This document shows positions 1 to 64,000 of a DNA stretch of 64,000 nucleotides, piece by piece. The number at the start of each line of letters is the position of its first letter. Position 1 is the stretch's first letter. The position numbers were made by a program, and so were the translations under genes. Origin of the DNA: Mesostigma viride (lineage: Eukaryota; Streptophyta; Mesostigmatophyceae; Mesostigmatales; Mesostigmataceae); NCBI GenBank assembly GCA_009746045.1, contig RPFO01000003.1, positions 750,767 through 814,766 on the forward strand, read 5' to 3'. The notes under the pieces were generated by a model that was given only the letters and a program-made list of their open reading frames with translations, was not told the origin of the DNA and did not search any database.

Positions 1-270
1 CAAGGCACTACCTGAGCCACGTTTTGTGGAGCTCTGACACAAGTTGTTGGGTATTTGAGTTACTGGCAATTCATGATGAGACATAAGGACATACTTGCTA
101 GGCTGTGACAGTGGCCCCTCACTTCAGCTCTTTCAGTGAACATTTGTTCTGGCTTGTTTTTTCTCCCTGCCTGTGTGCCCAGTAAGGCGGGTGTCAAAAG
201 TATCGACACACCTGCCCGGAACTAGTTACAGTTTAGTGAAGTTCTGGACTGCATGGATGGGCATGTGCCG

Positions 271-458
271 CAGGCCTAGGTAGCTTCTAACGTACGTCAC
301 TAGACCTTGTACCTGCGCTAGCCGCTAGGCGTGGCGCAACTGTGATGGGCAGTCAGTCACTTTGTACTTGCGCCAGCCGGCAGGCCTGCGTGGCGCAATG
401 TGAATGATAGTCAGTACTTAGAGCGGTGTAGGGGACGTAGGGAGGCCTCTTTTCAGCT
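271..458 (+). repeat. Dispersed repeat, copy 1 (direct repeat of 1832-2019)
   Basis: About 188 bp almost identical to 1832-2019, starting CAGGCCTAGGTAGCTTC and running through CAGTCAGTCACTTTGTAC to GAGGCCTCTTTTCAGC. A third, more diverged copy lies at about 51177-51466 in an intron of locus C. Identity is too high for chance, so this is a mobile or amplified element. It has no coding capacity that I recognise. Confidence 0.75.
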
Positions 459-1500
459 TCGCAACTTGATCCCAGCATTTGCTGGCAAGGTCGGCTGGCC
501 GCTATGGCGGCTGCGCTGAATGTAAGACGATGCTATCGGCCTCTCCGGGCGTGGAGAGGCCTGGAATAAAGTTCTTTATGTTCGCCACCTACCGTTACAG
601 GCCACGGTAATGGTTGTTGGGTGGGGGGCTCTACGATTTGAGTAAAAGGGTGTGATTTCCGGCGCTGGGCCCACTGACGATTCCCCTCTACCCCTGGGTG
701 CGGCAAGCAGCTTCCTGACACTGGGGAAGCTGCGTTTTCAGTCGGACAACGTCAGGGAAGGAGCCATACAGGCCAGGGCCAGCGGCTACGGTGGAAAGAA
801 TCACAGGTGGAGGCGAATCTGCCTTAAACGTGGAGATGGCTAGCGCGGGGTGCCAGGGTAGCCCATAACTGCCAGGAGCCTGACAGCGGACCCGATCTTT
901 CGGCCTGTGGCCAGACGGGAGTTTCGGGGAGGATGCGGGGCTGGAGCGAATCTTGGTGGGAGGAGCGCGCTCTTCATCATTGCCCAGTTTTTCAGCAAAG
1001 AATGTTCGCCTGGCGGGGCTGAAATTCTTGCTGTTTTATCGCCTTGTTTTTATCCTGTATGATGCATTATAGGAAAAGCGATAAAGAGTTCGGTTCAGCC
1101 AGGGGGCATATCTATGCCATAAAAAATTTCCTACAAAAACACAAGCCCTGGTCAGGGCCTTGGCTAAGCAGTTTCCAAGCCAAGGCCTTGGTAGGGTAGA
1201 GGGCCTATCGCCACAAAGGTTTCAATGCCGGGAAATCCCAGCCTCGGGGTGGGGCTGGTGATGGGTCCTGGGCTTGTGAGAGACGGTCCGGGGGCGTAAG
1301 GCCTAATGAGCAGCCGCTGGAAACCGCCCCCCTAACGGGGGGAACGACATGGGTGCCGCCCTGCGTCCGCCGGGAAACCGTAGCGGCCACACGGGGGCGG
1401 CAGTACAGCCGCGGCAGCATGCGGGAGGGGGGCCAGGGGCGGAAAGAAACTCGGCACCAAGGTTGGCGATAGCCTTGGTGGCCAGGTAGGAGGTGTGGGG

Positions 1501-2236
1501 GCAACACCTTGTGTTCGAGTATGCTGGGCCCCCAGCATGGTGCTACAATAACCACCTTGATAATGATGTGCACTGAGTTTGAAGGTGTGGTATAGGCTGT
1601 CCGTATAAAGCCTAGCACACAAAAATGTAAAATAAATGTTTCTCTTGGTGGGAAGGAACCCCGATTGGACCAAAAACAAGAAATGTATTTGTTGAGCTTC
1701 GCTCATTTTATATATGACGCGTGGACGGGCTCAAAGGGGACCGACCTGCCGTAGGTAGCGTAAGACTAGCGCTTGTCACGAGGGTACTGCACCGGCCGGC
1801 CCTTTTTGTGGCTGAGTGTGGTTCCGGAGTGCAGGCCTAGGTAGCTTCTAACGTACGTCACTAGACCTTGTACCTGCGCTAGCCGCCAGGCGTGGCGCAA
1901 CTGTGATGGGCAGTCAGTCACTTTGTACTTGCGCCAGCCGGCAGGCCTGCGTGGCGCAATGTGAATGATAGTCAGTACTTAGAGTGGTGTAGGGGACGTA
2001 GGGAGGCCTCTTTTCAGCTCCCACCCACCCACCCACGCTGCTAAGAGGGGCAACAACTTGTGTTCGAGTATGCTGGGCCCCCAGCATGGTGCTACAATAA
2101 CCAACTTGATAATGATGTGCACTGAGTTTGAAGGTGTGGTATAGGCTGTCCGTATAAAGCCTAGCACACAAAAGTGTAAAATAAATGTTTCTCTTGGTGG
2201 GAAGGAACTCCAATGGACCAAAAACAAGAAATGTAT
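1501..2236 (+). repeat. Tandem partial copies of an LTR-like dispersed repeat
   Basis: 1501-1688 and 2050-2236 are near-identical direct repeats, from GCAACA(C/A)CTTGTGTTCG to AACAAGAAATGTAT. Both contain a TATAAAG-like box and an AATAAA-like signal, as expected of a terminal repeat with promoter and polyadenylation signals. Sequence 1689-2236 (beginning TTGAGCTTCGCTCATTTTAT) looks like one full unit of about 550 bp. The left unit appears to be 271-458 plus 1501-1688, interrupted by about 1 kb. I see no reverse transcriptase or gag between the copies. A non-autonomous LTR or TRIM-like element is the best guess. Confidence 0.5.
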
Positions 2237-3208
2237 CGCATGTTTAAGTTCTGTTCCATAGTGAATGGTTGGCTTGAGATCAGGTCATGATTGTAACAGC
2301 CACACTGTCAGGAAAGACTGGCTGGCCAGTGGATGTTTTGGTGTGGCCACGTTGTAGTCAGATCATAACTGCTACCCAGAATCTGAGCCAGAAAATGTTT
2401 ACAAGGCGAAGCTACGCATCTAGTTTGCGCTCTCAGTACCTCACACCTCACACCTCCTGGTAGTGTGACTAGCAGCCGGCAAGCTGTCGACTTATTTTTA
2501 TCTGAGTGAAATAAAGTTAAACTTTGTGGCAAACATTGTTTTCTCACTCTTGACAGACTCTCCCCTTAAAGGAAAGGCCGCCAAGGACTTCCCCCTAGCG
2601 CCGGAGTCCGCTTACAAAGTGGTACGGCCCTCGACGGCTATGACTAAGCGGAGCGGAGTTTAGACTTTCCGCTTCTTCAAAATCTCTCGACTAGCCCAGT
2701 AAATAATCGCTCAACCGCCGCCCTCACAAACTTACTGGCCTTCTGTCTAAAACCGACTGCTGCAGGGGCAGCAAGTGCCCAGTCCAGCTAGCAGATGACG
2801 CCATTACGGAAATATTCATCCAGCATGATGCTATATATCAGAACACCACAGGGGCAGGCACCACCTGTCCAAGATTCAGTATTCAGACCAGCTCCGCCCA
2901 CACAACCTAGCACTGCATGTTCGCTTAAAAAGAAAAAGGTTCCACATGACCATTCTCGATACAACATTCACAATCCCAGCACCTCTAGCATACTTTTAAA
3001 TTCAAGTCTCTCTATAGTGCGTTGTCCTACAGTCACTTGGCCCCCAGAAATTACATCCAAATGGTTTACCTGAACTAGTCTAGTGTCCTGTAACAAATTA
3101 TAGCGCAACCTAGCGCACAAAAGAACTTGCAAGATCAATATGGTAACCCAGATAACACACCCATGGGCAAAAAGTAGCAACGGCCACGAACTGAGTTGGG
3201 CAACGTAC

Positions 3209-3310
3209 CGCGTCCTTGCCATCCGGGTCCATCCCATTTTCCTCCACTAGGTACTTGACCAGCTCCAGATGGCCTTTTGCAGCAGCGTAGTGAAGCACAT
3301 TGGCACCATG
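3209..3310 (-). CDS. Locus A exon 10: ninth ankyrin repeat
   Basis: 102 nt, phase 0. Acceptor CAACCCAG, donor GTACGT. Peptide begins HGANVLHYAAAKGHLELVKY and ends GMDPDGKDA. A good donor follows, so at least one more exon should exist at lower coordinates. I could not find it. Confidence 0.85.
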
Positions 3311-6300
3311 CTGGGTTGCACAAAAAGGGGAATTCCAGAAGACACAAATAGGCCTCGGACGTTATTTTGTTGCACGTTGTATGGATGCAGTTACAAAGCA
3401 GCAAGAACTGGTTTTATAGAAATTCCAGCACCCAAATTCCATGATAACCCTTTGCGCTTGGTAATCAAGACTACAAAACCCTCACAGCCAGAAGAAAATT
3501 TGAAGAACAGCAAGTCATATCCCAGGTGAAGCGACAGAGCTATGACCGTAGATGTCTTCAACCCAGCTTACGGAACCGGTACTGCGAGGGCAGCTTTTCA
3601 AACGGCTCAAAGCACTCACCTTGTCCTTGGAATCTAGGCTCATCCCCCGGTCCTCCAACAGGTACTTGACCAGCTCCAGGTGGCCTCCCGCAGCAGCAGC
3701 AAGGAGCACGTTGGCCCCATCCTGTTCCACACAAGAGAGGAAAAAATTGCAAACGCGTGATCAGCAGCACCGGTAAGCTACCGTAGGGTTTGCAAGCGAC
3801 TTCAGATTACCAACTTGTCAGATAGGCGAGATAAAGAATAGACCCATAGGGCAAAAGCTATTCATGGGTAGAACTCTGCCACACAGTATTCAGTTACAAG
3901 CCACCACAACATATTAGAACTGTTCCAGTCTATGTACTTTCAAGTTCTACCAGTTCCAAACTTCTACATCTTGTTCATGTAGACAGATTTCGGTTAGATT
4001 TAAGAGTATCCATACAGACAGAAGGAACAGATGCTGTAGGTACCCCAAAAAGTTTGGTGCGAAACCGGTGCAGCATCTGTTGCCCGTAGCTAACATCCGA
4101 TCCAAGAAAACAGAGGATGGACATGTCCTTGGCGGTACCTGAAATCCGTGGTCAGAATAGGTACTAGGCATTCTAGCAGCAGGGTCTCGAAACCAAATGT
4201 CGGTGAAGTAACAAGTAACAGCCCAACCCCATCTACCCTGCCAAATGTACTTAGTTTGGGACGCAGGAAGCGGCCAAAATTGCAGCCTCATGGCTTCGCT
4301 AGCACAGCTCACGCCCCTTCTAAAGTAAACATCATTTCTTAAAAAAACGGCACACCTACTCAAGGCGTAAACTAACTTCATAAAGCTCAAACCTATGGCA
4401 TACCTGGGATTTGAAATCCGGGCTCATTCCCTTGATCTCCACCAGGTACTTGACCATCCCCAGGTGACCGCGGAATGCAGCATGATGAAGAGCATTGCGC
4501 CCTTCCTGGTTCACACAAGAAGGAACAGAAAAATGGCCAGACATGGTACCAATATTGCCTTACAACATGGAGCCAGTTACCGAGAACCGTGATTATTTTA
4601 AACGCAGTTTCTCTCCGAACAAAGTTTCTTTATAGTGAGATGTTTTCTCGTATAATGTCAACAATGAGATGCTCTCTCTCGCAGCGAGAGGTTCACTCGG
4701 AAGTTCTCTCTCGCAGCGGATGTTCTCTCTCGCAGCGGATGTTCTCTCTCTTGTACTGAGATCTCTCTCTCGCACTTCTTGTGAGAAGTTCTTTCTGAAC
4801 AAAGTTTCTTTATAGCGAGATGGAAGGGTTGCTGCTATAGCTAGGTTATAGGGTTGATGTGACGAACCTCTAGAGGCCGACGCTGCTTGAAACGGATATG
4901 CAGTGGAAAATATTTGGCCAGCTGTTCTGGTCAGGTGTGCGAGAGCTACATTGCGATACAAGCTAGCAACTGTCTAGGTTTCCTTGTCTGGTGCAGTGGT
5001 GGCCTAGATACGAGATTTTTCTCCCAATACGTGAACTAAGAGCCGCGGCATTCTTACGTAAGACGCCATTTAATAGAACGCCGATTCGCGTCATTTGTTC
5101 AGGCGCAAAAGATGTGCGGCGAAAAAAATGCCGTCCGGGGCAATCCGCTAGCTAAGGTCAGCCTCTTTTCTTTTCCCGCCCATCTTCCGTGCGTTTTTCA
5201 TGAGGGGGCAAGACTAACCTTTTGACAAGCAGTACGTGAGCATCAGCAGCCGGGATGTGGCCTGCCTTTTGTATGCGCTCCACTCGTTTTTTAAATGAAG
5301 AGTCTGGTTACCACGGAGCTCCACGCTTCACAGAATACATGTAAACCTATTATTGTCAAGCAGGCATACCCATAAGATATCGCAAAAAAAAAAAAACTAC
5401 ATCCATTCCTCAAGTTCAGACTTGATAAAATGTGCCCTAGTTGAAAAGAAACTATCTTCTAGACAAAACATAAAGATATTGGATTTCATGCCCAAACATG
5501 CTACCTTTAGTTAAGTAGAGGGCACACACCTACGCTACAAACCATGATGACAAAAATGATTATCAAACGATCGAAAGCACATGCAAACATCAACAAGGAG
5601 AGGTTGCAGATGTGGTAACTTGCACATATGCACACTGCTGCGCTCCCATCCAATTTGACCAGCACAAGGCCCCAGGCGCCAAGACAGCTGCGCACACCCA
5701 TGATCGACGTGTGCTTTACATCCCACTCCCCAAGGCCAGGACAGGTTGTGGATCGCCCGACCATAATAGGACAGCTCATCTCACCTATACAAAAGCATAG
5801 GGAGTTGATAGCCACATTGATCCCATCTAGGGAAGAACCCAGGAACACAAATATGAGCGATGTAGATGAGAGATGGCATGGGATGATGCATGCCAGGCGA
5901 AACCCACAACATCGGCCGTTGGAATTTTCAAAACCAAGATTCCAACGGCCGCCGTTTCACATGAAGAGTAGCCAAGAGGCTAGACTACAGGGAAGCCCGA
6001 GCAATCACTGCAGCCAGACATCACCTTCATCGAGGCTGCCTTATGGGCAAGACGACTCACATCCGATACGCTGTCCAATCCCATCCCCTTGTCCTCCACC
6101 ATCCACTTGACAATCTCAACGTGGCCTTGTGCAGCGGCACTGTGAAACGCATTGGTCCCCGTCTGTTTCAAACAACAAGGAAAATGCAAGCCCATCACCA
6201 GCAGCACCGGAATGCAACCGCATTTATTGTATACTCCTAGCAAACTAGCTGTTGGACTGAATTACCATGTACCGCTAAACTTCGAAGCAGACAAGATAAT

Positions 6301-9300
6301 GACTTGGAACTGTAACATGGTAAATATGCTTGAAGTTATCCTTGTCTGATCATGGAGCCTGTACTTTTGGTCACGGCAGCACAGGAAAGAGAAGCTTCTG
6401 CTTCAGAAGGGCTGGCACAGCTGTTGCTGGTGTTTTAAGATCTGCCACACACAAGATTCGCATGGGAGGTCCTGGCATCCCTGGACCACACTCCATGGGG
6501 GCGCAAGTCACATGGGGCCACTAAAAACTGGGGAAATCAAATACAACCACAGAAATATCCAGGACTCCACAATTCAATCGTGGTTCTCTGAGTTTGAACA
6601 GGCCTCTTTTCCCGTCCACCCTCGCTGCATTTTGGGGGTTAAGGCAAGCCTTTTGACAAGCAATAAGTGTTCCCATGAACCTCGGCGGTCGGGATGTCGC
6701 CTGCCTTTTGTATGTGCTCCACTAGTTGTTAATAAAGAGTCTCATTGTTTTATAAAGTATCTGGTTACCCTAGAGTTCCACGCTTAACAGAACTGAATTG
6801 ATACCATTCCAGAAATCTCCAACAGGACTCCACAGTTGAAGTGCATACACGCAACCCCAGAAATACTCAGCAGGACTCCACGATCCAACAGAATCCGTGC
6901 AGACACGGGGAAAGCAGCGGGGAAAAGAAGCTGGCTAAAAATCAGCATCGCTTCCACTTAGCTGCTTCCTTTCTTGGCGACTTGTCGATGCAAGAATTGG
7001 CAACGCCTCATTGATACGCTCATTGACTACGCTGGGCTCTTGACAACCTTGTGGGCAAGAGCACTCACCTCCAAGCGGCCATCTAGGCGCATGCCCCGGT
7101 CCTCCACCAGGTACTTAACCAGCTCCAGGTGGCCTCCCCATGCAGCAGCGTGAAGCGTGTGGCAACCATGCTGTTTTCCGAATGAGAAGAAAGAAGCAAC
7201 CACATGTCCACAGGAATTGGAAACATTGGCTCTGCAACTGCAGCAAATGTCAAGTGAATAACTGTAAACGGACAGATGATGAGGCAGAGCCAAAAACAAA
7301 CGTTTTTGTACTATTGACTCCTCCACCCACCCAGCTTATTGATACTTGAAAGAACATATCTAATGCATAAATGGACAAGCAGAATGATGTTACACCTGCT
7401 ACGTGTGGTATGCTTATAAACAAGGTTCACATATACCCCCCCAAAATCTGGATGCTAAGAAACCACTCCTCCTTCGAGTGCTGCATGGCCCCAACCCCTG
7501 TGAGTCGACAATCAGGACGCCTTGTGTACTGTGCACTAAAACCTCACTGTGCACTAAAACCTCAATTTGTCATTTCGTTAAGTACAATTTGTCGCAATCT
7601 TCCTGCGCAAGATACTATTCCGCAATTACAATGACGTGTTGACCCTAGGCCAAAATGACACGTACATGGGGAACATTGTTCACCACCGCTAAGTCCTCCA
7701 GGGTCATCCCCTTGTCCTCCACGAGATACTTGACCAACTCCAAGTGACCCTTGAGAGCAGCCATGTAAAGAGCGTTGCATCCATTCTGCGTTTCACACAG
7801 AAGAAAGAAAGCAAAAGCCATAGCGAGCAGCACCCCAGGAGGTTTGACAGCAAGCCAGTCACTGTAACATGTAAAACACCTAAACAAAAAATACGTGAGT
7901 TCAACCAAATGATTGGAGACACAATTATAGCCCAGAGTGACATGCTCTCATGGTAATTTGTTTCTATTCCGTTAAGTCCTTATGGTTTGCAGCTACTCCA
8001 ACACTTCTATGCAAAGGTTTCGTCTGTAACAGGCGTAGCAATGCAGCATTCATGAGCATTCTGCCTTGTGTGATGGGAAAATTGTGAGTTTGGCGCTATT
8101 TCCTACACAATGCGTGCACAAACAGCTTAGGAGACCAGGCATCAGGACGCCTAGAGGCCAGGGGTGATACTGCCCCCAATTCCAGTTCACATACCGCGAA
8201 CCACAAACCACAAACCACAAACCACAAACCACAAACCACAAACCACAAACCACAAACCACAAACCACAAACCACAAACCACAAACCACAAACCACAAACC
8301 ACAAACCACAAACCACAAACCACAAACCACAAACCACAAACCAAAAACCAAAAACCAAAAACCAAAAACCACAAACCACAAACCACAAACCACAAACCAC
8401 AAACCACAAACCAAAAACCAAAAACCACAAACCACAAACCACAAACCACAAACCACAAACCACAAACCACAAACCACAAACCACAAACCACAAACCACAA
8501 ACCACAAACCACAAACCACAAACCACAAACCACAAACCACAAACCACAAACCACAAACCACAAACCACAAACCACAAACCACAAACCACAAACCACAAAC
8601 CACAAACCACAAACCACAAACCACAAACCAAAAACCAAAAACCAAAAACCAAAAACCAAAAACCAAAAACCAAAAACCAAAAACCAAAAACCACGACCCA
8701 CAAACCACAACCCACAAACCACAACCCACAACCCACAACCCACAACCCACAACCCACAAACCACAAACCACAAACCACAAACCACAAACCACAAACCACA
8801 AACCACAAACCACAAACCACAAACCACAAACCACAAACCACAAACCACAAACCACAAACCACAAACCACAAACCACAAACCACAAACCACAAACCACAAA
8901 CCACAAACCACAAACCACAAACCACAAACCACAAACCACAAACCACAAACCACAAACCACAAACCACAAAGCAAGCCACTGCTTGCCGCAAATGTGGTAA
9001 AACAGCCAACCAACTCAAAAACACAAAACATTAGGAAAATGTAGCGTCACCTTAAGCCAACCAAGGAAAAGAAAGAATTGTCACTACACAACCAACTATC
9101 GCCACTGGTCACTGGAAACAACGAATTCCCAACAGAACCGCCCAGGCATTTCAGATTCTTCCAGAATCAGGAAATCCCTGGTGCCACCTGGGTGCTCAGG
9201 GTATCTATGGAGCCTTCAATAGAATGCTCTGGGGACTCCGATGCGCTGTCTTCAGTCTTATCAACGGAACTGCTGCCAAGCCTGGAACAAGTGCAGCGAC

Positions 9301-12300
9301 CTCGCACGCTAGGCTGGAGGACCTGTAAAGGCAGGGCAGGGTGCTTTCCAAGCAGTATCCCACCACGGTGCAGCTGTTCTAGCTTTGCCCAGGTTGCGAC
9401 AAAGCACACATCCTGCCTCACAAGCGATTGGTCAAGAGGACATAGCATCCAAGGCCATCCAAGGATAAAAACTATTTCACCTATTCCAAGCAAACCAAGA
9501 ATCCAACAGGCTACATAAATCCCACAAATAGTCCAGGGCTCCAGAACCCAGAGAGTCCCAGCAAGCTGAGGCATGTCTCATGAATCTTAATACATTAATG
9601 TGACAGCCGCGTACTGCGCAAGTCCTCAAGGTATTCTTCCAGAAGCGGGTTGTTACTTTTCACGTTACCTTTGCTGTGTCGTCCAGGCTCATCTCCATGT
9701 CCTCCACCAGGTACTTCACCAGTCGCAGGTGGCCTCCCTCAGCAGCTAAAATAACTGCATTGTACCCGGCCTGGTTTGCGCAAGCACAGCTCCATACGAC
9801 AAGCACCGCTGCAAAAGTCTGTGTTACTCTTCCATCAAACACACAAGGCGGGGTTTCAAAGATGCATACTCGACATCATGGTGCACTTGGGACGTTCCAA
9901 ATTACAAATTCAAAACTAGTTCAAAAACAGTGTGGTTGTAAAAGGGCAACAGCAAGCATTCCCCTAGCGATGGTGCACATACCCCTAGAGATGTCAAGGC
10001 ACGAGCGGACTACACAAGAGCAGTCCCTGAATAATGATAGCATGCTGTGCACTGTAGCTGAGGTTACAAAGTGGCGCAACAGGAATCTTACTACTAGTAC
10101 TCCAATAGAGGATGGAAAACTTCACAAGCGCTGCATGCTTCTGAGATTGCATGGCATGAAATGGGGTGGGCCAGGCAAGAAGGATTAAGGCTGAAACCCA
10201 GAAACGTTGTTTTTCTGCCTGTATACCTACCAATCTAAGCATGCAGTCAAGCAATCACAAGCTCAGCAGACATGTCGGCAGACTAGTGTACTTCAAAAAT
10301 AAGGCCATATCGTGCGTCCCTAGACTAGGCAGTAAAAAATGTATTTATCTTGAAGGAAGCTAGCTATAGAAGCACAATACAGGTGTTGGCTTAAAATCAA
10401 GACCTTGTCATTCACTATACCTGATTGCCAGGATAGAAAATCGTGATAAATAACTGACAACGTTCTGCCAGACAAAAAAGTAGGGTTTTGCACACACATA
10501 CGAAGCTCACGAAATCCGATGTAACTGTAAAAAGGATGACCCAGAACAGGCGGATAGCTTGCATGCAGATAACAAATTATATTTACCCAGTCCCTAGCGT
10601 CCAGGCTCATTCCCTCGTCCTCCGCAAGGAACTTGACCAGCTTGAGGTGGCCCTCGTTGGCGGCAAGTAGAAGCGCGTTGCGCCCACTCTACGTTTTGCA
10701 TGTAACGTACATGCAGCCCACAGAAAGTAGCAATCGCACTTGATCCCGATATTGCAGACCAGCTCTTTGGGAAAGCGTGCGATGAGACGTTCACAAGAAG
10801 TGCTGGGACTCTGCGTGCAATCTGACTCTTGTCTTGCAGCAACGGTGCCTGCCCGTAGCAATGGTGGTACCAGCTTACAACTGCCGCAGAGATTCACATA
10901 GAAAACCTTTTTTTAAAAGAGCTCACGGGATTAATCCATGGTGCATTCAGAGCATCCAAGCTAGTCAATGGATCAATAGAGAAATACTATAATATTCATC
11001 GGTACAATGCCTGGCAAAATGCTACCATGCCCTCCGATCATGTGTAGAGGCAGCATGAAGCATGTACACGATCAGGGGAATGCTGTACAGCGGTGAGGGT
11101 GTTCCATAAGGGCGTGCGCCCCAGAGTGGCCAAGCCTTCACAGGATGACCAATGAGAACAGGTCGGCGAACTCAGGGCGATTTCCTGGTGGCTAGCAGGT
11201 CAAGCACGAGACTGAACAGTGTGCACGACAAGTGAAGCGTTAAAAGTCACCAGTTGATCTACCCAAGAGCCGCTTATCCTGCCGGCCACGCTGTCCCTTC
11301 TCTTCTGCCACTTTATGTCCATGGCTGTAAAATGGCATGCTGATATAAGGCTCATGAAACACCTGCCCGGGTCCTAATAAGGTTGAACGACCAAGGATGG
11401 AAATGGATGCTTGAAAAATACGTACCTTGTCCGTGACGCCCAAGCTGACTCCAAGCAGCAGCAACTGGCGGATCGCGTCCAGTCGACCTTCTCTCGCAGC
11501 TTGTAGGAACGACTGTGGGACATCCTGTGATTGCCATTGTACCAACAAGAAAGACACTTGTACGTCAAGCGCTCCCATATGATAGAAGGGCGGTGGCTGT
11601 GGTGGTGCTTCTAAGTACTAACATACTACTGTACTTCTACATTAGAACACACGAGAATTAGGCTTTTCGAGCACAGGGTTTTGGCGGTACTCAAGCACAG
11701 GATCACAAACAAAGCGTCACTGCTTATAAACCAAAAGAACTTGTACAGCTGGATTACGCACGTAACGTCAAAGGCACTACTGTTCCCACAGACCTCGTGT
11801 TACAACAGATCGGGTGGACACAACGATCAATGCCAGAAATGCACGCGACTTCCAGGGAATGACTTGTCTGCACTGCTTCATAACCAGCCAAGGCCTTTCC
11901 CATCCCTGGCTGGTGTGAGAAATGCTTACCATTCAAAGTGACATGTTGACAAGGGTGTTGGGTCTGGAGTTTGTGGGTAAGATGTGGCTTGCTGGGATTG
12001 AGGGTTTATGGTTTACGGCAGCGACACATTACTCTAAAAAAGCTTTCTATCGGTATCTGCACCTGAAGCAAACGCATAAAAGAGTCTACCGCAGACATGA
12101 CCTGCCTACAACAAATAAGGAGCTTCAAACAGACATGGAAATGGGCGGCGATTGGTCACTGTAGGAGATGTGAGAGCGCAGCCCAGAGCAAGCATTACTT
12201 GCGCACGTGACAGGACTCTCTTTCTCAAACTGCAATTGCATCAAGACAAACCGTTGCATCAGCCAAACAAATGGACCCCTGCACCAAAGTTCACGCCAGA

Positions 12301-13552
12301 CCTCTGTGAAACCTCATGAGGCACGCACCAGCGTTCCTCGAGAAGTCTTGGGGCAGTCCTGCAGCCAGTCCTGCAGGCTGGGCTTCCTTGACCTGCGCGG
12401 TGGTGGTGGTTGTCGCACCCCAGCTCCGGCCGTCACCACCTGCCGCAGCACGGTGATGATCTCAGTGAACGTGGGCCGGCCAGTTGGCTGGTAGGAAAAG
12501 CAGCGATGCAGGAGGTCCACCACAGCGCTGGGCAAGCCCTCAGGAATTGCGGGACACATTTTCCGCGGAGCTGTGACGTTTGCCTTTATTTCATGGGTGC
12601 TCAGGCCAGCCCAGGGGGTGCACGCGGATGCCATATCCACCAGAATGCATCCAAACGCCCACGCATCGGCTGCCGTGGTCACACCCCCAAACTCATCAGG
12701 AACCCACTGCTCAGGCGCCATGTAGTTGGGCGTGCCTTGCACTGCAGTGGGCACGTCGGACGTGCTGCTGTTTCGGGGCGCGGAAATGCCAAAGTCGGCC
12801 ACGAATACCAGGCCAGCATACTTGTGCAGCAGGATGTTGGAAGGTTTCAGGTTCAGGACCATGATGCCTCTCTCATGCAGATCCGCGACCGCCATGGCTA
12901 TGTCCATGCTGATGCCCCTGATGCGGTCAAATGGCAGGCCTTTACCAGCAACGCCAGCACCAGAGCTTTCTACGGACTCTCGGTGCTGCTGCAGAGCCTT
13001 GTCCAAGGAGGTTCTGTAACGTGGCATGACCACGCACAGCTGGCCATTGATGCTGGCGACGCCAATGACGCGGCACACATTGTGGCACAAGAGTGATGCC
13101 TGGTGCCAGATCTTCATCTCTCTGCGAAACTTGGTGGTATCATCCTCCGTTAGCCCTCTGGCACGGTACACCTTGACCACAACCTCCTGCTCGCCTGGTT
13201 GCAGGGTTGCGGCTGAAACGGTCGCCATCGCCCCATCATGAAGGAGTTCGCCCAACGTCAACCGCTCCTGGGCTATCTGTGGGACCAGCACATCCGTCAA
13301 GCCTGGCGTTCCCAGGCGCAGCTGTTGGTCCTGCTGCTCCACCCATTGCTCAACAGCTGAACGCAGAGCGAAGACTGGAGCCAGCTTCGTGTCGACGACC
13401 CTCGCATTTGTTAGCGGGTCAGTCGTATTTCCGCGGGCGAACCACCGTTCGATAGCATCTCTTTCGTAGATTTGGCCTGTTTCCACTAGCATGACAGGAT
13501 CCCGCATCAGGTCGTACGAGATAGGGCACAGGAAATGCGCCGGGGGTTCCAT
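3209..13552 (-). CDS. Locus A: U-box / pseudokinase-like / ankyrin multi-exon gene (3' end not found)
   Basis: Reconstructed from ten phase-0 exons: 13552-12329 (U-box and kinase-like domain, 408 codons), then nine single-ankyrin exons at 11524-11426, 10688-10587, 9770-9669, 7785-7684, 7170-7069, 6162-6061, 4505-4404, 3721-3620 and 3310-3209. All internal junctions are AG/GT, and every ankyrin exon is 99 or 102 nt. The order and splice phase match loci B and C. The introns homologous to those between ankyrin repeats 8 and 9 are all short (309 bp here, 304 in B, 382 in C). The kinase catalytic loop has Asn234 where Asp is required, so phosphotransfer is probably lost. A membrane-anchor exon like those in B and C was not found. 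I am fairly sure of the exons. Their joining into one transcript is inferred from matching phases and from the parallel loci. Confidence 0.75.
3620..3721 (-). CDS. Locus A exon 9: single ankyrin repeat
   Basis: 102 nt, phase 0. Acceptor GTGGAACAG, donor GTGAGT. Peptide begins DGANVLLAAAAGGHLELVKY and ends GMSLDSKDK. Very similar to exon 9 of locus B (DGANVLLLAARVGH), which supports one-to-one exon correspondence between the loci. Confidence 0.87.
4404..4505 (-). CDS. Locus A exon 8: single ankyrin repeat
   Basis: 102 nt, phase 0. Acceptor TGAACCAG, donor GTATGC. Peptide begins EGRNALHHAAFRGHLGMVKY and ends GMSPDFKSQ. The preceding intron (4506-6060) holds a solo split-direct-repeat remnant of a PAT-like element. 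Confidence 0.85.
4583..5335. mobile_element. Solo split-direct-repeat relic of a PAT-like retrotransposon
   Basis: The stretch contains TTTCTTTATAG(T/C)GAGATG, the GGTTATAGGGTT region, GTCATTTGTTCAG, GTCAGCCTCTTTTC and the B-type end (GTATGCGCTCCACTCG to CACAGAA). These appear in the same order as the A2-B2 terminal structure of the full element at 39184-39777. No internal ORFs lie between A and B, so this is the equivalent of a solo LTR. About 200 bp near its left end is a CTCTCTCTCGCAGCG microsatellite expansion flanked by a second copy of the TTTCTTTATAG motif. It lies inside intron 4506-6060 of locus A. Confidence 0.7.
6061..6162 (-). CDS. Locus A exon 7: single ankyrin repeat
   Basis: 102 nt, phase 0. 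Acceptor GAAACAG, donor GTGAGT. Peptide begins TGTNAFHSAAAQGHVEIVKW and ends GMGLDSVSD. Confidence 0.85.
6572..6793. mobile_element. Internally deleted PAT-like terminal-repeat relic
   Basis: Begins AATCGTGGTTCTCTGAG like the A repeat of the full element, then jumps to GGCCTCTTTTCCCG and the complete B-type sequence (AAGTGTTCCCATGA to CGCTTAACAGAA). About 400 bp of the A repeat is missing. It sits in intron 6163-7068 of locus A and shows a second independent insertion of the same family. Confidence 0.65.
7069..7170 (-). CDS. Locus A exon 6: single ankyrin repeat
   Basis: 102 nt, phase 0. Acceptor GAAAACAG, donor GTGAGT. Peptide begins HGCHTLHAAAWGGHLELVKY and ends GMRLDGRLE. Confidence 0.85.
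7684..7785 (-). CDS. Locus A exon 5: single ankyrin repeat
   Basis: 102 nt, phase 0. Acceptor AACGCAG, donor GTGAAC. Peptide begins NGCNALYMAALKGHLELVKY and ends GMTLEDLAV. The preceding intron (7786-9668) carries the CCACAAA array. Confidence 0.85.
8199..8970. repeat. CCACAAA heptamer satellite array (about 110 units)
   Basis: 772 bp of near-perfect 7-bp repeats. CCAAAAA variants cluster at about 8341-8372, 8410-8426 and 8627-8690, and CCCACAA variants lie at about 8695-8760, which shows expansion by local duplication of variant blocks. It lies in intron 7786-9668 of locus A. Because 7 is not a multiple of 3, all frames stay open and long spurious ORFs appear on both strands. None is a gene. 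Confidence 0.95.
9669..9770 (-). CDS. Locus A exon 4: single ankyrin repeat
   Basis: 102 nt, phase 0. Acceptor AAACCAG, donor GTAACG. Peptide begins AGYNAVILAAEGGHLRLVKY. It carries the canonical ankyrin helix pattern (A at 9-10, GHL turn, LVKYLVED second helix). Confidence 0.85.
10587..10688 (-). CDS. Locus A exon 3: single ankyrin repeat
   Basis: 102 nt, phase 0. Acceptor ACGTAG, donor GTAAAT. Peptide begins SGRNALLLAANEGHLKLVKF and ends GMSLDARDW. It is the counterpart of exon 3 in B (NERNALLLAANKGH) and C. Confidence 0.85.
11426..11524 (-). CDS. Locus A exon 2: first ankyrin-like repeat (99 nt)
   Basis: Acceptor ATCACAG, donor GTACGT, phase 0, 33 codons. The peptide starts DVPQSFLQAAREGRLDAIRQ, an N-capping ankyrin helix pair. 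It is homologous to the 99-nt second exons of loci B (17178) and C (49230), whose peptides start DLPRSFLQAAEEGRMDAVRH. Distinct from the later 34-residue repeats. Confidence 0.85.
12329..13552 (-). CDS. Locus A exon 1: U-box plus kinase-like domain with catalytic Asp replaced by Asn
   Basis: The start is taken at 13552 (context GCCATGG, peptide MEPPAHFLCPISYDLM), because loci B and C begin at the same methionine. An upstream in-frame Met at 13567 is less likely. Residues about 4-75 form a U-box (CPISYDLMRDPVML, TGQIYERDAIERWF), the E2-binding fold of plant-type U-box ubiquitin ligases. Residues about 105-365 form a kinase fold: a degenerate glycine loop (DGAMATV), VVVK lysine, VADFG, APEQW, and WAFGCIL of helix F. 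In the catalytic loop the sequence is VLNLKPSN, with Asn234 at the position of the essential Asp. The C-terminus ends in a short tail with SLQDWLQDCPKTSRGTL. The exon ends at a GTGCGT donor (12328-12323), which matches the donor position in B and C. If that donor were skipped, translation would stop a few codons later at 12314. Confidence 0.85.
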
Positions 13553-14903
13553 GGCGCTTATATTCAATAACCTTTTTGATGGCTTCCTTGGCCGGCCCAG
13601 GCAGAGAGTACGGTATCGCCTCAGCGAAATTTACCAAATACAGTAGCAACCACGTCTGGCCTGGAGACTTGTGCCAGCGTTAAGGGCGAACTGGTAACGG
13701 GTACGTGGACTTACTCTGCCCTTCCACAACACGCACTCTGCCTGTCTCATTCCAGCAACAAACGGCGTCGTTGCCGAGGATGGCTGTGCATCGCGATGAA
13801 TTCTGTAAGCAAATCCATATCTGCCACACTCCATGCTGCGTTTGTCATTCCATGCAAAGTTTGCCCGTTAAGCCCTGACAATAGAAAAGGCAAGCCACGC
13901 ATTTGTTCCTTCCACAGCAGTTAAGAAAACCAATAAAAAATGACGTTGTCGACTCGATAATGACTGCGCGTTGCATGTTCCCAACGTACGTTGGCCAGCT
14001 CGTCTGTCCAATGTTCCCAATTCAAGCAAGTTCTGGAAAAATATTTCTCGTCGCTAGAATCTTTACGACCACGCGGCCACGCTTGCTTACTACTAATACG
14101 TAGCCTTAGGAGTCGGAACTCACAAAGGCTACATGACACTGTGCTAATTGCCACCATATGCGGACATTGTTGTGGCGTGGGACAAGAACAACATGCGGCC
14201 ATTGACTAGCTGGATGCTGGTGGCATGTGCGGTCCTGCCAACTTCAGGTTCTCGCGGGAGATTCTCCCAGGGAGAGACATCTCCCGCGCAAAAGGTGGCT
14301 CCAGCGATCTGAGGCTTCGTGCGCTGAAATGTACGGACGCCATCCCGACGCCCCGACTGCGCGCGTAAATAATGGACAACGACAGGTATTATTCCTGGTT
14401 TCGCTCTAGTTTCATGGCGTAACCCGCGCTGTCTGTAACTGTTTGATCGACAATGTCGTGAAAACGTGCACAGTAAAATAATCGTCCACATGCACCATCG
14501 TCGCGACGGGAGATATATGCGTTAGTTTGACCTCCCGAACTACGTCCCTAGGATTCGTTGGCCGTTGCTGACACAACCTTCTCAGAATAGCACTGAAGTC
14601 TAAGTTTGATCACAGCTACGGGTTTGGTTATGGCCAGGGTCAAGGGTAGTTGTTTCTAGTTTGCGGCGTGATCCGCCTGCGGGGTCGCAACATGTGGACG
14701 CCATACCCTTGTGCATACCGCGCATTATCGCTGGCGCACAATGGTCGAGGATACCACTGCATTGCTTCCTTCGACCCCACGAGGTCGTAGCATTTGGCCT
14801 ACGTCACTTTTAAAACAGTCCTACAAAACATGGATGTGCCTGCTTTTACCAGCCCCTGAAAATATTTATTCTAAGGTTGCCAGAGAGAGAAAACCCACCT
14901 GCC
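13553..14903. promoter_or_regulatory. Shared divergent promoter region between loci A and B
   Basis: 1.35 kb separates the two start codons, which point away from each other. The 14220-14903 part is homologous to 47290-47918 in front of locus C. Shared strings include CTCGCGGGAGATTCT, GTTTGATCGACAAT, ACATGCACCATCGTCGCGAC, ATGGCCAGGGTCAAG, GTGGACGCCATACCC and the leader CCAGAGAGAGAAAA before the ATG. I cannot point to a certain TATA box. AAAATATTTATTC at about 14860 is the best candidate for B. No coding exon is supported here. Confidence 0.6.
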
Positions 14904-16415
14904 ATGGAACCGCCGGCGCAGTTCCTGTGCCCTATCTCGTGCGACCTGATGCGCGATCCTGTCATGCTCGTGGAAACAGGCCAGACCTACGAAAGGGCTG
15001 CTATTGAGCAGTGGTTTGCTCGTGGAAACAATACTGACCCGCTGACCAACAAGAGGGTGGCCGACAAGAAAGTGGTCCCGTTGTCAGCCCTGCGTTCGCT
15101 GGTTGAGGAATGGGTGGAGCAGCAACAAGAACGGCAGCGTCTGGGAATCGCAGGCTCGAATGTCCAGGTGCCACAAATAGCCCAAGATCAATTGACATTA
15201 AGCGAGGTACTTCATGACGGGGCGATGGCGACTGTTTCAGCGGCCATCCTGCAACCAGGTGGGCAGCAGGTTGTGGTCAAGGTGTTCCGTGCCAGAGGGC
15301 TAACTGAGGAGGACTCCGCCAAATTTCGCAGAGAGGTCCAGATCTTGCACCATGCATCACTCTTCTGCCACAACGTGTGTCGCCTCATAGGGGTGGCCAG
15401 CATCAGCAGCCAGCTGTGCATGGTCATGCCCCGTTACAAAACCTCCTTGGACGCGGCTCTGCGACAGCTTCAGAGGTCTGAGCAAAGCTCCAACACTGGC
15501 CCTGCTAGTAAAGGCATGCCATTTGACCGCACCCTGGCCATCAGCCTGGATATCGCCCTGGCGGTCGCGGATCTGCACGAGCGAGGCATCATGGTCCTGG
15601 ACTTGAAGCCTGCCAACGTCTTGCTGGACAAGTATGGGCGGGCGGTCGTGGCAGACTTTGGAAGTTCAGCCCTTCGCAACCACACGCTTTCACTCTACAT
15701 GCCCACTTCAGCGCAAGGCACACCCAACTACATGGCGCCTGAGCAGTGGGTCCCTGATGAGTTTGGGGGGGTGACCACGGCAGCAGATGCGTGGGCGTTT
15801 GGATGCATTCTGGTGGAGATGGCATCCGGAGCCCCACCCTGGGCTGGTTTGAGCATGTTTCAAATGATGGCAAACGTCACAGCTCCGCGAAAAATGTGTC
15901 CTGCGATTCCTGAGGGCTTGCCCAGCGCTTTAGCGGAACTCCTGCATCGCTGCTTTTCCTACCAGCCAGCCAACCGGCCCGCATTTGCTGAGATCATCAC
16001 TGTGCTGCGGCAGCCGTGGATGACTGGGTTGCAACCAGCACCGCCACTACCCAAGGCAGCAAAGACCAGCCTGGAGCGGTCGATGCAGGCCTGCCCAAAG
16101 ACGGCGACAGAAGTGGTGGCGACGGCTGGGGTGAAAGCAGCACTGCCACCGGCCAAGGCACCAAAGACCAGCCTGGAGGGGTCGGTTGAGGCCTCCCCAA
16201 AGACTGCTTCAGTGGTGGTGGCCACATCTGCAGTGCGACCAGCACCGCCACCGCCCAAGGCACCTGAGACCAGCCTGGAAGGGTCGGTGCAGGCCTGCCC
16301 GAAACCTGTGGCAGCGGCGGCTGTGGTACAGTCAGCAAAGCAACTGCAAAAGGCAAAGCAACCCAACCTGCAGAGCTGGCTGCGTACTTGCCCAAAGACC
16401 GCAAAGGGAAAACTG
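14904..16415 (+). CDS. Locus B exon 1: U-box and protein kinase domain
   Basis: 504 codons. The ATG at 14904 has context TGCCATGG and the same MEPPAQFLCPIS start as locus C. The in-frame Met at 14877 is probably 5' leader, because locus C is out of frame there. U-box about residues 4-75 (CPISCDLMRDPVML, TYERAAIEQWF). Kinase about 105-365: degenerate glycine loop DGAMATV, Lys126 in VVVKVF, Asp233 in VLDLKPAN, Asp251 in VADFG, then APEQW. The residue before the catalytic Asp is Leu, not Arg, so this is a non-RD type loop. After the kinase comes a low-complexity tail with three 34-residue repeats (16053-16358), then NLQSWLRTCPKTAKGKL. The exon ends CTG at 16415 before donor GTGCGT. Read-through would stop at 16463. 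Confidence 0.87.
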
Positions 16416-19400
16416 GTGCGTTCCCGCATAAAGCTGTTGCATCATGCCATATGGAGGCATTGAAGAGTCCAACACAAATGTTCTTGTACAGAGCTTTGAT
16501 ATGTTTGTGCAGTCTGATTGTGGATAGTAAGTTCTTTCAAATGCACACGTAATGCCCTCTCCAGGCTGCGCTCATAACCGCTCAATGTTCCCTACGCTAT
16601 CCGTGTGCATGTCTGTCTGGAATTTCTGAGGACATCCTAGGCGGCTCATGTCTGCGGTGAACACAATCGCATGTCTTTGCGTTGGGTGCAGGTACCAATA
16701 GCACAGGATGGGAGAGACTGGTCCTTCTGGCCTCTAAGGATAGTAATTTACCCTTCAACCAATAGCCCTCAATTGCTAAGCCCCAAGCAGTACATTATGA
16801 ATTATAAGCCGCTACACACATAACCCTAATCCCTGCACCCCTCGCCATACACCGGTGACCTTAGACCCTTGAACACCAGAACGTTATTTTATTATTAGCA
16901 TATTCCCTGGTTTGGTACTCAATCCTCACTTTGCAAATTAGTTTTTCCTGGTCTGTTTTGGCAAATGTTTTGTGATTGGCAGTGTCTGCCTTGCAGCCGT
17001 AGAGGTTTCTATTTTTTTGTAAGTGGGCTGGTATTTTCTGTGCTGTAGTTTGTGAAAGAGGGTTTTTTAAAAGATGTATCTCTGGCCCTGCGCAAATCGA
17101 TACCATCGGCAAAGGTTGCCCTCAACCAGCTTTGACATACATTTATGACTCTTGTGTGGGGGCACTGGTAATGACAGGACCTCCCGCGATCGTTCCTACA
17201 AGCCGCCGAGGAGGGTCGAATGGACGCGGTCCGGCATTTTGTGAACCAAGGGGTCAAGTTGAGCGTCAAGGACGAGGTACATGCTGCTTACGCAGAAATT
17301 TCAGCCTTTGGCCATGGCTTGGTCTTGGACCCGAAGTACGTATCTTTCTGTGTTTCGTGATCCTGATGTCATCCTACCATTTGCAGTGCTGTCTATTGGC
17401 AGTGGCACAAAAGCAGGGACAATGTGGCCGGGGGGAATAAGCGGTTGTTGGGTAGAAGCAGATGCGAGTGTTGCACGTTCCTTCCATTACGGACGCCATC
17501 GGGAGCTGAGAAAGATTATTACGGTGCCAGTTCCAATACATCGGGAGTGCTACTTGCTGTGGGCTACTTTTTACATCTTTGGTGCAAATCGCAGAATGAG
17601 CGCAATGCACTCCTACTTGCCGCCAACAAGGGTCACCCAGAGGTGGTCAAATTCCTGGTGGAGGACAAAAGGATGAGCCTGGGCGCCAGCGACAAGGTAA
17701 ATACATTTTCCCTCAAAAGCTAGCTGCTTTCATAGCTTTGTTTTGCTTGGGGACTCCCTGTCATTCAGACATCGGGCTGATCTGTGCCTTGTAGTGCCTA
17801 AAAGTACTTTACTAAGCTCTTTTGTTTGCCTGGCAGGACTACGCTAGTTATGTTTTAGGGTTTAGGGTTTAGGGTTTAGGGAAGTACTTAATGAAGTTCT
17901 TTTATTTGCCTGGCAGGACTACGCTAGTTCTGTTTTAGGGTTTAGGGTTTAGGGACGTACTTTACTAAGTTCTTTTATTTGCCTGGCAGGACTACGCTAG
18001 CTCTGCGTACCATCGTGGGAATCAGGCACGCGCTGTTGATAGGGTATGGCCTCGTACGTACACATGTTGGCTTGTTACGATGATTCAATAACACCACTAC
18101 AGCATCGATAACAACACTGCAGCATCGATAACACCGCTACAGCATCGATAACAACACTACAGCATCGATAACACCACTACAGCATCGATAACATCACTGC
18201 AGCATCGATAACAACACTGCAGCATCGATAACACCACTACAGCATCGATAACACCACTACAGCATCGATAACAACACTGCAGCATCGATAACACCGCTAC
18301 AGCATCGATAACAACACTGCAGCATCGATAATAACACTACTGCATCGATAACACCACTACAGCATCGATAACAACACTACAGCATCGATAACACCACTAC
18401 AGCATAGTTAATACTTAGCATCGGCATATGTGACACTCTCTACAGCTCTTCTTGCAGGCAGAACATGCAACAGCCATGTTGTCTCCATGCTAACTGAGCA
18501 CAGCGCTGACATGGCTGCTCACTTAGTGATCGATAGGCTGCATGCTTAGGCTTGGTAGGAATCCAGGCAGATAAGTAACTTTTCTGGCATACGTAACTTT
18601 TCTGGGGTTATCGTTCACTCTTTGGTGCCTGCCCTACACCAGCTTAATCCGTGTTAGCTAGGATGCCTTCATCATTTGCAAAGCTTTGTGCCCTCACCTG
18701 TAAGATAACTGCGCCTTTGCCTTGCCATTGCTGCCCGCTCAACTACCTCATGTGCCTCGCGTCGGTTTTCGTGGCAGCGCACCGTGTTCTTTCATGGGGG
18801 GGTAAATATTACACATGCCCTGCACTGCATCTTGTGGGTGGTCGGGGGGGAGTGCTGCCTATTTTGAGTCAATTCTTGCCTTGTCCATTGAAGGGTATGT
18901 GCAACATTTTCCTTTCTTTTGACTCTCACTGGGCACACCACGAGACGCCCCTGCTGCATGCCTTCTGGGCTGAGAGACCCATTGTATTGAGGACAGCACC
19001 GTTTGCTGCATGTGACAATACCACCTGTTCTACTGGCCGGTATGGATGTTTGCGTGCCAAAGACCAGCAAGTCAGGTAGAGACTACTTTAGGACCTCCTC
19101 TTTTCCCCACTGCCGTGCGCGGCCCTTTTGTAGCAACAGGTAAACAGAGTTGAACCGGGGCCTACTAGACGTGTTCGAGAGGTACTACGAGGATCAGCCA
19201 AGAATCTGTCCCGTACCGGTGTGGTTCACCAGTTCCGCACACTAGCATGGTCTCCGCGTCGCGCTCGTTCATTAACACGTCGTTTGTAATAACTCAGTCC
19301 TAAAAATAGGACTGAGTATACCATCTTTGAGATCATGTGGCGGTAAGGGGGGGGGGGGTACCCCATATGTTTGATATGCATCATAGCACTCAATATCATG

Positions 19401-22400
19401 CTAATGCTTGGGCATATGCTTAAAAAATCATATGTTGACCAAATCATGTAAAATTATACATGAGTCTCAGCCCTTCCTCGCGATTTTGGAATTTTCTGTG
19501 GAAACCCGAGTGTGTAAAATCCAATAAAATCCATATTCACTATTAAAAATCATAGGCATGTAGATATCAGAGTTCTTGAACTGTGGCAAAAAACTTGACT
19601 CAATTCGGCCACTGGCACTGCCTGAAACATGCAAAACACTGCCAGTCCTATAAAAAGGACTGGGCCTTGGTAGCAAAATGCTAGCATGGGAGTGCGGTCG
19701 TACTACACACCACCGTGGCCACCAACCATGCCAATCAACTCATTTCCCTTCCAGCATAATAGGACAACATGCTTGCATCATCATATTGTAGTTATATTAT
19801 ACCTTATAATGTGCGAGAGCCTATGCAAGCACGTAGGGAGTGGGTTTGGATACCTACCCACGAAAGTTTTTTTTTTTAGTGTTAACCACCAATGTACTGG
19901 GCAGGTTAAGCATATTTCAAGTGTCTCTAACAAGAATGGACATGGATAAAACTGTTTTGCCTTGCCATGGCATGGCCAACATACTTGCTGGCACATGATG
20001 ACAGTGGTTTACCACCAAGATCTTTCACTCACCCATATAAGCTCGAAAGCACCCTTGACGAAGCCCATGGCCACACAATTATGCAGTATGAGCGTAGCAA
20101 AAGAATAACTAACATCTATGAAGGTGTTTAAACCCATACAGCGCCTAAAAACCTGCACAACTACACCAGGGCAAGGCAAATGCCTGGCAACATCATCTAA
20201 AAAGGGGGTTTTGGAGAGGGGCAGGCAACGGTCAAGAAAGAGCATCAAGACTCGAAACTGGCAACACCTCGCAAGCTTAAACTCATGTACGAACATCAAG
20301 AAACGATGAGACAACGATATTCCGGCTTTACCTTGCATGGCTGGCGTTACCTTGGCCCAGGCGGTGCCCGCAAAAGTGGCACTTTGCGGCACACACACCA
20401 TGACGTGACAGAGTGGACGAAATCATCAAATCTATACTGCCACTAAGTCAATTCTATGACCATGCATGATATCAAGTAGAAAGAAACCTATAAACCCTTC
20501 GAATTGCGCCGGAAAGCAGTTGTAGTGATCAATCCCGTCGACCTGCCTGATCGCAGCGTTTTCCAGCAAGAACGGTGCCGACACCTAGTAAATCGCATCC
20601 CCGCGAGCTGAAAATTAACTTGTATCATCTCTAGGATATATAAAATCTATTTCCTGAGTTTGGCCAGCTATATCGTCCGAAAACGTAAACTGCGTGCATG
20701 GGCGCAAGCCGCCATGGCTAGGTCGTGCATTTCCGGAACTCACGTTTCACGTGAAAAAGTACCCTTACCACCTGTACTTTGACCGTCCATTTGACCGTCC
20801 AAACAAAATCAAAAAAAATCCCAAAAATATGTCCCAGAAAGATCTTTTCACGTAGTATTTGAATAAATTTAGAGAGAATTTTTTTGCCAAACATTCTGAC
20901 TTGGGTGAATTTTCTACAAAACCCTAAAACTCAGTCCTAAAATTAGGACTGAGTTGAACTCAGTCCTAAAAATAGGTGTGGTTACAAACGACGTGTTAAA
21001 TTTCAGAGAAATTTTGCCTGCTTATATACGTTTTTGCAGCCCCTCGGCGTCGCGCCGTGAAAAGCTTCCTCCGCCAGGCGTCCAATCAGGTAGCAGGAAT
21101 GTGAAAAAATGGGCTCGAGCTGTGTGCAGCGCCGCGTCCATGTGGCGCCACACGGCGTCAGGAGTCGGCGTGGCGCCATATATGGCGCTGCGAATTCCCT
21201 ACCGTGTGGTCTGCAGCACCACGTCACAGTTGCGACTGCAAGTATTTTTCAGCGCGGCGCCGTCCCGGCGCCGCGCCATATCGTTTGGCGCGTCAATTTT
21301 TTTCCCGCGCGCGGCGCCTTTTAGGCGCCGCGCCATTCCATTTGCGCGTCGGCATACCAGCACCAGGGAATTTGAATTGCAGGTGCTGCGTTGGCGCTTT
21401 CCAGCCCTCCTGGAAGACCGACACCGTGGATGCACCTTGCACCCGAGCATCAACGGCGGGTATTCGCGACATCGGCCGAAAGTGACAACGATATTAGCAA
21501 CCCGACAGCCATATTCGACTGTGCAACGCCATTGTCGACCCCGAAGACTGAAAAAAGAGGTGAGCAATGGCGGTGGATGTACATGGATGCTTTTGACAGA
21601 TAGTTGTCCACAAGCAGCTCGTTGACGGGCTAAACACAATTAAAGCAAACGCACCGTTCAGAATCACAGCTACAATTTCTGATTCTTCTACTGCTTTGCT
21701 TATGGTGTATGCCTGTTTAATTGTGTGCAGCATCCCCGACCCGCCCTGCATTGTCCAGTTCTGCAAAGGTACGTCGACGTGTAGGTAGCTTGCGTTCTTT
21801 CTAGTTTGTTTGTTTGCTGTGTCGGTTGCTTTGTTGCTTGTTTTTGGTATGCGAGTGCACGCGTTCTGCATGTCATTTCTTTTAGTAAGCCCCACTTATT
21901 CATTTGTTGGAATCCAAGCATTATTGAAGCAGGCTGTCGTGCATGTTTTCGTTTCTGGGTTGCGCCATAGCTGCGTTGCTGGGTTGCTGGGTTTTGTTGC
22001 CATGGCAGCGCCGTATGATCCTTTTTTCCGGCCTGCAATATTGTCGACATCTTTCCCCCGGCTGGCATTCTTGGTTAATAACGTCAATGTCCTTGCTGCT
22101 TCCTTAGGTGCTTGATCTGCCTTGTTTTCGTGCCTTCTTTTGGTGGCCGGTGGTCACGGGATGCACAACAACGCTATCAGTTTTCGACCTATCCTTCCAC
22201 CCGCCGCCGCCGCCCCCGGCCGGCCTTCTTTTTTTGGTTGTTTTTGTTGGGGGCCGGCCGGGGGCGGCGGCGGCGGGTGGAAGGATTGGTCGAAAACTGA
22301 TAGCGTTGTTGTGCATCCCGTGACCACCGGCCACCAAAAGAAGGCACGAAAACAAGGCAGATCAAGCACCAAAGGAAGCAGCAAGGACATTGACGTTATT

Positions 22401-25400
22401 AACCAAGAATGCCAGCCGGGGGAAAGATGTCGACAATATTGCAGGCCGGAAAAAAGGATCATGCGGCGCTGCCATGGCAACAAAACCCAGCAACCCAGCA
22501 ACGCAGCTATGGCGCAACCCAGAAACGAAAACATGCACGACAGCCTGCTTCAATAATGCTTGGATTCCAACAAATGAATAAGTGGGGCTTACTAAAAGAA
22601 ATGACATGCAGAACGCGTGCACTCGCATACCAAAAACAAGCAACAAAGCAACCGACACAGCAAACAAACAAACTAGAAAGAACGCAAGCTACCTACACGT
22701 CGACGTACCTTTGCAGAACTGGACAATGCAGGGCGGGTCGGGGATGCTGCACACAATTAAACAGGCATACACCACAAGCAAAGCAGTAGAAGAATCAGAA
22801 ATTGTAGCTGTGATTCTGAACGGTGCGTTTGCTTTAATTGTGTTTAGCCCGTCAACGAGCTGCTTGTGGACAACTATCTGTCAAAAGCATCCATGTACAT
22901 CCACCGCCATTGCTCACCTCTTTTTTCAGTCTTCGGGGTCGACAATGGCGTTGCACAGTCGAATATGGCTGTCGGGTTGCTAATATCGTTGTCACTTTCG
23001 GCCGATGTCGCGAATACCCGCCGTTGATGCTCGGGTGCAAGGTGCATCCACGGTGTCGGTCTTCCAGGAGGGCTGGAAAGCGCCAACGCAGCACCTGCAA
23101 TTCAAATTCCCTGGTGCTGGTATGCCGACGCGCAAATGGAATGGCGCGGCGCCTAAAAGGCGCCGCGCGCGGGAAAAAAATTGACGCGCCAAACGATATG
23201 GCGCGGCGCCGGGACGGCGCCGCGCTGAAAAATACTTGCAGTCGCAACTGTGACGTGGTGCTGCAGACCACACGGTAGGGAATTCGCAGCGCCATATATG
23301 GCGCCACGCCGACTCCTGACGCCGTGTGGCGCCACATGGACGCGGCGCTGCACACAGCTCGAGCCCATTTTTTCACATTCCTGCTACCTGATTGGATGCC
23401 TGGCGGAGGAAGCTTTTCACGGCGCGACGCCGAGGGGCTGCAAAAACGTATAGGCAAAATTTCTCCGAAATTTAATGAACGAGCGCGACGCGGGGACCAT
23501 GCTAGTGTGCGGAACTGGTGAACCACACCGGTACGGGACAGATTCTTGGCTGATCCTCGTAGTACCTCTCGAACACGTCTAGTAGGCCCCGGTTCAACTC
23601 CCGTCGAAACATTTTTTTTTGGGTTGGTGTGGCAAGCTTATCAAGCAATCCGCAAACCACTACACGGCTGGTAAGATTTAATATAATTAGCAACCTAATA
23701 GCTATATAAAAAATGTTTATGGGCATGGAAATTTTTAATATGTTGATATTAGACTGCAATGAAACGAATATGCAACCTGCCCCCCTATGTTAAATACAAT
23801 AATTATTATTATTATTATTTGTGGCATGATGGTTAGTCGCGGCGATGCTTGTGGTACCCATGTGTGTGTGTGTTGCCAACCAGGATGGGTACAATGCGCT
23901 TCACAGTGCTGCCAAGGGAGGCTGCCTGGAGGTGGTCAAGTACCTCGTGGAAGAGAAGGGGATGAGCTTGGACGGCACAGCCAAGGTGACTTGTCCAGCC
24001 GTGAAGGAAGCTGCCAATCGATGGGATTCCCTGCTTTAACTAGCAGCTTTTGATGGTGTCGGGGTTCCACAGCGCCTCTCAGAATATCGGCTTTTCGTAG
24101 TGGAGGTGATAAACTCTTTATCCTGACATGGTATGTGATATTGAGCAGTCGGACACAATCTCTTTTAAGGCATCACAGTAACTTTGTCGCACACCAATAT
24201 GTTGTCTGGCTGGGAACACCTGACCTGTGGGATGCATGGGTAGCTTGGAAAGCATTCAAGACACCTTGCCCTTGCTTCAGTGGTTTTGTGGTCTAGCCTG
24301 CACGGCTATGCACCTCCCTTTGGGGCTCGAGCAGTTTTGTTGGAATTGCACCATGTTGTGTTTTCTGGTGTACGCAACAGTCAATAACCTGGGCACTCAG
24401 GTGGCACCAGGGATTCATCCAGGGAGCAAAGCCCAGGCGATCCTGGTTAGGGCTCTCTTTTTCCAGTGACAAGTGGCAAATTCAGTGATGTGGCCAGAAT
24501 TTAGGGTTGTTTTGGCATCGGATGAAGGTGACCCGTACACTGACCTGTTTGTCTTTAATGCTTTGTATGGGGGGGGGCAGTATTGGGGGCGGTATTCGAT
24601 AACATTGCAGCACAGCATACAGTAGTAAGGCGACATCCTGTCCTGGTCATACAGGAAGGAGATATCGAAACCTTCCGACCCCTGGGTGTGTCCAACTTTG
24701 TTGTTCCCTGGGGCAGGGTGTTGTGCACACACTGCCTGGGGAATATAGCACTAGCCCGCAGTTTTTCTGTAAGCAAGGCAGGATGGTTCCGGCATGGGAT
24801 GCCACACTGCCACGAATCTTTGAGTGAAAGCTTCTTTTGGAGGTGATGTATTCCCTCTCTTGCAGAAGCATGTGCCTGTGTGCATTCGCGGGATAAGCAC
24901 TTGAAGATTAGTGGGCTGGTCCCTAAGAGACTTGTTTCCCTGCACACGCCAGGTCGCATTCACAACATGCAGCAACTGCCTCAACCACATTTCAAAATCT
25001 CAACGCCTTGCAATCATTTATTTGGGTTGCTGCTGGTCATGGGCTTGCGTCGTTCCCACGCTGCTGGTCAAATGTTTGCATGTGATGTGTTTTTCGGAGC
25101 AGGACGGGGATCTTGCGCTTCATGTCGCTGCCATGTTCGGCAACCTGGATGTGGTCCAGTATCTGGTGGAGGACAGGGGGATGAGCATAAATACTAGACG
25201 GCAGGTAAGTGATGGTACCTATGAGGGCTGTCTCTTTGTCTCCTGGATGCAATCAAAGTGTGGCCAGTTGTTATTTTGAACGAAGGGAATTATAGAAGCG
25301 GATGGGGTCTGACTGTTTTGTGGAGGGTTAACTGCTTCTAGTGCTTTTTCCTGTTGCCTTGTAGGTTAACTTGTATTTTGGAATCCTTTTAGGGGACTGG

Positions 25401-28400
25401 AGCTACTGCTGGAGTTTTGGGTAGGTTTTTCCGCTTTTATTGGATACATGAGCCGCTCTTTGGTCCTTAGTATTTCTATTTGGCTGTAAAAGTTATGGGC
25501 GATAATGCCTCAGTTTTGAGCGGTGTTTCTGTCCTGTAGCCACTGTCGGACCAAGCATGCCAAGTCAGCCAAGACGATGAATCTCTGGCATGTGAACAGT
25601 GGCATAATTGCGCAGGTATGCAAAGCCTAGTTTTGATGGCGGAACTAGTTATTTATGAGGGATGTCTCGCTCGCAAGGTATCGGTCCATTTGTCGTACCT
25701 TGCTTCATTGCGGTTTGCTTGCCATCCGCAGTCCTGACAGAATGCCTTGTGTGATAGGCATGCCACGCGGGCCAGGCCCTGCCGTGTGAGTCATGTACTT
25801 GGCACATGGAAAGTCTTTGGAGAACCAGCAATGGCCAGGGCATCCCGTTTATATCAACACCTTGGCTCTCTTCTGCTGCTGCCGCAAGGAATTTGCATCC
25901 GCAGTTTGTAAATAGTGCTTCACAGGACCATACTGGCTCTATCTTGTTACTTTGTCAGTTTTGAAGTACATTTTATATCTGGTGTCTCCCTTGACGTTCA
26001 CAGCAGCCGCGGTGACACATTGGGGTGGTGCTGGTCATGGGTTTGCGCTTCTCGTCTTGCGCAAATAGGGTGGGCAGAACGCGCTGCATTTTGCTGCTAC
26101 AGGAGGCCACTTGGAGGTGGTCAAATACCTGGTGGAGGACCGGGGAATGAGCCTGAATGGCAAATATGAGGCGAGTGTTCTTGTCCTGATGGGAAATATA
26201 GTAATAGCAATCCAGCTGCGATACCCTGAGTCCGGCTCGTTGATTTTTTGCTTTGTTCTTGGTTGTGTCTTTTGGAATCTTGGGCTAGCTGGAAGCAAAA
26301 AGTGCTGTTATTCATCAGATACCTTTGCTAGCGAGCGCGTTAGTAATCAAGGATCGAATAGTGTGCTTTCTCTGTCACACAGTGGCTCTAGGAATAAGGC
26401 ATTGTTTGTTATTCTCAAGTCTGCTACGGACACTGTCAGGCCATCGTTTCTCTTATTCATCTGCATTCTGATGATAATGTTTCGAATCTATTGAAAGAGG
26501 GTTCTTTAGTTGACAGGTTGGTTTATATCTTTTGTCGAGTCCTGGGTGCTCATATAATCAGCCACTGGTGGATTCTACCCTGAGCTTACTTCTCACGTCT
26601 GTCTATCCGGAGTGCAGCAGCTTGTCTATGGCGAGGTGCGTACACCGCTTGGGGGGCACCCGACCTTCCCTTGGGTGACCTTCTGAACTAGCATGTGCTG
26701 CCACTGCGTTGTCTGCTGGGCTCGGTAGCAGTCTGTTGGCATGGCAGCATGTTGCAATCCCCGATGCATTCAATTTGTGCTCCGTATCTAACATGGACAG
26801 AGAGGTGGCACCAAAGATTTTCCCTGAACATGCTGGTGGATGGCCCTATAAATACATTCTGGTAGATCGGATTCTTTGAAAAGCGTCAAGAATGCAAGGT
26901 ACGAGAAACACTGCCACAGGCTGGGATTGCCGCTATATCTTGTTCCCGCCAACCTAACGGATAATAAACATTTGAAAAAACATAGGAGATTTTGCGGGCT
27001 GGCCTGTTGTGGTTGGCCACGCATGTAATTCGCCGTGAAGTAAGCGTGAGGGTGCACGCTGGATACATCGGATGATATCGTCCAAGATTGGATGCCTGTG
27101 GTGCTCGATACATCATTTGCTGAATAGGTTGACAAGATGATCACCTCATGCTCGCTTGGGGTTGAGTGCATGCCTGCCAGTCACAGCCCCAGTACACTGT
27201 CATGGATATCCATGGAGAGCCCGTTTAGCATCATACTGTGGCCTCATGTTCGTGTCAGCCACATCCGGCCCTGCCATGCCATTCTCACACTTGGCAATCC
27301 CTTACAGCACCAGCTGTGGCTAGCGCAGCCCGTTGCCGCAGTGCTGCTGCTGCAACCAGGTTTGGCCTCCAGTCAGGATGGGGAAAGAAACGTTTTGCAG
27401 CATTATTGCCATACCATCCTCTACCCTCTTATGTTGTCTGCTCTTTTAAGCATGCATGCATCTCGCCTCCAGTAACTCACTTAGCTTTGAGTAGTAAGCT
27501 TTTCTATGCTGCGTATCATTAAATATGCCAAAATTTAATTAAATATGCTTATCATGAAATATGCTTATCATTACTTAACTTTGAGTAGTAAACTTTTCTA
27601 TGCTGCGTATCATGGGCTTGCATCCTCCTTGATGTGTGAAACAGCATGGGCGCCTCTCACTCTTTCTCGCTGCTTGGTACGGCCGCCTGGGAGTGGTCAA
27701 GTACCTGGTGGAGGACAAGGGGATCAGCCTGGACAGCACAATATTTGTGAGGGCTCTTGCCCATGAGGCAATCATTAAGTAATGCCTAGGGCAGTCCAGC
27801 TGCGTAGTTGCCTGGGTGTGCCGTAGCCTAGCCCCTTGGCTTCTCTGTTTATCTATAAGACAGATTATCAGTTTCGCCTGGCACTTTCACCAAACATGCC
27901 ACTAAATCCATTCGCTGTCCACCGCTACTGGTTGTGAGCAGAGTTTTCTTTCAAGCATTGTTGTTGCCTGGCCCCTCTGTGACTCTAGGAGCCAGGCATG
28001 CGTTTATTGCTTCCTTCCCCTGCTAAGGATCCTACCAGGCAGCGAATTTCTCACTTACACTGCACCCTATATTGCTGATGAGTAAGTGGGTTAATCTAGG
28101 ATTTGGCTGAGCACTTGTGATTAGCCAGATGTTCTCTACCCTGAGCTTCTACATACTTTTAACACCCACATCGCCCTGCCTGGATAGCAGCACTTGCTCT
28201 GTGGTGGGATGCGTACATTAATTGAGAAGCGCCTCGCTCATTCTTGGGTGATGTTCCAACGTAGCCCTGTGCTGCCGCAGCGGCTCCCTCTGGGCTTTGG
28301 GCTTGGTAGCAGTTTGGACAATAATTCAGCACGGACTTCCTGGCACCGTGACGATGATGAATGTGAAGTCAGCAGTACATGTTTATGCGCCTAAGGATTT

Positions 28401-31400
28401 GGGAGAGCAGCCTGGGCGATTTTTTACTGTCTGATTGCAAAATGGCCACACCCGCTTGCATAAAGAACCAAGGATTCTGGCTCGTTCTTGGATGGAATGA
28501 AGGTAACTAACAGCCTCCTGTATGGTATGTATATTGTATGCCGATCTCTTGTTGGAGCACATTGCGGCAAGCACTGTCTTGTTCTGGGACCGTGGAATGC
28601 AACAGACTTACCAGTCATGGGCGTGTCCAGCTTCTTTTGTCCCTTGACCCAGTCTGGGAGATGTATCCTAGGGCCTACGGCGCCACCGTTACGCTCCCGC
28701 AGGCCTTGTGTTCTTAGTTGTCACATTTGCTCATCTTGTCCATTGATATTCTTCATAACATAGGTAAATGCTGGTCACAAAATGTAAAGCGATATGGGCT
28801 GGAAATGCAAGTTCATCGAGTCTTCCCTCTCCATCGATCCTGTCGAGGAATGCGTTGTTTTGGAGAGTCGTTCCTCAACTGCACCGGCTTGCTATCTAAT
28901 CCCCCCTGCAGGAATGGAAATCCATGGCTACAATCCAGGTTTGGCCTGTGGCTTTATGTGGATGTTTTCGCCCTTCTTGACGATGTGATTGCAGACCGCT
29001 GGTGTTTGCCTCCATGAATGGTAGTGATTCTGCAAGATGACTGGTCGTGGTGTGCGTTTCTCTGTGTGTGGAACAGGATGGGCGCACTGCACTCGACTGT
29101 GCTGCTGTGCGAGGCCACCTTGAGCTGGTCAAGTATTTGGTGGAGGACAGGAGGATGAGCCTGGATGCTAAAAGCAAGGTACTTCCTTACACGCCTTGCT
29201 TCGAATGTCCTTGGTTTTACTTGATCGGGTGTGATGGGCAATTTTCGCCAGTGATGTTACTCAAGGAACGAGTAATGTTAGTTTCAGCCATGAGCCAGCC
29301 ATTTTGGCTATGTAATGTGGCCCAGGATGTGGACTTTGAGCTCGGGGAAGGTCGGTCTTTCTCTTGCTCAACCGACGCCAGAATGTGTTACGGCCGAAAA
29401 ATTTGATATGTTCTGACACGGGCCGACTTGGGGCACAGCTATGGTTTGGCTTTTACGGCGTTAGTGCACCAAGGTTACCAAGTACCTCGGTCACTAATTG
29501 GTTCACCAGCTGGTGCGGCACCTTGGCGGCACTGATGGCAGAGTGCCCTTTCGTCGGGGCACCTAGCCTAGTGGGCAGCAGGGAGTTCTGTTAGTGGGAG
29601 GCCTGAAGCAGACCGTGATTGCCAAGTGAAGGAATGAACTGCGACCAGCAAATGCTAGCATAGCAATAAGTAGCAATAACATCCTAGATTCCGCTAGCTG
29701 GAATTCCAGGCTCTGTCCTATGAAATGGTTAATATTTTCTTGTATTTTTTGTACTTAGGAAGCTGGTTGTTCGTTTGACAACCTTGCAGCCGGCAGTATC
29801 CTGTTCAGAGATTGTTGGCGTGGAAAGTCAAGATCATGCCGACCCTGGGTGTGTTCAGCTGCTTTTGGTTCCTTGCGTCCTGAACTCGCTGTCTAGGGCT
29901 CCTGAGGTGGGTGTTGTACATGCTGTACTATCAATCAGGGTTGAGATGGGTCTTGGACGTACTGCCTTGGCATAGCACCATAAGTTCAGAAATTTTGTTG
30001 TGGCCTTTGTCTGTCTGTTGCGCCCGTTTGTTAATTACATGACTACCAACTCGTCTTTCCATGCATCTTATGAGGGGCATCCTAACCGCCTTGCTTTGAA
30101 GGCTCTCACGTTTGCTCCAGCAGCTTGTAAGCAAGTGCCACTTTCACACTGGAATCGAGTAAGAGATGTCAAAAAACCTGTTAAGCCTTTGGCTCTGTGC
30201 TATCGTTTGTCTAATTGGCACCTTTTTGTTTGTAATATGCTGGATGATGATGATTTCAAATGGTCGTGGTCGTGACTTCACGTGTTTCCTTCTTGTGCCC
30301 AACAGGATGGTGCCAATGTACTTCTTCTTGCTGCACGGGTTGGCCACCTGGAGCTGGTCAAGTACCTGGTGGAGGACCGGGGAATGAGCCTGAGCAGCAA
30401 GGACAATGTGAGTGCTATTGGCCGCTTGGAAAGGTGCACTGATGACTTGCTACTGGCTTGCTGGCTTCAGAGATCAGGGCTTGATGTCTGTCTGTCACTT
30501 GGACTGGACCCCCGTAACACACCTCCTCATTTCGCTGGAAAGATTGTGGATCTGTGTGTGGCATTGCTAAATTGTAACGATGGATATTTCTGCCTTTTTG
30601 CGTGTTTGACTTTTCAGCAGCCCAGTTTCGGCTACGTGCGGCTGTGTCCATGCATGCATTAACTCCATGGGTCTGCTTGTTGTTTTCGGAATTCCCCTTT
30701 GTGCGACTCAGCATGGGTGCGACGCACTTGTTAAGGCTTGCTTAAATGGTCACATGGAGGTGGTCGCATACCTGATCAGCCAGGGGATGAATTTTCAAGT
30801 CGCCAAGGGCATGGTAAGTGCCCAACACTTTGTTGTTATGGCTACTGCTATGCTTTTCATAACGTGCCAGCGCTTGTGTTTTGCATAGTATAAAACTTGC
30901 GTCGAGATTTGGCCACAACACAATGCTAGGGTACAAGTCAACCCCTTAGATGTAGTTACCGAGGGGGGGAGTGACTTGCAAGCTTTTCAAGAATGCTCTC
31001 TTGCATGGATGCCAGAGAGATGCTGGGAATATAGTAGTATATAAGTATAGTATACATTAAAAATTATGATTGCTTACTTCAGAGTGAAGGCACCCAATGA
31101 AACAGAAACAAATCATAGTATATATGCCGTATTGGTAGCAATAATGCCGAAGTTGGGGGGAAAGTTGAGCATGCTGCACTAGGGCCTTTGGGCGGAGTTG
31201 GTCATGATACCGAATCTTGCGCGGGTGGCGCCTGCCACCTTCATGTACTATGACATCATACCTGTTGCTCTCCCCTCCATGGATGCATTTTACTTCAGTG
31301 ATGGCATCACCCACCAGCTTGGCCGGGCACTGGCTGCCTATAACACCTCGGAGAGAAGCCAGCTGGGCAGGCTGCACGGCTTCCATGTAGTCAGCATGCG

Positions 31401-32345
31401 CTGATCAAGGTTTTAGTTGGGCCTTGGCTGCGTACCTTATGTCCGTTTGGGGTAGAGCCCTCTCCATGTGTAGTTCAGCAAAAAGGGGGCAGGGATAAAG
31501 GCCCATTGGCCTAGCCATGTGAGTTCCGTGGGTATTTGTGATCTCCTTGCAGTGATATTCTCTGTCAGGAAGGCGCGCCGCTCATTCCTTTAGAACTATT
31601 AGAGTTGCTTCATGCTTGGAAATGCATGTTCCTGTGGCCATAACTTACCGGTACAACTTGTGCCAAAAGTTGTAGTGTTGGAGAATCTCCTGTTTCCTGA
31701 TCCATCCTGCTGAGGATCTTTGTGATGCATATGGATATTGAGCTGGGCAACCCAAAATTGGGTATGTGCATGTGCTGGGCCCTTCCTGATGCTGCTTCCC
31801 GTGTGTTACGGTAGCATGTAACGGTAGCATGTCACGGTAGCATGTTTCGGTAGCATGTTACAGTAGCATGTTACGGTAGCATGTCACGGTAGCATGTCAC
31901 GGTAGCATATTGCAGTAGCATGTTACGGTAGCATAGTACGATAACATGGCACACCGTGTGACATGGATTCATTCAGATTCCATTCCCTATCTGCATCCAA
32001 AACTCGTGCAGATCCTCACAATTTTTCCGTTCTTGCTCCCTCCGGACACTACTAGCAGTTTCTTCTCTGTATTTTCGAGGCTTTTCCCGCATAACTTTGC
32101 AATATTGTTCTCAGCTAAGCAAATGCTGTCCTTCTCATGTCAAACAGGGAGTGCGGTGGAGACTGCTGGGCTTCATGCTCGCCATGGCCAAAGTATTCGC
32201 CCCCGCGAGAAGGACGCGTTCGCCTGCCGCGTCTGCACGCCGGGCACGCACACCTGCCCGCGACCAATACGTGCAAGCGTTGCTGTGGGGTCTCCTTGTG
32301 CCGGCCATCGTCATCATGCTGGTTATGATGAATGAGTTCGCATAA
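14904..32345 (+). CDS. Locus B: U-box / non-RD kinase / nine ankyrin exons / C-terminal membrane anchor
   Basis: Eleven phase-0 exons: 14904-16415, 17178-17276, 17595-17696, 23884-23985, 25103-25204, 26069-26170, 27645-27746, 29077-29178, 30306-30407, 30712-30813 and 32148-32345. The predicted protein is about 874 residues: U-box, kinase domain, proline/alanine-rich tail with three 34-residue repeats, nine ankyrin repeats, basic linker, one C-terminal transmembrane helix. U-box domains recruit E2 enzymes, so a membrane-anchored E3 ligase with a kinase module and an ankyrin binding surface is the natural reading. A tail-anchored topology would leave the U-box, kinase and ankyrins in the cytosol. 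Intron 17697-23883 is 6.2 kb because of inserted repeats. The intron after 26170 starts with GC. I know of no named family with this domain order. Exons are well supported, and full-length splicing is inferred. Confidence 0.8.
16053..16358 (+). repeat. Three 102-bp tandem repeats coding the tail of the locus B kinase exon
   Basis: Units begin at 16053, 16155 and 16257, each starting AAGGCA(G/C)C and encoding K-A-P-(K/E)-T-S-L-E followed by ACPKT-like and alanine/valine-rich sequence. The 102-bp period keeps the frame. Loci A and C have only one related segment (SLQDWL...CPKT), so B has expanded this linker. Probably disordered spacer between kinase and ankyrin domain. Confidence 0.85.
17178..17276 (+). 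CDS. Locus B exon 2: first ankyrin-like repeat (99 nt)
   Basis: Acceptor AATGACAG, donor GTACAT, phase 0, 33 codons beginning DLPRSFLQAAEEGRMDAVRH. Almost identical to locus C exon 49230-49328. Confidence 0.87.
17595..17696 (+). CDS. Locus B exon 3: single ankyrin repeat
   Basis: 102 nt, phase 0. Acceptor AATCGCAG, donor GTAAAT. Peptide begins NERNALLLAANKGHPEVVKF and ends RMSLGASDK. The following intron is the 6.2-kb repeat-filled one. Confidence 0.87.
17802..18003 (+). repeat. Interstitial telomere-like block: about 80-bp tandem units carrying TTTAGGG runs
   Basis: Three copies of a unit containing TTTGCCTGGCAGGACTACGC. The first two end in (TTTAGGG)4 at 17854-17881 and (TTTAGGG)3 at 17934-17954. 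The third lacks the run. TTTAGGG is the plant-type telomere repeat, also found in many green algae and stramenopiles. This is intronic, not a chromosome end. Confidence 0.9.
18086..18406 (+). repeat. 20-bp minisatellite, about 16 units
   Basis: Unit AGCATCGATAACACCACTAC with alternation of ACC/AAC and CTAC/CTGC at two positions, in the large intron of locus B. The variants are interspersed in a non-random order, as expected for unequal exchange. Each unit contains ATCGAT. Confidence 0.95.
19147..23600. repeat. Large inverted repeat (arms about 1.35 kb, loop 26 bp)
   Basis: The right arm, 22252-23600 (1349 bp), is the reverse complement of the left arm, 19147-22225, once a 1.72-kb insertion and its 4-bp target duplication are removed from the left arm (1355 bp remaining). 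The arms end in GAGTTGAACCGG and CCGGTTCAACTC. The centre is GC-rich (CCGCCGCCGCC...GGCCGGCC) around a T-rich loop, 22226-22251. Arm translations differ by only a few residues over about 150, so the duplication is recent or is being homogenised. ORFs in the arms look like nothing I know. A foldback-type element, or a locus yielding long hairpin RNA, are the two readings. It lies in sense-strand intron 17697-23883 of locus B. Confidence 0.93.
19276..20995. mobile_element. TTAA-flanked DNA transposon, piggyBac-like, non-autonomous
   Basis: TTAA at 19272-19275 and 20996-20999 flank a 1720-bp unit with perfect 14-bp terminal inverted repeats CACGTCGTTTGTAA. The undisturbed sister arm of the large inverted repeat has a single TTAA at the same point, which confirms target duplication. 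Just inside both ends are palindromes ACTCAGTCCTAAAAATAGGACTGAGT (written with the loop A5T; 26 bp at 19291-19316 and related copies at 20930-20976). A duplicated TTAA target is the hallmark of the piggyBac superfamily. No transposase is recognisable, and the longest ORF (130 codons, minus, 20009-20401) has no features I know. Confidence 0.85.
23884..23985 (+). CDS. Locus B exon 4: single ankyrin repeat
   Basis: 102 nt, phase 0. Acceptor CAACCAG, donor GTGACT. Peptide begins DGYNALHSAAKGGCLEVVKY and ends GMSLDGTAK. An (ATT)n run at 23798-23820 lies just upstream in the intron. Confidence 0.87.
25103..25204 (+). CDS. Locus B exon 5: single ankyrin repeat
   Basis: 102 nt, phase 0. Acceptor CGGAGCAG, donor GTAAGT. 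Peptide begins DGDLALHVAAMFGNLDVVQY and ends GMSINTRRQ. Resembles locus C exon 51740 (HLDVVQYLVED). Confidence 0.87.
26069..26170 (+). CDS. Locus B exon 6: single ankyrin repeat with GC donor
   Basis: 102 nt, phase 0. Acceptor CAAATAG. The donor is GCGAGT instead of GTGAGT. Peptide begins GGQNALHFAATGGHLEVVKY and ends GMSLNGKYE. GC-AG introns are a known minor class and often spliced less efficiently, so this exon is a candidate for alternative use. Confidence 0.85.
27645..27746 (+). CDS. Locus B exon 7: single ankyrin repeat
   Basis: 102 nt, phase 0. Acceptor GAAACAG, donor GTGAGG. Peptide begins HGRLSLFLAAWYGRLGVVKY and ends GISLDSTIF. It departs from consensus at several positions (RLSLFL for NALHxA). 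A direct duplication of TGAGTAGTAA(G/A)CTTTTCTAT lies at 27489-27508 and about 27582-27601 just upstream. Confidence 0.83.
29077..29178 (+). CDS. Locus B exon 8: single ankyrin repeat
   Basis: 102 nt, phase 0. Acceptor TGGAACAG, donor GTACTT. Peptide begins DGRTALDCAAVRGHLELVKY and ends RMSLDAKSK. Its flanks resemble those of locus C exon 56032. Confidence 0.87.
30306..30407 (+). CDS. Locus B exon 9: single ankyrin repeat
   Basis: 102 nt, phase 0. Acceptor CCAACAG, donor GTGAGT. Peptide begins DGANVLLLAARVGHLELVKY and ends GMSLSSKDN. Counterpart of locus A exon 3620-3721. Confidence 0.88.
30712..30813 (+). CDS. Locus B exon 10: ninth ankyrin repeat
   Basis: 102 nt, phase 0. Acceptor GACTCAG, donor GTAAGT. 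Peptide begins HGCDALVKACLNGHMEVVAY and ends GMNFQVAKGM. It is the most divergent repeat of the locus (VAYLISQG instead of VKYLVEDRG), as expected for a capping repeat. Confidence 0.85.
31803..31945 (+). repeat. 13-bp minisatellite (CGGTAGCATGTNA), about 11 units
   Basis: Eleven degenerate units of the form GTNACGGTAGCAT in the last intron of locus B, about 200 bp before the membrane-anchor exon. Three positions vary between units. Confidence 0.9.
32148..32345 (+). CDS. Locus B exon 11: C-terminal membrane-anchor exon
   Basis: Acceptor TCAAACAG, phase 0, 65 codons plus stop. The peptide has a basic, alanine/arginine-rich stretch (RRTRSPAASARRARTPAR) and then a hydrophobic segment (ALLWGLLVPAIVIMLVMM) ending NEFA. 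It is homologous to locus C exon 58620-58826 (shared RTPAR, LW, and a hydrophobic IVIM/LVIM core). The sequence after the stop codon is also shared (GAGTGAGT, CTGTC(G/-)TCCCAGTC, TGATTA, CTGGCC(A/G)TTCAATA). This predicts a tail-anchored protein with the ankyrins on the cytosolic side. It is the only hydrophobic segment in the predicted protein. Confidence 0.8.
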   Translation, partial: GVRWRLLGFMLAMAKVFAPARRTRSPAASARRARTPARDQYVQALLWGLLVPAIVIMLVMMNEFA

Positions 32346-34135
32346 AAGCATCTTGGCTGAGTGAGTGTTCTCGTGAGAACTGCCATGATTGTCTCCCTGT
32401 CGTCCCAGTCTTGTGATTAACGACACTTCGGTGCTTCTAATCACAGCTGGCCATTCAATAGGAATTCTCGATGCTTTCCCAATCAGCTTTTGTAAGATGC
32501 GGGTAGCTGCCTTGCACTCGTGCACGTCTACATGGCCAGGCAGACAGTCACAGACCATACGGTGTATGACTGGCGAACTCCACATCTACACTTGTTCATG
32601 ATAAAGCTTGGGATATGCCCTTTTCACTATAGACATTGTCTTTAAGGCATGCCTGGCTTCGCTTGTCACGACAAGTTTAGAACCGATCATGAGTTATATG
32701 CCACGTTAGACTTGCCCAATCTAGCTGTAAGGTGCCCTGAAGGCGCAGTAGGGTCAACGGTCTTAAGCTAAGGTGCAGCGGCATGCGTATCTGTCAGTCT
32801 GGAGTCATGTTACCTGCTGTAGTGGTTGCCTTGCGAAGCTCTTGTGAGGAACAGACAGATGCCACACCACAAACAATCTTGAGTACGCCTCGTCATCCCC
32901 CTCACATGTGCTTTTTTTCCAGTCCTCACTTTCCGATAGGTTGCTGCTGTCTCATAGATTTATTTTTTTGTGGTCTGGAGTTAGAGATATTCAGAGTGTC
33001 TGCTGCAAGGAATGACTACCTGCCGTACAGCCTACTAAGCCTTTGCTACTTCTGGCCCGTGACGACCTTTGTGGCCACTAATAGCATTTCTGGGTTTTGC
33101 CTGACAGCTATGCCTTCATCTGCCGCGTTATCTATTGTCTCGTGCTACTGCTGCATGATATCCTCAATATATGACGCATGAAGGGTACAATGCAGTGTCA
33201 TCACCACCACTCTGTCACCGCCGCCGCCGCCGCCGCCGCCGTTGCCACTTGCCACCACCATTGTTGCTACTAGCAAGATCTCTGGACACCAAACCCATGC
33301 CCTATGGTGCTCACTGCCAGTATTGTTGCTGCTTTCTCTGCCAAGAATGGATGCCAGCTGTGGTTTTGCTTGCCACCAATTGGGAGCCCATTATTGCTGC
33401 TTGGCTACTTGCATGACTCGTCCACTGTGTTGCATTATACGTATGCTTGTGTGGATGCAGAACACGTGGTTACCAGCAGCAATGGGGGCATCCACACTGT
33501 CATGGTGGACGCTCTCATTGCTGCATGGGAGCCCAGCCCACCCTGGGCCCAGGCTCATGCTGCCTTGCAACTGGCTCCGACCTACAGCAGAGGACACCAA
33601 TACTCATTGGGGACAAGTTCACCGTTCGAGTACAGGAATGCCAAGCGTGGTGAGGAACCAGCCCCCAGCTCAGGCTTTCATCCTCAGCGCCCTTTTCTAC
33701 AGATGCAACGCTTATGCCCTAACTGCCTCGGGCCAAGGGCTTGATGGCTTTGCTACAGGAATGCTCCCCATATTGTGGGCAGCTTCCAGGCTGGAAAAAG
33801 TTTCGTTGCAGGCTTCCATTGATTGGAAACAAATACAGGTTGCCAATGGCTCTTGTTTGCCTGCCTTAATGCCGACGACCTCACTTAGCTCATAGAGATG
33901 CCTTCGTTCGCCCAGCTATGCTGGTGGACCGCCTGCATGGCACTTGAGGCAACCGCGGTCGGTCAATTAACCCCAAGACCGAGGCCATTATAAACTACAT
34001 CATCTTACACGCAGTTCAGGAGCCATGAATCATCATTGGGGATCTCATGATGGTGCGGCATACTAATCTTTCCTGCTGGTACTACCTAGTTTTTCTATAT
34101 CCGCGAACTGTACTAGCACTGGGGTGGGGTCATGG
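32346..34135. other. 3' flank of locus B and intergenic DNA
   Basis: The first 120 bp are shared with the 3' flank of locus C and are probably UTR. A (CCG)n run lies at about 33216-33243. Part of 33.3-34.0 kb looks like eroded retroelement sequence, described separately. I see no intact gene. Confidence 0.5.
33242..33995 (+). pseudogene. Eroded LINE-type reverse-transcriptase remnant
   Basis: Around 33868-33990 the sequence can be read, across frameshifts and stops, as a decayed version of the RT segment at 60531-60650. An ADD triplet (GCCGACGAC) is followed by LIE-like, PSFAQL-like, LEA-AVG-like and PKTEAI-like segments in the same order and spacing. The upstream 217-codon open frame shows no clear motif, so only the last 130 bp is well supported. 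Confidence 0.5.
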
Positions 34136-34278
34136 CCTTCAACTGCCCATATCTCAACAGCTGAGCGCAGAGCAAAAAGTGGAACCAGCTCTGTCTCAAC
34201 AACCCTCGCATATACATTAGCGGGTCAGTATCATTTCGGCAAGAAAAAAGAAAGAAAAAAAGAAGAAAAAAAAGAGAA

Positions 34279-34710
34279 TCGTGGCTCTCTGAACATAGTT
34301 TCTTTATAGTGAGATGGAAGGGTAGCCGCTATAGCTAGGTTATTGAGTTCACGTGACATACCTTTTGAGGCCGGTGCGGCCTGATCCGGATCAGTCGTGG
34401 CCAAAGCTTTGGCCAGTTTTTCTTGGCCAGGTGGCAGGAGCTACGTTGAGATATAAACCTGCCACTGTCTAGGTTTCTTGGCTCATGGCGTAGTGATTAA
34501 CTAGATCTAGATTCTTTCTCTCACGCAGTATGTGACCTAATAGCCCCGGCAGCCTTACGTAAGCTGCCGGCAATTAGAACGCCACATTGCGTCATTTGTT
34601 CAGACGCAACATTTGCGTGGCGAAAAAATGCCGTCCGGGCCAAGGCCGCATGACACGCAAAAAAGGACAAAAACAAACCCACCTAGCTAAGGTCGGCCTC
34701 TTTTCTTTTC
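34279..34710 (+). repeat. Split direct repeat A1
   Basis: 432 bp, the same length as A2 (39184-39615) and differing by a few substitutions (GGCTCTC versus GGTTCTC, GAGTTC versus GGGTTC). Contains the probable element promoter. Confidence 0.92.
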
Positions 34711-34797
34711 ACGAGGGCGGCGACAGCAAGCCAGGGGAAACGAACCTCTGGTTTGACGAACCTGTACTGTCGGAGCCATTTTTGGCCCTGAGCAGCA

Positions 34798-35852
34798 ATG
34801 CCGAAGGGGCGCAAAGCTACAGGAGGGCAGGCAGCGCGCGGGGAGGACGGGACGCCCACACCGCGGGCTGCTGCCGCCAGTCACGCGCCAGTCGCCTTCA
34901 GCGCCAAAAAGAAGCAGCTCGCCACTCTGCTCGCCAAGTGCATCAGCCCCGCAGAGGCGGTGGGGGCAGTCGAGCAGGTCTTCGGTGCCGAGGACTGGGT
35001 GACGGACGCCAGCTCGTGGAGCTCGAGCCAGCTGAAGTCTGTCGTGCAGTTGCTGGCCGATCACGTTGATGTTGGCGACGTGTTGGACGCACGTGACCCA
35101 AACGGAACGTTGGTGGCAAAACTGCTGGCCGTGGCAGATCTCGCGGCGGACGAGGAGGAGGATCAGGCGCTGCCACCAACGACACCTGCGCAGCGAAAAA
35201 TGGCCAAGCCGAAAGGCGCGGCCAAGGTTTCGGCAGGTGGGGGGGCTGTCGGAAAGGAAATGAGGGCGAGGTTGGCGACATTCGTTGGGGCACCTCCGGA
35301 AACCGAAAATCAGGACGACGAGGAGGACGAGGAGGGGGAGGTCGCAGCCGAGAAATTCATGCAAGGTTTGAAGGCAGCGCTGGGAGGAATGGAGGGGGCG
35401 GGAAGCCACTTCAAGGCCTCGAAAGGGGTGGCGCTGCCAAGCCGAGCCAAGAGCGTGAAATATCGGGTTTCGGAGCGGGTGCTGCCGGGGGTGTTGGAGG
35501 ACGCCAGCGACAATGGGATGGGAATCCGGTCGTGGGTCATGACGGTAAAGCCTGGAAATTGGCGGAACATGGAGAACAGGAAAATTGTCATGAACATTGC
35601 ATTGGCCATGGACACCCTTCTCAAGGAGCTGGGCTCAGCAGCCGGGGAGCTTGTGGGCATGGAGTACCTAATGAGGGTGGTGGCGGCCTTGCTGCAGGTG
35701 GAAGGGCAAGGAGGGGGGGGTGGAAGGTGGCCAGCCACCTCCTGCCATTGGGGGAGGAGGCTGCACTGTCAGCCACCCCGGCTGTCAAGGCAGCTCTCCA
35801 AACTGCCATCCTCTTGGACAAGCTCAGCAAGGCTCAACAAGTAGGGAAATAG
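34798..35852 (+). CDS. Retrotransposon ORF1, gag-like, with a probable frameshift in a G run
   Basis: Opens at 34798 (MPKGRKATGGQAARGEDG), basic N-terminus, alanine-rich middle, acidic stretch (DDEEDEEGE). No zinc knuckle is visible. In the starting frame it would end at 35844 after an unlikely sequence. In the other frame, from about 35715 to the stop at 35852, the sequence is clearly protein-like (SHLLPLGEEAALSATPAVKA, then KLSKAQQVGK). The switch falls exactly in the homopolymer G run near 35710-35718. This is either a one-base indel (mutation or read error) or a slippery site. The position upstream of the RT ORF and the composition fit a gag-like ORF1 of DIRS-order elements. Confidence 0.65.
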
Positions 35853-38800
35853 AATCCCAGCGGGACCGCTCCCTTTTCCCGCTGCCATACCCACTTAGGC
35901 CAGCGTACACCGCGTGGGGCAGGGTGAGATCGGCACGCCGGCGACAGCGTGCCACGCGCCGCCACCGCGAGTACACACTGCAATGCAAGGTAGTGCGTTG
36001 GCTTAATTGGCTGTGGGGAGGGGGGCAAGACCCTCCTCCTAACCCTAGAGGGGCGTGCTCTAAGGGGAGGGAGGAGGCCCTTGCGAGGGTCAAGAGGCAC
36101 TGCACCTGGCACAGTCGCCGCGTAGGGGGCGTTGCGACAGGCCAGGAGCAAGAAGGTGCTGATGCAATATATGGGAAGCAGAATAAGTATGAACAACTGC
36201 GCGCGGACGCGGTGAGTCTACCAAAGGCGGAGGTGGCGGGGAAGGCACGGCTGCTCGACCTGTTGGCTATGCGGCCGAGCTGGCGGGAGATATATGCCAG
36301 CGAAGAGAACTGCATCAAGCCAGCGGTCGTGGCGAGCGCAAAGTATTGGAATGTGCCCAAGCCCAGCCGGGGATGCTCCATGGCTGAATGGGGCAAGCTC
36401 ATGAGCCGGGCAGCGGGCGTGGGCATGGTGGCGTTCCGGGAGAGGCGGCCCAAGTGGGTGGATGGCTGCTTTGGAGTGGCCAAGGGGGTGGGTGAGCTTC
36501 GGTTCATCGTCAACAGGAAGCTGGGCAACCTGCTGTGGGTGGACCCCCCCAAGATCCTGCTACCCCACCTGGGCATCCTCGTGGAGGTCTACATCAAAGG
36601 CTGGTGCTACTGCGCCAAGAGCGACCTCGTGTCATACTACTATTCCATCGAGGTGCCCGAGTGGTGGTGGGACTACCAAGGGCTTCCTAGTGTGTGGTCG
36701 ACTAGCGTAGGTCTGGCAGGGCCCAGGCGGAAGGTGTGGCCCGTGCTCAAGGTGCTGGCCATGGGACATTCCCATGCGGTGGCGCTGGGGGAGGCCATCC
36801 ATGAGATGGTGCTCTACATGACCGGTGCCCTGGATCCGAGGCGCCAGGTCAACTACCTCTCAAGCGCAGGTGAGCTCACCTTGGTGCGCGACGAGTGTGG
36901 CCAGCCACTGCGCTTGGCCATCGAGTACAAGGAGGAGCGCGCCGGGGAGCTTCAGATTGACCTGGAAAACCCCCCTGCCCCCATGCTGTCCATCACTATT
37001 GATGACTTGGTGGCCAGCAACGGGCGGACCTGCGAGGCGGTGAACCAGCTCATCACGCGCGCTATTGAGGAAGGCTACCTCCCTAACAACCTTGTGCCGT
37101 CTAAGGAGAAGACTAAGATGGCGAGCCTGGAAGGGGACGAGCTAGAAGCCCTAGGGGTGGTGCACCGACGGAACGGCGTGCTGGAACCAACGGTCAAGCA
37201 GCTCAACCTTGTGATCGCCCACACGCAGGCTATACTCACTCGAGGCCGAGCTACGGCCGAGGGGCTGGCTGCCGTCTTGGGGCGGTGGTTGTGGCTGCAG
37301 ATGTTAAGCCGCAGCTGCTTGTCCATTTGGCAGCAATGTTTCAAATTCATCAGCCTGCAAGGGTGGGGGCAGCGATCCTGGGTGCTGTGGGCCGGGGTGC
37401 GGGAGGAGTTAGAGTGTGCCCTGGCCTTGGCTCCCATGCTAAGGGTTGACCGAAGCGCACCTTTGGCCCGTGAGGTGGTTGCATCTGACGCGTCCACCTA
37501 CGGGCAAGGTGTCGTGTACGCAACCATGGAGCCGGGCGATGTGACGGAGCTGGCGAGGGCACGAGAGGTGCGGGGGTACCCGACTTTGCTCATACCAAGT
37601 GAGGTGGCCTACGCTGGCCCTAGGCCACTGAGCGCGCGGGCGCAACAAGCAATCACTAGCCAGCAATGGCGGGTTGGGGTCCGGAGTCGTTGGCGGGATC
37701 CGGGGATGCACATCAACGAGAAGGAGGTGCGGGCTGCAGTGAAGGGCGTGGAGAGGAGTGCGCGCAGCTTGGCAAACCGAGGCAAGCGGGTGGTGAGGTT
37801 GGTGGACTCCACCGCGGCGTTGGGCTGCTTGGCTAAGGGGCGGTCCTCATCCCACAAGCTCAACAAGCAGTGCCGCCGCTTGTGCGCGCTGACCCTCGCC
37901 ACGGGGAGTCGTTCCCAGTGGGTGTGGACGCCGAGTGCACTTCAACCAGCCGATGGCGTTTCTCGCGGCCAATCCATGGCGACTTTCTTGGCAGGCTGGG
38001 TGCGCGACCTGACCGCGGAAGGCATCCATCCTAACCCGGGGCCCCCTGCACCTGTTAGCTACCTTCCATTGCTAGAGGGGAAAGTAAAGCCGGCTACTTT
38101 GCTGGCCTACCGTCGTGGTCTTGATTCCCTCTTGACTTGGTGGGAGGCTGGTGGGCGGGCGGACGGGTCATCGTCACGAGCTGACACCCTTGAGGAGACA
38201 TTTTGTGCGTATGTCGCCTGGGCTCATTTTCGGGGGTACAGCCGCCAAGTGTGTGTCAATGCCTTGATGGGGTTGCAACTTTATTATCCCGGTATGGTGA
38301 AGCGGTGGGACTTGGCCCGTGGCGTCCTCGCTGGGTGGAAAACACTTGTGCCCCCCCGTGCCCCTCCTCCCATTCCATGGGAGGCGGCGTTTGCACTTGC
38401 CAGCACGATGGTCATGCAAGGTCAGCGCCTTGCGGGCCTGCTGGTTGTCATCGTGTTCCGCCATTACCTGCGAATCTCGGAGGCGCTGAACCTCCGTGTT
38501 GGCCATGTGCGCCTCCAGCCTGACGTTCGGCTTGGGCCGGCTCAACGGGGCGCCCTACTGCTGAGGTCTACCAAGACCTCTAAGGGCAAGACTCAGTCAG
38601 TGGTGGTAGAAGATGTGATGTCTGAAACCATCCTCCGTCACTGCATCGCGGGTAAGCACGCTTGGGAGGCCGTGTTCCCTTTCACCTACCCGCAATTCCG
38701 GCGCATTTGGCAGGCTGCGAGTCAGGCCTTGGGGGTCGCCCAGATTTTCACCATTCACGGGCTGCGGCATGGAGGTGCCACTCACGATTTCCTCGCGGGT

Positions 38801-38974
38801 CGCAGCATGGGGGACATCCAGGGCCGGGGGCGCTGGCTTAGCAGCTCCACGGTTGCCCATTATGTGGGCTTGCACCGCAGTTTGGAGGTGCAGCTGCCTG
38901 AGGTTATTCTTCGGGCCATGGCCGCCTGCCCCCCTCGGGCCTGGCGGGCTATTTTGAAATTGCCCTCCACCTAA
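35720..38974 (+). CDS. Retrotransposon ORF2: reverse transcriptase, RNase H and tyrosine recombinase
   Basis: Open for 1084 codons. The true start is probably downstream of ORF1's end (after 35852). RT: motif A aspartate in CAKSDLVSYYYSI, B-like GHSHAVALGEA, catalytic pair in SITIDDLVAS (a TIDD variant of FVDD). RNase H: VVASDASTYGQG, ending with LVDSTAALGCLAKG and the LQPADGVSR segment. At residues about 768-775 a 2A-like motif GIHPNPGP separates this half from the tyrosine recombinase. Recombinase: catalytic Arg in FRHYLRISEALNL, HGLRH box, nucleophile Tyr in SSTVAHYVG, giving the R-H-R-Y tetrad. RT-RH-YR order is diagnostic of DIRS/PAT elements, which lack an integrase and aspartic protease. 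The ORF appears intact. Confidence 0.9.
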   Translation: MEGGQPPPAIGGGGCTVSHPGCQGSSPNCHPLGQAQQGSTSREIESQRDRSLFPLPYPLRPAYTAWGRVRSARRRQRATRRHREYTLQCKVVRWLNWLWGGGQDPPPNPRGACSKGREEALARVKRHCTWHSRRVGGVATGQEQEGADAIYGKQNKYEQLRADAVSLPKAEVAGKARLLDLLAMRPSWREIYASEENCIKPAVVASAKYWNVPKPSRGCSMAEWGKLMSRAAGVGMVAFRERRPKWVDGCFGVAKGVGELRFIVNRKLGNLLWVDPPKILLPHLGILVEVYIKGWCYCAKSDLVSYYYSIEVPEWWWDYQGLPSVWSTSVGLAGPRRKVWPVLKVLAMGHSHAVALGEAIHEMVLYMTGALDPRRQVNYLSSAGELTLVRDECGQPLRLAIEYKEERAGELQIDLENPPAPMLSITIDDLVASNGRTCEAVNQLITRAIEEGYLPNNLVPSKEKTKMASLEGDELEALGVVHRRNGVLEPTVKQLNLVIAHTQAILTRGRATAEGLAAVLGRWLWLQMLSRSCLSIWQQCFKFISLQGWGQRSWVLWAGVREELECALALAPMLRVDRSAPLAREVVASDASTYGQGVVYATMEPGDVTELARAREVRGYPTLLIPSEVAYAGPRPLSARAQQAITSQQWRVGVRSRWRDPGMHINEKEVRAAVKGVERSARSLANRGKRVVRLVDSTAALGCLAKGRSSSHKLNKQCRRLCALTLATGSRSQWVWTPSALQPADGVSRGQSMATFLAGWVRDLTAEGIHPNPGPPAPVSYLPLLEGKVKPATLLAYRRGLDSLLTWWEAGGRADGSSSRADTLEETFCAYVAWAHFRGYSRQVCVNALMGLQLYYPGMVKRWDLARGVLAGWKTLVPPRAPPPIPWEAAFALASTMVMQGQRLAGLLVVIVFRHYLRISEALNLRVGHVRLQPDVRLGPAQRGALLLRSTKTSKGKTQSVVVEDVMSETILRHCIAGKHAWEAVFPFTYPQFRRIWQAASQALGVAQIFTIHGLRHGGATHDFLAGRSMGDIQGRGRWLSSSTVAHYVGLHRSLEVQLPEVILRAMAACPPRAWRAILKLPST

Positions 38975-39046
38975 TTTGGTTGTTCATTTCTCTGTCATTA
39001 TGCTAGGTTCTTTGCCCCTGGCATGGATCGCCAGGGAGGGATATAA

Positions 39047-39777
39047 GGGTAAGGCTAGCCTTTGCCAAGCAATAAGTGTTCCCATGAGCATCGGCGGCCG
39101 GGATGTGGCCTGCCTTTTGTATGTGCTCCACTCATTGTTTTAATAAAGAGTCTGGTTACCCTGGAGTTCCACGGTTAATAGAATCGTGGTTCTCTGAACA
39201 TAGTTTCTTTATAGTGAGATGGAAGGGTAGCCGCTATAGCTAGGTTATTGGGTTCACGTGACATACCTTTTGAGGCCGGTGCGGCCTGATCCGGATCAGT
39301 CGTGGCCAAAGCTTTGGCCAGTTTTTCTTGGCCAGGTGGCAGGAGCTACGTTGAGATATAAACCTGCCACTGTCTAGGTTTCTTGGCTCATGGCGTAGTG
39401 ATTAACTAGATCTAGATTCTTTCTCTCACGCAGTATGTGACCTAATAGCCCCGGCAGCCTTACGTAAGCTGCCGGCAATTAGAACGCCACATTGCGTCAT
39501 TTGTTCAGACGCAACATTTGCGTGGCGAAAAAATGCCGTCCGGGCCAAGGCCGCATGACACGCAAAAAAGGACAAAAACAAACCCACCTAGCTAAGGTCG
39601 GCCTCTTTTCTTTTCCCGCCCACCCTCCCTGCGTGTTTGGGGGTAAGGCTAGCCTTTGCCAAGCAATAAGTGTTCCCATGAGCATCGGCGGCCGGGATGT
39701 GGCCTGCCTTTTGTATGTGCTCCACTCATTGTTTTAATAAAGAGTCTGGTTACCCTGGAGTTCCACGGTTAATAGAA
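39047..39777 (+). repeat. 3' composite terminal repeats B1-A2-B2
   Basis: B1 39047-39183, A2 39184-39615, 25-bp spacer, B2 39641-39777. A2 and B2 together also form the solo copies seen at 4583-5335 and, deleted, at 6572-6793, which shows how the family leaves solo relics. Confidence 0.92.
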
Positions 39778-40015
39778 AAGTCATCCATTTCGTAGTTTTG
39801 GGCCTGTTTGCAGGAGCATGACAGGAAAAAGCATCAGGTATGCGCGGGATGACGGGGCACTGGAAATTGCGCGCGGGATCCAGGGCACTCGTATCCACAC
39901 AACCAAGGCTTTATTGGCCGGTCCAGGTAGGGCACTGTGTCACCTGAGCGGATTAATTAATTAGCACATATAACAGCGTTATGTGAGTAGAAGTCCTCAG
40001 TACGTACGGTCGAGT

Positions 40016-41545
40016 GGGATGGGATGGGATGGGATAGGATGGGATGGGATGGGATGGGATGGGATGGGATGGGATGGGATGGGATGGGATGGGATGGGAT
40101 GGGATGGGATGGGATGGGATGGGATGGGATGGGATGGGATGGGATGGGATGGGATGGGATGGGATGGGATGGGATGGGATGGGATGGGATGGGGATGGGA
40201 TGGGATGGGATGGGATGGGATGGGATGGGATGGGATGGGATGGGATGGGATGGGATGGGATGGGATGGGATGGGATGGGATGGGATGGGATGGGATGGGA
40301 TGGGATGGGATGGGATGGGATGGGATGGGATGGGATGGGATGGGATGGGATGGGATGGGATGGGATGGGATGGGATGGGATGGGATGGGATGGGATGGGA
40401 TGGGATGGGATGGGATGGGATGGGATGGGATGGGATGGGATGGGATGGGATGGGATGGGATGGGATGGGATGGGATGGGATGGGATGGGATGGGATGGGA
40501 TGGGATGGGATGGGATGGGATGGGATGGGATGGGATGGGATGGGATGGGATGGGATGGGATGGGATGGGATGGGATGGGATGGGATGGGATGGGATGGGA
40601 TGGGATGGGATGGGATGGGATGGGATGGGATGGGATGGGATGGGATGGGATGGGATGGGATGGGATGGGATGGGATGGGATGGGATGGGATGGGATGGGA
40701 TGGGATGGGATGGGATGGGATGGGATGGGATGGGATGGGATGGGATGGGATGGGATGGGATGGGATGGGATGGGATGGGATGGGATGGGATGGGATGGGA
40801 TGGGATGGGATGGGATGGGATGGGATGGGATGGGATGGGATGGGATGGGATGGGAATCATGGGATGGGATGGGATGGGATGGGATGGGATGGGATGGGAT
40901 GGGATGGGATGGGATGGGATGGGATGGGATGGGATGGGATGGGATGGGATGGGATGGGATGGGATGGGATGGGATGGGATGGGATGGGATGGGATGGGAT
41001 GGGATGGGATGGGATGGGATGGGATGGGATGGGATGGGATGGGATGGGATGGGATGGGATGGGATGGGATGGGATGGGATGGGATGGGATGGGATGGGAT
41101 GGGATGGGATGGGATGGGATGGGATGGGATGGGATGGGATGGGATGGGATGGGATGGGATGGGATGGGATGGGATGGGATGGGATGGGATGGGATGGGAT
41201 GGGATGGGATGGGATGGGATGGGATGGGATGGGATGGGATGGGATGGGATGGGATGGGATGGGATGGGATGGGATGGGATGGGATGGGATGGGATGGGAT
41301 GGGATGGGATGGGATGGGATGGGATGGGATGGGATGGGATGGGATGGGATGGGATGGGATGGGATGGGATGGGATGGGATGGGATGGGATGGGATGGGAT
41401 GGGATGGGATGGGATGGGATGGGATGGGATGGGATGGGATGGGATGGGATGGGATGGGATGGGATGGGATGGGATGGGATGGGATGGGATGGGATGGGAT
41501 GGGATGGGATGGGATGGGATGGGATGGGATGGGATGGGATGGAAT
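40016..41545. repeat. 1.5-kb GGGAT pentamer satellite
   Basis: About 300 copies of GGGAT with only three interruptions: GGATA near 40035, an extra G near 40191, and GGGAATCAT at about 40853. Long ORFs in all three plus frames and on the minus strand are artefacts of the 5-bp period. The left flank (39950-40015) and right flank match the junction sequence at 61540-61600, where a short (GGGAT)n run also follows TCGAG(AG)T. The repeat is therefore associated with a LINE 3' flank in both places. Confidence 0.97.
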
Positions 41546-42000
41546 GGACTAATTAATTATAATAAGCACGTGACTGTGTCACGTGCATGGATGCCAATAC
41601 AGATCAAGGGAACCTTCAACCCTGTACACAACGAGGAGGGAGGGCGCCTTCGGCTCTCACTGCCGCAAGTGGGCAGGCCACAGAGCGCTCTCTCCACAGC
41701 ATGGTGCCGGGGCGCATGGGATGAATTAATAAAATCATGAATTAATAGACACGTGACTGCGTCACGTGATGGGATGAATTTAATTAATAGACATGTGACT
41801 GCGTCGCGTGAGCATAAGTCGATCGATCCTCAGTGGGAGGGGAACATGGGATGGAATGGATGGCGGTAAGCTATCTAGGTCCTAGTTACAGGGTTGTGGG
41901 CACCGCGGCCCGAATCGCTATGAATGCCATACGCGGTCACACGCGGAGCCCCGGCCCACAAACTTGGGGGTGGTCTCCTTCATCACCACTACTTGCCATA
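41546..42000 (-). mobile_element. LINE 3'-end relic (minus) with CACGTG palindromes
   Basis: From about 41840 to 42000 the sequence is the reverse of the LINE C-terminal/3' region seen at 61330-61460 (shared CTATCTAGGTCCTAGTTACAG, GGGTTGTGGGCACC, GCTATGAATGCCATAC, GTGGTCTCCTTCAT). It encodes, on the minus strand, the GIHS and MKETTPK-like tail. It stops abruptly at the palindrome at 42001. Upstream, three copies of a 20-bp imperfect palindrome of the form CACGTGACTGCGTCACGTG lie at about 41568, 41750 and 41790. Confidence 0.65.
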
Positions 42001-42206
42001 AGTTAGGTTAATATTGTGCGGAAACCTTTTGCCACTTGGGCTTCTCAGGTTCCGCACAATATTACCAGCGATAACCACTCGCTGGTACACTCAAGTTCAC
42101 GCCGGCGTGAACTTGAGTGTACCAGCGAGTGGTTATCGCTGGTAATATTGTGCGGAACCTGAGAAGCCCAAGTGGCAAAAGGTTTCCGCACAATATTAAC
42201 CTAACT
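42001..42206. repeat. Perfect 206-bp palindrome with nested hairpins
   Basis: Positions 42001-42103 are the exact reverse complement of 42104-42206, with no spacer, centred on GCC|GGC. Each arm also contains two smaller inverted repeats: AATATTGTGCGGAAACC against GGTTCCGCACAATATT with a loop of about 20 nt, and ACCAGCGA against TCGCTGGT with a 7-nt loop. A single strand could fold as a long hairpin or as a branched, multi-hairpin form. It interrupts a LINE relic on its left. No coding content. Confidence 0.97.
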
Positions 42207-43233
42207 CCATATCTATCTCCCTACATATGCAAAGCTAATTGCAGCCGGCACCCCTGCGTTGAGCACCATGGGCTGGCGTGCTCAAGCTCAGTCATTGTCG
42301 AACCCCCGGGAATCCATGTCTTTCTTGTCGAGCTGAGAGCCGTTTTTTCTGTGGAAGAGAAGCTAGCAACATATTGCCATGCATGCAAAGGTGAGAGGTA
42401 CCAGTTATTAAGGGCCGACCTTCTCCCAGACTTGGAAACATGTGGCAGCTGCATGACAGTCCATGGTGATCTCAGCTTATGTTGTGTGAGGAGCTGTGCG
42501 TTAACTGTAGCGGAAAGGACTGGCGGGAGTGTGTATGGAGTCGAGCGTAAGGCTGGGTTCTAATTCTGAGGATGACGCGCAAGTGCAGTGGTTGTCCCAG
42601 TTGACCAGCTGGCGGCTATCTTGTTCTCATGGTTGGAGTTGCTAATGAGCCCAATAATGGCAGAAGGTGCATCGCGGCCATGCACAGCCGGCTCAGTTTT
42701 CAGCATGAGCAAGTCTGACACCCAAAAGCACAGGATGGGGCCTCATCAGCCTCGCCGGAGGCCGCCACTATGGTTGATGATGGCGGTGCGGCCATCTTTT
42801 CTGCCATGCAGTCTGGGAGAGCTGTGCGGCGGGGGCTTCTAATATCAACCTGCTTGGCAGCAATGACATCCTCCAGCTTCACCATCATCAGGTCGATCCA
42901 GCAACGGCCTGTTTGGACAATGTCATGAACGTCGTCCTGTGCCAGTGCATGCAGGTGCATGGGCATGGAGCATGGTGGAGTATGCGTGGCAGAGCCTCGC
43001 TGCCAGCAGCCCAGGTGGAGTGGGCCGGCCTCACAAAGGCCTGGCCGCCAAAGAGCAAAGCTCAATCCTTGAGATTGAGCTGAAAATAGCCTGCATGCAA
43101 TCGAGGCGTTACCAGGCGTGCATGCATGCAGTTCCACCGGTGTGTGCAGAAGCATTGACCATTGCCAAGCATTGAAAACATCAACGGGGGTACCGCCACC
43201 TGCAGGACTATAGATTGGCACAGTCCGCACAGA
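42207..43233. other. Gene-free stretch downstream of locus D
   Basis: About 1 kb between the palindrome and the locus D stop codon. Short ORFs on both strands show no recognisable motif or splice-supported exon. Part of it is presumably the 3' UTR of locus D. Confidence 0.5.
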
Positions 43234-44625
43234 CTAGTTGCCCCGATACATTTCCAGTTGACCCGCAGTTAGTTTACTGAGCCCCAATGCATCCATCATC
43301 TCTGGCGAGTGCCTTGCTTCTTCCAGGATTGTGGTTGTCGAACCCATCCCAAGGGAAAACCCCCGAAAGCTGCTCTTGAGCACGTCAGCTCCTGCCCGCA
43401 CTAGGCACTTCACAATCTCCACGTTCCCGCTTTGAACCGCGGTGAAGAGAGCTGGCTCTGACGTCGCATAATAGGGACCGATCTTCTCGCCCCTGCGGAT
43501 GGAATCAGAGCGTGCACCCGCCTGCAGTAGCTGCTGGACTAGGGCGACATTGCTTGCTCGGATAGCCACATGAAGGGCTGTCTCCGTAAATTTGCTGTGC
43601 TTGCAGTCTTTCACAGTGATGTTGGAGCGGTAGGCATCGCCACTTACGCCTGCCCGTAAAAGGACATCCACCACTGGCATTGATGCTTTCTCCACTGCCG
43701 CATAGAGACAAGGACCCAACTTGGTCACGTCTGCCCCCTTCTCGAGCATCAACTTCACCAGCACCTCATTTTCCACAATCGCCTCCATCGCAGCGGTACC
43801 GCTGCCCTCAGCACTGATGACCGCACCCGCCTTTAGCAGCAGGGCTGCCACGTTCCACCGACGGGATTTTAGGGAGACCAGCAGGGGTGTCTCGGGGATT
43901 CGGGTGATACGAACCGCATCAACTTTCACGCCACGCATACGCAAAAGAGATCTCACCATGTCCAGGTCAGTGGCAACATGAAGCGCAGTGTCGCCTGTGG
44001 CGCGCCCATGACGAGCACTCTCATTCACGTCCGCGCCTGCTGCCAGCAATACTTCCACGATCCCAGAGAAGCCCTCGACAACAGCAACGTACAGCGCAGG
44101 CCAAGACCAGTTACCGTCCTCGTGCGACTCGTACTCACGCACATTCACCTGAGCTCCTGCCTCGACCAGGCATTTCACCACATCAAGATGTCCATTAATA
44201 ACGGCGAGGATGAGTGGCGTGTGGTCACTGCGGTCCGAGGCGTCTATGTCTATCCCAAACTCGATGAGATGTTTGACGACATCTAGCCGCCCTATCTGAG
44301 CTGCCATGTGCAGTGGTGTTGACTTTGAATTTGTACATCGATACGTTTCCAGCCACTTCTCCACTGCGCTCTTCTCTTTCTTGGCGGCCACTTGCGCCTT
44401 GGCCTTCACCAGCTCCAGCTCCAGCTTTGTCCGTGCAAGTTCCTCGTTCACCAGCTTCTGCTTCACCGCCGCCAGCTCGTCCCTCATAGCCTTGAGCTCC
44501 TTTTCATGCCATGCCATGCCTTCCAGCCGCAGTGCCTGCAGCTGTTGCTGACATGACGCATGCAGCTGCTGTTGAATGGCCTGGGACCCCTGGCTGGTGC
44601 TCTGGCTCCGGAGGCCCAGCCAATC
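43234..44625 (-). CDS. Locus D exon 2: coiled coil and ankyrin repeats
   Basis: Begins at the acceptor with DWLGLRSQSTSQGSQ; the first Met is 36 codons in, so an independent gene starting there is the alternative reading. A Gln-rich, then Glu/Lys-rich coiled coil spans about residues 18-95 (MRDELAAVKQKL, LELELVKAKAQ). About eight to ten ankyrin repeats follow (TPLHMAAQIGRLDVVKHLIE, TPLILAVINGHLDVVKCLVE, TALHVAIRASNVALVQQLLQ). They are of variable length with inserted loops, unlike the uniform 34-residue repeats of A-C. C-terminus ends LEMYRGN. Confidence 0.87.
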   Translation of the reverse strand, partial: DWLGLRSQSTSQGSQAIQQQLHASCQQQLQALRLEGMAWHEKELKAMRDELAAVKQKLVNEELARTKLELELVKAKAQVAAKKEKSAVEKWLETYRCTNSKSTPLHMAAQIGRLDVVKHLIEFGIDIDASDRSDHTPLILAVINGHLDVVKCLVEAGAQVNVREYESHEDGNWSWPALYVAVVEGFSGIVEVLLAAGADVNESARHGRATGDTALHVATDLDMVRSLLRMRGVKVDAVRITRIPETPLLVSLKSRRWNVAALLLKAGAVISAEGSGTAAMEAIVENEVLVKLMLEKGADVTKLGPCLYAAVEKASMPVVDVLLRAGVSGDAYRSNITVKDCKHSKFTETALHVAIRASNVALVQQLLQAGARSDSIRRGEKIGPYYATSEPALFTAVQSGNVEIVKCLVRAGADVLKSSFRGFSLGMGSTTTILEEARHSPEMMDALGLSKLTAGQLEMYRGN

Positions 44626-46973
44626 CTGGTTGTCTCAATCAAGGCACAATTGTTTACACGGTGACAATTGTATGCAATGCATATACTTAGGAATCTATGT
44701 GAAGTCGCTCAAAGGCAATACGAACCTAGTACACGTTTTCAGAACATGGTTTACCAAAACGTTTCTTCTAGCTTGTGGTAGATATACTGTGCGGGGCATC
44801 TCATTCCATCCGATAGCCCCGGGCGTTATTTCCGTGATCTACAATTGCAACAAGCACATTTTACAACAACAGACCCCATAACTACCCTTTCCTTTTTTCC
44901 CTCAGCACCTGGCAGTAGAAACATCTACCTGTTTCACAGTCCCGGCCCTTGAGCAATGAGAAAAATCCCACACAAAGCAGACCTGGCCCTTTCCCCCTCC
45001 AAGGTACAAGAACAAGATCCAACTAAGCTCATCCCCACATAGTTAACTAATTAATTCACAGCACATGTCAAGCAATAGTGTAAATACGCACTTCGTGAAC
45101 AAGCCCTTCCTCATTGTGCCATGAATAAGCATACAACACTTCAGATATCTATCCCAATAGGCACGCGTACAAAATCGCTCTTTCACATAACAATGCATGG
45201 GTGGAATAGATAGTGCATGGTTGATAAATACATAATCAATATCCCAAGCATGATCAAAGCTGGTCTCTCTAGACAAAAGTACTATAGGAAAGACCCCTGG
45301 CATTTAACCAAGGAAAAATTGTGTACAATTTACCTGCATATAGGCATTGGTACTAAGGCTGTCACTGATGGCTATAGATGTGGAAATAAACATACGCAAT
45401 GTACATTACATGACAAGGTTGACACCCACAGCATGTAAACTGGTGCCCTTTTCTCCCTATCTTTAGGTACTCAGGCAATTAAGTATCAAACACCATAAGG
45501 AGCAATTTACAGGCTGCAATCTAACGATCGAGCTGTATTGTTGCCACCAGGGGGTTGAACCGATCGGCAGACCCTGCGGACTCTCCACCCCACTCAACGG
45601 CATCTCTTCCAACCCACCCACCATGCACTTTGGTGATGGCAAAAGCTTTCCACCATTAGCACCAACAACCAATACCAACGCATGATCATACAGCTTACCA
45701 ACACGTGCGAGGGCCGTTCTCCCCACGACTGCAGCATGTCCGCCTGGGATGGGGCTGCCGCCGCCGGCGCCGCGCCACCTGGCTGTCGCTGGCTCTGCTG
45801 GCCCCATGCCTCCCGCAGCACCACCAGCATCTCGTCAAACGTGGGCCGGTCCGCCGGGTCGAATGAAAAGCACCGCCGCACCATGTCCTGCAGCCCCTCC
45901 GGCAGAACATCTGGCACAGGGGGCGTCTGCCGCCGGACGAGCACGTTGGTAACCACCTGGCGCATCTGCAGACCCTCCCAGGGGTCCTGCCCTGTCGCCA
46001 TGGCCATTAGCAGGCAGCCGAACGCCCACGCGTCAGCCTGCGTTGTCACACCAGACGCGGTCTCGTCGGGGTCATGCTGCTCCGGAGCCATGTAGTTGAC
46101 CGAGCCCGCAATGCTGGTTGCCTTGCGCGCCGACAGCGTGTGCTCAACCGCGTGGGAGATGCCAAAGTCTGCGACGACCGCGCGGCCGTAGGCGTCTATT
46201 AATACATTACCCGGCTTAAGGTCCTGCACAATGATGTGCTGGCGGTGCAGGTCGGCCATTGCGAGGCACACATCCTGCGCTAGCAGCAGGAGGCGGGGGT
46301 AGGGGATGCACGTGTTGGGTGACTGATCTTTACGACTGACAACCGGCACGCCCTGCTTGGCGAAGTTTTCCCGCTCTGCCTTGATGGCGTCGTCCAGGGA
46401 CTGCTCGTACTTGAACATGACGATGCAGAGGTGGTTCTCGAGTTTTGTCACGCCCAGGAAGCGGCACACATTGTGGCAGAAGTTAGACCCCCGCTGCAGC
46501 ACCTTGACCTCGCGCCGGAACGCTACCGACGCATCCTGCGATAAGACCGGCAAGGGCAGCATTTTCACGGCCACGGTCTCCTTCTCGGATGGGTGAAGGA
46601 TGGCGGCACGCACAACGCCCATGCCTCCCCTGCCAATTTCCCTTCCAAGGGTGAGACGGGCCGGCGGGATGAAGACCACGCTGTCGTCCTCGAGGACGCC
46701 GAGCATGGCGCGCGTCGCTTCCTGTTCCTCCTCGTCGCGCTGCTGCTGCTTGCGCTGCTCCACCCAGTCCTCCACGAGCCGGCGAAGCAGGCGCACGGGC
46801 ACGAGGCGGGTGCTGGCCAACGGCCGCCTTGTCCAGGGGTCCGTCGCGTTTCCCCGGTCGAACCAGCCCTGTATGGCACTCCTCTCAAAGATTTCGCCTG
46901 TCTCGACAAGCATGACAGGATCGGTCATGAGGTCGAGGGAGAGAGGACACACGAAGTCTCTGCTCAGATCCAT
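43234..46973 (-). CDS. Locus D: U-box / non-RD kinase / coiled coil / ankyrin protein, two exons
   Basis: Exon 1 46973-45699 (425 codons) and exon 2 44625-43234 (463 codons plus stop) join in phase 0 across a 1073-bp intron (donor GTAAGC, acceptor ACAACCAG), giving about 888 residues. Exon 1 ends LQSWGERPSHVL, at the same place relative to the SW motif as the donor in loci A, B and C, so the intron position is conserved across the family. Unlike A, B and C, the ankyrin part is one continuous exon with diverged repeats and a coiled coil in front. No transmembrane segment is present, so D is predicted to be soluble. It lies head to head with locus C. The joining is inferred but strongly supported by phase, splice consensus and family parallels. 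Confidence 0.83.
44626..45698 (-). other. Intron of locus D
   Basis: 1073 bp, donor GTAAGC, acceptor ending ACAACCAG. I see no exon or repeat of note inside it. Confidence 0.7.
45699..46973 (-). CDS. Locus D exon 1: U-box and protein kinase
   Basis: Starts MDLSRDFVCPLSLDLM. U-box about residues 4-75 (CPLSLDLMTDPVML, IFERSAIQGWF). Kinase about 107-380: a good glycine loop GRGGMGVV, Lys137 in VAVKML, Glu in FRREVKVL, Asp251 in IVQDLKPGNVLI, VADFG, APEQH, WAFGCLL. All catalytic residues are present, so activity is plausible. The residue before the catalytic Asp is Gln (non-RD). Compared with A and B, the glycine loop is canonical and the sequence between U-box and kinase contains a Gln/Glu-rich helix (EQRKQQQRDEEEQEA). 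Without splicing the frame would continue only to 45594. Confidence 0.88.
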
Positions 46974-47918
46974 AATTCGTTCGGTCGAGTGAGCGACGCG
47001 TCACGACGTTCTTAATGTCCGTGCTAGGTATTTCCGCCGGCATGCGCAGCTGCCGATTAATGCGCCCGTCAATGGGTTCGCGTCATGCTGCCGGCCGCCC
47101 CATCGACCCCACGATGAGTTTGCGGCGCAGCTTATTGTGGCTAGCACACTACAGCTAGATTGCAGCTAGCTAGCGCGGCAGCGCACTAGGGTGGTAAAAA
47201 AAAGTGGTGAAAGCATGGTGAAAGCCTGGTGAAAGTGGTGCGTTTTATTTTTTAATTACCTTGTGCGTTGCGTGGTGCTCGGCTGCCAAGTAATCTCGCG
47301 GGAGATTCTTACATAGCGCGCACGAGTCACGACGTGGGTGAGCTGAAAGATACGGACGAATACGGACGAAATGCGTGCGCGGCTGCGCGCGTTAATGTTA
47401 CCAAAATATGTGCGCTCGAGGCTAAAGCTTTCATGGCGTAACCCGCGCTGTTTTATGGCAGTTTGATCGACAATATCGTGTTTTGCAACCTGCGCAAACG
47501 TGCACAGCAAAATAATCTTGCACATGCACCATCGTCGCGACTGGAGATCTAGGCGATAGCTTGACCTCCCGAAATATGTCCAAATGCTCCGTAGACACAA
47601 CCGGTTCTTAGAATCGCACTGAGGTCCTACTTTGGTCATGTGCAAGTAGGGGGTTGGTCATGGCCAGGGTCAAGCGCAATCGTTCTTGCTTTGCGGCGTG
47701 AAGCACCTGCGGGATCGCAATATGTGGACGCCATACCCGTCTGCATTCCATGCATTGCCGCCGGTAATGTCGAAGAGATTGTTTCCTTCTATCCCACAAG
47801 GAGGTTGCAGCATTGGCCTTCGTCTTTAAAACTCCTACAAATCATGGCTGTACCCGCTGTTACCAGCCCCTGAAAATCTCTGATTCTAAGGCTGCCAGAG
47901 AGAGAAAAACCACCTGCC
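46974..47918. promoter_or_regulatory. Divergent promoter region between loci D and C
   Basis: 945 bp between two start codons facing away from each other. The half next to C (from about 47290) is a diverged copy of the region in front of locus B, including the GACAATATCGTG block, the ACATGCACCATCGTCGCGAC block and the CCAGAGAGAGAAAA leader. The half next to D contains short direct repeats GGTGAAAG(C/T) near 47208-47235. No TATA box is certain. Confidence 0.6.
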
Positions 47919-48281
47919 ATGGAACCGCCGGCGCAGTTCCTGTGCCCCATCTCGTGCGACCTGATGCGCGATCCTGTCATGCTCGTGGAAACAGGCCAAA
48001 CCTACGAAAGGGCTGCTATCGAGCAGTGGTTGGCTCGTGGAAATAATACTGACCCGCTGACCAACAAGAGGATTTCCAGCAAAAAGTTGGTCCCGGTGTT
48101 AGCCCTGCGTTCGCTGGTTGAGGAATGGCTGGAGCAGCAACAAGAACGGCAGCGTCTGGGACCCAAAACTGTGGCGGCGACGGCAACTGTGGTACGGCCA
48201 GCAAAGCATCCGAAAAAGCCAAAACAGATCAGCCTGCAGGACTGGCTGCGTACCTGCCCAAAGACTTCAAACGGAAAGCTG
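47919..48281 (+). CDS. Locus C exon 1: U-box without kinase
   Basis: 121 codons, ATG in context TGCCATGG. U-box about residues 4-75, over 90 percent identical by eye to locus B (CPISCDLMRDPVML). After RQRLG the sequence passes directly to PKTVAATATVVRPAKHPKK and SLQDWLRTCPKTSNGKL, which corresponds to the tail of exon 1 in B. The kinase has been removed between these points without a frameshift. Ends before donor GTATGT. Read-through would end at 48338. Confidence 0.85.
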
Positions 48282-51200
48282 GTATGTTCCTGCATGAAAC
48301 CAAAGGACTGCATGCCATGGAGGCATTACAGTGCCTGATGTTATGTCTCTAGTGTAGAGTCATTGTAGTTTCATTGCACAAAATTGCATGCTTTTGCAAA
48401 TTGATGAGTTTTGTTAGGTGCACAAATAATGCTCGCTCTGGGCTCAACTCTAGTCGGTTCAATGTTTCCTACATTGTTCGTGTCCATGTCTGTTTGAGAC
48501 TTCTGATTGTTTGTAATGGACCCCGTCTCAGGCCTCTGCATGGGTTGCAGGTACCGATAAGGCAAGGGTAGAGATAAATGTGCTTCTCGCCATTAACGGT
48601 ACACGTTTATCCATAGACTTAAGCACTCATATGCAGCGCACTTAGATTTGAACCTTCCGCCCGCACACTCATGCTCTAAACCATACACTCCATGCAAGCA
48701 GAAAGTAATAGATAGCAGAAAGTAATAAATCGCTTTCATGTATTTTTGCCACCGTAATCTCAAACCCCTGCCTTCAATAGCCCTATTTATTATCATATTC
48801 CTTGGTTTTGTGCGCATTTCTCATTTTGCATGCTCGTTGTCCCTGGTCTACGGTGCCAAGTAATTTGTGATGGACAGCGTCTGCCTTCTTACACATTCTT
48901 GCAGCTGTACAAGTTTCTCTTTGTTTGTAAGCAGCAACTATCTTTACTATGGCATGCTTTGGTGCACTGTGTGAAAATCTTTCTCTTGGTTTTCTTCCCT
49001 GGCCCCGCGCAATCGATGGAAATCACCCCCGTACCACCCTCTAGACACTTGTATGTGACAAGAGTTTGACTGCTGCGTGCTTTTATGGTGGGGCCACTGG
49101 TAATGACAGGACCTCCCGCGATTATTCCGACAAGCGCCTATTTGCGCACATTGACACCATCAGCACAGGTTGCCCTCAACCAGCTTTGACATACATTTAT
49201 GACTCTTGGGGGGGCACTGGTAATGACAGGACCTCCCGCGATCGTTCCTACAAGCCGCCGAGGAGGGTCGAATGGACGCGGTCCGGCATTTTGTGAACCA
49301 AGGGGTCAAGTTGAGCGTCACGGACGAGGTACATGCTGCTTACGCAAAAATTCTAGTCATTGGTCATGGCTTGGTCTTGGACCCGAAGTACGTACCTTTC
49401 TGTGTTTCGTGAGCCTGATGTCACCGTACCATTTGCAGTGCTGTCTACTGGCAGTGGCACACAAGCAGGGACAACGTGGCCGGGGGGATAAGCGGCTCTT
49501 GCGTATACCAACTGGCCAGTATTGAACGATCACCTGTGCTACGATCTGTTCAATATCAGCAACATGCTTGACCGAGAGATAAGCGGTTGTTGAGTCGGTC
49601 AACTGGCGACTCTTGATGTTGAAGGGGTTGGAAAGACAGCGATTCTAAAAGCAAAGTCAGATGTGGCTTTTGAAGTTTTTACATTATGAATGCCTTTTGA
49701 AGCTCATAAACACAACTCCGGCGCCAGTGTCAAAGAGGGTTTTGCTGATGGCATGCTGACTTCTATAACCTCTTGTTGGTGCCTTGTTTCCTGGAAGGTC
49801 AAGGGGTCAGCAAAGTTGAATTACTGTGAGTGCTATTCGCTGCGGTCTGCACATATCTTTGATGCAAACCACAGGATGGGTACAATGCGCCCTTGCTTGC
49901 CGCCAGTGAGGGCCATCTGGAGGCGGTGAAGTTTCTGGTGGAGGAAAAGAGGATGAACCCGGACACCAGGGCAAGGGTAAATAAATTTCCCCCAAGTGTT
50001 AGCTGCATTCATAACTCTGTGCCTGCTTTGGGGTTATCTACACCATGGAGGTATTAGTGGCTCTTTCATGCACGTAAAATGCCCCGTTTTTGCTGGGTAG
50101 AGCCGATAGACCTGTCCTGCCTGGCCCGCTCTGGCAGACACGTAAACCACTGTTTGTTTGATAGGGCAGTAAGGGCACATTCACGACTTGAGAGACACAA
50201 CCCATTTTTTTCTTGCTGTTCCTCACTGGCCCAGTGGCAGTTCCAGAATTCCTGTGACTAGGGGAAGACCTTGCATTGCCCAAAATATACAACATGATCG
50301 GAAACTGCCCCTAAGGTTTTCCTTGGTGATTAAAATTAATAATGATCAATTAGTTGTGCTACGAGTAACGAGTAACACAGCCACGGATATCCAGCATGGT
50401 CGCAAACTGACCCTAAGGGTTCCCTTGATTAGCTAATGGATGACTTGATTAATTAGTTGTGCTACGAGTAACACAGACATGTCGCGGCGCTGCTTGTGCG
50501 ACGCAATCCCGTGTGTGTGTGCATGTCAGTCGACTGGGAGCAATGCGCTTCATCTCGCGGCTCTCGGAGGCCACCTGCGAGTGGTCAGTTACCTCGTGGA
50601 GGAGAGGAGGATGAACCTGGAGACCACGAACAAGGTGGGTTGTCCTGCCCGTGAAAGAAGCCGCAGTCCCTTGGCATCCCTCCCTTTCAGAAGCACGAAC
50701 GTGGGGATGCCACGTTGCCTGTTAAGGCATCTCATCTTGGCCTGGCAGAGGTGAAAGGAAACATCCATCCTCAAATGGCAGTACTATTTGTAATAAACTA
50801 CTTCCAGCATAGTTTCCCTGGAGGCACTCCATTTACTATGTCGTACACAAATGTAGTGTCTGGCTGGGAACTGCTGACCCGTGGTGGGATGCATACATGA
50901 CGTGAAAAGAAATCATATCACCTTGCTCTTGCACTGGTGACTTTCTGGCCTTGGCTGCACTGCCACTTCACTTCCGTTCTAAGCTCCGTAGCAGTATTGT
51001 TGGACTTGTACCATGTAGCATCGCCTGCTGCAGTCAACCTAGCTGAGCGCGACAGTAACAGTAGCTAACCCGGGCACCCAGGTGGCCCAGGTGGCCCAGG
51101 TGGCCCAGGTGGCCCAGGTGGCCCAGGGAATGGCCCAGGCTATCCTGCTATTGTATATTCTTTTCTAGTGATAATCGTTGAGCTTTGCTCACTTTATTGC

Positions 51201-54200
51201 AGTACTACTATTTGATAGGCGGATGGGCTCAAAGGGGACCGACCTGCTGTAGGTAGCGTAGTACAAGCACCTGCCACGGGGGTAGTGCACCTGCCGACAC
51301 TTTTGTGCCGGCGTGGTCAGGGCTAAGTCACTTCTAACGTACCTCACTAGACCATGTACTGGCGCCCAGGTGCGGCGCAAGTGTATGGAAAGTCAGTACT
51401 TTGAGTGTTGTAGGGGATGTAGGGGGGCCTCTAGTCAGCCATAATGGACCAAAAGCGTGGAACGTATTTGGCAATATTCAGGTATGTGCCCAGAGTTGAG
51501 CGTCTTTTCTGAATTGGATGAAAGTCACCTATACATGTATCTGTATGTCTGGCACATATGGGGGGAGCTGCCAGTGTTCTGACGGCATTGCAGCGAATGA
51601 TGACCCTTCATTACCCTAAAGCATTTAGTCATAGTTATTCACAGTTTGGTTGCCTTGCTTAAGTTTCGCAGTAACTGGCTGGAGGTCTTGCGACTTTGTT
51701 GGCGGTAATGGGATTGCGTCTTCATTTTGTGCGTCACAGCTGGGGGAAAATGCGCTTCACTGCGCTGCTATGGCAGGCCACCTGGATGTGGTCCAGTATC
51801 TGGTGGAGGACAAGGGGATGAGCGTGGATGTCAAACAACCGGTGGTGAGTGTGCTCGGGCCCGTGAGGGTATCTCTTGGCTTAGTGTGTTTTGTGGAGTG
51901 TGGCGAAATTGAAGTATGGCCAAGTGAGGTATGGCCGATCCAAGGTTGGCCAGGTGGTCAAACTAGGAGCTACTTGATGTGGTCCTTACTGCGGCCCGCA
52001 AGGTTTTGTTCCTCGACCGCTTTGTCGCATACCCTTTTCTATGTCCTTGGAATGTTGGAGCCTTGGGTTTTGAAGTTTCTGGGGTTTGCGGTACTGGGGT
52101 TGGGCTCTCCTGCTTTCCATCGTTTGGTTGAAGATCAAGCCGATAAGATCCGTCGCTCATCGTTTGGTCGTCACATGAGCTGTATTCCCGCCTGCACATT
52201 CTGTTTGACTCTGCAAAGGGGGGGTGGCCACGTGGCCCTTGTTGTCCGGCGTGCTTTGTCCTATAGCCGTTGATCGAAACCATCAGCGATGACCAGCCCC
52301 TTTAGAACCAGTCAACCGCTTTCCCTATATGGCTGCCGTGACCGAGATGATGACCTTCATGATGACCTTTGTGATCACCTTCATATTTGAAATAAGCAGT
52401 TTCAAAGTATATACGCCGTACCAGTATTAGCTCGAACTTGTCTGCTTTATAGTGATAAATGCAACAGTCCATTTGCAATATCTCGCCTCAACTTTGCAGT
52501 AACTGCAGTAACATCTGGCGTGGTTCTGGCCATGGCTTTGCACTTCTCTCCTTGTGCAAACAGGGTGGGTGCAACGCACTTCACCGTGCCGCGCTTGAAG
52601 GCCACCTGGAGGTGGTCAAGTACCTGGTGGACAACAGGAGGATGAGCCCGGAAACCAAGGACGACGTGAGTGTCCTTGCTCGTGAGATATCGACACCCGG
52701 CACCCCAGCTGCGTATTGCTTGCGATTTCCTCTCGTGTAACCTTTTATTTTTCTTTGCACGCGGTGACGTCTGTTAAAATTTTTTGGTTTTGCTTTACAG
52801 CATACGTGAGCTTTGATCATCACACGCCATTGATCATCTACTGCTTTGGATCAGTAAAGTCACGAAAGTATTGCTTCTGCTTTTGTCACACAATGGCTCT
52901 AGGAACAGGGCATGCCTCCTCACCTTTAGTTGCTACTGTTTCATGTTTTTTTAATATACTACTAGAAGTAATTAGATATTAATCTTCTTTTGAACTGGGG
53001 CGGATAACTTGATTCAGCAAAGAAATAAAAAGAATCTCAAAGCTGTTAAGGACACTGCCAGGCCACCGACTCCCCTTTTGATCTGCATTCTCTTGTTCTA
53101 ATTAATTAAGTGTCAGGTTGGTGGTGGATGTCACCGGCTTAGTCCTAAGTCCTCACTCAGCCAGGTGGATATTACCCTCATCATACATATTGCATCTTTT
53201 TCTCCGGCTTGCGTCAGCCGCTCTGTGGCAGAATACGTACACCGGTTGGGGCGAGCCCTGTCCTTTGATCCTCAAGTGGTCTGTTGACCTAGCCTGTAAT
53301 GCCACTGCAGTTTCTTCGGTAGCATCGCTGGCAAAGCAGCGTGTGGCATCACCCCAGCATGTTCACTGCGTGCGCTCAACAGGTGACCTGGGCACCCAGG
53401 TGGCACCCGGGAATGTCCCTGCAAAAGTTCAGCTAATGGCTTGTCCATCTAAATGTAACCTAGTAGACTTACATTCCTTGAAAGAGCATTGTAATATGGT
53501 TTGGTAGGAGCGAGGCCACCGTAGGCTGAGACAGCTGCTGGGTGGGATCCCTGCTGGCCGTGCAGCTGGTAGGGCTTTCGTCTGTCTTGATGTAAATTAT
53601 TAAAAACTGCAGCCTGGCCACTTGTGGCCACACCTTCTATAGCGCAGGCTGTCAACAATGCAATTTAATGTCGACCAATGGTTATCTAAGGTGCTGGATT
53701 AAAGCAAGCAGCCTCACCAGCGTGACATGTGGCAACAACAGATTTTCTCAGAACTGACAATATCTGAGTTTGCTCAACTGCCTGGTAGGACATCACCTCG
53801 TTGCTCGCCTGGGGTCTGCCAGTCACATCCCAGTTTTGTATCATGGCCCCGGGACCCACATGATGTTCGTGGCATGCGCACCAAGCCCTGCCATGTCATT
53901 CAACTCTCGGCAATGCCGGGAACAATAGAAGGGCAGCCCTTTTTAAGGAGGGCCTTGTCTTTCTGCTGCTGCTGAGATCAAGTTTCGCCCCCATGATTTG
54001 CCAAGTAACAACTTCAAAGCATCTTAGTATTATATTATATTATATTATATTATATTATATTATATTATATTATATTATATTATATTATATTATATTATAT
54101 TATATTATATTATAGTAGTATTATATTATATTATATTATATTATATTATATTATATTATATTATATTATATTATATTATATTATATTATATTATATTATA

Positions 54201-57200
54201 TTATATTATATTATATTATATTATATTATATTATATTATATTATATTATATTATATTATATTGCATTGTATTGTATCATATTATATCATATGCGATCTAT
54301 CTCGTTATATTTGTCCACAGTGAAATTTGTGCAGTAAACCGCCTCCAAGTATCAGCCCTTAAGTTTATAGTAACCGCAACAATCATTTAATTCTGTCGGA
54401 CATGGGCTTGCACCTTCCTTGTTGTGTGAAACAGAATGGAGGGAATCTGCTTCACTGTGCTGGTTGGCATGGCAACCTGGAGCTGGTCAAGTATCTGGTG
54501 GAGGGCAAGAGGATGAAACTGAACGGCATTGCATCAGTGAGTGTTCTTGCCCATGAGGGAATCTTTATGTAACGCCTAGGGCAGTCCAGCAGGCGTAGTT
54601 GCCTGGGATTCCCACTAGCTACCTATCTATCTGTTAAGCTAGCTAGCCGTGGACCCATCTCTTAATCAACGTACACATTGAAATCTCGGGGGGTGAAATC
54701 TCGCCTGGCGCCATGGCTAAGCATGCCCTTTGCTGTCTACCACTCGTTATTAACGATCGAGCAATTTTTTTCTGCTTGGACATGCAACAACTCTAGGAAT
54801 AAAGGCATGTTAAGTTCTAGGGCCAAATATTTAGCAATTCTATATACATTCGTAATAAAAGAATTGGCATCAGTTTTGTTGCTTCTCACCTCTGATCCAT
54901 GGCACTTGTGGTCCCTCTTCATAGATAGTTGCCTTGTCTGGATTCGTCCCTCGTTATATCAAGTCGCCCTGTCTGGATTGGTCCCCCGTTATATCAAGTC
55001 GCCCTGTCTGGATTGGTCCCTCTTCATATCTAGTCGTCCTGTCTGGATTCGTCCCTCCTTAGATCAAGTCGCCCTGTCTGGATTGCAGCAGTTGCTGTCT
55101 TGTGGGATGCATGCGCCGCTTGAGAAGCTCGTTCTTGAGTGAACTTCTGGCCTAGCCTGCGCTGCCGTTGTAAATTCCCTTTGGGCTCAGCACAGTTTTG
55201 TTGGCGAGTCAGCATGAAAGACTTCCTGGCAAATAAACCAACCTCCTTCATATCAACCACGGCACATCTGGTCTCAGCACGAAACGTTATCCACCCAAGG
55301 TTTGGTCCCACCTTTGTGTCGGGAGTGCTGCCTTGGTGGATCTGTAACTGTCCAGTTGCAGGTGGCAAAGCTCGTATAGTTCTTTTTTTTTATCCAGGTT
55401 CCTAATTCTCAGGATTCCGGGTTCCTTCCCAGATTAAACTGATGGGATAAATGTCGCTAACAGCCTTCTGTATTTAGCCCGCTTGGTTATGGTTGGACAT
55501 GTGGTGGCAAGCAACGTGGTGTTGCAACATCTGGTAAGCAAAGGCAGCAGACTGTGCCAACCCTGGGCATGTCTAGCTTATTTGGTCCATTAATGCGGCA
55601 TAGGAGATGCTGCCTAGGGTCTATGGCGCCAACTTGGCACTCGTGGAAGTCTTATGTTCTTAGTTGTCACGTTCGCTGATCTTGTCTGCTGTAATTCTTC
55701 CTAACATAGGTAAGTGCTAACGAATCATAAAAAGATAGATAGATAGAATGGACATGCAAGTGCAGTTATAGCATTGAGGCTTCGTTGGGAACGAGTTCGA
55801 GGAATGCCTTGCTTTCGAAAGTCTTCCCTCACCCGCACCGGCTTGTAGTGTAGTCCCGCCTGCCGGCATGGACAGCAGTTGCTACAAAACAGGTTTGGCC
55901 TTTGGCTTTATTTGGTATTTTCATCTGCTTAACGATTGGCTTGCAGATTCTTGGTAGCTGCCTGTGTGCTTGGTGTGGTTCTAAGGCATTTTCGGCTTTG
56001 GTTTGCGCCTCTCCCTCCATTGGAGGAACAGGATGGTCGCAACGTGCTCCACTATGCTGCCTGGCGAGGCCACCTTGAGCTGGTCAAGTACCTGGTGGAG
56101 GACAGGAGGATGAGCCTGGATGCATTAACCAAGGTAATGCCATGCATGCCTTACATCGAGTGTCCTGAGTTGACTTTACACCTTGGTTGGGTGTGATGGA
56201 TTTTTTCCCGGGTGATGCTAATTCAAGCCATGAGTGACCTCGACTTCAGCCGTGAGCTGGCCATCTTGGCTGTTTGATGCGGCTCAAACTGTGTCGGGCT
56301 AGGGTTGGGTGGAATACCCCTTGCTCCAACTGCACTCGGTTTCTGGAGCACGTTGTCGAAAGTCTTGATATGTAATTGATATGGGCCGCCTGTGTGGTTC
56401 TGACAACCAGAGTAGCGCGTCAGCTGCTGATAACCAGAGTAGCGCGTGACACGGTTACTAATTGGCGATTTCTCGGGAACCTGGGCAGCAGCTACCTGGC
56501 AGCGCGCCCAGTGATTGAGGGCAACCAGCCCAGCGAGCAGCACCTCAGTTAACAATTAGCCACTAGTGTCCCGAATTCGCCATGGTATCGGATCTCTTTG
56601 AAAATAGTTTGGTGTAGTGGTACGATAGAGACCACCGCAGGCGGCTGGGACAGCCACCGGCTTTAAGGCCCGCTGGCCGCGCGGATGCCGAATAGTTGCT
56701 TCAGCTGTTGCATATCCAGTAAGCAGCAAGAGCAATCTACCTTCCCCTAGCTTGCACGGTTGCACCTACGATCTTCTTTCCGGGATAAAACCATGGTGGC
56801 CAATGTTTTCCTGTGTTTTGTGGACATGATGAGCTGGTTATTTGTTGAAAAACATCACAGCAGGCAATATCTTGTTGAGGTTAGGTGCTGTGCTTTGGAG
56901 AAATAAGTTGAAGTGGGTTTCTAGGCATGGCATCATTAACTCAATTTTCATAGTTTGAACGTACTTATCTATCTCTGCCGCGATGACATTGCCTTTGTCT
57001 ATGTCAGTGGTTCTCACCTAGATCCATGCATATGACGGCAAAACAGGTTGGCATACTATGCCACATTGCCATGAATTCTCACTGAAAACATCCGAACTAC
57101 TTCCTTTAGGGGCGTCTCCCCCTTGCTGCAATGGCCTGTAAGCAAATGCCGCCTTTGCTGGGATTGGGAGAAAACGGTTTGTAAAGCATGTCCATTTTTT

Positions 57201-58826
57201 TGGTTATATTTTGTTGTTGCATCTTCTTGGTGCCTTTATAAATAATGTGATATTGTTTGTGATAATGTGGTAATATGTGTCACTGGTGAACGGTTTTCCA
57301 TTCTCTTGTGCAACAGGCAGGGGCCAATCCGCTTCATATTGCTGCTTCCGGAGGCCACTTGGAGGTGGTCAAGTACTTGGTGGAGGACATGGGGATGAGC
57401 CTGGCGAGTAAGGACAGGGTGAGTGGTTCGGGGCCTTTTGAGAAGCGGGGCTGATGGCTTACTACTTTGTTGCTGGGTTCAAGGGGTCTGGGCTTACTAT
57501 TTTGACCATTACAAACACAATTATCTTCATGTCTTAAAAGAATTGTAGTATAATTTATATAATAGTTTTTATCAACCCCCCTGTCTATCGCTTGGAGTGG
57601 ACACACATGACATGTCTTCTCATCTGGCTAGAAGGGTTGCGTGTGCGGCCATGATAGTTGTTGTGGTGACGTATTCCACAGTTTGCCTGTTTCTTCTTTT
57701 TCCTGAAACCAGGTTTTTCTTCTTTTTAATTGTGTTCATGCGTGTAATTGACGCTTGGGTCCTGCTTGTCTCTTTCCGAAATTCCTCCTGCACGCCTCAG
57801 AATGGATGGACCGTGCTTCGATACGCTAATGCAAACCACCACCTGGCGGTGGTCGAGTACCTGGTGGAGGACCAGGGGATGCGCCTGGACTTCAGGGACC
57901 TGGTAATGGCCCAACTCAACATGTGTGTCATGGCTACCGTAACCGGCGGCCAATGAACACACCTAATAAACTCTGCTGGCCTACGGCTACGCTAGGACGT
58001 AACACACGGTTGTGCGCGTACTTCCTGCCCATTCTTGTTTGTGCTGGACATGACGTAATCTGCCACGTTCAAGGCAAGCTATCTACTTTCCAAGGATACT
58101 TTTAGGTTCCGATGACTGACAAGAGCGCTATGCGTTGGGCTTCCTTGTTGAGACACCGGCCAGCATCTACTGGGGTGGTGTGGGCATAAGTGCGCTGTTA
58201 TTGTAAAGGCACCATTCATTCTTCACCGAGCTACTTCCATGTACTTGGAAGGCATGGTCCTGTAGCCACTTGTGATTGGTACAAACCGGTGCCAAAACCT
58301 GATTGATTTGCAGCATGTTTCTGTTCCCTGGTCCATCTTGTTGAGGATCAGTATTAACCCAAGAGTAATAAGCTGGGCGGTCCAACAAGGTGGATGCACA
58401 TGTGCTGGGCCCTTTTCAATGCTGCTTTCGCTTGTATTTGGATTCAGGTTGGCTCCACTCACTAGCTGCATCCGGGATCCATGCACATCCTCTTCATAAC
58501 TGCCTTCCATTCCGTTTTCCAATGTATCACTTCTTTTGCTGTCGGTTCCTGCCTTTTCTGCATGCCTATGTAACTAGCGATCTCAGCTCAATCCATGCTT
58601 CCCCTCGTGCCACGAGCAGGGACTTCCGCCGGATTTGCTGAACTGCATGGTTGCCATCGAAAAGACAATCGGCATGGCGGGAGGGAGAGGTTCAGCTGCC
58701 CGCCTGGCCAGGACACCCGCCCGCAGCCAACCAGCACGATCGATGCTGTGGGACATGCTGAGTCTGGCGCTCTTCATCGCGCTGGTCCTCGTCATCATGT
58801 ACTCTGCGAACATGTTTTTTGTCTGA
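47919..58826 (+). CDS. Locus C: U-box / nine ankyrin exons / membrane anchor, kinase domain missing
   Basis: Eleven phase-0 exons: 47919-48281, 49230-49328, 49875-49976, 50530-50634, 51740-51844, 52564-52665, 54435-54536, 56032-56133, 57317-57418, 57801-57902 and 58620-58826. The predicted protein is about 497 residues: U-box, short linker, nine ankyrin repeats, basic linker, C-terminal transmembrane segment. It has the same plan as locus B except that about 1.15 kb coding for the kinase is absent, in frame, from exon 1. Promoter, first exons, several introns and the 3' flank are shared with B, so C is a duplicate that lost the kinase or B is the one that gained it. As a membrane-anchored U-box-ankyrin protein it could still act as an E3 ligase. 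Full-length splicing is inferred. Confidence 0.8.
49110..49138 (+). pseudogene. Truncated duplicate of the first ankyrin exon
   Basis: CACTGGTAATGACAG followed by GACCTCCCGCGATTATTCCGACAAGC repeats the acceptor and the first 29 nt of exon 49230-49328, then diverges. It shows that this exon has been tandemly duplicated and the extra copy lost. Not present in locus B. Confidence 0.7.
49230..49328 (+). CDS. Locus C exon 2: first ankyrin-like repeat (99 nt)
   Basis: Acceptor AATGACAG, donor GTACAT, phase 0. Peptide DLPRSFLQAAEEGRMDAVRH and onward, ending SVTDE; differs from B by one residue near the end (T for K). Confidence 0.87.
49875..49976 (+). CDS. Locus C exon 3: single ankyrin repeat
   Basis: 102 nt, phase 0. 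Acceptor AACCACAG, donor GTAAAT. Peptide begins DGYNAPLLAASEGHLEAVKF and ends RMNPDTRAR. Pro for the usual Leu at position 6. Confidence 0.86.
50530..50634 (+). CDS. Locus C exon 4: single ankyrin repeat (105 nt)
   Basis: Acceptor ATGTCAG, donor GTGGGT, phase 0, 35 codons. Peptide begins STGSNALHLAALGGHLRVVS and ends RMNLETTNK. One residue longer at the N-terminus than other repeats, as if the acceptor moved by one codon. Confidence 0.83.
51078..51128 (+). repeat. 10-bp minisatellite CAGGTGGCCC, five units
   Basis: Expansion of the CCCAGGTGGC motif found once in homologous introns at 24388 and 53398 (GGGCAC(C/T)CAGGTGGCACC). In an intron of locus C. Confidence 0.9.
51177..51466 (+). repeat. 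Dispersed repeat, third copy
   Basis: Diverged copy of the 1689-2236 element: TTGAGCTTTGCTCACTTTAT, GGGCTCAAAGGGGACCGACC, TAACGTAC(C)TCACTAGACC, TAGGGGATGTAGGG and a terminal GGACCAAAA...GTAT. It lacks the middle section. It sits in an intron of locus C. Confidence 0.75.
51740..51844 (+). CDS. Locus C exon 5: single ankyrin repeat (105 nt)
   Basis: Acceptor GCGTCACAG, donor GTGAGT at 51845 (an alternative GTGGTG donor three bases earlier would give 102 nt). Phase 0. Peptide begins LGENALHCAAMAGHLDVVQY and ends GMSVDVKQPV. Confidence 0.84.
52564..52665 (+). CDS. Locus C exon 6: single ankyrin repeat
   Basis: 102 nt, phase 0. Acceptor CAAACAG, donor GTGAGT. Peptide begins GGCNALHRAALEGHLEVVKY and ends RMSPETKDD. 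Counterpart of locus B exon 26069-26170, with which it shares the acceptor-side intron (GGTTCTGGCCATGG versus GGTGCTGGTCATGG). Confidence 0.87.
54029..54290. repeat. (ATATT)n pentamer microsatellite
   Basis: About 50 units of TATAT/TATTA pentamers with one interruption (TATAGTAGTAT near 54115) and degenerate copies at the right edge. In intron 52666-54434 of locus C. Confidence 0.95.
54435..54536 (+). CDS. Locus C exon 7: single ankyrin repeat
   Basis: 102 nt, phase 0. Acceptor GAAACAG, donor GTGAGT. Peptide begins NGGNLLHCAGWHGNLELVKY and ends RMKLNGIAS. Counterpart of locus B exon 27645 by its flanks (GGGCTTGCA(C/T)CCT before, CTTGCCCATGAGG after). Confidence 0.86.
54910..55086 (+). repeat. 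35-bp minisatellite, about five units
   Basis: Unit CCCTGTCTGGATTSGTCCCT plus TCRTTATATCAAGTCG. Four full units and partial ones on both sides, in intron 54537-56031 of locus C. Confidence 0.93.
56032..56133 (+). CDS. Locus C exon 8: single ankyrin repeat
   Basis: 102 nt, phase 0. Acceptor GGAACAG, donor GTAATG. Peptide begins DGRNVLHYAAWRGHLELVKY and ends RMSLDALTK. Counterpart of locus B exon 29077. Confidence 0.88.
57317..57418 (+). CDS. Locus C exon 9: single ankyrin repeat
   Basis: 102 nt, phase 0. Acceptor GCAACAG, donor GTGAGT. Peptide begins AGANPLHIAASGGHLEVVKY and ends GMSLASKDR. Confidence 0.87.
57801..57902 (+). CDS. Locus C exon 10: ninth ankyrin repeat
   Basis: 102 nt, phase 0. 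Acceptor GCCTCAG, donor GTAATG. Peptide begins NGWTVLRYANANHHLAVVEY and ends GMRLDFRDL. Divergent first helix, as in the ninth repeat of locus B. Confidence 0.86.
58620..58826 (+). CDS. Locus C exon 11: C-terminal membrane-anchor exon
   Basis: Acceptor ACGAGCAG, phase 0, 68 codons plus stop. Peptide: GLPPDLLNCMVAIEK, basic linker with RLARTPARSQPAR, then a hydrophobic helix (LSLALFIALVLVIMYSANMF) ending FV. Homologous to locus B exon 32148-32345 in linker, hydrophobic core and following 3' flank. No Met is needed at the start because it is an internal splice acceptor. Confidence 0.82.
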   Translation, partial: GLPPDLLNCMVAIEKTIGMAGGRGSAARLARTPARSQPARSMLWDMLSLALFIALVLVIMYSANMFFV

Positions 58827-60011
58827 GTGAGTATCTTCGTGACAATAGCCAAGTGTCTCCTTTCTGTCCCAGTCTCGTGATTACAACAGGGCTGCTGTCC
58901 TAATCACTACTGGCCGTTCAATATATCCTTCATGATTCCACAATGGCCACTTGGCGTTTGCTAATGTGGTATGCCTTTGAGAGAGGCGTGGTGAGGTTGC
59001 ACTTTGAGGTTGCACCATGTGCAACCGCGTCGCAGCATTGCATCCGCACGCAAAATGAGCTGTGCACGTGGCATGCCTAAACATGTCTGCCGCGCAATCA
59101 TCTTGCAGGAAAGCTCTTGCAAGCCGGCGCCCCCGCCTTTTATACAGAAGTCCTACGTACAACACATGGAGTGCAAAATTCAGAGCCGACTCCACCGCAA
59201 TCGATGTCCTGATACCATTACCACCACACCAACGCAAATTGAGAGCCAACTCCACCACCTCAGCTTCTTATTCCTCCTCGTCCTCCTCTGACCCCCTACC
59301 GCCACCACCACGGCCACCACTGCCGCCCACTGCTTATGATTTATGTCATGGTGGTACTTATTTTGCCTTCCGCCTTGCATTCTGCTGTTGTCCTTGCTGA
59401 TTTGGAACATGATACCACCAGCTGGAGCAAGCAGGGAAGGGACCCGCATAGGATGGACGTCTACCATAAGCCACTATGTGGCAGTCCAGTTACCCTGGGC
59501 AACAGCTTTAGGCAGCCTGGTAGGCTCCCACTTCCTGCAGACATCATTAATGCCGGGGTTGGCCTGGCCTGCATGTATCTGACAAGTTTTCACAGTACCC
59601 TTACAAGACAAAACCGGCGCCTCTAAATGTGTGTGTTCCAAGCCTATCTGTGGGCTCTGGACCATGGGGCAGCCTTACTGCATCCGCTATAAGTCAGCCA
59701 TGCTGTGCCCATGCAGAGAGCCACTCTCTGCTCAGACGCCATCATGCCCAAGCCATTGCCTAGCCATGATCATCTTCCACCCCATGTCCGCAACTTTGCA
59801 CAGCTGCTGGAATACATGGTGGTGCAGGTGCACCTCAATTGTGCACCCCGAGTAGGTGGCAGTTTACATCAACCACCTGCAGGTTGTCGCCTAGAATGTA
59901 TTGAAAACCATATGCCCCTTCTCAGGGATATGTGTTATGTACATATCCTCCCCACGGAGATATTTTCTTAATAAATTACAAGACATACATGTAATTCATC
60001 AAGTTGTTCAT
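58827..60011. other. 3' flank of locus C and gene-free DNA
   Basis: The first about 100 bp match the 3' flank of locus B. The rest contains no supported gene. Sequence about 59700-59960 is a direct repeat of 63745-63999. Confidence 0.5.
59700..59960 (+). repeat. Dispersed direct repeat, copy 1 (with 63745-63999)
   Basis: Shared landmarks in order: CTGTGCCCATGCAGAGAG, CACTCTCTGCT/TACTCTCTGCT, GATCTTCCACCCCATG, GGTGCAGGTGCAC, GAATGT(A/G)TT, AAACCATATG/AAGCCATATG, CTTCTCAGGGATATGTG. The two copies are about 4 kb apart and bracket the LINE debris, so they may be ends or flanks of one composite element. The second copy runs to the window edge. Confidence 0.7.
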
Positions 60012-61434
60012 GCGCATGATCCTCAACCGCCTTCGTTCTGCTCTCGACTGTCACCTTGGGGAAAGTCAAATGGGCTTCCGTCCTGGGCGCAACACCGTCA
60101 TGGCCATCTTCGTCGCGCGTCGCCTCTTCGAGGAAATCGCTCTCCTGCAACCTGGTGAGTTCCCGCCATCCTGATCTTCGTCGACTTCATCAAGGCTTTT
60201 GATTCTGTCCTCTGGGACGCTCTATGGGCTGTACTTGCTCACGCTCGCGTCCCCACTCCCCTGATTAGCGTCATCCGCACGCTGTATGAGGGGTCGACCA
60301 CTTCGGTGCGCACTCAACACGGCATTACCCCGCCATGCCCACTGCAGACCGGCGTCTGGCAGGGTTGCGTCCTGTCGCCGTACCTGTTTATTATTGTAGT
60401 GGATTATGTTATGCGCCAGGCACGTGCTCGCTTTGCTAGCATCACAGGCCGTGCCCCTGGCCTAGCGATCACGAACGAGCTTGGGGAAGGGGGGCCGACT
60501 AACAAGCAGAATTTACTAGCTGAACTCATTTATGCCGACGACATCACGCTCATCGAGAAGCCGGAGTCTGCCCAACTTTGGCTGGACTGCCTGGCGCTCG
60601 AGGCTCGGGCGGTTGGTCTAGAAATCAGCCCCAAAACGGAGGCCCTGGCCCTCGGCATGGCAGGGCCCCCACCCACACTCCGCCTCTTAGACGATGCCGA
60701 GGTCAACTACCCTCCTTCAGGCCGCTTCAAGCTGCTCGGCAGTTGGCTTCCCGACTGCGAGGACGACATGACGACACGGATCGGCATGGCGTGGGCGCAC
60801 CTCCATGACCACCGCCGCTGGTGGAGCAACCCCGCCCTACCCCGGATCGTCAAGCGTGACCTCTTCAAGGTCGTCATTCTGACGATCCTGGCCTACGGCG
60901 CCGAGACCTGAACACTGACGCAGGAGCTGGAGCAACGACTCGACGGCGCCGTCACCAAGATGCTGCGCAAGGCCCTTAACATCCCCTTTGGCTTGCACAT
61001 TAGTAATGAGGATTTGTACGCTGATTTGCCCTATGTTTCCCACATTATTAGGCACATGCGCCTGGGCCTAGCCGGGCACAGTGGCCCGCACAGATCAGGT
61101 AGATACATCAGATAGACTAGCTGGCACCAAGCCCGCCCAGCCTGGGCAATATGTCCTCACCTGGCGTGCCCCAGGCCGCGCGCGGCAGGGCCGCCACCCG
61201 TGGACTTTTCGTGATAGACTCGGCATGGACATGTACTACACTAGACGTGACGGGCTCACCCCCGGGCAGCCTCCTGGTTTGTCTGTAATATGGAGGCAGA
61301 TGGTGCGCAAGGATAGATGGCAAGTAGTGATGAAGGAGACCACCCCAAAGCCTGTGGGGGCTCCGCGTGTGACCAAGTATGGCATTCATAGCGATTCGGG
61401 CCGCGGTGCCCACACCCCTGTAACTAGGACCTAG
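60012..61434 (+). pseudogene. LINE reverse transcriptase, broken
   Basis: Non-LTR type RT motifs in order: MGFRPGRNT, FVDFIKAFDS (motif A), GVWQGCVLSPYLF (motif B), YADDITLIE (motif C), LEISPKTEAL (motif D), KLLGSW. Breaks: a one-base loss near 60167 (after CTGGTGAGTTCCCG) separates the GFRPGR part from motif A; a TGA at 60909 stands where the LAYGAET segment is normally followed by Trp; and a further frame change near 61080-61090 precedes the ARTDQVD C-terminal part, which stays open to 61434. The element is therefore inactive. No endonuclease domain is visible in the window. Confidence 0.85.
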
Positions 61435-61579
61435 ATAGCTTATACCATCCATTCCATCCCATGTTCCCCTCCCACTGAGGACTTATGCTCACGTGACGCA
61501 GTCACGTGTCTATTCATTAATGAATTAATAATGTAATTAATTAACACGTAACAGCGTTACGTGAGCAGAAGTCCTCATG

Positions 61580-61625
61580 CAGTACAGTCGAGAGTGGGAT
61601 GGGATGGAATGGGATGGGAGGGAGG
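61580..61625. repeat. Short GGGAT run at a LINE 3' junction
   Basis: GTCGAGAGTGGGATGGGATGG and neighbouring units follow AACAGCGTTACGTGAGCAGAAGTCCTCA, the same flank that precedes the 1.5-kb GGGAT array at 40016. Confidence 0.8.
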
Positions 61626-61639
61626 GAGCTCTAGCTATC

Positions 61640-62300
61640 TTAGGCCTAGTTACGGGTTTGTGGGTGCACCACCTCCCGAATCACTGTGAATGCCATACTT
61701 GGTCACATGCGGAGCCCCCACGGACTTGGGGGTGGTCTCCTTCATGACTACCTGCCACCTATCCTTGCGAACCATCTGCCTCCAGATTATAGACATGCCA
61801 GGGGGGCTACCCTGGCGTGAGCCCATTGCGACGTGCATGGTAACACATATCCGGCATGCCTAGTCTATCCCGGAAAGTCCACGGGTGGCGCCCCTGCCGT
61901 GCGCGGCCTGGGGCATGGCCATGTGAGAACAAAACGCCCAGGTTGGGCGGACTTGGTGCCTGCTAAGCTATCCATAGTCATGCGCTGGTTGTCTCCTTGA
62001 TAGTGTCTACCTGATCTGTGCGTGCGAGGTGCCCGGCATGCAGGCCCATGCAGGCGCCTGTGCCTAAGTAATAATATGGTGACATGCCTGTAATAAGTGA
62101 GCATCCAGCGCTGCCAGGCTTACGGGCCGCTCTGCTCGCGGCGCCGCCTGCTGGCCACTGGGCGTGGCACACGCGGATCAAGGCGTCCTTGCCGTGCTGG
62201 TCCTCGAGGTGCATGGGCGAAGTATTCGAGGACGTGGAGGTCTTCTTGCTCCATTGTTGCCTGCCGGATATGGCCAATCCTCAGTGGTACTCTTCCTTGA
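61640..62300 (-). pseudogene. LINE 3' fragment, inverted relative to 60012-61434
   Basis: On the minus strand it encodes the same C-terminal segments (HLARTDQVDT, IIWRQMVRKDRWQVV, MKETTPKSVGAPHVTKYGIH), with the order preserved across frameshifts. It lies tail to tail with the plus-strand copy, the two separated by CACGTGAC palindromes and a GGGAT run. Non-coding. Confidence 0.75.
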
Positions 62301-62439
62301 GGTGTGCGTAGCGGGCGGGGTGGCGGTTGTCGCGGAGGGGCGCGTGCCTGGTGAAGGCGCCAGCTGCTCGTCTAATCGTTGATCAGCTCCACGCGATAAC
62401 CTAGCTTTATTAAGAGCGATGGCAAGTGCGGTAAGGTAA

Positions 62440-62960
62440 GCGGACGCATCCAATGACAACACAAGCAGTCAATTCCTGAACAAGCACGACTGTTAGACCT
62501 TGAGACCTTAATTAATTAATTAAATAAGTACCCATGTGCCTTGAACGGCTGCAGGACAAACAAACAAACAAAAGGTTTTGATTAAATAATATAGAACCCG
62601 GGACTCTAACTGGCTCCCAACAAACAATCCAGGGTTATTCATAATGCAAATACGGCAAAACTTGACCCCTAATAACAAACTACTAATGCGGACAGTGTAT
62701 TTCCACCTTTGACGTACGTCAACAGACCCAGCTATTTCGACATGCCACCCATCAAGATACTGGAGCTCGTGTTTTATGGGTCGTACGCCTCCCTCCTTGA
62801 CCTGTGCCAGTGCCTCCTAGCCCGTCATCCCCTCCGCAATGGAGCTGACGGCCAGTTTTCCCACTGCGGACCTGACCACCTGCCCGGCTGGTCCCGACCG
62901 CGCCAGCTTCAGCTCGCCGCCCTCTTTACCCTCGATCCTTCAGGCTTCAGCGCTCTGCCG
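62440..62960. other. Gene-free stretch
   Basis: AT-rich, with AATTAATTAATTAA near 62508. Nothing recognisable apart from an open frame starting at 62709 that I cannot assign. Confidence 0.4.
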
Positions 62961-63189
62961 ACGACCTATGGCTGGGTCCCCTCCCCCTTGACCGAATCCA
63001 CCTTCCTCCTCCACCTCCAAGAAGCCATCTCACAGCACGTGACTCCCCTAGCTCGCTGCAGATGTGGCATGCAGCTGCACATGCATGGATGGGCCGCATG
63101 CTGGCTGCTGAGCTCCCCGCCATCTCCACCGCCACCTCCACCCTCCTCGCCTCACCCCCCACCCGGCCCCCCACCCCACCGCCTCCACC

Positions 63190-63630
63190 GCCCAGCTCCG
63201 AGACATCGACAAGCGCCTCCAGGACAACGGCATCGCCATTGAGTGCCTGCAAAACACCGCAGGCCTCACCGCCCAGGCGGTGAAGGACATTGCCGCCAAG
63301 CCAGCCCCCGCTGGCCTGGCTGGCGATGCTCCTCCCACCCAGACGTTGGGCGGACATGCTCAATTAAGCACCACACCATCTCCACCACCTCCGCCGTCGC
63401 AGCACAGCTCCAGCAGTAGCCGCTCTACCTCCGCGAGGAGGCCGAGCTCGCCAAGCGCATCATCGTCAAGAATTTCGACATGGTGGAAGGTGAGAATTCC
63501 GAGAAGCTTGCACATGCGTTTGAGAGAGAAATCCTTGGTCGCATGGGCCTCCTTGGTGAGATCAAGCTGGTCGCCCACCGCCTTCCCCGCTCGCGGGGTA
63601 AGGCAAGGGCGCCTCCGCTTCTTCTCATGA
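63190..63630 (+). pseudogene. Possible retroelement ORF1-like fragment
   Basis: Across at least one frameshift the plus strand encodes a helical, coiled-coil-like segment (AQLRDIDKRLQDNGIAIECL), a proline/serine-rich spacer and then LREEAELAKRIIVKNFDMVE, GENSEKLAHAFEREIL. The VKNFD...EGEN pattern recalls the RRM-like nucleic-acid-binding part of LINE ORF1 proteins, and LINE RT debris is adjacent. I am not sure of this assignment. Confidence 0.35.
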
Positions 63631-63744
63631 TAGGCGCTTCTCATGATTATTGTCCCACTACTGCTGATGACTTAGCATTATTTCGCCATGTACATGTGTG
63701 CCTATGATGTGCCACACTGACACAGCAGATGATGCCTAGCTTTA

Positions 63745-63999
63745 TTTAGTTATGCTGTGCCCATGCAGAGAGCTACTCTCTGCTGAGAAACCATGCCCTA
63801 GCCATTGTTTAGCTATGCAGTGATCTTCCACCCCATGCCAGACCCCTAGCTCTGATGAAACATGCCGTGGTGCAGGTGCACTTGGTGCACCTAGAGCATG
63901 CGTAGTTCACATCCTATACACCCTTGCAGGAAGAAGCCCAGAATGTGTTAAAAGCCATATGCGCCTTCTCAGGGATATGTGCTACATGTACTCCCAATG
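63745..63999 (+). repeat. Dispersed direct repeat, copy 2
   Basis: Second copy of 59700-59960, cut by the window edge. Diverged by small indels but collinear throughout. Confidence 0.7.
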
Positions 64000-64000
64000 G

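Follow-up and report, generated by a model that had tools for sequence, protein, structure and literature searches.

The window, by which we mean the whole 64,000-nt stretch of DNA analysed, contains four related genes, A, B, C and D, each with a U-box and nine ankyrin repeats; in three of them (A, B and D) Pfam also recognized a kinase-like domain. The genes are arranged as two head-to-head pairs, with starts at 13552 and 14904 (A/B) and at 46973 and 47919 (D/C). Transposon-like ORFs and large repeats are spread across the window, and a scan of it for RNA families and tRNA returned no match.

Exon 1 of A (12329..13552, minus strand) encodes a U-box and a kinase-like domain (Pfam U-box 5.9e-17 and Pkinase 8.8e-35 on the ORF at 12317-13552). 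Its U-box matches a solved PDB structure, 'U-box domain-containing protein 12', and its kinase motif, IMVLNLKPSN, carries an Asn in place of the catalytic Asp. Exon 1 of B (14904..16415, plus strand) encodes a U-box and a kinase, both recognized by Pfam, and a long linker containing a 102-nt tandem repeat; the kinase retains the catalytic Asp, the beta-3 Lys and DFG, and its glycine loop is degenerate. A predicted structure of this exon, made from a four-row alignment, had a mean pLDDT of 36 and was unusable. In C, exon 1 (47919..48281, plus strand) comprises a U-box (Pfam) and a linker without a kinase: 1152 nt of B (15147-16298) have no counterpart there, which amounts to an in-frame kinase deletion. 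D, which was absent from the first-pass annotation of the window, begins with a U-box and a canonical kinase (45699..46973, minus strand; Pfam U-box 8.7e-15 and Pkinase 1.3e-39 on the ORF at 45597-46973) whose motifs are complete (GRGGMG, VAVK, catalytic Asp, DFG). That annotation had given the family a kinase and an output through it; the domain was confirmed in A and B, but with none in C and the catalytic Asp changed to Asn in A, kinase output in all members was not supported. Judged from these sequences, the kinase is eroding, by deletion in C and by the Asp-to-Asn change in A, and the kinases of B and D are apparently competent.

The U-box core residues are invariant in all four genes, which supports an E3 ligase reading. 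No RING family was found in exon 1 of A-D at E<=0.001, and Pfam reported the U-box PF04564. Omega was 0.37 for exon 1 between A and B and 0.65 for the U-box exon between B and C, where constraint is weak. When we searched phage records, 22 had a match, with identity of at most 32%, and among the 20 matches listed all were confined to the kinase part. No relatives were confirmed in viral contigs, where three pattern scans matched 12, 124 and 0 stretches, nor among 200 pattern-matching stretches of prokaryote genome contigs.

Following exon 1, A, B and C each carry nine ankyrin exons, every one of them in phase 0 (27/27). Those of A lie on the minus strand at 11426-11524, 10587-10688, 9669-9770, 7687-7785, 7069-7170, 6061-6162, 4404-4505, 3620-3721 and 3209-3310 (span 3209..11524; joined array Ank_2 E=2.1e-59). 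Those of B occupy the plus strand at 17178-17276, 17595-17696, 23884-23985, 25103-25204, 26069-26170, 27645-27746, 29077-29178, 30306-30407 and 30712-30813 (span 17178..30813; Ank_2 E=4.4e-71), and those of C, also on the plus strand, are found at 49230-49328, 49875-49976, 50530-50634, 51740-51844, 52564-52665, 54435-54536, 56032-56133, 57317-57418 and 57801-57902 (span 49230..57902; Ank_4 E=2.3e-69). Four exons measure 99 nt (A1, A4, B1 and C1), 21 measure 102 nt and two measure 105 nt (C3 and C4); acceptors are AG throughout (27/27) and donors GT in 26/27, the other being the GC of B5. The shortest intron of each gene separates repeats 8 and 9 (309 nt in A, 304 nt in B and 382 nt in C). The plan first proposed for these loci, i.e., a U-box exon, nine phase-0 exons of 99, 102 or 105 nt encoding one repeat each, and a short intron between repeats 8 and 9, was borne out in 27/27 exons and all three introns, and the broader picture of a modular family combining such exons with an E3 domain, a kinase and a membrane anchor was supported.

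Four peptides from the window served to build an ankyrin HMM, which was iterated and run on six-frame ORFs; it matched repeats 2-9 of all three genes (24/24) at E<=5.9e-12, as well as three repeats of one further ORF, each below 0.01; on 10 windows shuffled in 2-base blocks it gave 0 matches at E<1e-3. The first repeat scored 0.026 in B and C and was absent from the HMM list in A; the first repeats of all three genes were assigned via sequence likeness and splice context. Pfam recognized all three joined arrays and three of the four single ankyrin exons tried, with no match for B1. In D, exon 2 (43234..44625, minus strand; AG acceptor, phase 0; Pfam Ank 3.8e-42) encodes a long helix and then nine ankyrin helix pairs within one exon, ending with a stop at 43234; the nine pairs were read from an AlphaFold2 model with a mean pLDDT of 69. 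A position-by-position correspondence between the repeats of D and those of A-C was unsupported (p=0.11).

B and C terminate in a last coding exon that encodes a basic linker and a putative C-terminal tail anchor (B, 32148..32345, stop TAA; C, 58620..58826, stop TGA; both plus strand), in agreement with the transmembrane exon noted earlier at these ends. Both exons follow an in-phase acceptor and resemble each other at their ends; their conservation is weak (identity 37%, omega 0.79), and neither gave a Pfam match above cut-off. A 19-residue segment (KD 2.41) is followed by 5 residues to the C terminus in B, and a hydrophobic segment (KD 2.48) by 8 residues in C; these are the sole 19-residue windows with KD>=1.6 in A-C. 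The N-side flank is basic, with 10 (B) and 6 (C) K+R, and the C-side has 0 K+R, the pattern expected of a tail anchor. B and C thus each have one hydrophobic segment within about 30 residues of the C terminus and no other, an arrangement not seen in D, which has no TM exon and a single borderline hydrophobic stretch, within the ankyrins. In A, scanning window positions 1-3205 for open stretches of at least 30 codons with a hydrophobic tail revealed no TM exon, so the gene may extend past the window edge or be broken. The membrane segment of B and C is, by prediction, a C-terminal tail anchor, and the ankyrins should therefore face the cytosol. A reading of the genes as cell-surface receptors was rejected for B and C, whose sole strong hydrophobic segment is C-terminal.

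Parts of this plan occur in known systems. Animal ankyrins (ANK1-3) have 24 repeats, one 33-residue repeat per 99-nt exon, and, unlike the cluster genes, are not known to carry an E3 or a kinase domain; when the C array was compared with PDB sequences, ankyrin-1 and -2 ranked among its best matches. Plant U-box (PUB) kinases likewise unite a U-box and a kinase in one protein, but there the U-box follows the kinase, whereas in the cluster it is N-terminal and ankyrins are added; to our knowledge, the PUB kinases carry no ankyrins. Brown-algal NB-ARC-TPR genes fall in the same class as the brown-algal LRR-ROCO genes in having one repeat per exon. The latter have 72-nt phase-2 LRR exons, strong shuffling, alternative splicing and a proposed role in immune recognition (PMC11378527); A-C share the single phase class, but theirs is phase 0, with nine ankyrin exons per gene in mostly conserved order. 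Uniform repeat exons of one phase also characterize the 90-bp-exon LRR genes of Tetrahymena, where the exons are of phase 2, number from 1 to about 50 and are in some cases fused to other domains, including kinase (PMC6564038). The closest known plan is that of KEEP ON GOING (KEG) of Arabidopsis, with an N-terminal RING, a kinase, nine ankyrins and twelve HERC2-like repeats (PMC4844421). The likeness, one of domain description and not of sequence, covers the N-terminal E3 domain, the kinase of A, B and D, and the nine ankyrins, the last also present in the kinase-less C; it stops at the U-box of A-D in place of the RING, and at the C terminus, where B and C have a tail anchor and D ends soon after the ankyrins. 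Since KEG has a similar plan, the order of E3 domain, kinase and ankyrins is not unprecedented, and the earlier statement that no named family has it is not supported.

We consider it probable that the genes form a family of E3 ubiquitin ligases that are tethered to a membrane inside the cell and whose ankyrin groove would recruit cytosolic substrates. An E2 would dock on the N-terminal U-box, the nine ankyrin repeats would form a curved groove choosing cytosolic substrates or ligands, and the tail anchor of B and C would tether the enzyme to a membrane so that U-box, kinase and ankyrins lie on its cytosolic side. In published work on KEG, a fragment containing the ankyrins pulled down a substrate and a fragment without ankyrins did not, which supports the ankyrins of A-D as substrate recruiters; KEG with an inactivated kinase was more stable and less ubiquitinated. 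The kinase-like domain may similarly tune the ligase, as in KEG, and A, with its Asp-to-Asn change, and C, which has lost the kinase, may be forms released from its control. Membrane insertion, E3 activity, substrate role and regulation are all inferred from sequence.

The proposed ligases presuppose that U-box and ankyrin exons are spliced into one mRNA, as the exon ends suggest. All four first exons end on a GT donor; in A (GTGCGT), B and C it is in phase 0 and preceded by the same terminal motif, and in D it is a phase-0 donor at a comparable protein position, the next exon being ankyrin. Since DNA similarity near the donor between D and A-C (0.45-0.62) is no higher than that of random DNA, protein alignment is the sole basis for a common intron position. 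The intron that follows is 762 nt long in B. Because the exon-1 frames stay open past the donor, for another 4 codons in A, 15 in B, 18 in C and 34 in D before a stop, the U-box(-kinase) exons could be single-exon genes with separate ankyrin genes adjoining downstream, for which B1 and C1 offer an in-frame Met inside the repeat. We find this unlikely: the same arrangement and orientation recurs four times, each time with the phase-0 donor and an in-phase AG acceptor next, A1 has no Met, and translation that began at the internal Met of B1 or C1 would yield only half a repeat. More doubtful still is a decaying cluster, with copies partly or wholly non-functional and D as the intact member. Such decay would fit the damaged kinase of A and its removal from C, the missing TM exon of A, the transposon-like ORFs and large repeats, and the lineage changes, which as plain counts without a formal test are 23 in A vs 12 in B for the kinase and 3 vs 4 for the U-box. 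However, 27/27 ankyrin exons and all exon-1 frames are open, neutral simulation kept the 27 exons open in 0/500 runs at each of three divergences, and omega between genes over ankyrin exons 2-9 was 0.43-0.64 (interval 0.40-0.66), which together support functional genes. Purifying selection on these exons is moderate, given that their 40-nt flanks are nearly as similar (0.65-0.73) as the exons themselves (0.70-0.73; random 0.51).

The repeats also bear on whether the genes are immune receptors diversified by exon shuffling, an ankyrin-based parallel to the brown-algal LRR-ROCO and TPR genes, with repeat exons being exchanged for new pathogen recognition. One repeat per symmetrical exon would suit this, as would the variation, which is concentrated at the presumed ligand-contact positions, mapped from designed ankyrins: mean entropy is 2.81 bits there vs 1.21 elsewhere (permutation p 1.1e-4), and omega 1.09 vs 0.43. 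This distribution is compatible with the variable recognition surface proposed at first, but the bootstrap interval of contact omega (0.76-1.54) spans neutrality. One exon replacement is visible, and it concerns the first ankyrin exons of B and C: a tract of C (49143-49505) shares 93% identity with B 17089-17454, and a truncated relic of an ankyrin-1 exon start (49088..49135, plus strand) lies beside the intact C1. Best matches among A-C repeats fell at other positions in 15/54 cases with flanks and in 26/54 with exons alone. Against shuffling, same-position best matches numbered 39/54 with flanks vs ~6 by chance, 33/48 with the distinct first exon left out, and 28/54 with exons alone; A, B and C have nine repeats each; and a profile search of the introns found no relics of repeats 2-9, using a profile built on exons 2-9 that is weak for the first exon and did not list the known ankyrin-1 relic. 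The repeats, moreover, should face the cytosol. General exon shuffling as the main mode was rejected on the fixed repeat number, the positional matches and the lack of relics of repeats 2-9; these comparisons indicate whole-gene duplication that keeps repeat number and mostly order, with exon replacement seen in one tract. Shuffling receptors are unlikely, although an immune role for the cluster is possible. By analogy with paired plant NLR receptors, the two head-to-head pairs might be paired, membrane-located intracellular sensors, each coupling a kinase-bearing switch (B, D) to a stable kinase-less bait or sensor with a diversified groove (A, C), co-expressed from the shared intergenic region and with ankyrin exons replaceable as cassettes; we hold this to be quite improbable.

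If expressed, these genes would present a KEG-like plan of E3, kinase and nine ankyrins in which the E3 domain is of another type and a membrane anchor takes the place of the HERC2 repeats, and would bear on whether that plan arose more than once. They would also add ankyrin as a further repeat type packaged one repeat per exon, and their kinases, which are intact, degenerate, changed from Asp to Asn or deleted, form a natural series that may serve to probe the kinase's contribution to the ligase.

Reading the bases at every repeat, we found nine ankyrin exons in each of genes A (minus strand, 3209-13552), B (plus strand, 14904-32345) and C (plus strand, 47919-58826). As the first-pass annotation had claimed, a U-box exon precedes them, all 27 are in phase 0 with lengths of 99, 102 or 105 nt, and the loci share a short intron between repeats 8 and 9; it is the shortest of each gene. 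Acceptors are AG at all 27, and donors are GT except for GC at the fifth ankyrin exon of B (B5). An ankyrin profile, seeded with four ankyrin peptides and iterated over the six-frame ORFs of the window, recovered repeats 2-9 of the three dispersed arrays (24/24, E≤5.9e-12), as well as repeats in one further ORF; the first repeat was weak (E=0.026 in B and C, unlisted in A), and ten control windows shuffled in 2-base blocks yielded zero matches at E<1e-3. When four single exons were submitted to Pfam, B5, C7 and A5 were assigned to ankyrins and the divergent first exon B1 was not, while the joined arrays matched their best ankyrin family with E values of 2.1e-59 (A), 4.4e-71 (B) and 2.3e-69 (C).

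To these three loci we add a fourth gene, D (minus strand, 43234-46973), which the first-pass annotation lacks. Within this interval, exon 1 encodes a U-box and a kinase with canonical motifs, and exon 2, reached across the gene's single phase-0 intron, encodes a long helix and then ankyrin repeats. A single-sequence AlphaFold2 model of D (mean pLDDT 69, six segments below 50) contains nine ankyrin helix pairs, the first helix of one pair being only four residues, and a few short helices beyond them; Foldseek matches this model to ankyrins, designed ankyrins and the MIB1 ankyrin domain. Read through its donor (45597-45698), exon 1 of D is lengthened by 34 residues, among them a seemingly hydrophobic stretch, so that D with a retained intron might also end in a membrane segment.

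The proposed order of U-box, kinase, ankyrins and anchor holds for the kinase in A and B, not in C, where the domain is absent (its 1152 missing nt are divisible by three). The D kinase retains the glycine loop, beta-3 Lys, alpha-C Glu, catalytic Asp and DFG; that of B retains Lys, Glu, Asp and DFG, with the loop glycines replaced by HDGAMA; and in A the catalytic Asp is Asn. The usual His-Arg preceding the Asp position is missing in A, B and D. The best PDB match of A, 3p86, which we take to be an engineered dead mutant of CTR1, likewise aligns an Asn at this position. Raw counts of lineage changes were 23 in A versus 12 in B for the kinase, and 3 versus 4 for the U-box. The linker 3' of the kinase in B exon 1 carries a 102-nt tandem repeat of 2.7 copies (16024-16300).

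All 27 ankyrin exons are open, whereas at simulated divergences of 0.15, 0.25 and 0.35 substitutions per site all of them stayed open in 0/500 runs each. dN/dS over ankyrin exons 2-9 was 0.43 (A-B), 0.64 (A-C) and 0.52 (B-C), with a bootstrap interval over exons of 0.40-0.66; for exon 1 it was 0.37, 0.41 and 0.65, respectively. Since global-alignment identity in the 40 nt on each side (0.65-0.73) is almost that of the exons themselves (0.70-0.73), the constraint on the exons is moderate. Residues 1, 3, 11, 12, 24 and 33, which correspond to the positions randomised in designed ankyrin proteins, had a mean entropy of 2.81 bits versus 1.21 at the others (permutation p 1.1e-4), and a pooled omega of 1.09 (0.76-1.54) versus 0.43 (0.30-0.58). 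At residues 3, 8, 11 and 12, a set picked after the data were seen, dN was 0.94 and dS 0.69. A groove that varies while its scaffold stays fixed would fit this pattern. The suggested variable recognition surface is compatible with such variability of contact positions, which is no proof of positive selection, as exposed positions of many ankyrins vary freely.

Best cross-gene matches fell at the same position in 39 of 54 cases when 35 and 25 nt of flanking DNA were included (about 6 by chance) and in 28 of 54 for exons alone; the distinct first exon supplies six in each count, leaving 33/48 and 22/48. Identity over exons 2-9 was 0.689 at the same position, 0.640 at different positions and 0.641 within genes. 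Hence the repeats diverged first, and whole-gene duplication followed. B and C also have ~490 nt of DNA upstream in common, along with parts of their introns. As an exception to this history, their identity is 93% across the first ankyrin exon and the DNA around it (B 17089-17454, C 49143-49505), and ~120 nt upstream C still has a truncated beginning of another copy, pointing to replacement or conversion of one exon. Of the exon shuffling envisaged in the first-pass annotation, this single replacement survives; matches are mostly positional, and a scan of the introns for relics of repeats 2-9 found none.

In both B and C, the last coding exon does encode the membrane segment claimed for it, a basic stretch and a 19-residue hydrophobic segment followed by 5 residues in B and 8 in C; elsewhere in A-C, 19-residue windows all stay below a KD of 1.6. 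This layout is that expected of tail-anchored proteins, with U-box, kinase (absent in C) and ankyrins predicted to be cytosolic. GTGAGT immediately 3' of the C stop (58827-58832) and 15 nt past the B stop (32361-32366) may mark an intron in the 3' untranslated region. For A, no membrane-anchor exon was found in 1-3205. Downstream of its ninth ankyrin exon, a stretch within 1500-2250 is, by eye, present twice, near 1600 and 2200, and is perhaps an element interrupting the 3' end of A.

The 64-kb window (GC 51.6%) has a eukaryotic appearance, with long introns, retroelement-like ORFs and large simple repeats. A 1099-aa ORF with a tyrosine-recombinase domain (35675-38974; Phage_integrase 6.7e-7) is overlapped by a 350-aa ORF from 34792, and the whole (34792-38974) looks like a DIRS-type retroelement; a LINE-like reverse transcriptase fragment lies at 60159-60911 (RVT_1 1.7e-16). 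Intron 2 of B holds four copies of TTTAGGG (17854-17881), the plant-type telomere repeat, which may hint at the lineage of the host. The same intron has an inverted repeat (21025-23452; 1201-nt arms, 100% complementary, 26-nt spacer), bordered by a second inverted pair (19147-19275 and 23472-23600); it may be a foldback element of recent origin or an artefact of assembly. Satellites of (CACAAAC)n (8188-8970, ~112 copies) and (TGGGA)n (40015-41547, ~307 copies) and a perfect palindrome with 103-nt arms and zero spacer (42001-42206) were also seen.

In Arabidopsis KEEP ON GOING (KEG), RING and kinase domains are joined to nine ankyrins and twelve HERC2-like repeats (PMC4844421), and a substrate is bound by an ankyrin-containing fragment, not by one without ankyrins (PMC11020294). 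The plan of A-D is similar, but two KEG-defining features, RING and HERC2-like repeats, set the family apart from KEG. One-repeat-per-exon families of brown algae (PMC11378527) and Tetrahymena (PMC6564038) share the packaging of A-C but not the stable repeat number. Open-access searches for adjacent U-box/ankyrin phrases, and for U-box with KEG, ankyrin and algae, returned no paper, and among the papers listed by related searches none presents the U-box-kinase-ankyrin-anchor architecture in its title or opening abstract lines; as most subscription papers lie outside this literature, the evidence of novelty is weak.

The genes form two divergent pairs, with starts 1351 nt (A/B) and 945 nt (D/C) apart, each joining one apparently competent kinase (B, D) with a gene lacking one (A, C). 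This split, seen in two pairs only, underlies our boldest reading, paired intracellular membrane sensors, which we regard as distinctly improbable. It is also unlikely that the U-box(-kinase) genes and the ankyrin genes downstream are separate and merely adjacent. A, B and C resemble each other at the end of exon 1, where the motif (Q)(D/S)WL..CPKT...L is followed by a phase-0 GT donor, and gene D supplies the best sequence argument for a common mRNA in A-C, because there just one intron separates U-box from ankyrins. As a caution, DNA identity between D and A-C around this donor is 0.45-0.62 against 0.51 for random pairs, so that the shared intron position rests on protein alignment; moreover, a missing start codon argues for joined genes at the first ankyrin exon of A alone. 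These two points count slightly against the favored explanation, which is still the likeliest: A-D are probably a family of E3 ligases, tethered to a membrane by the predicted tail anchor in B and C, whose ankyrin groove would recruit cytosolic substrates.
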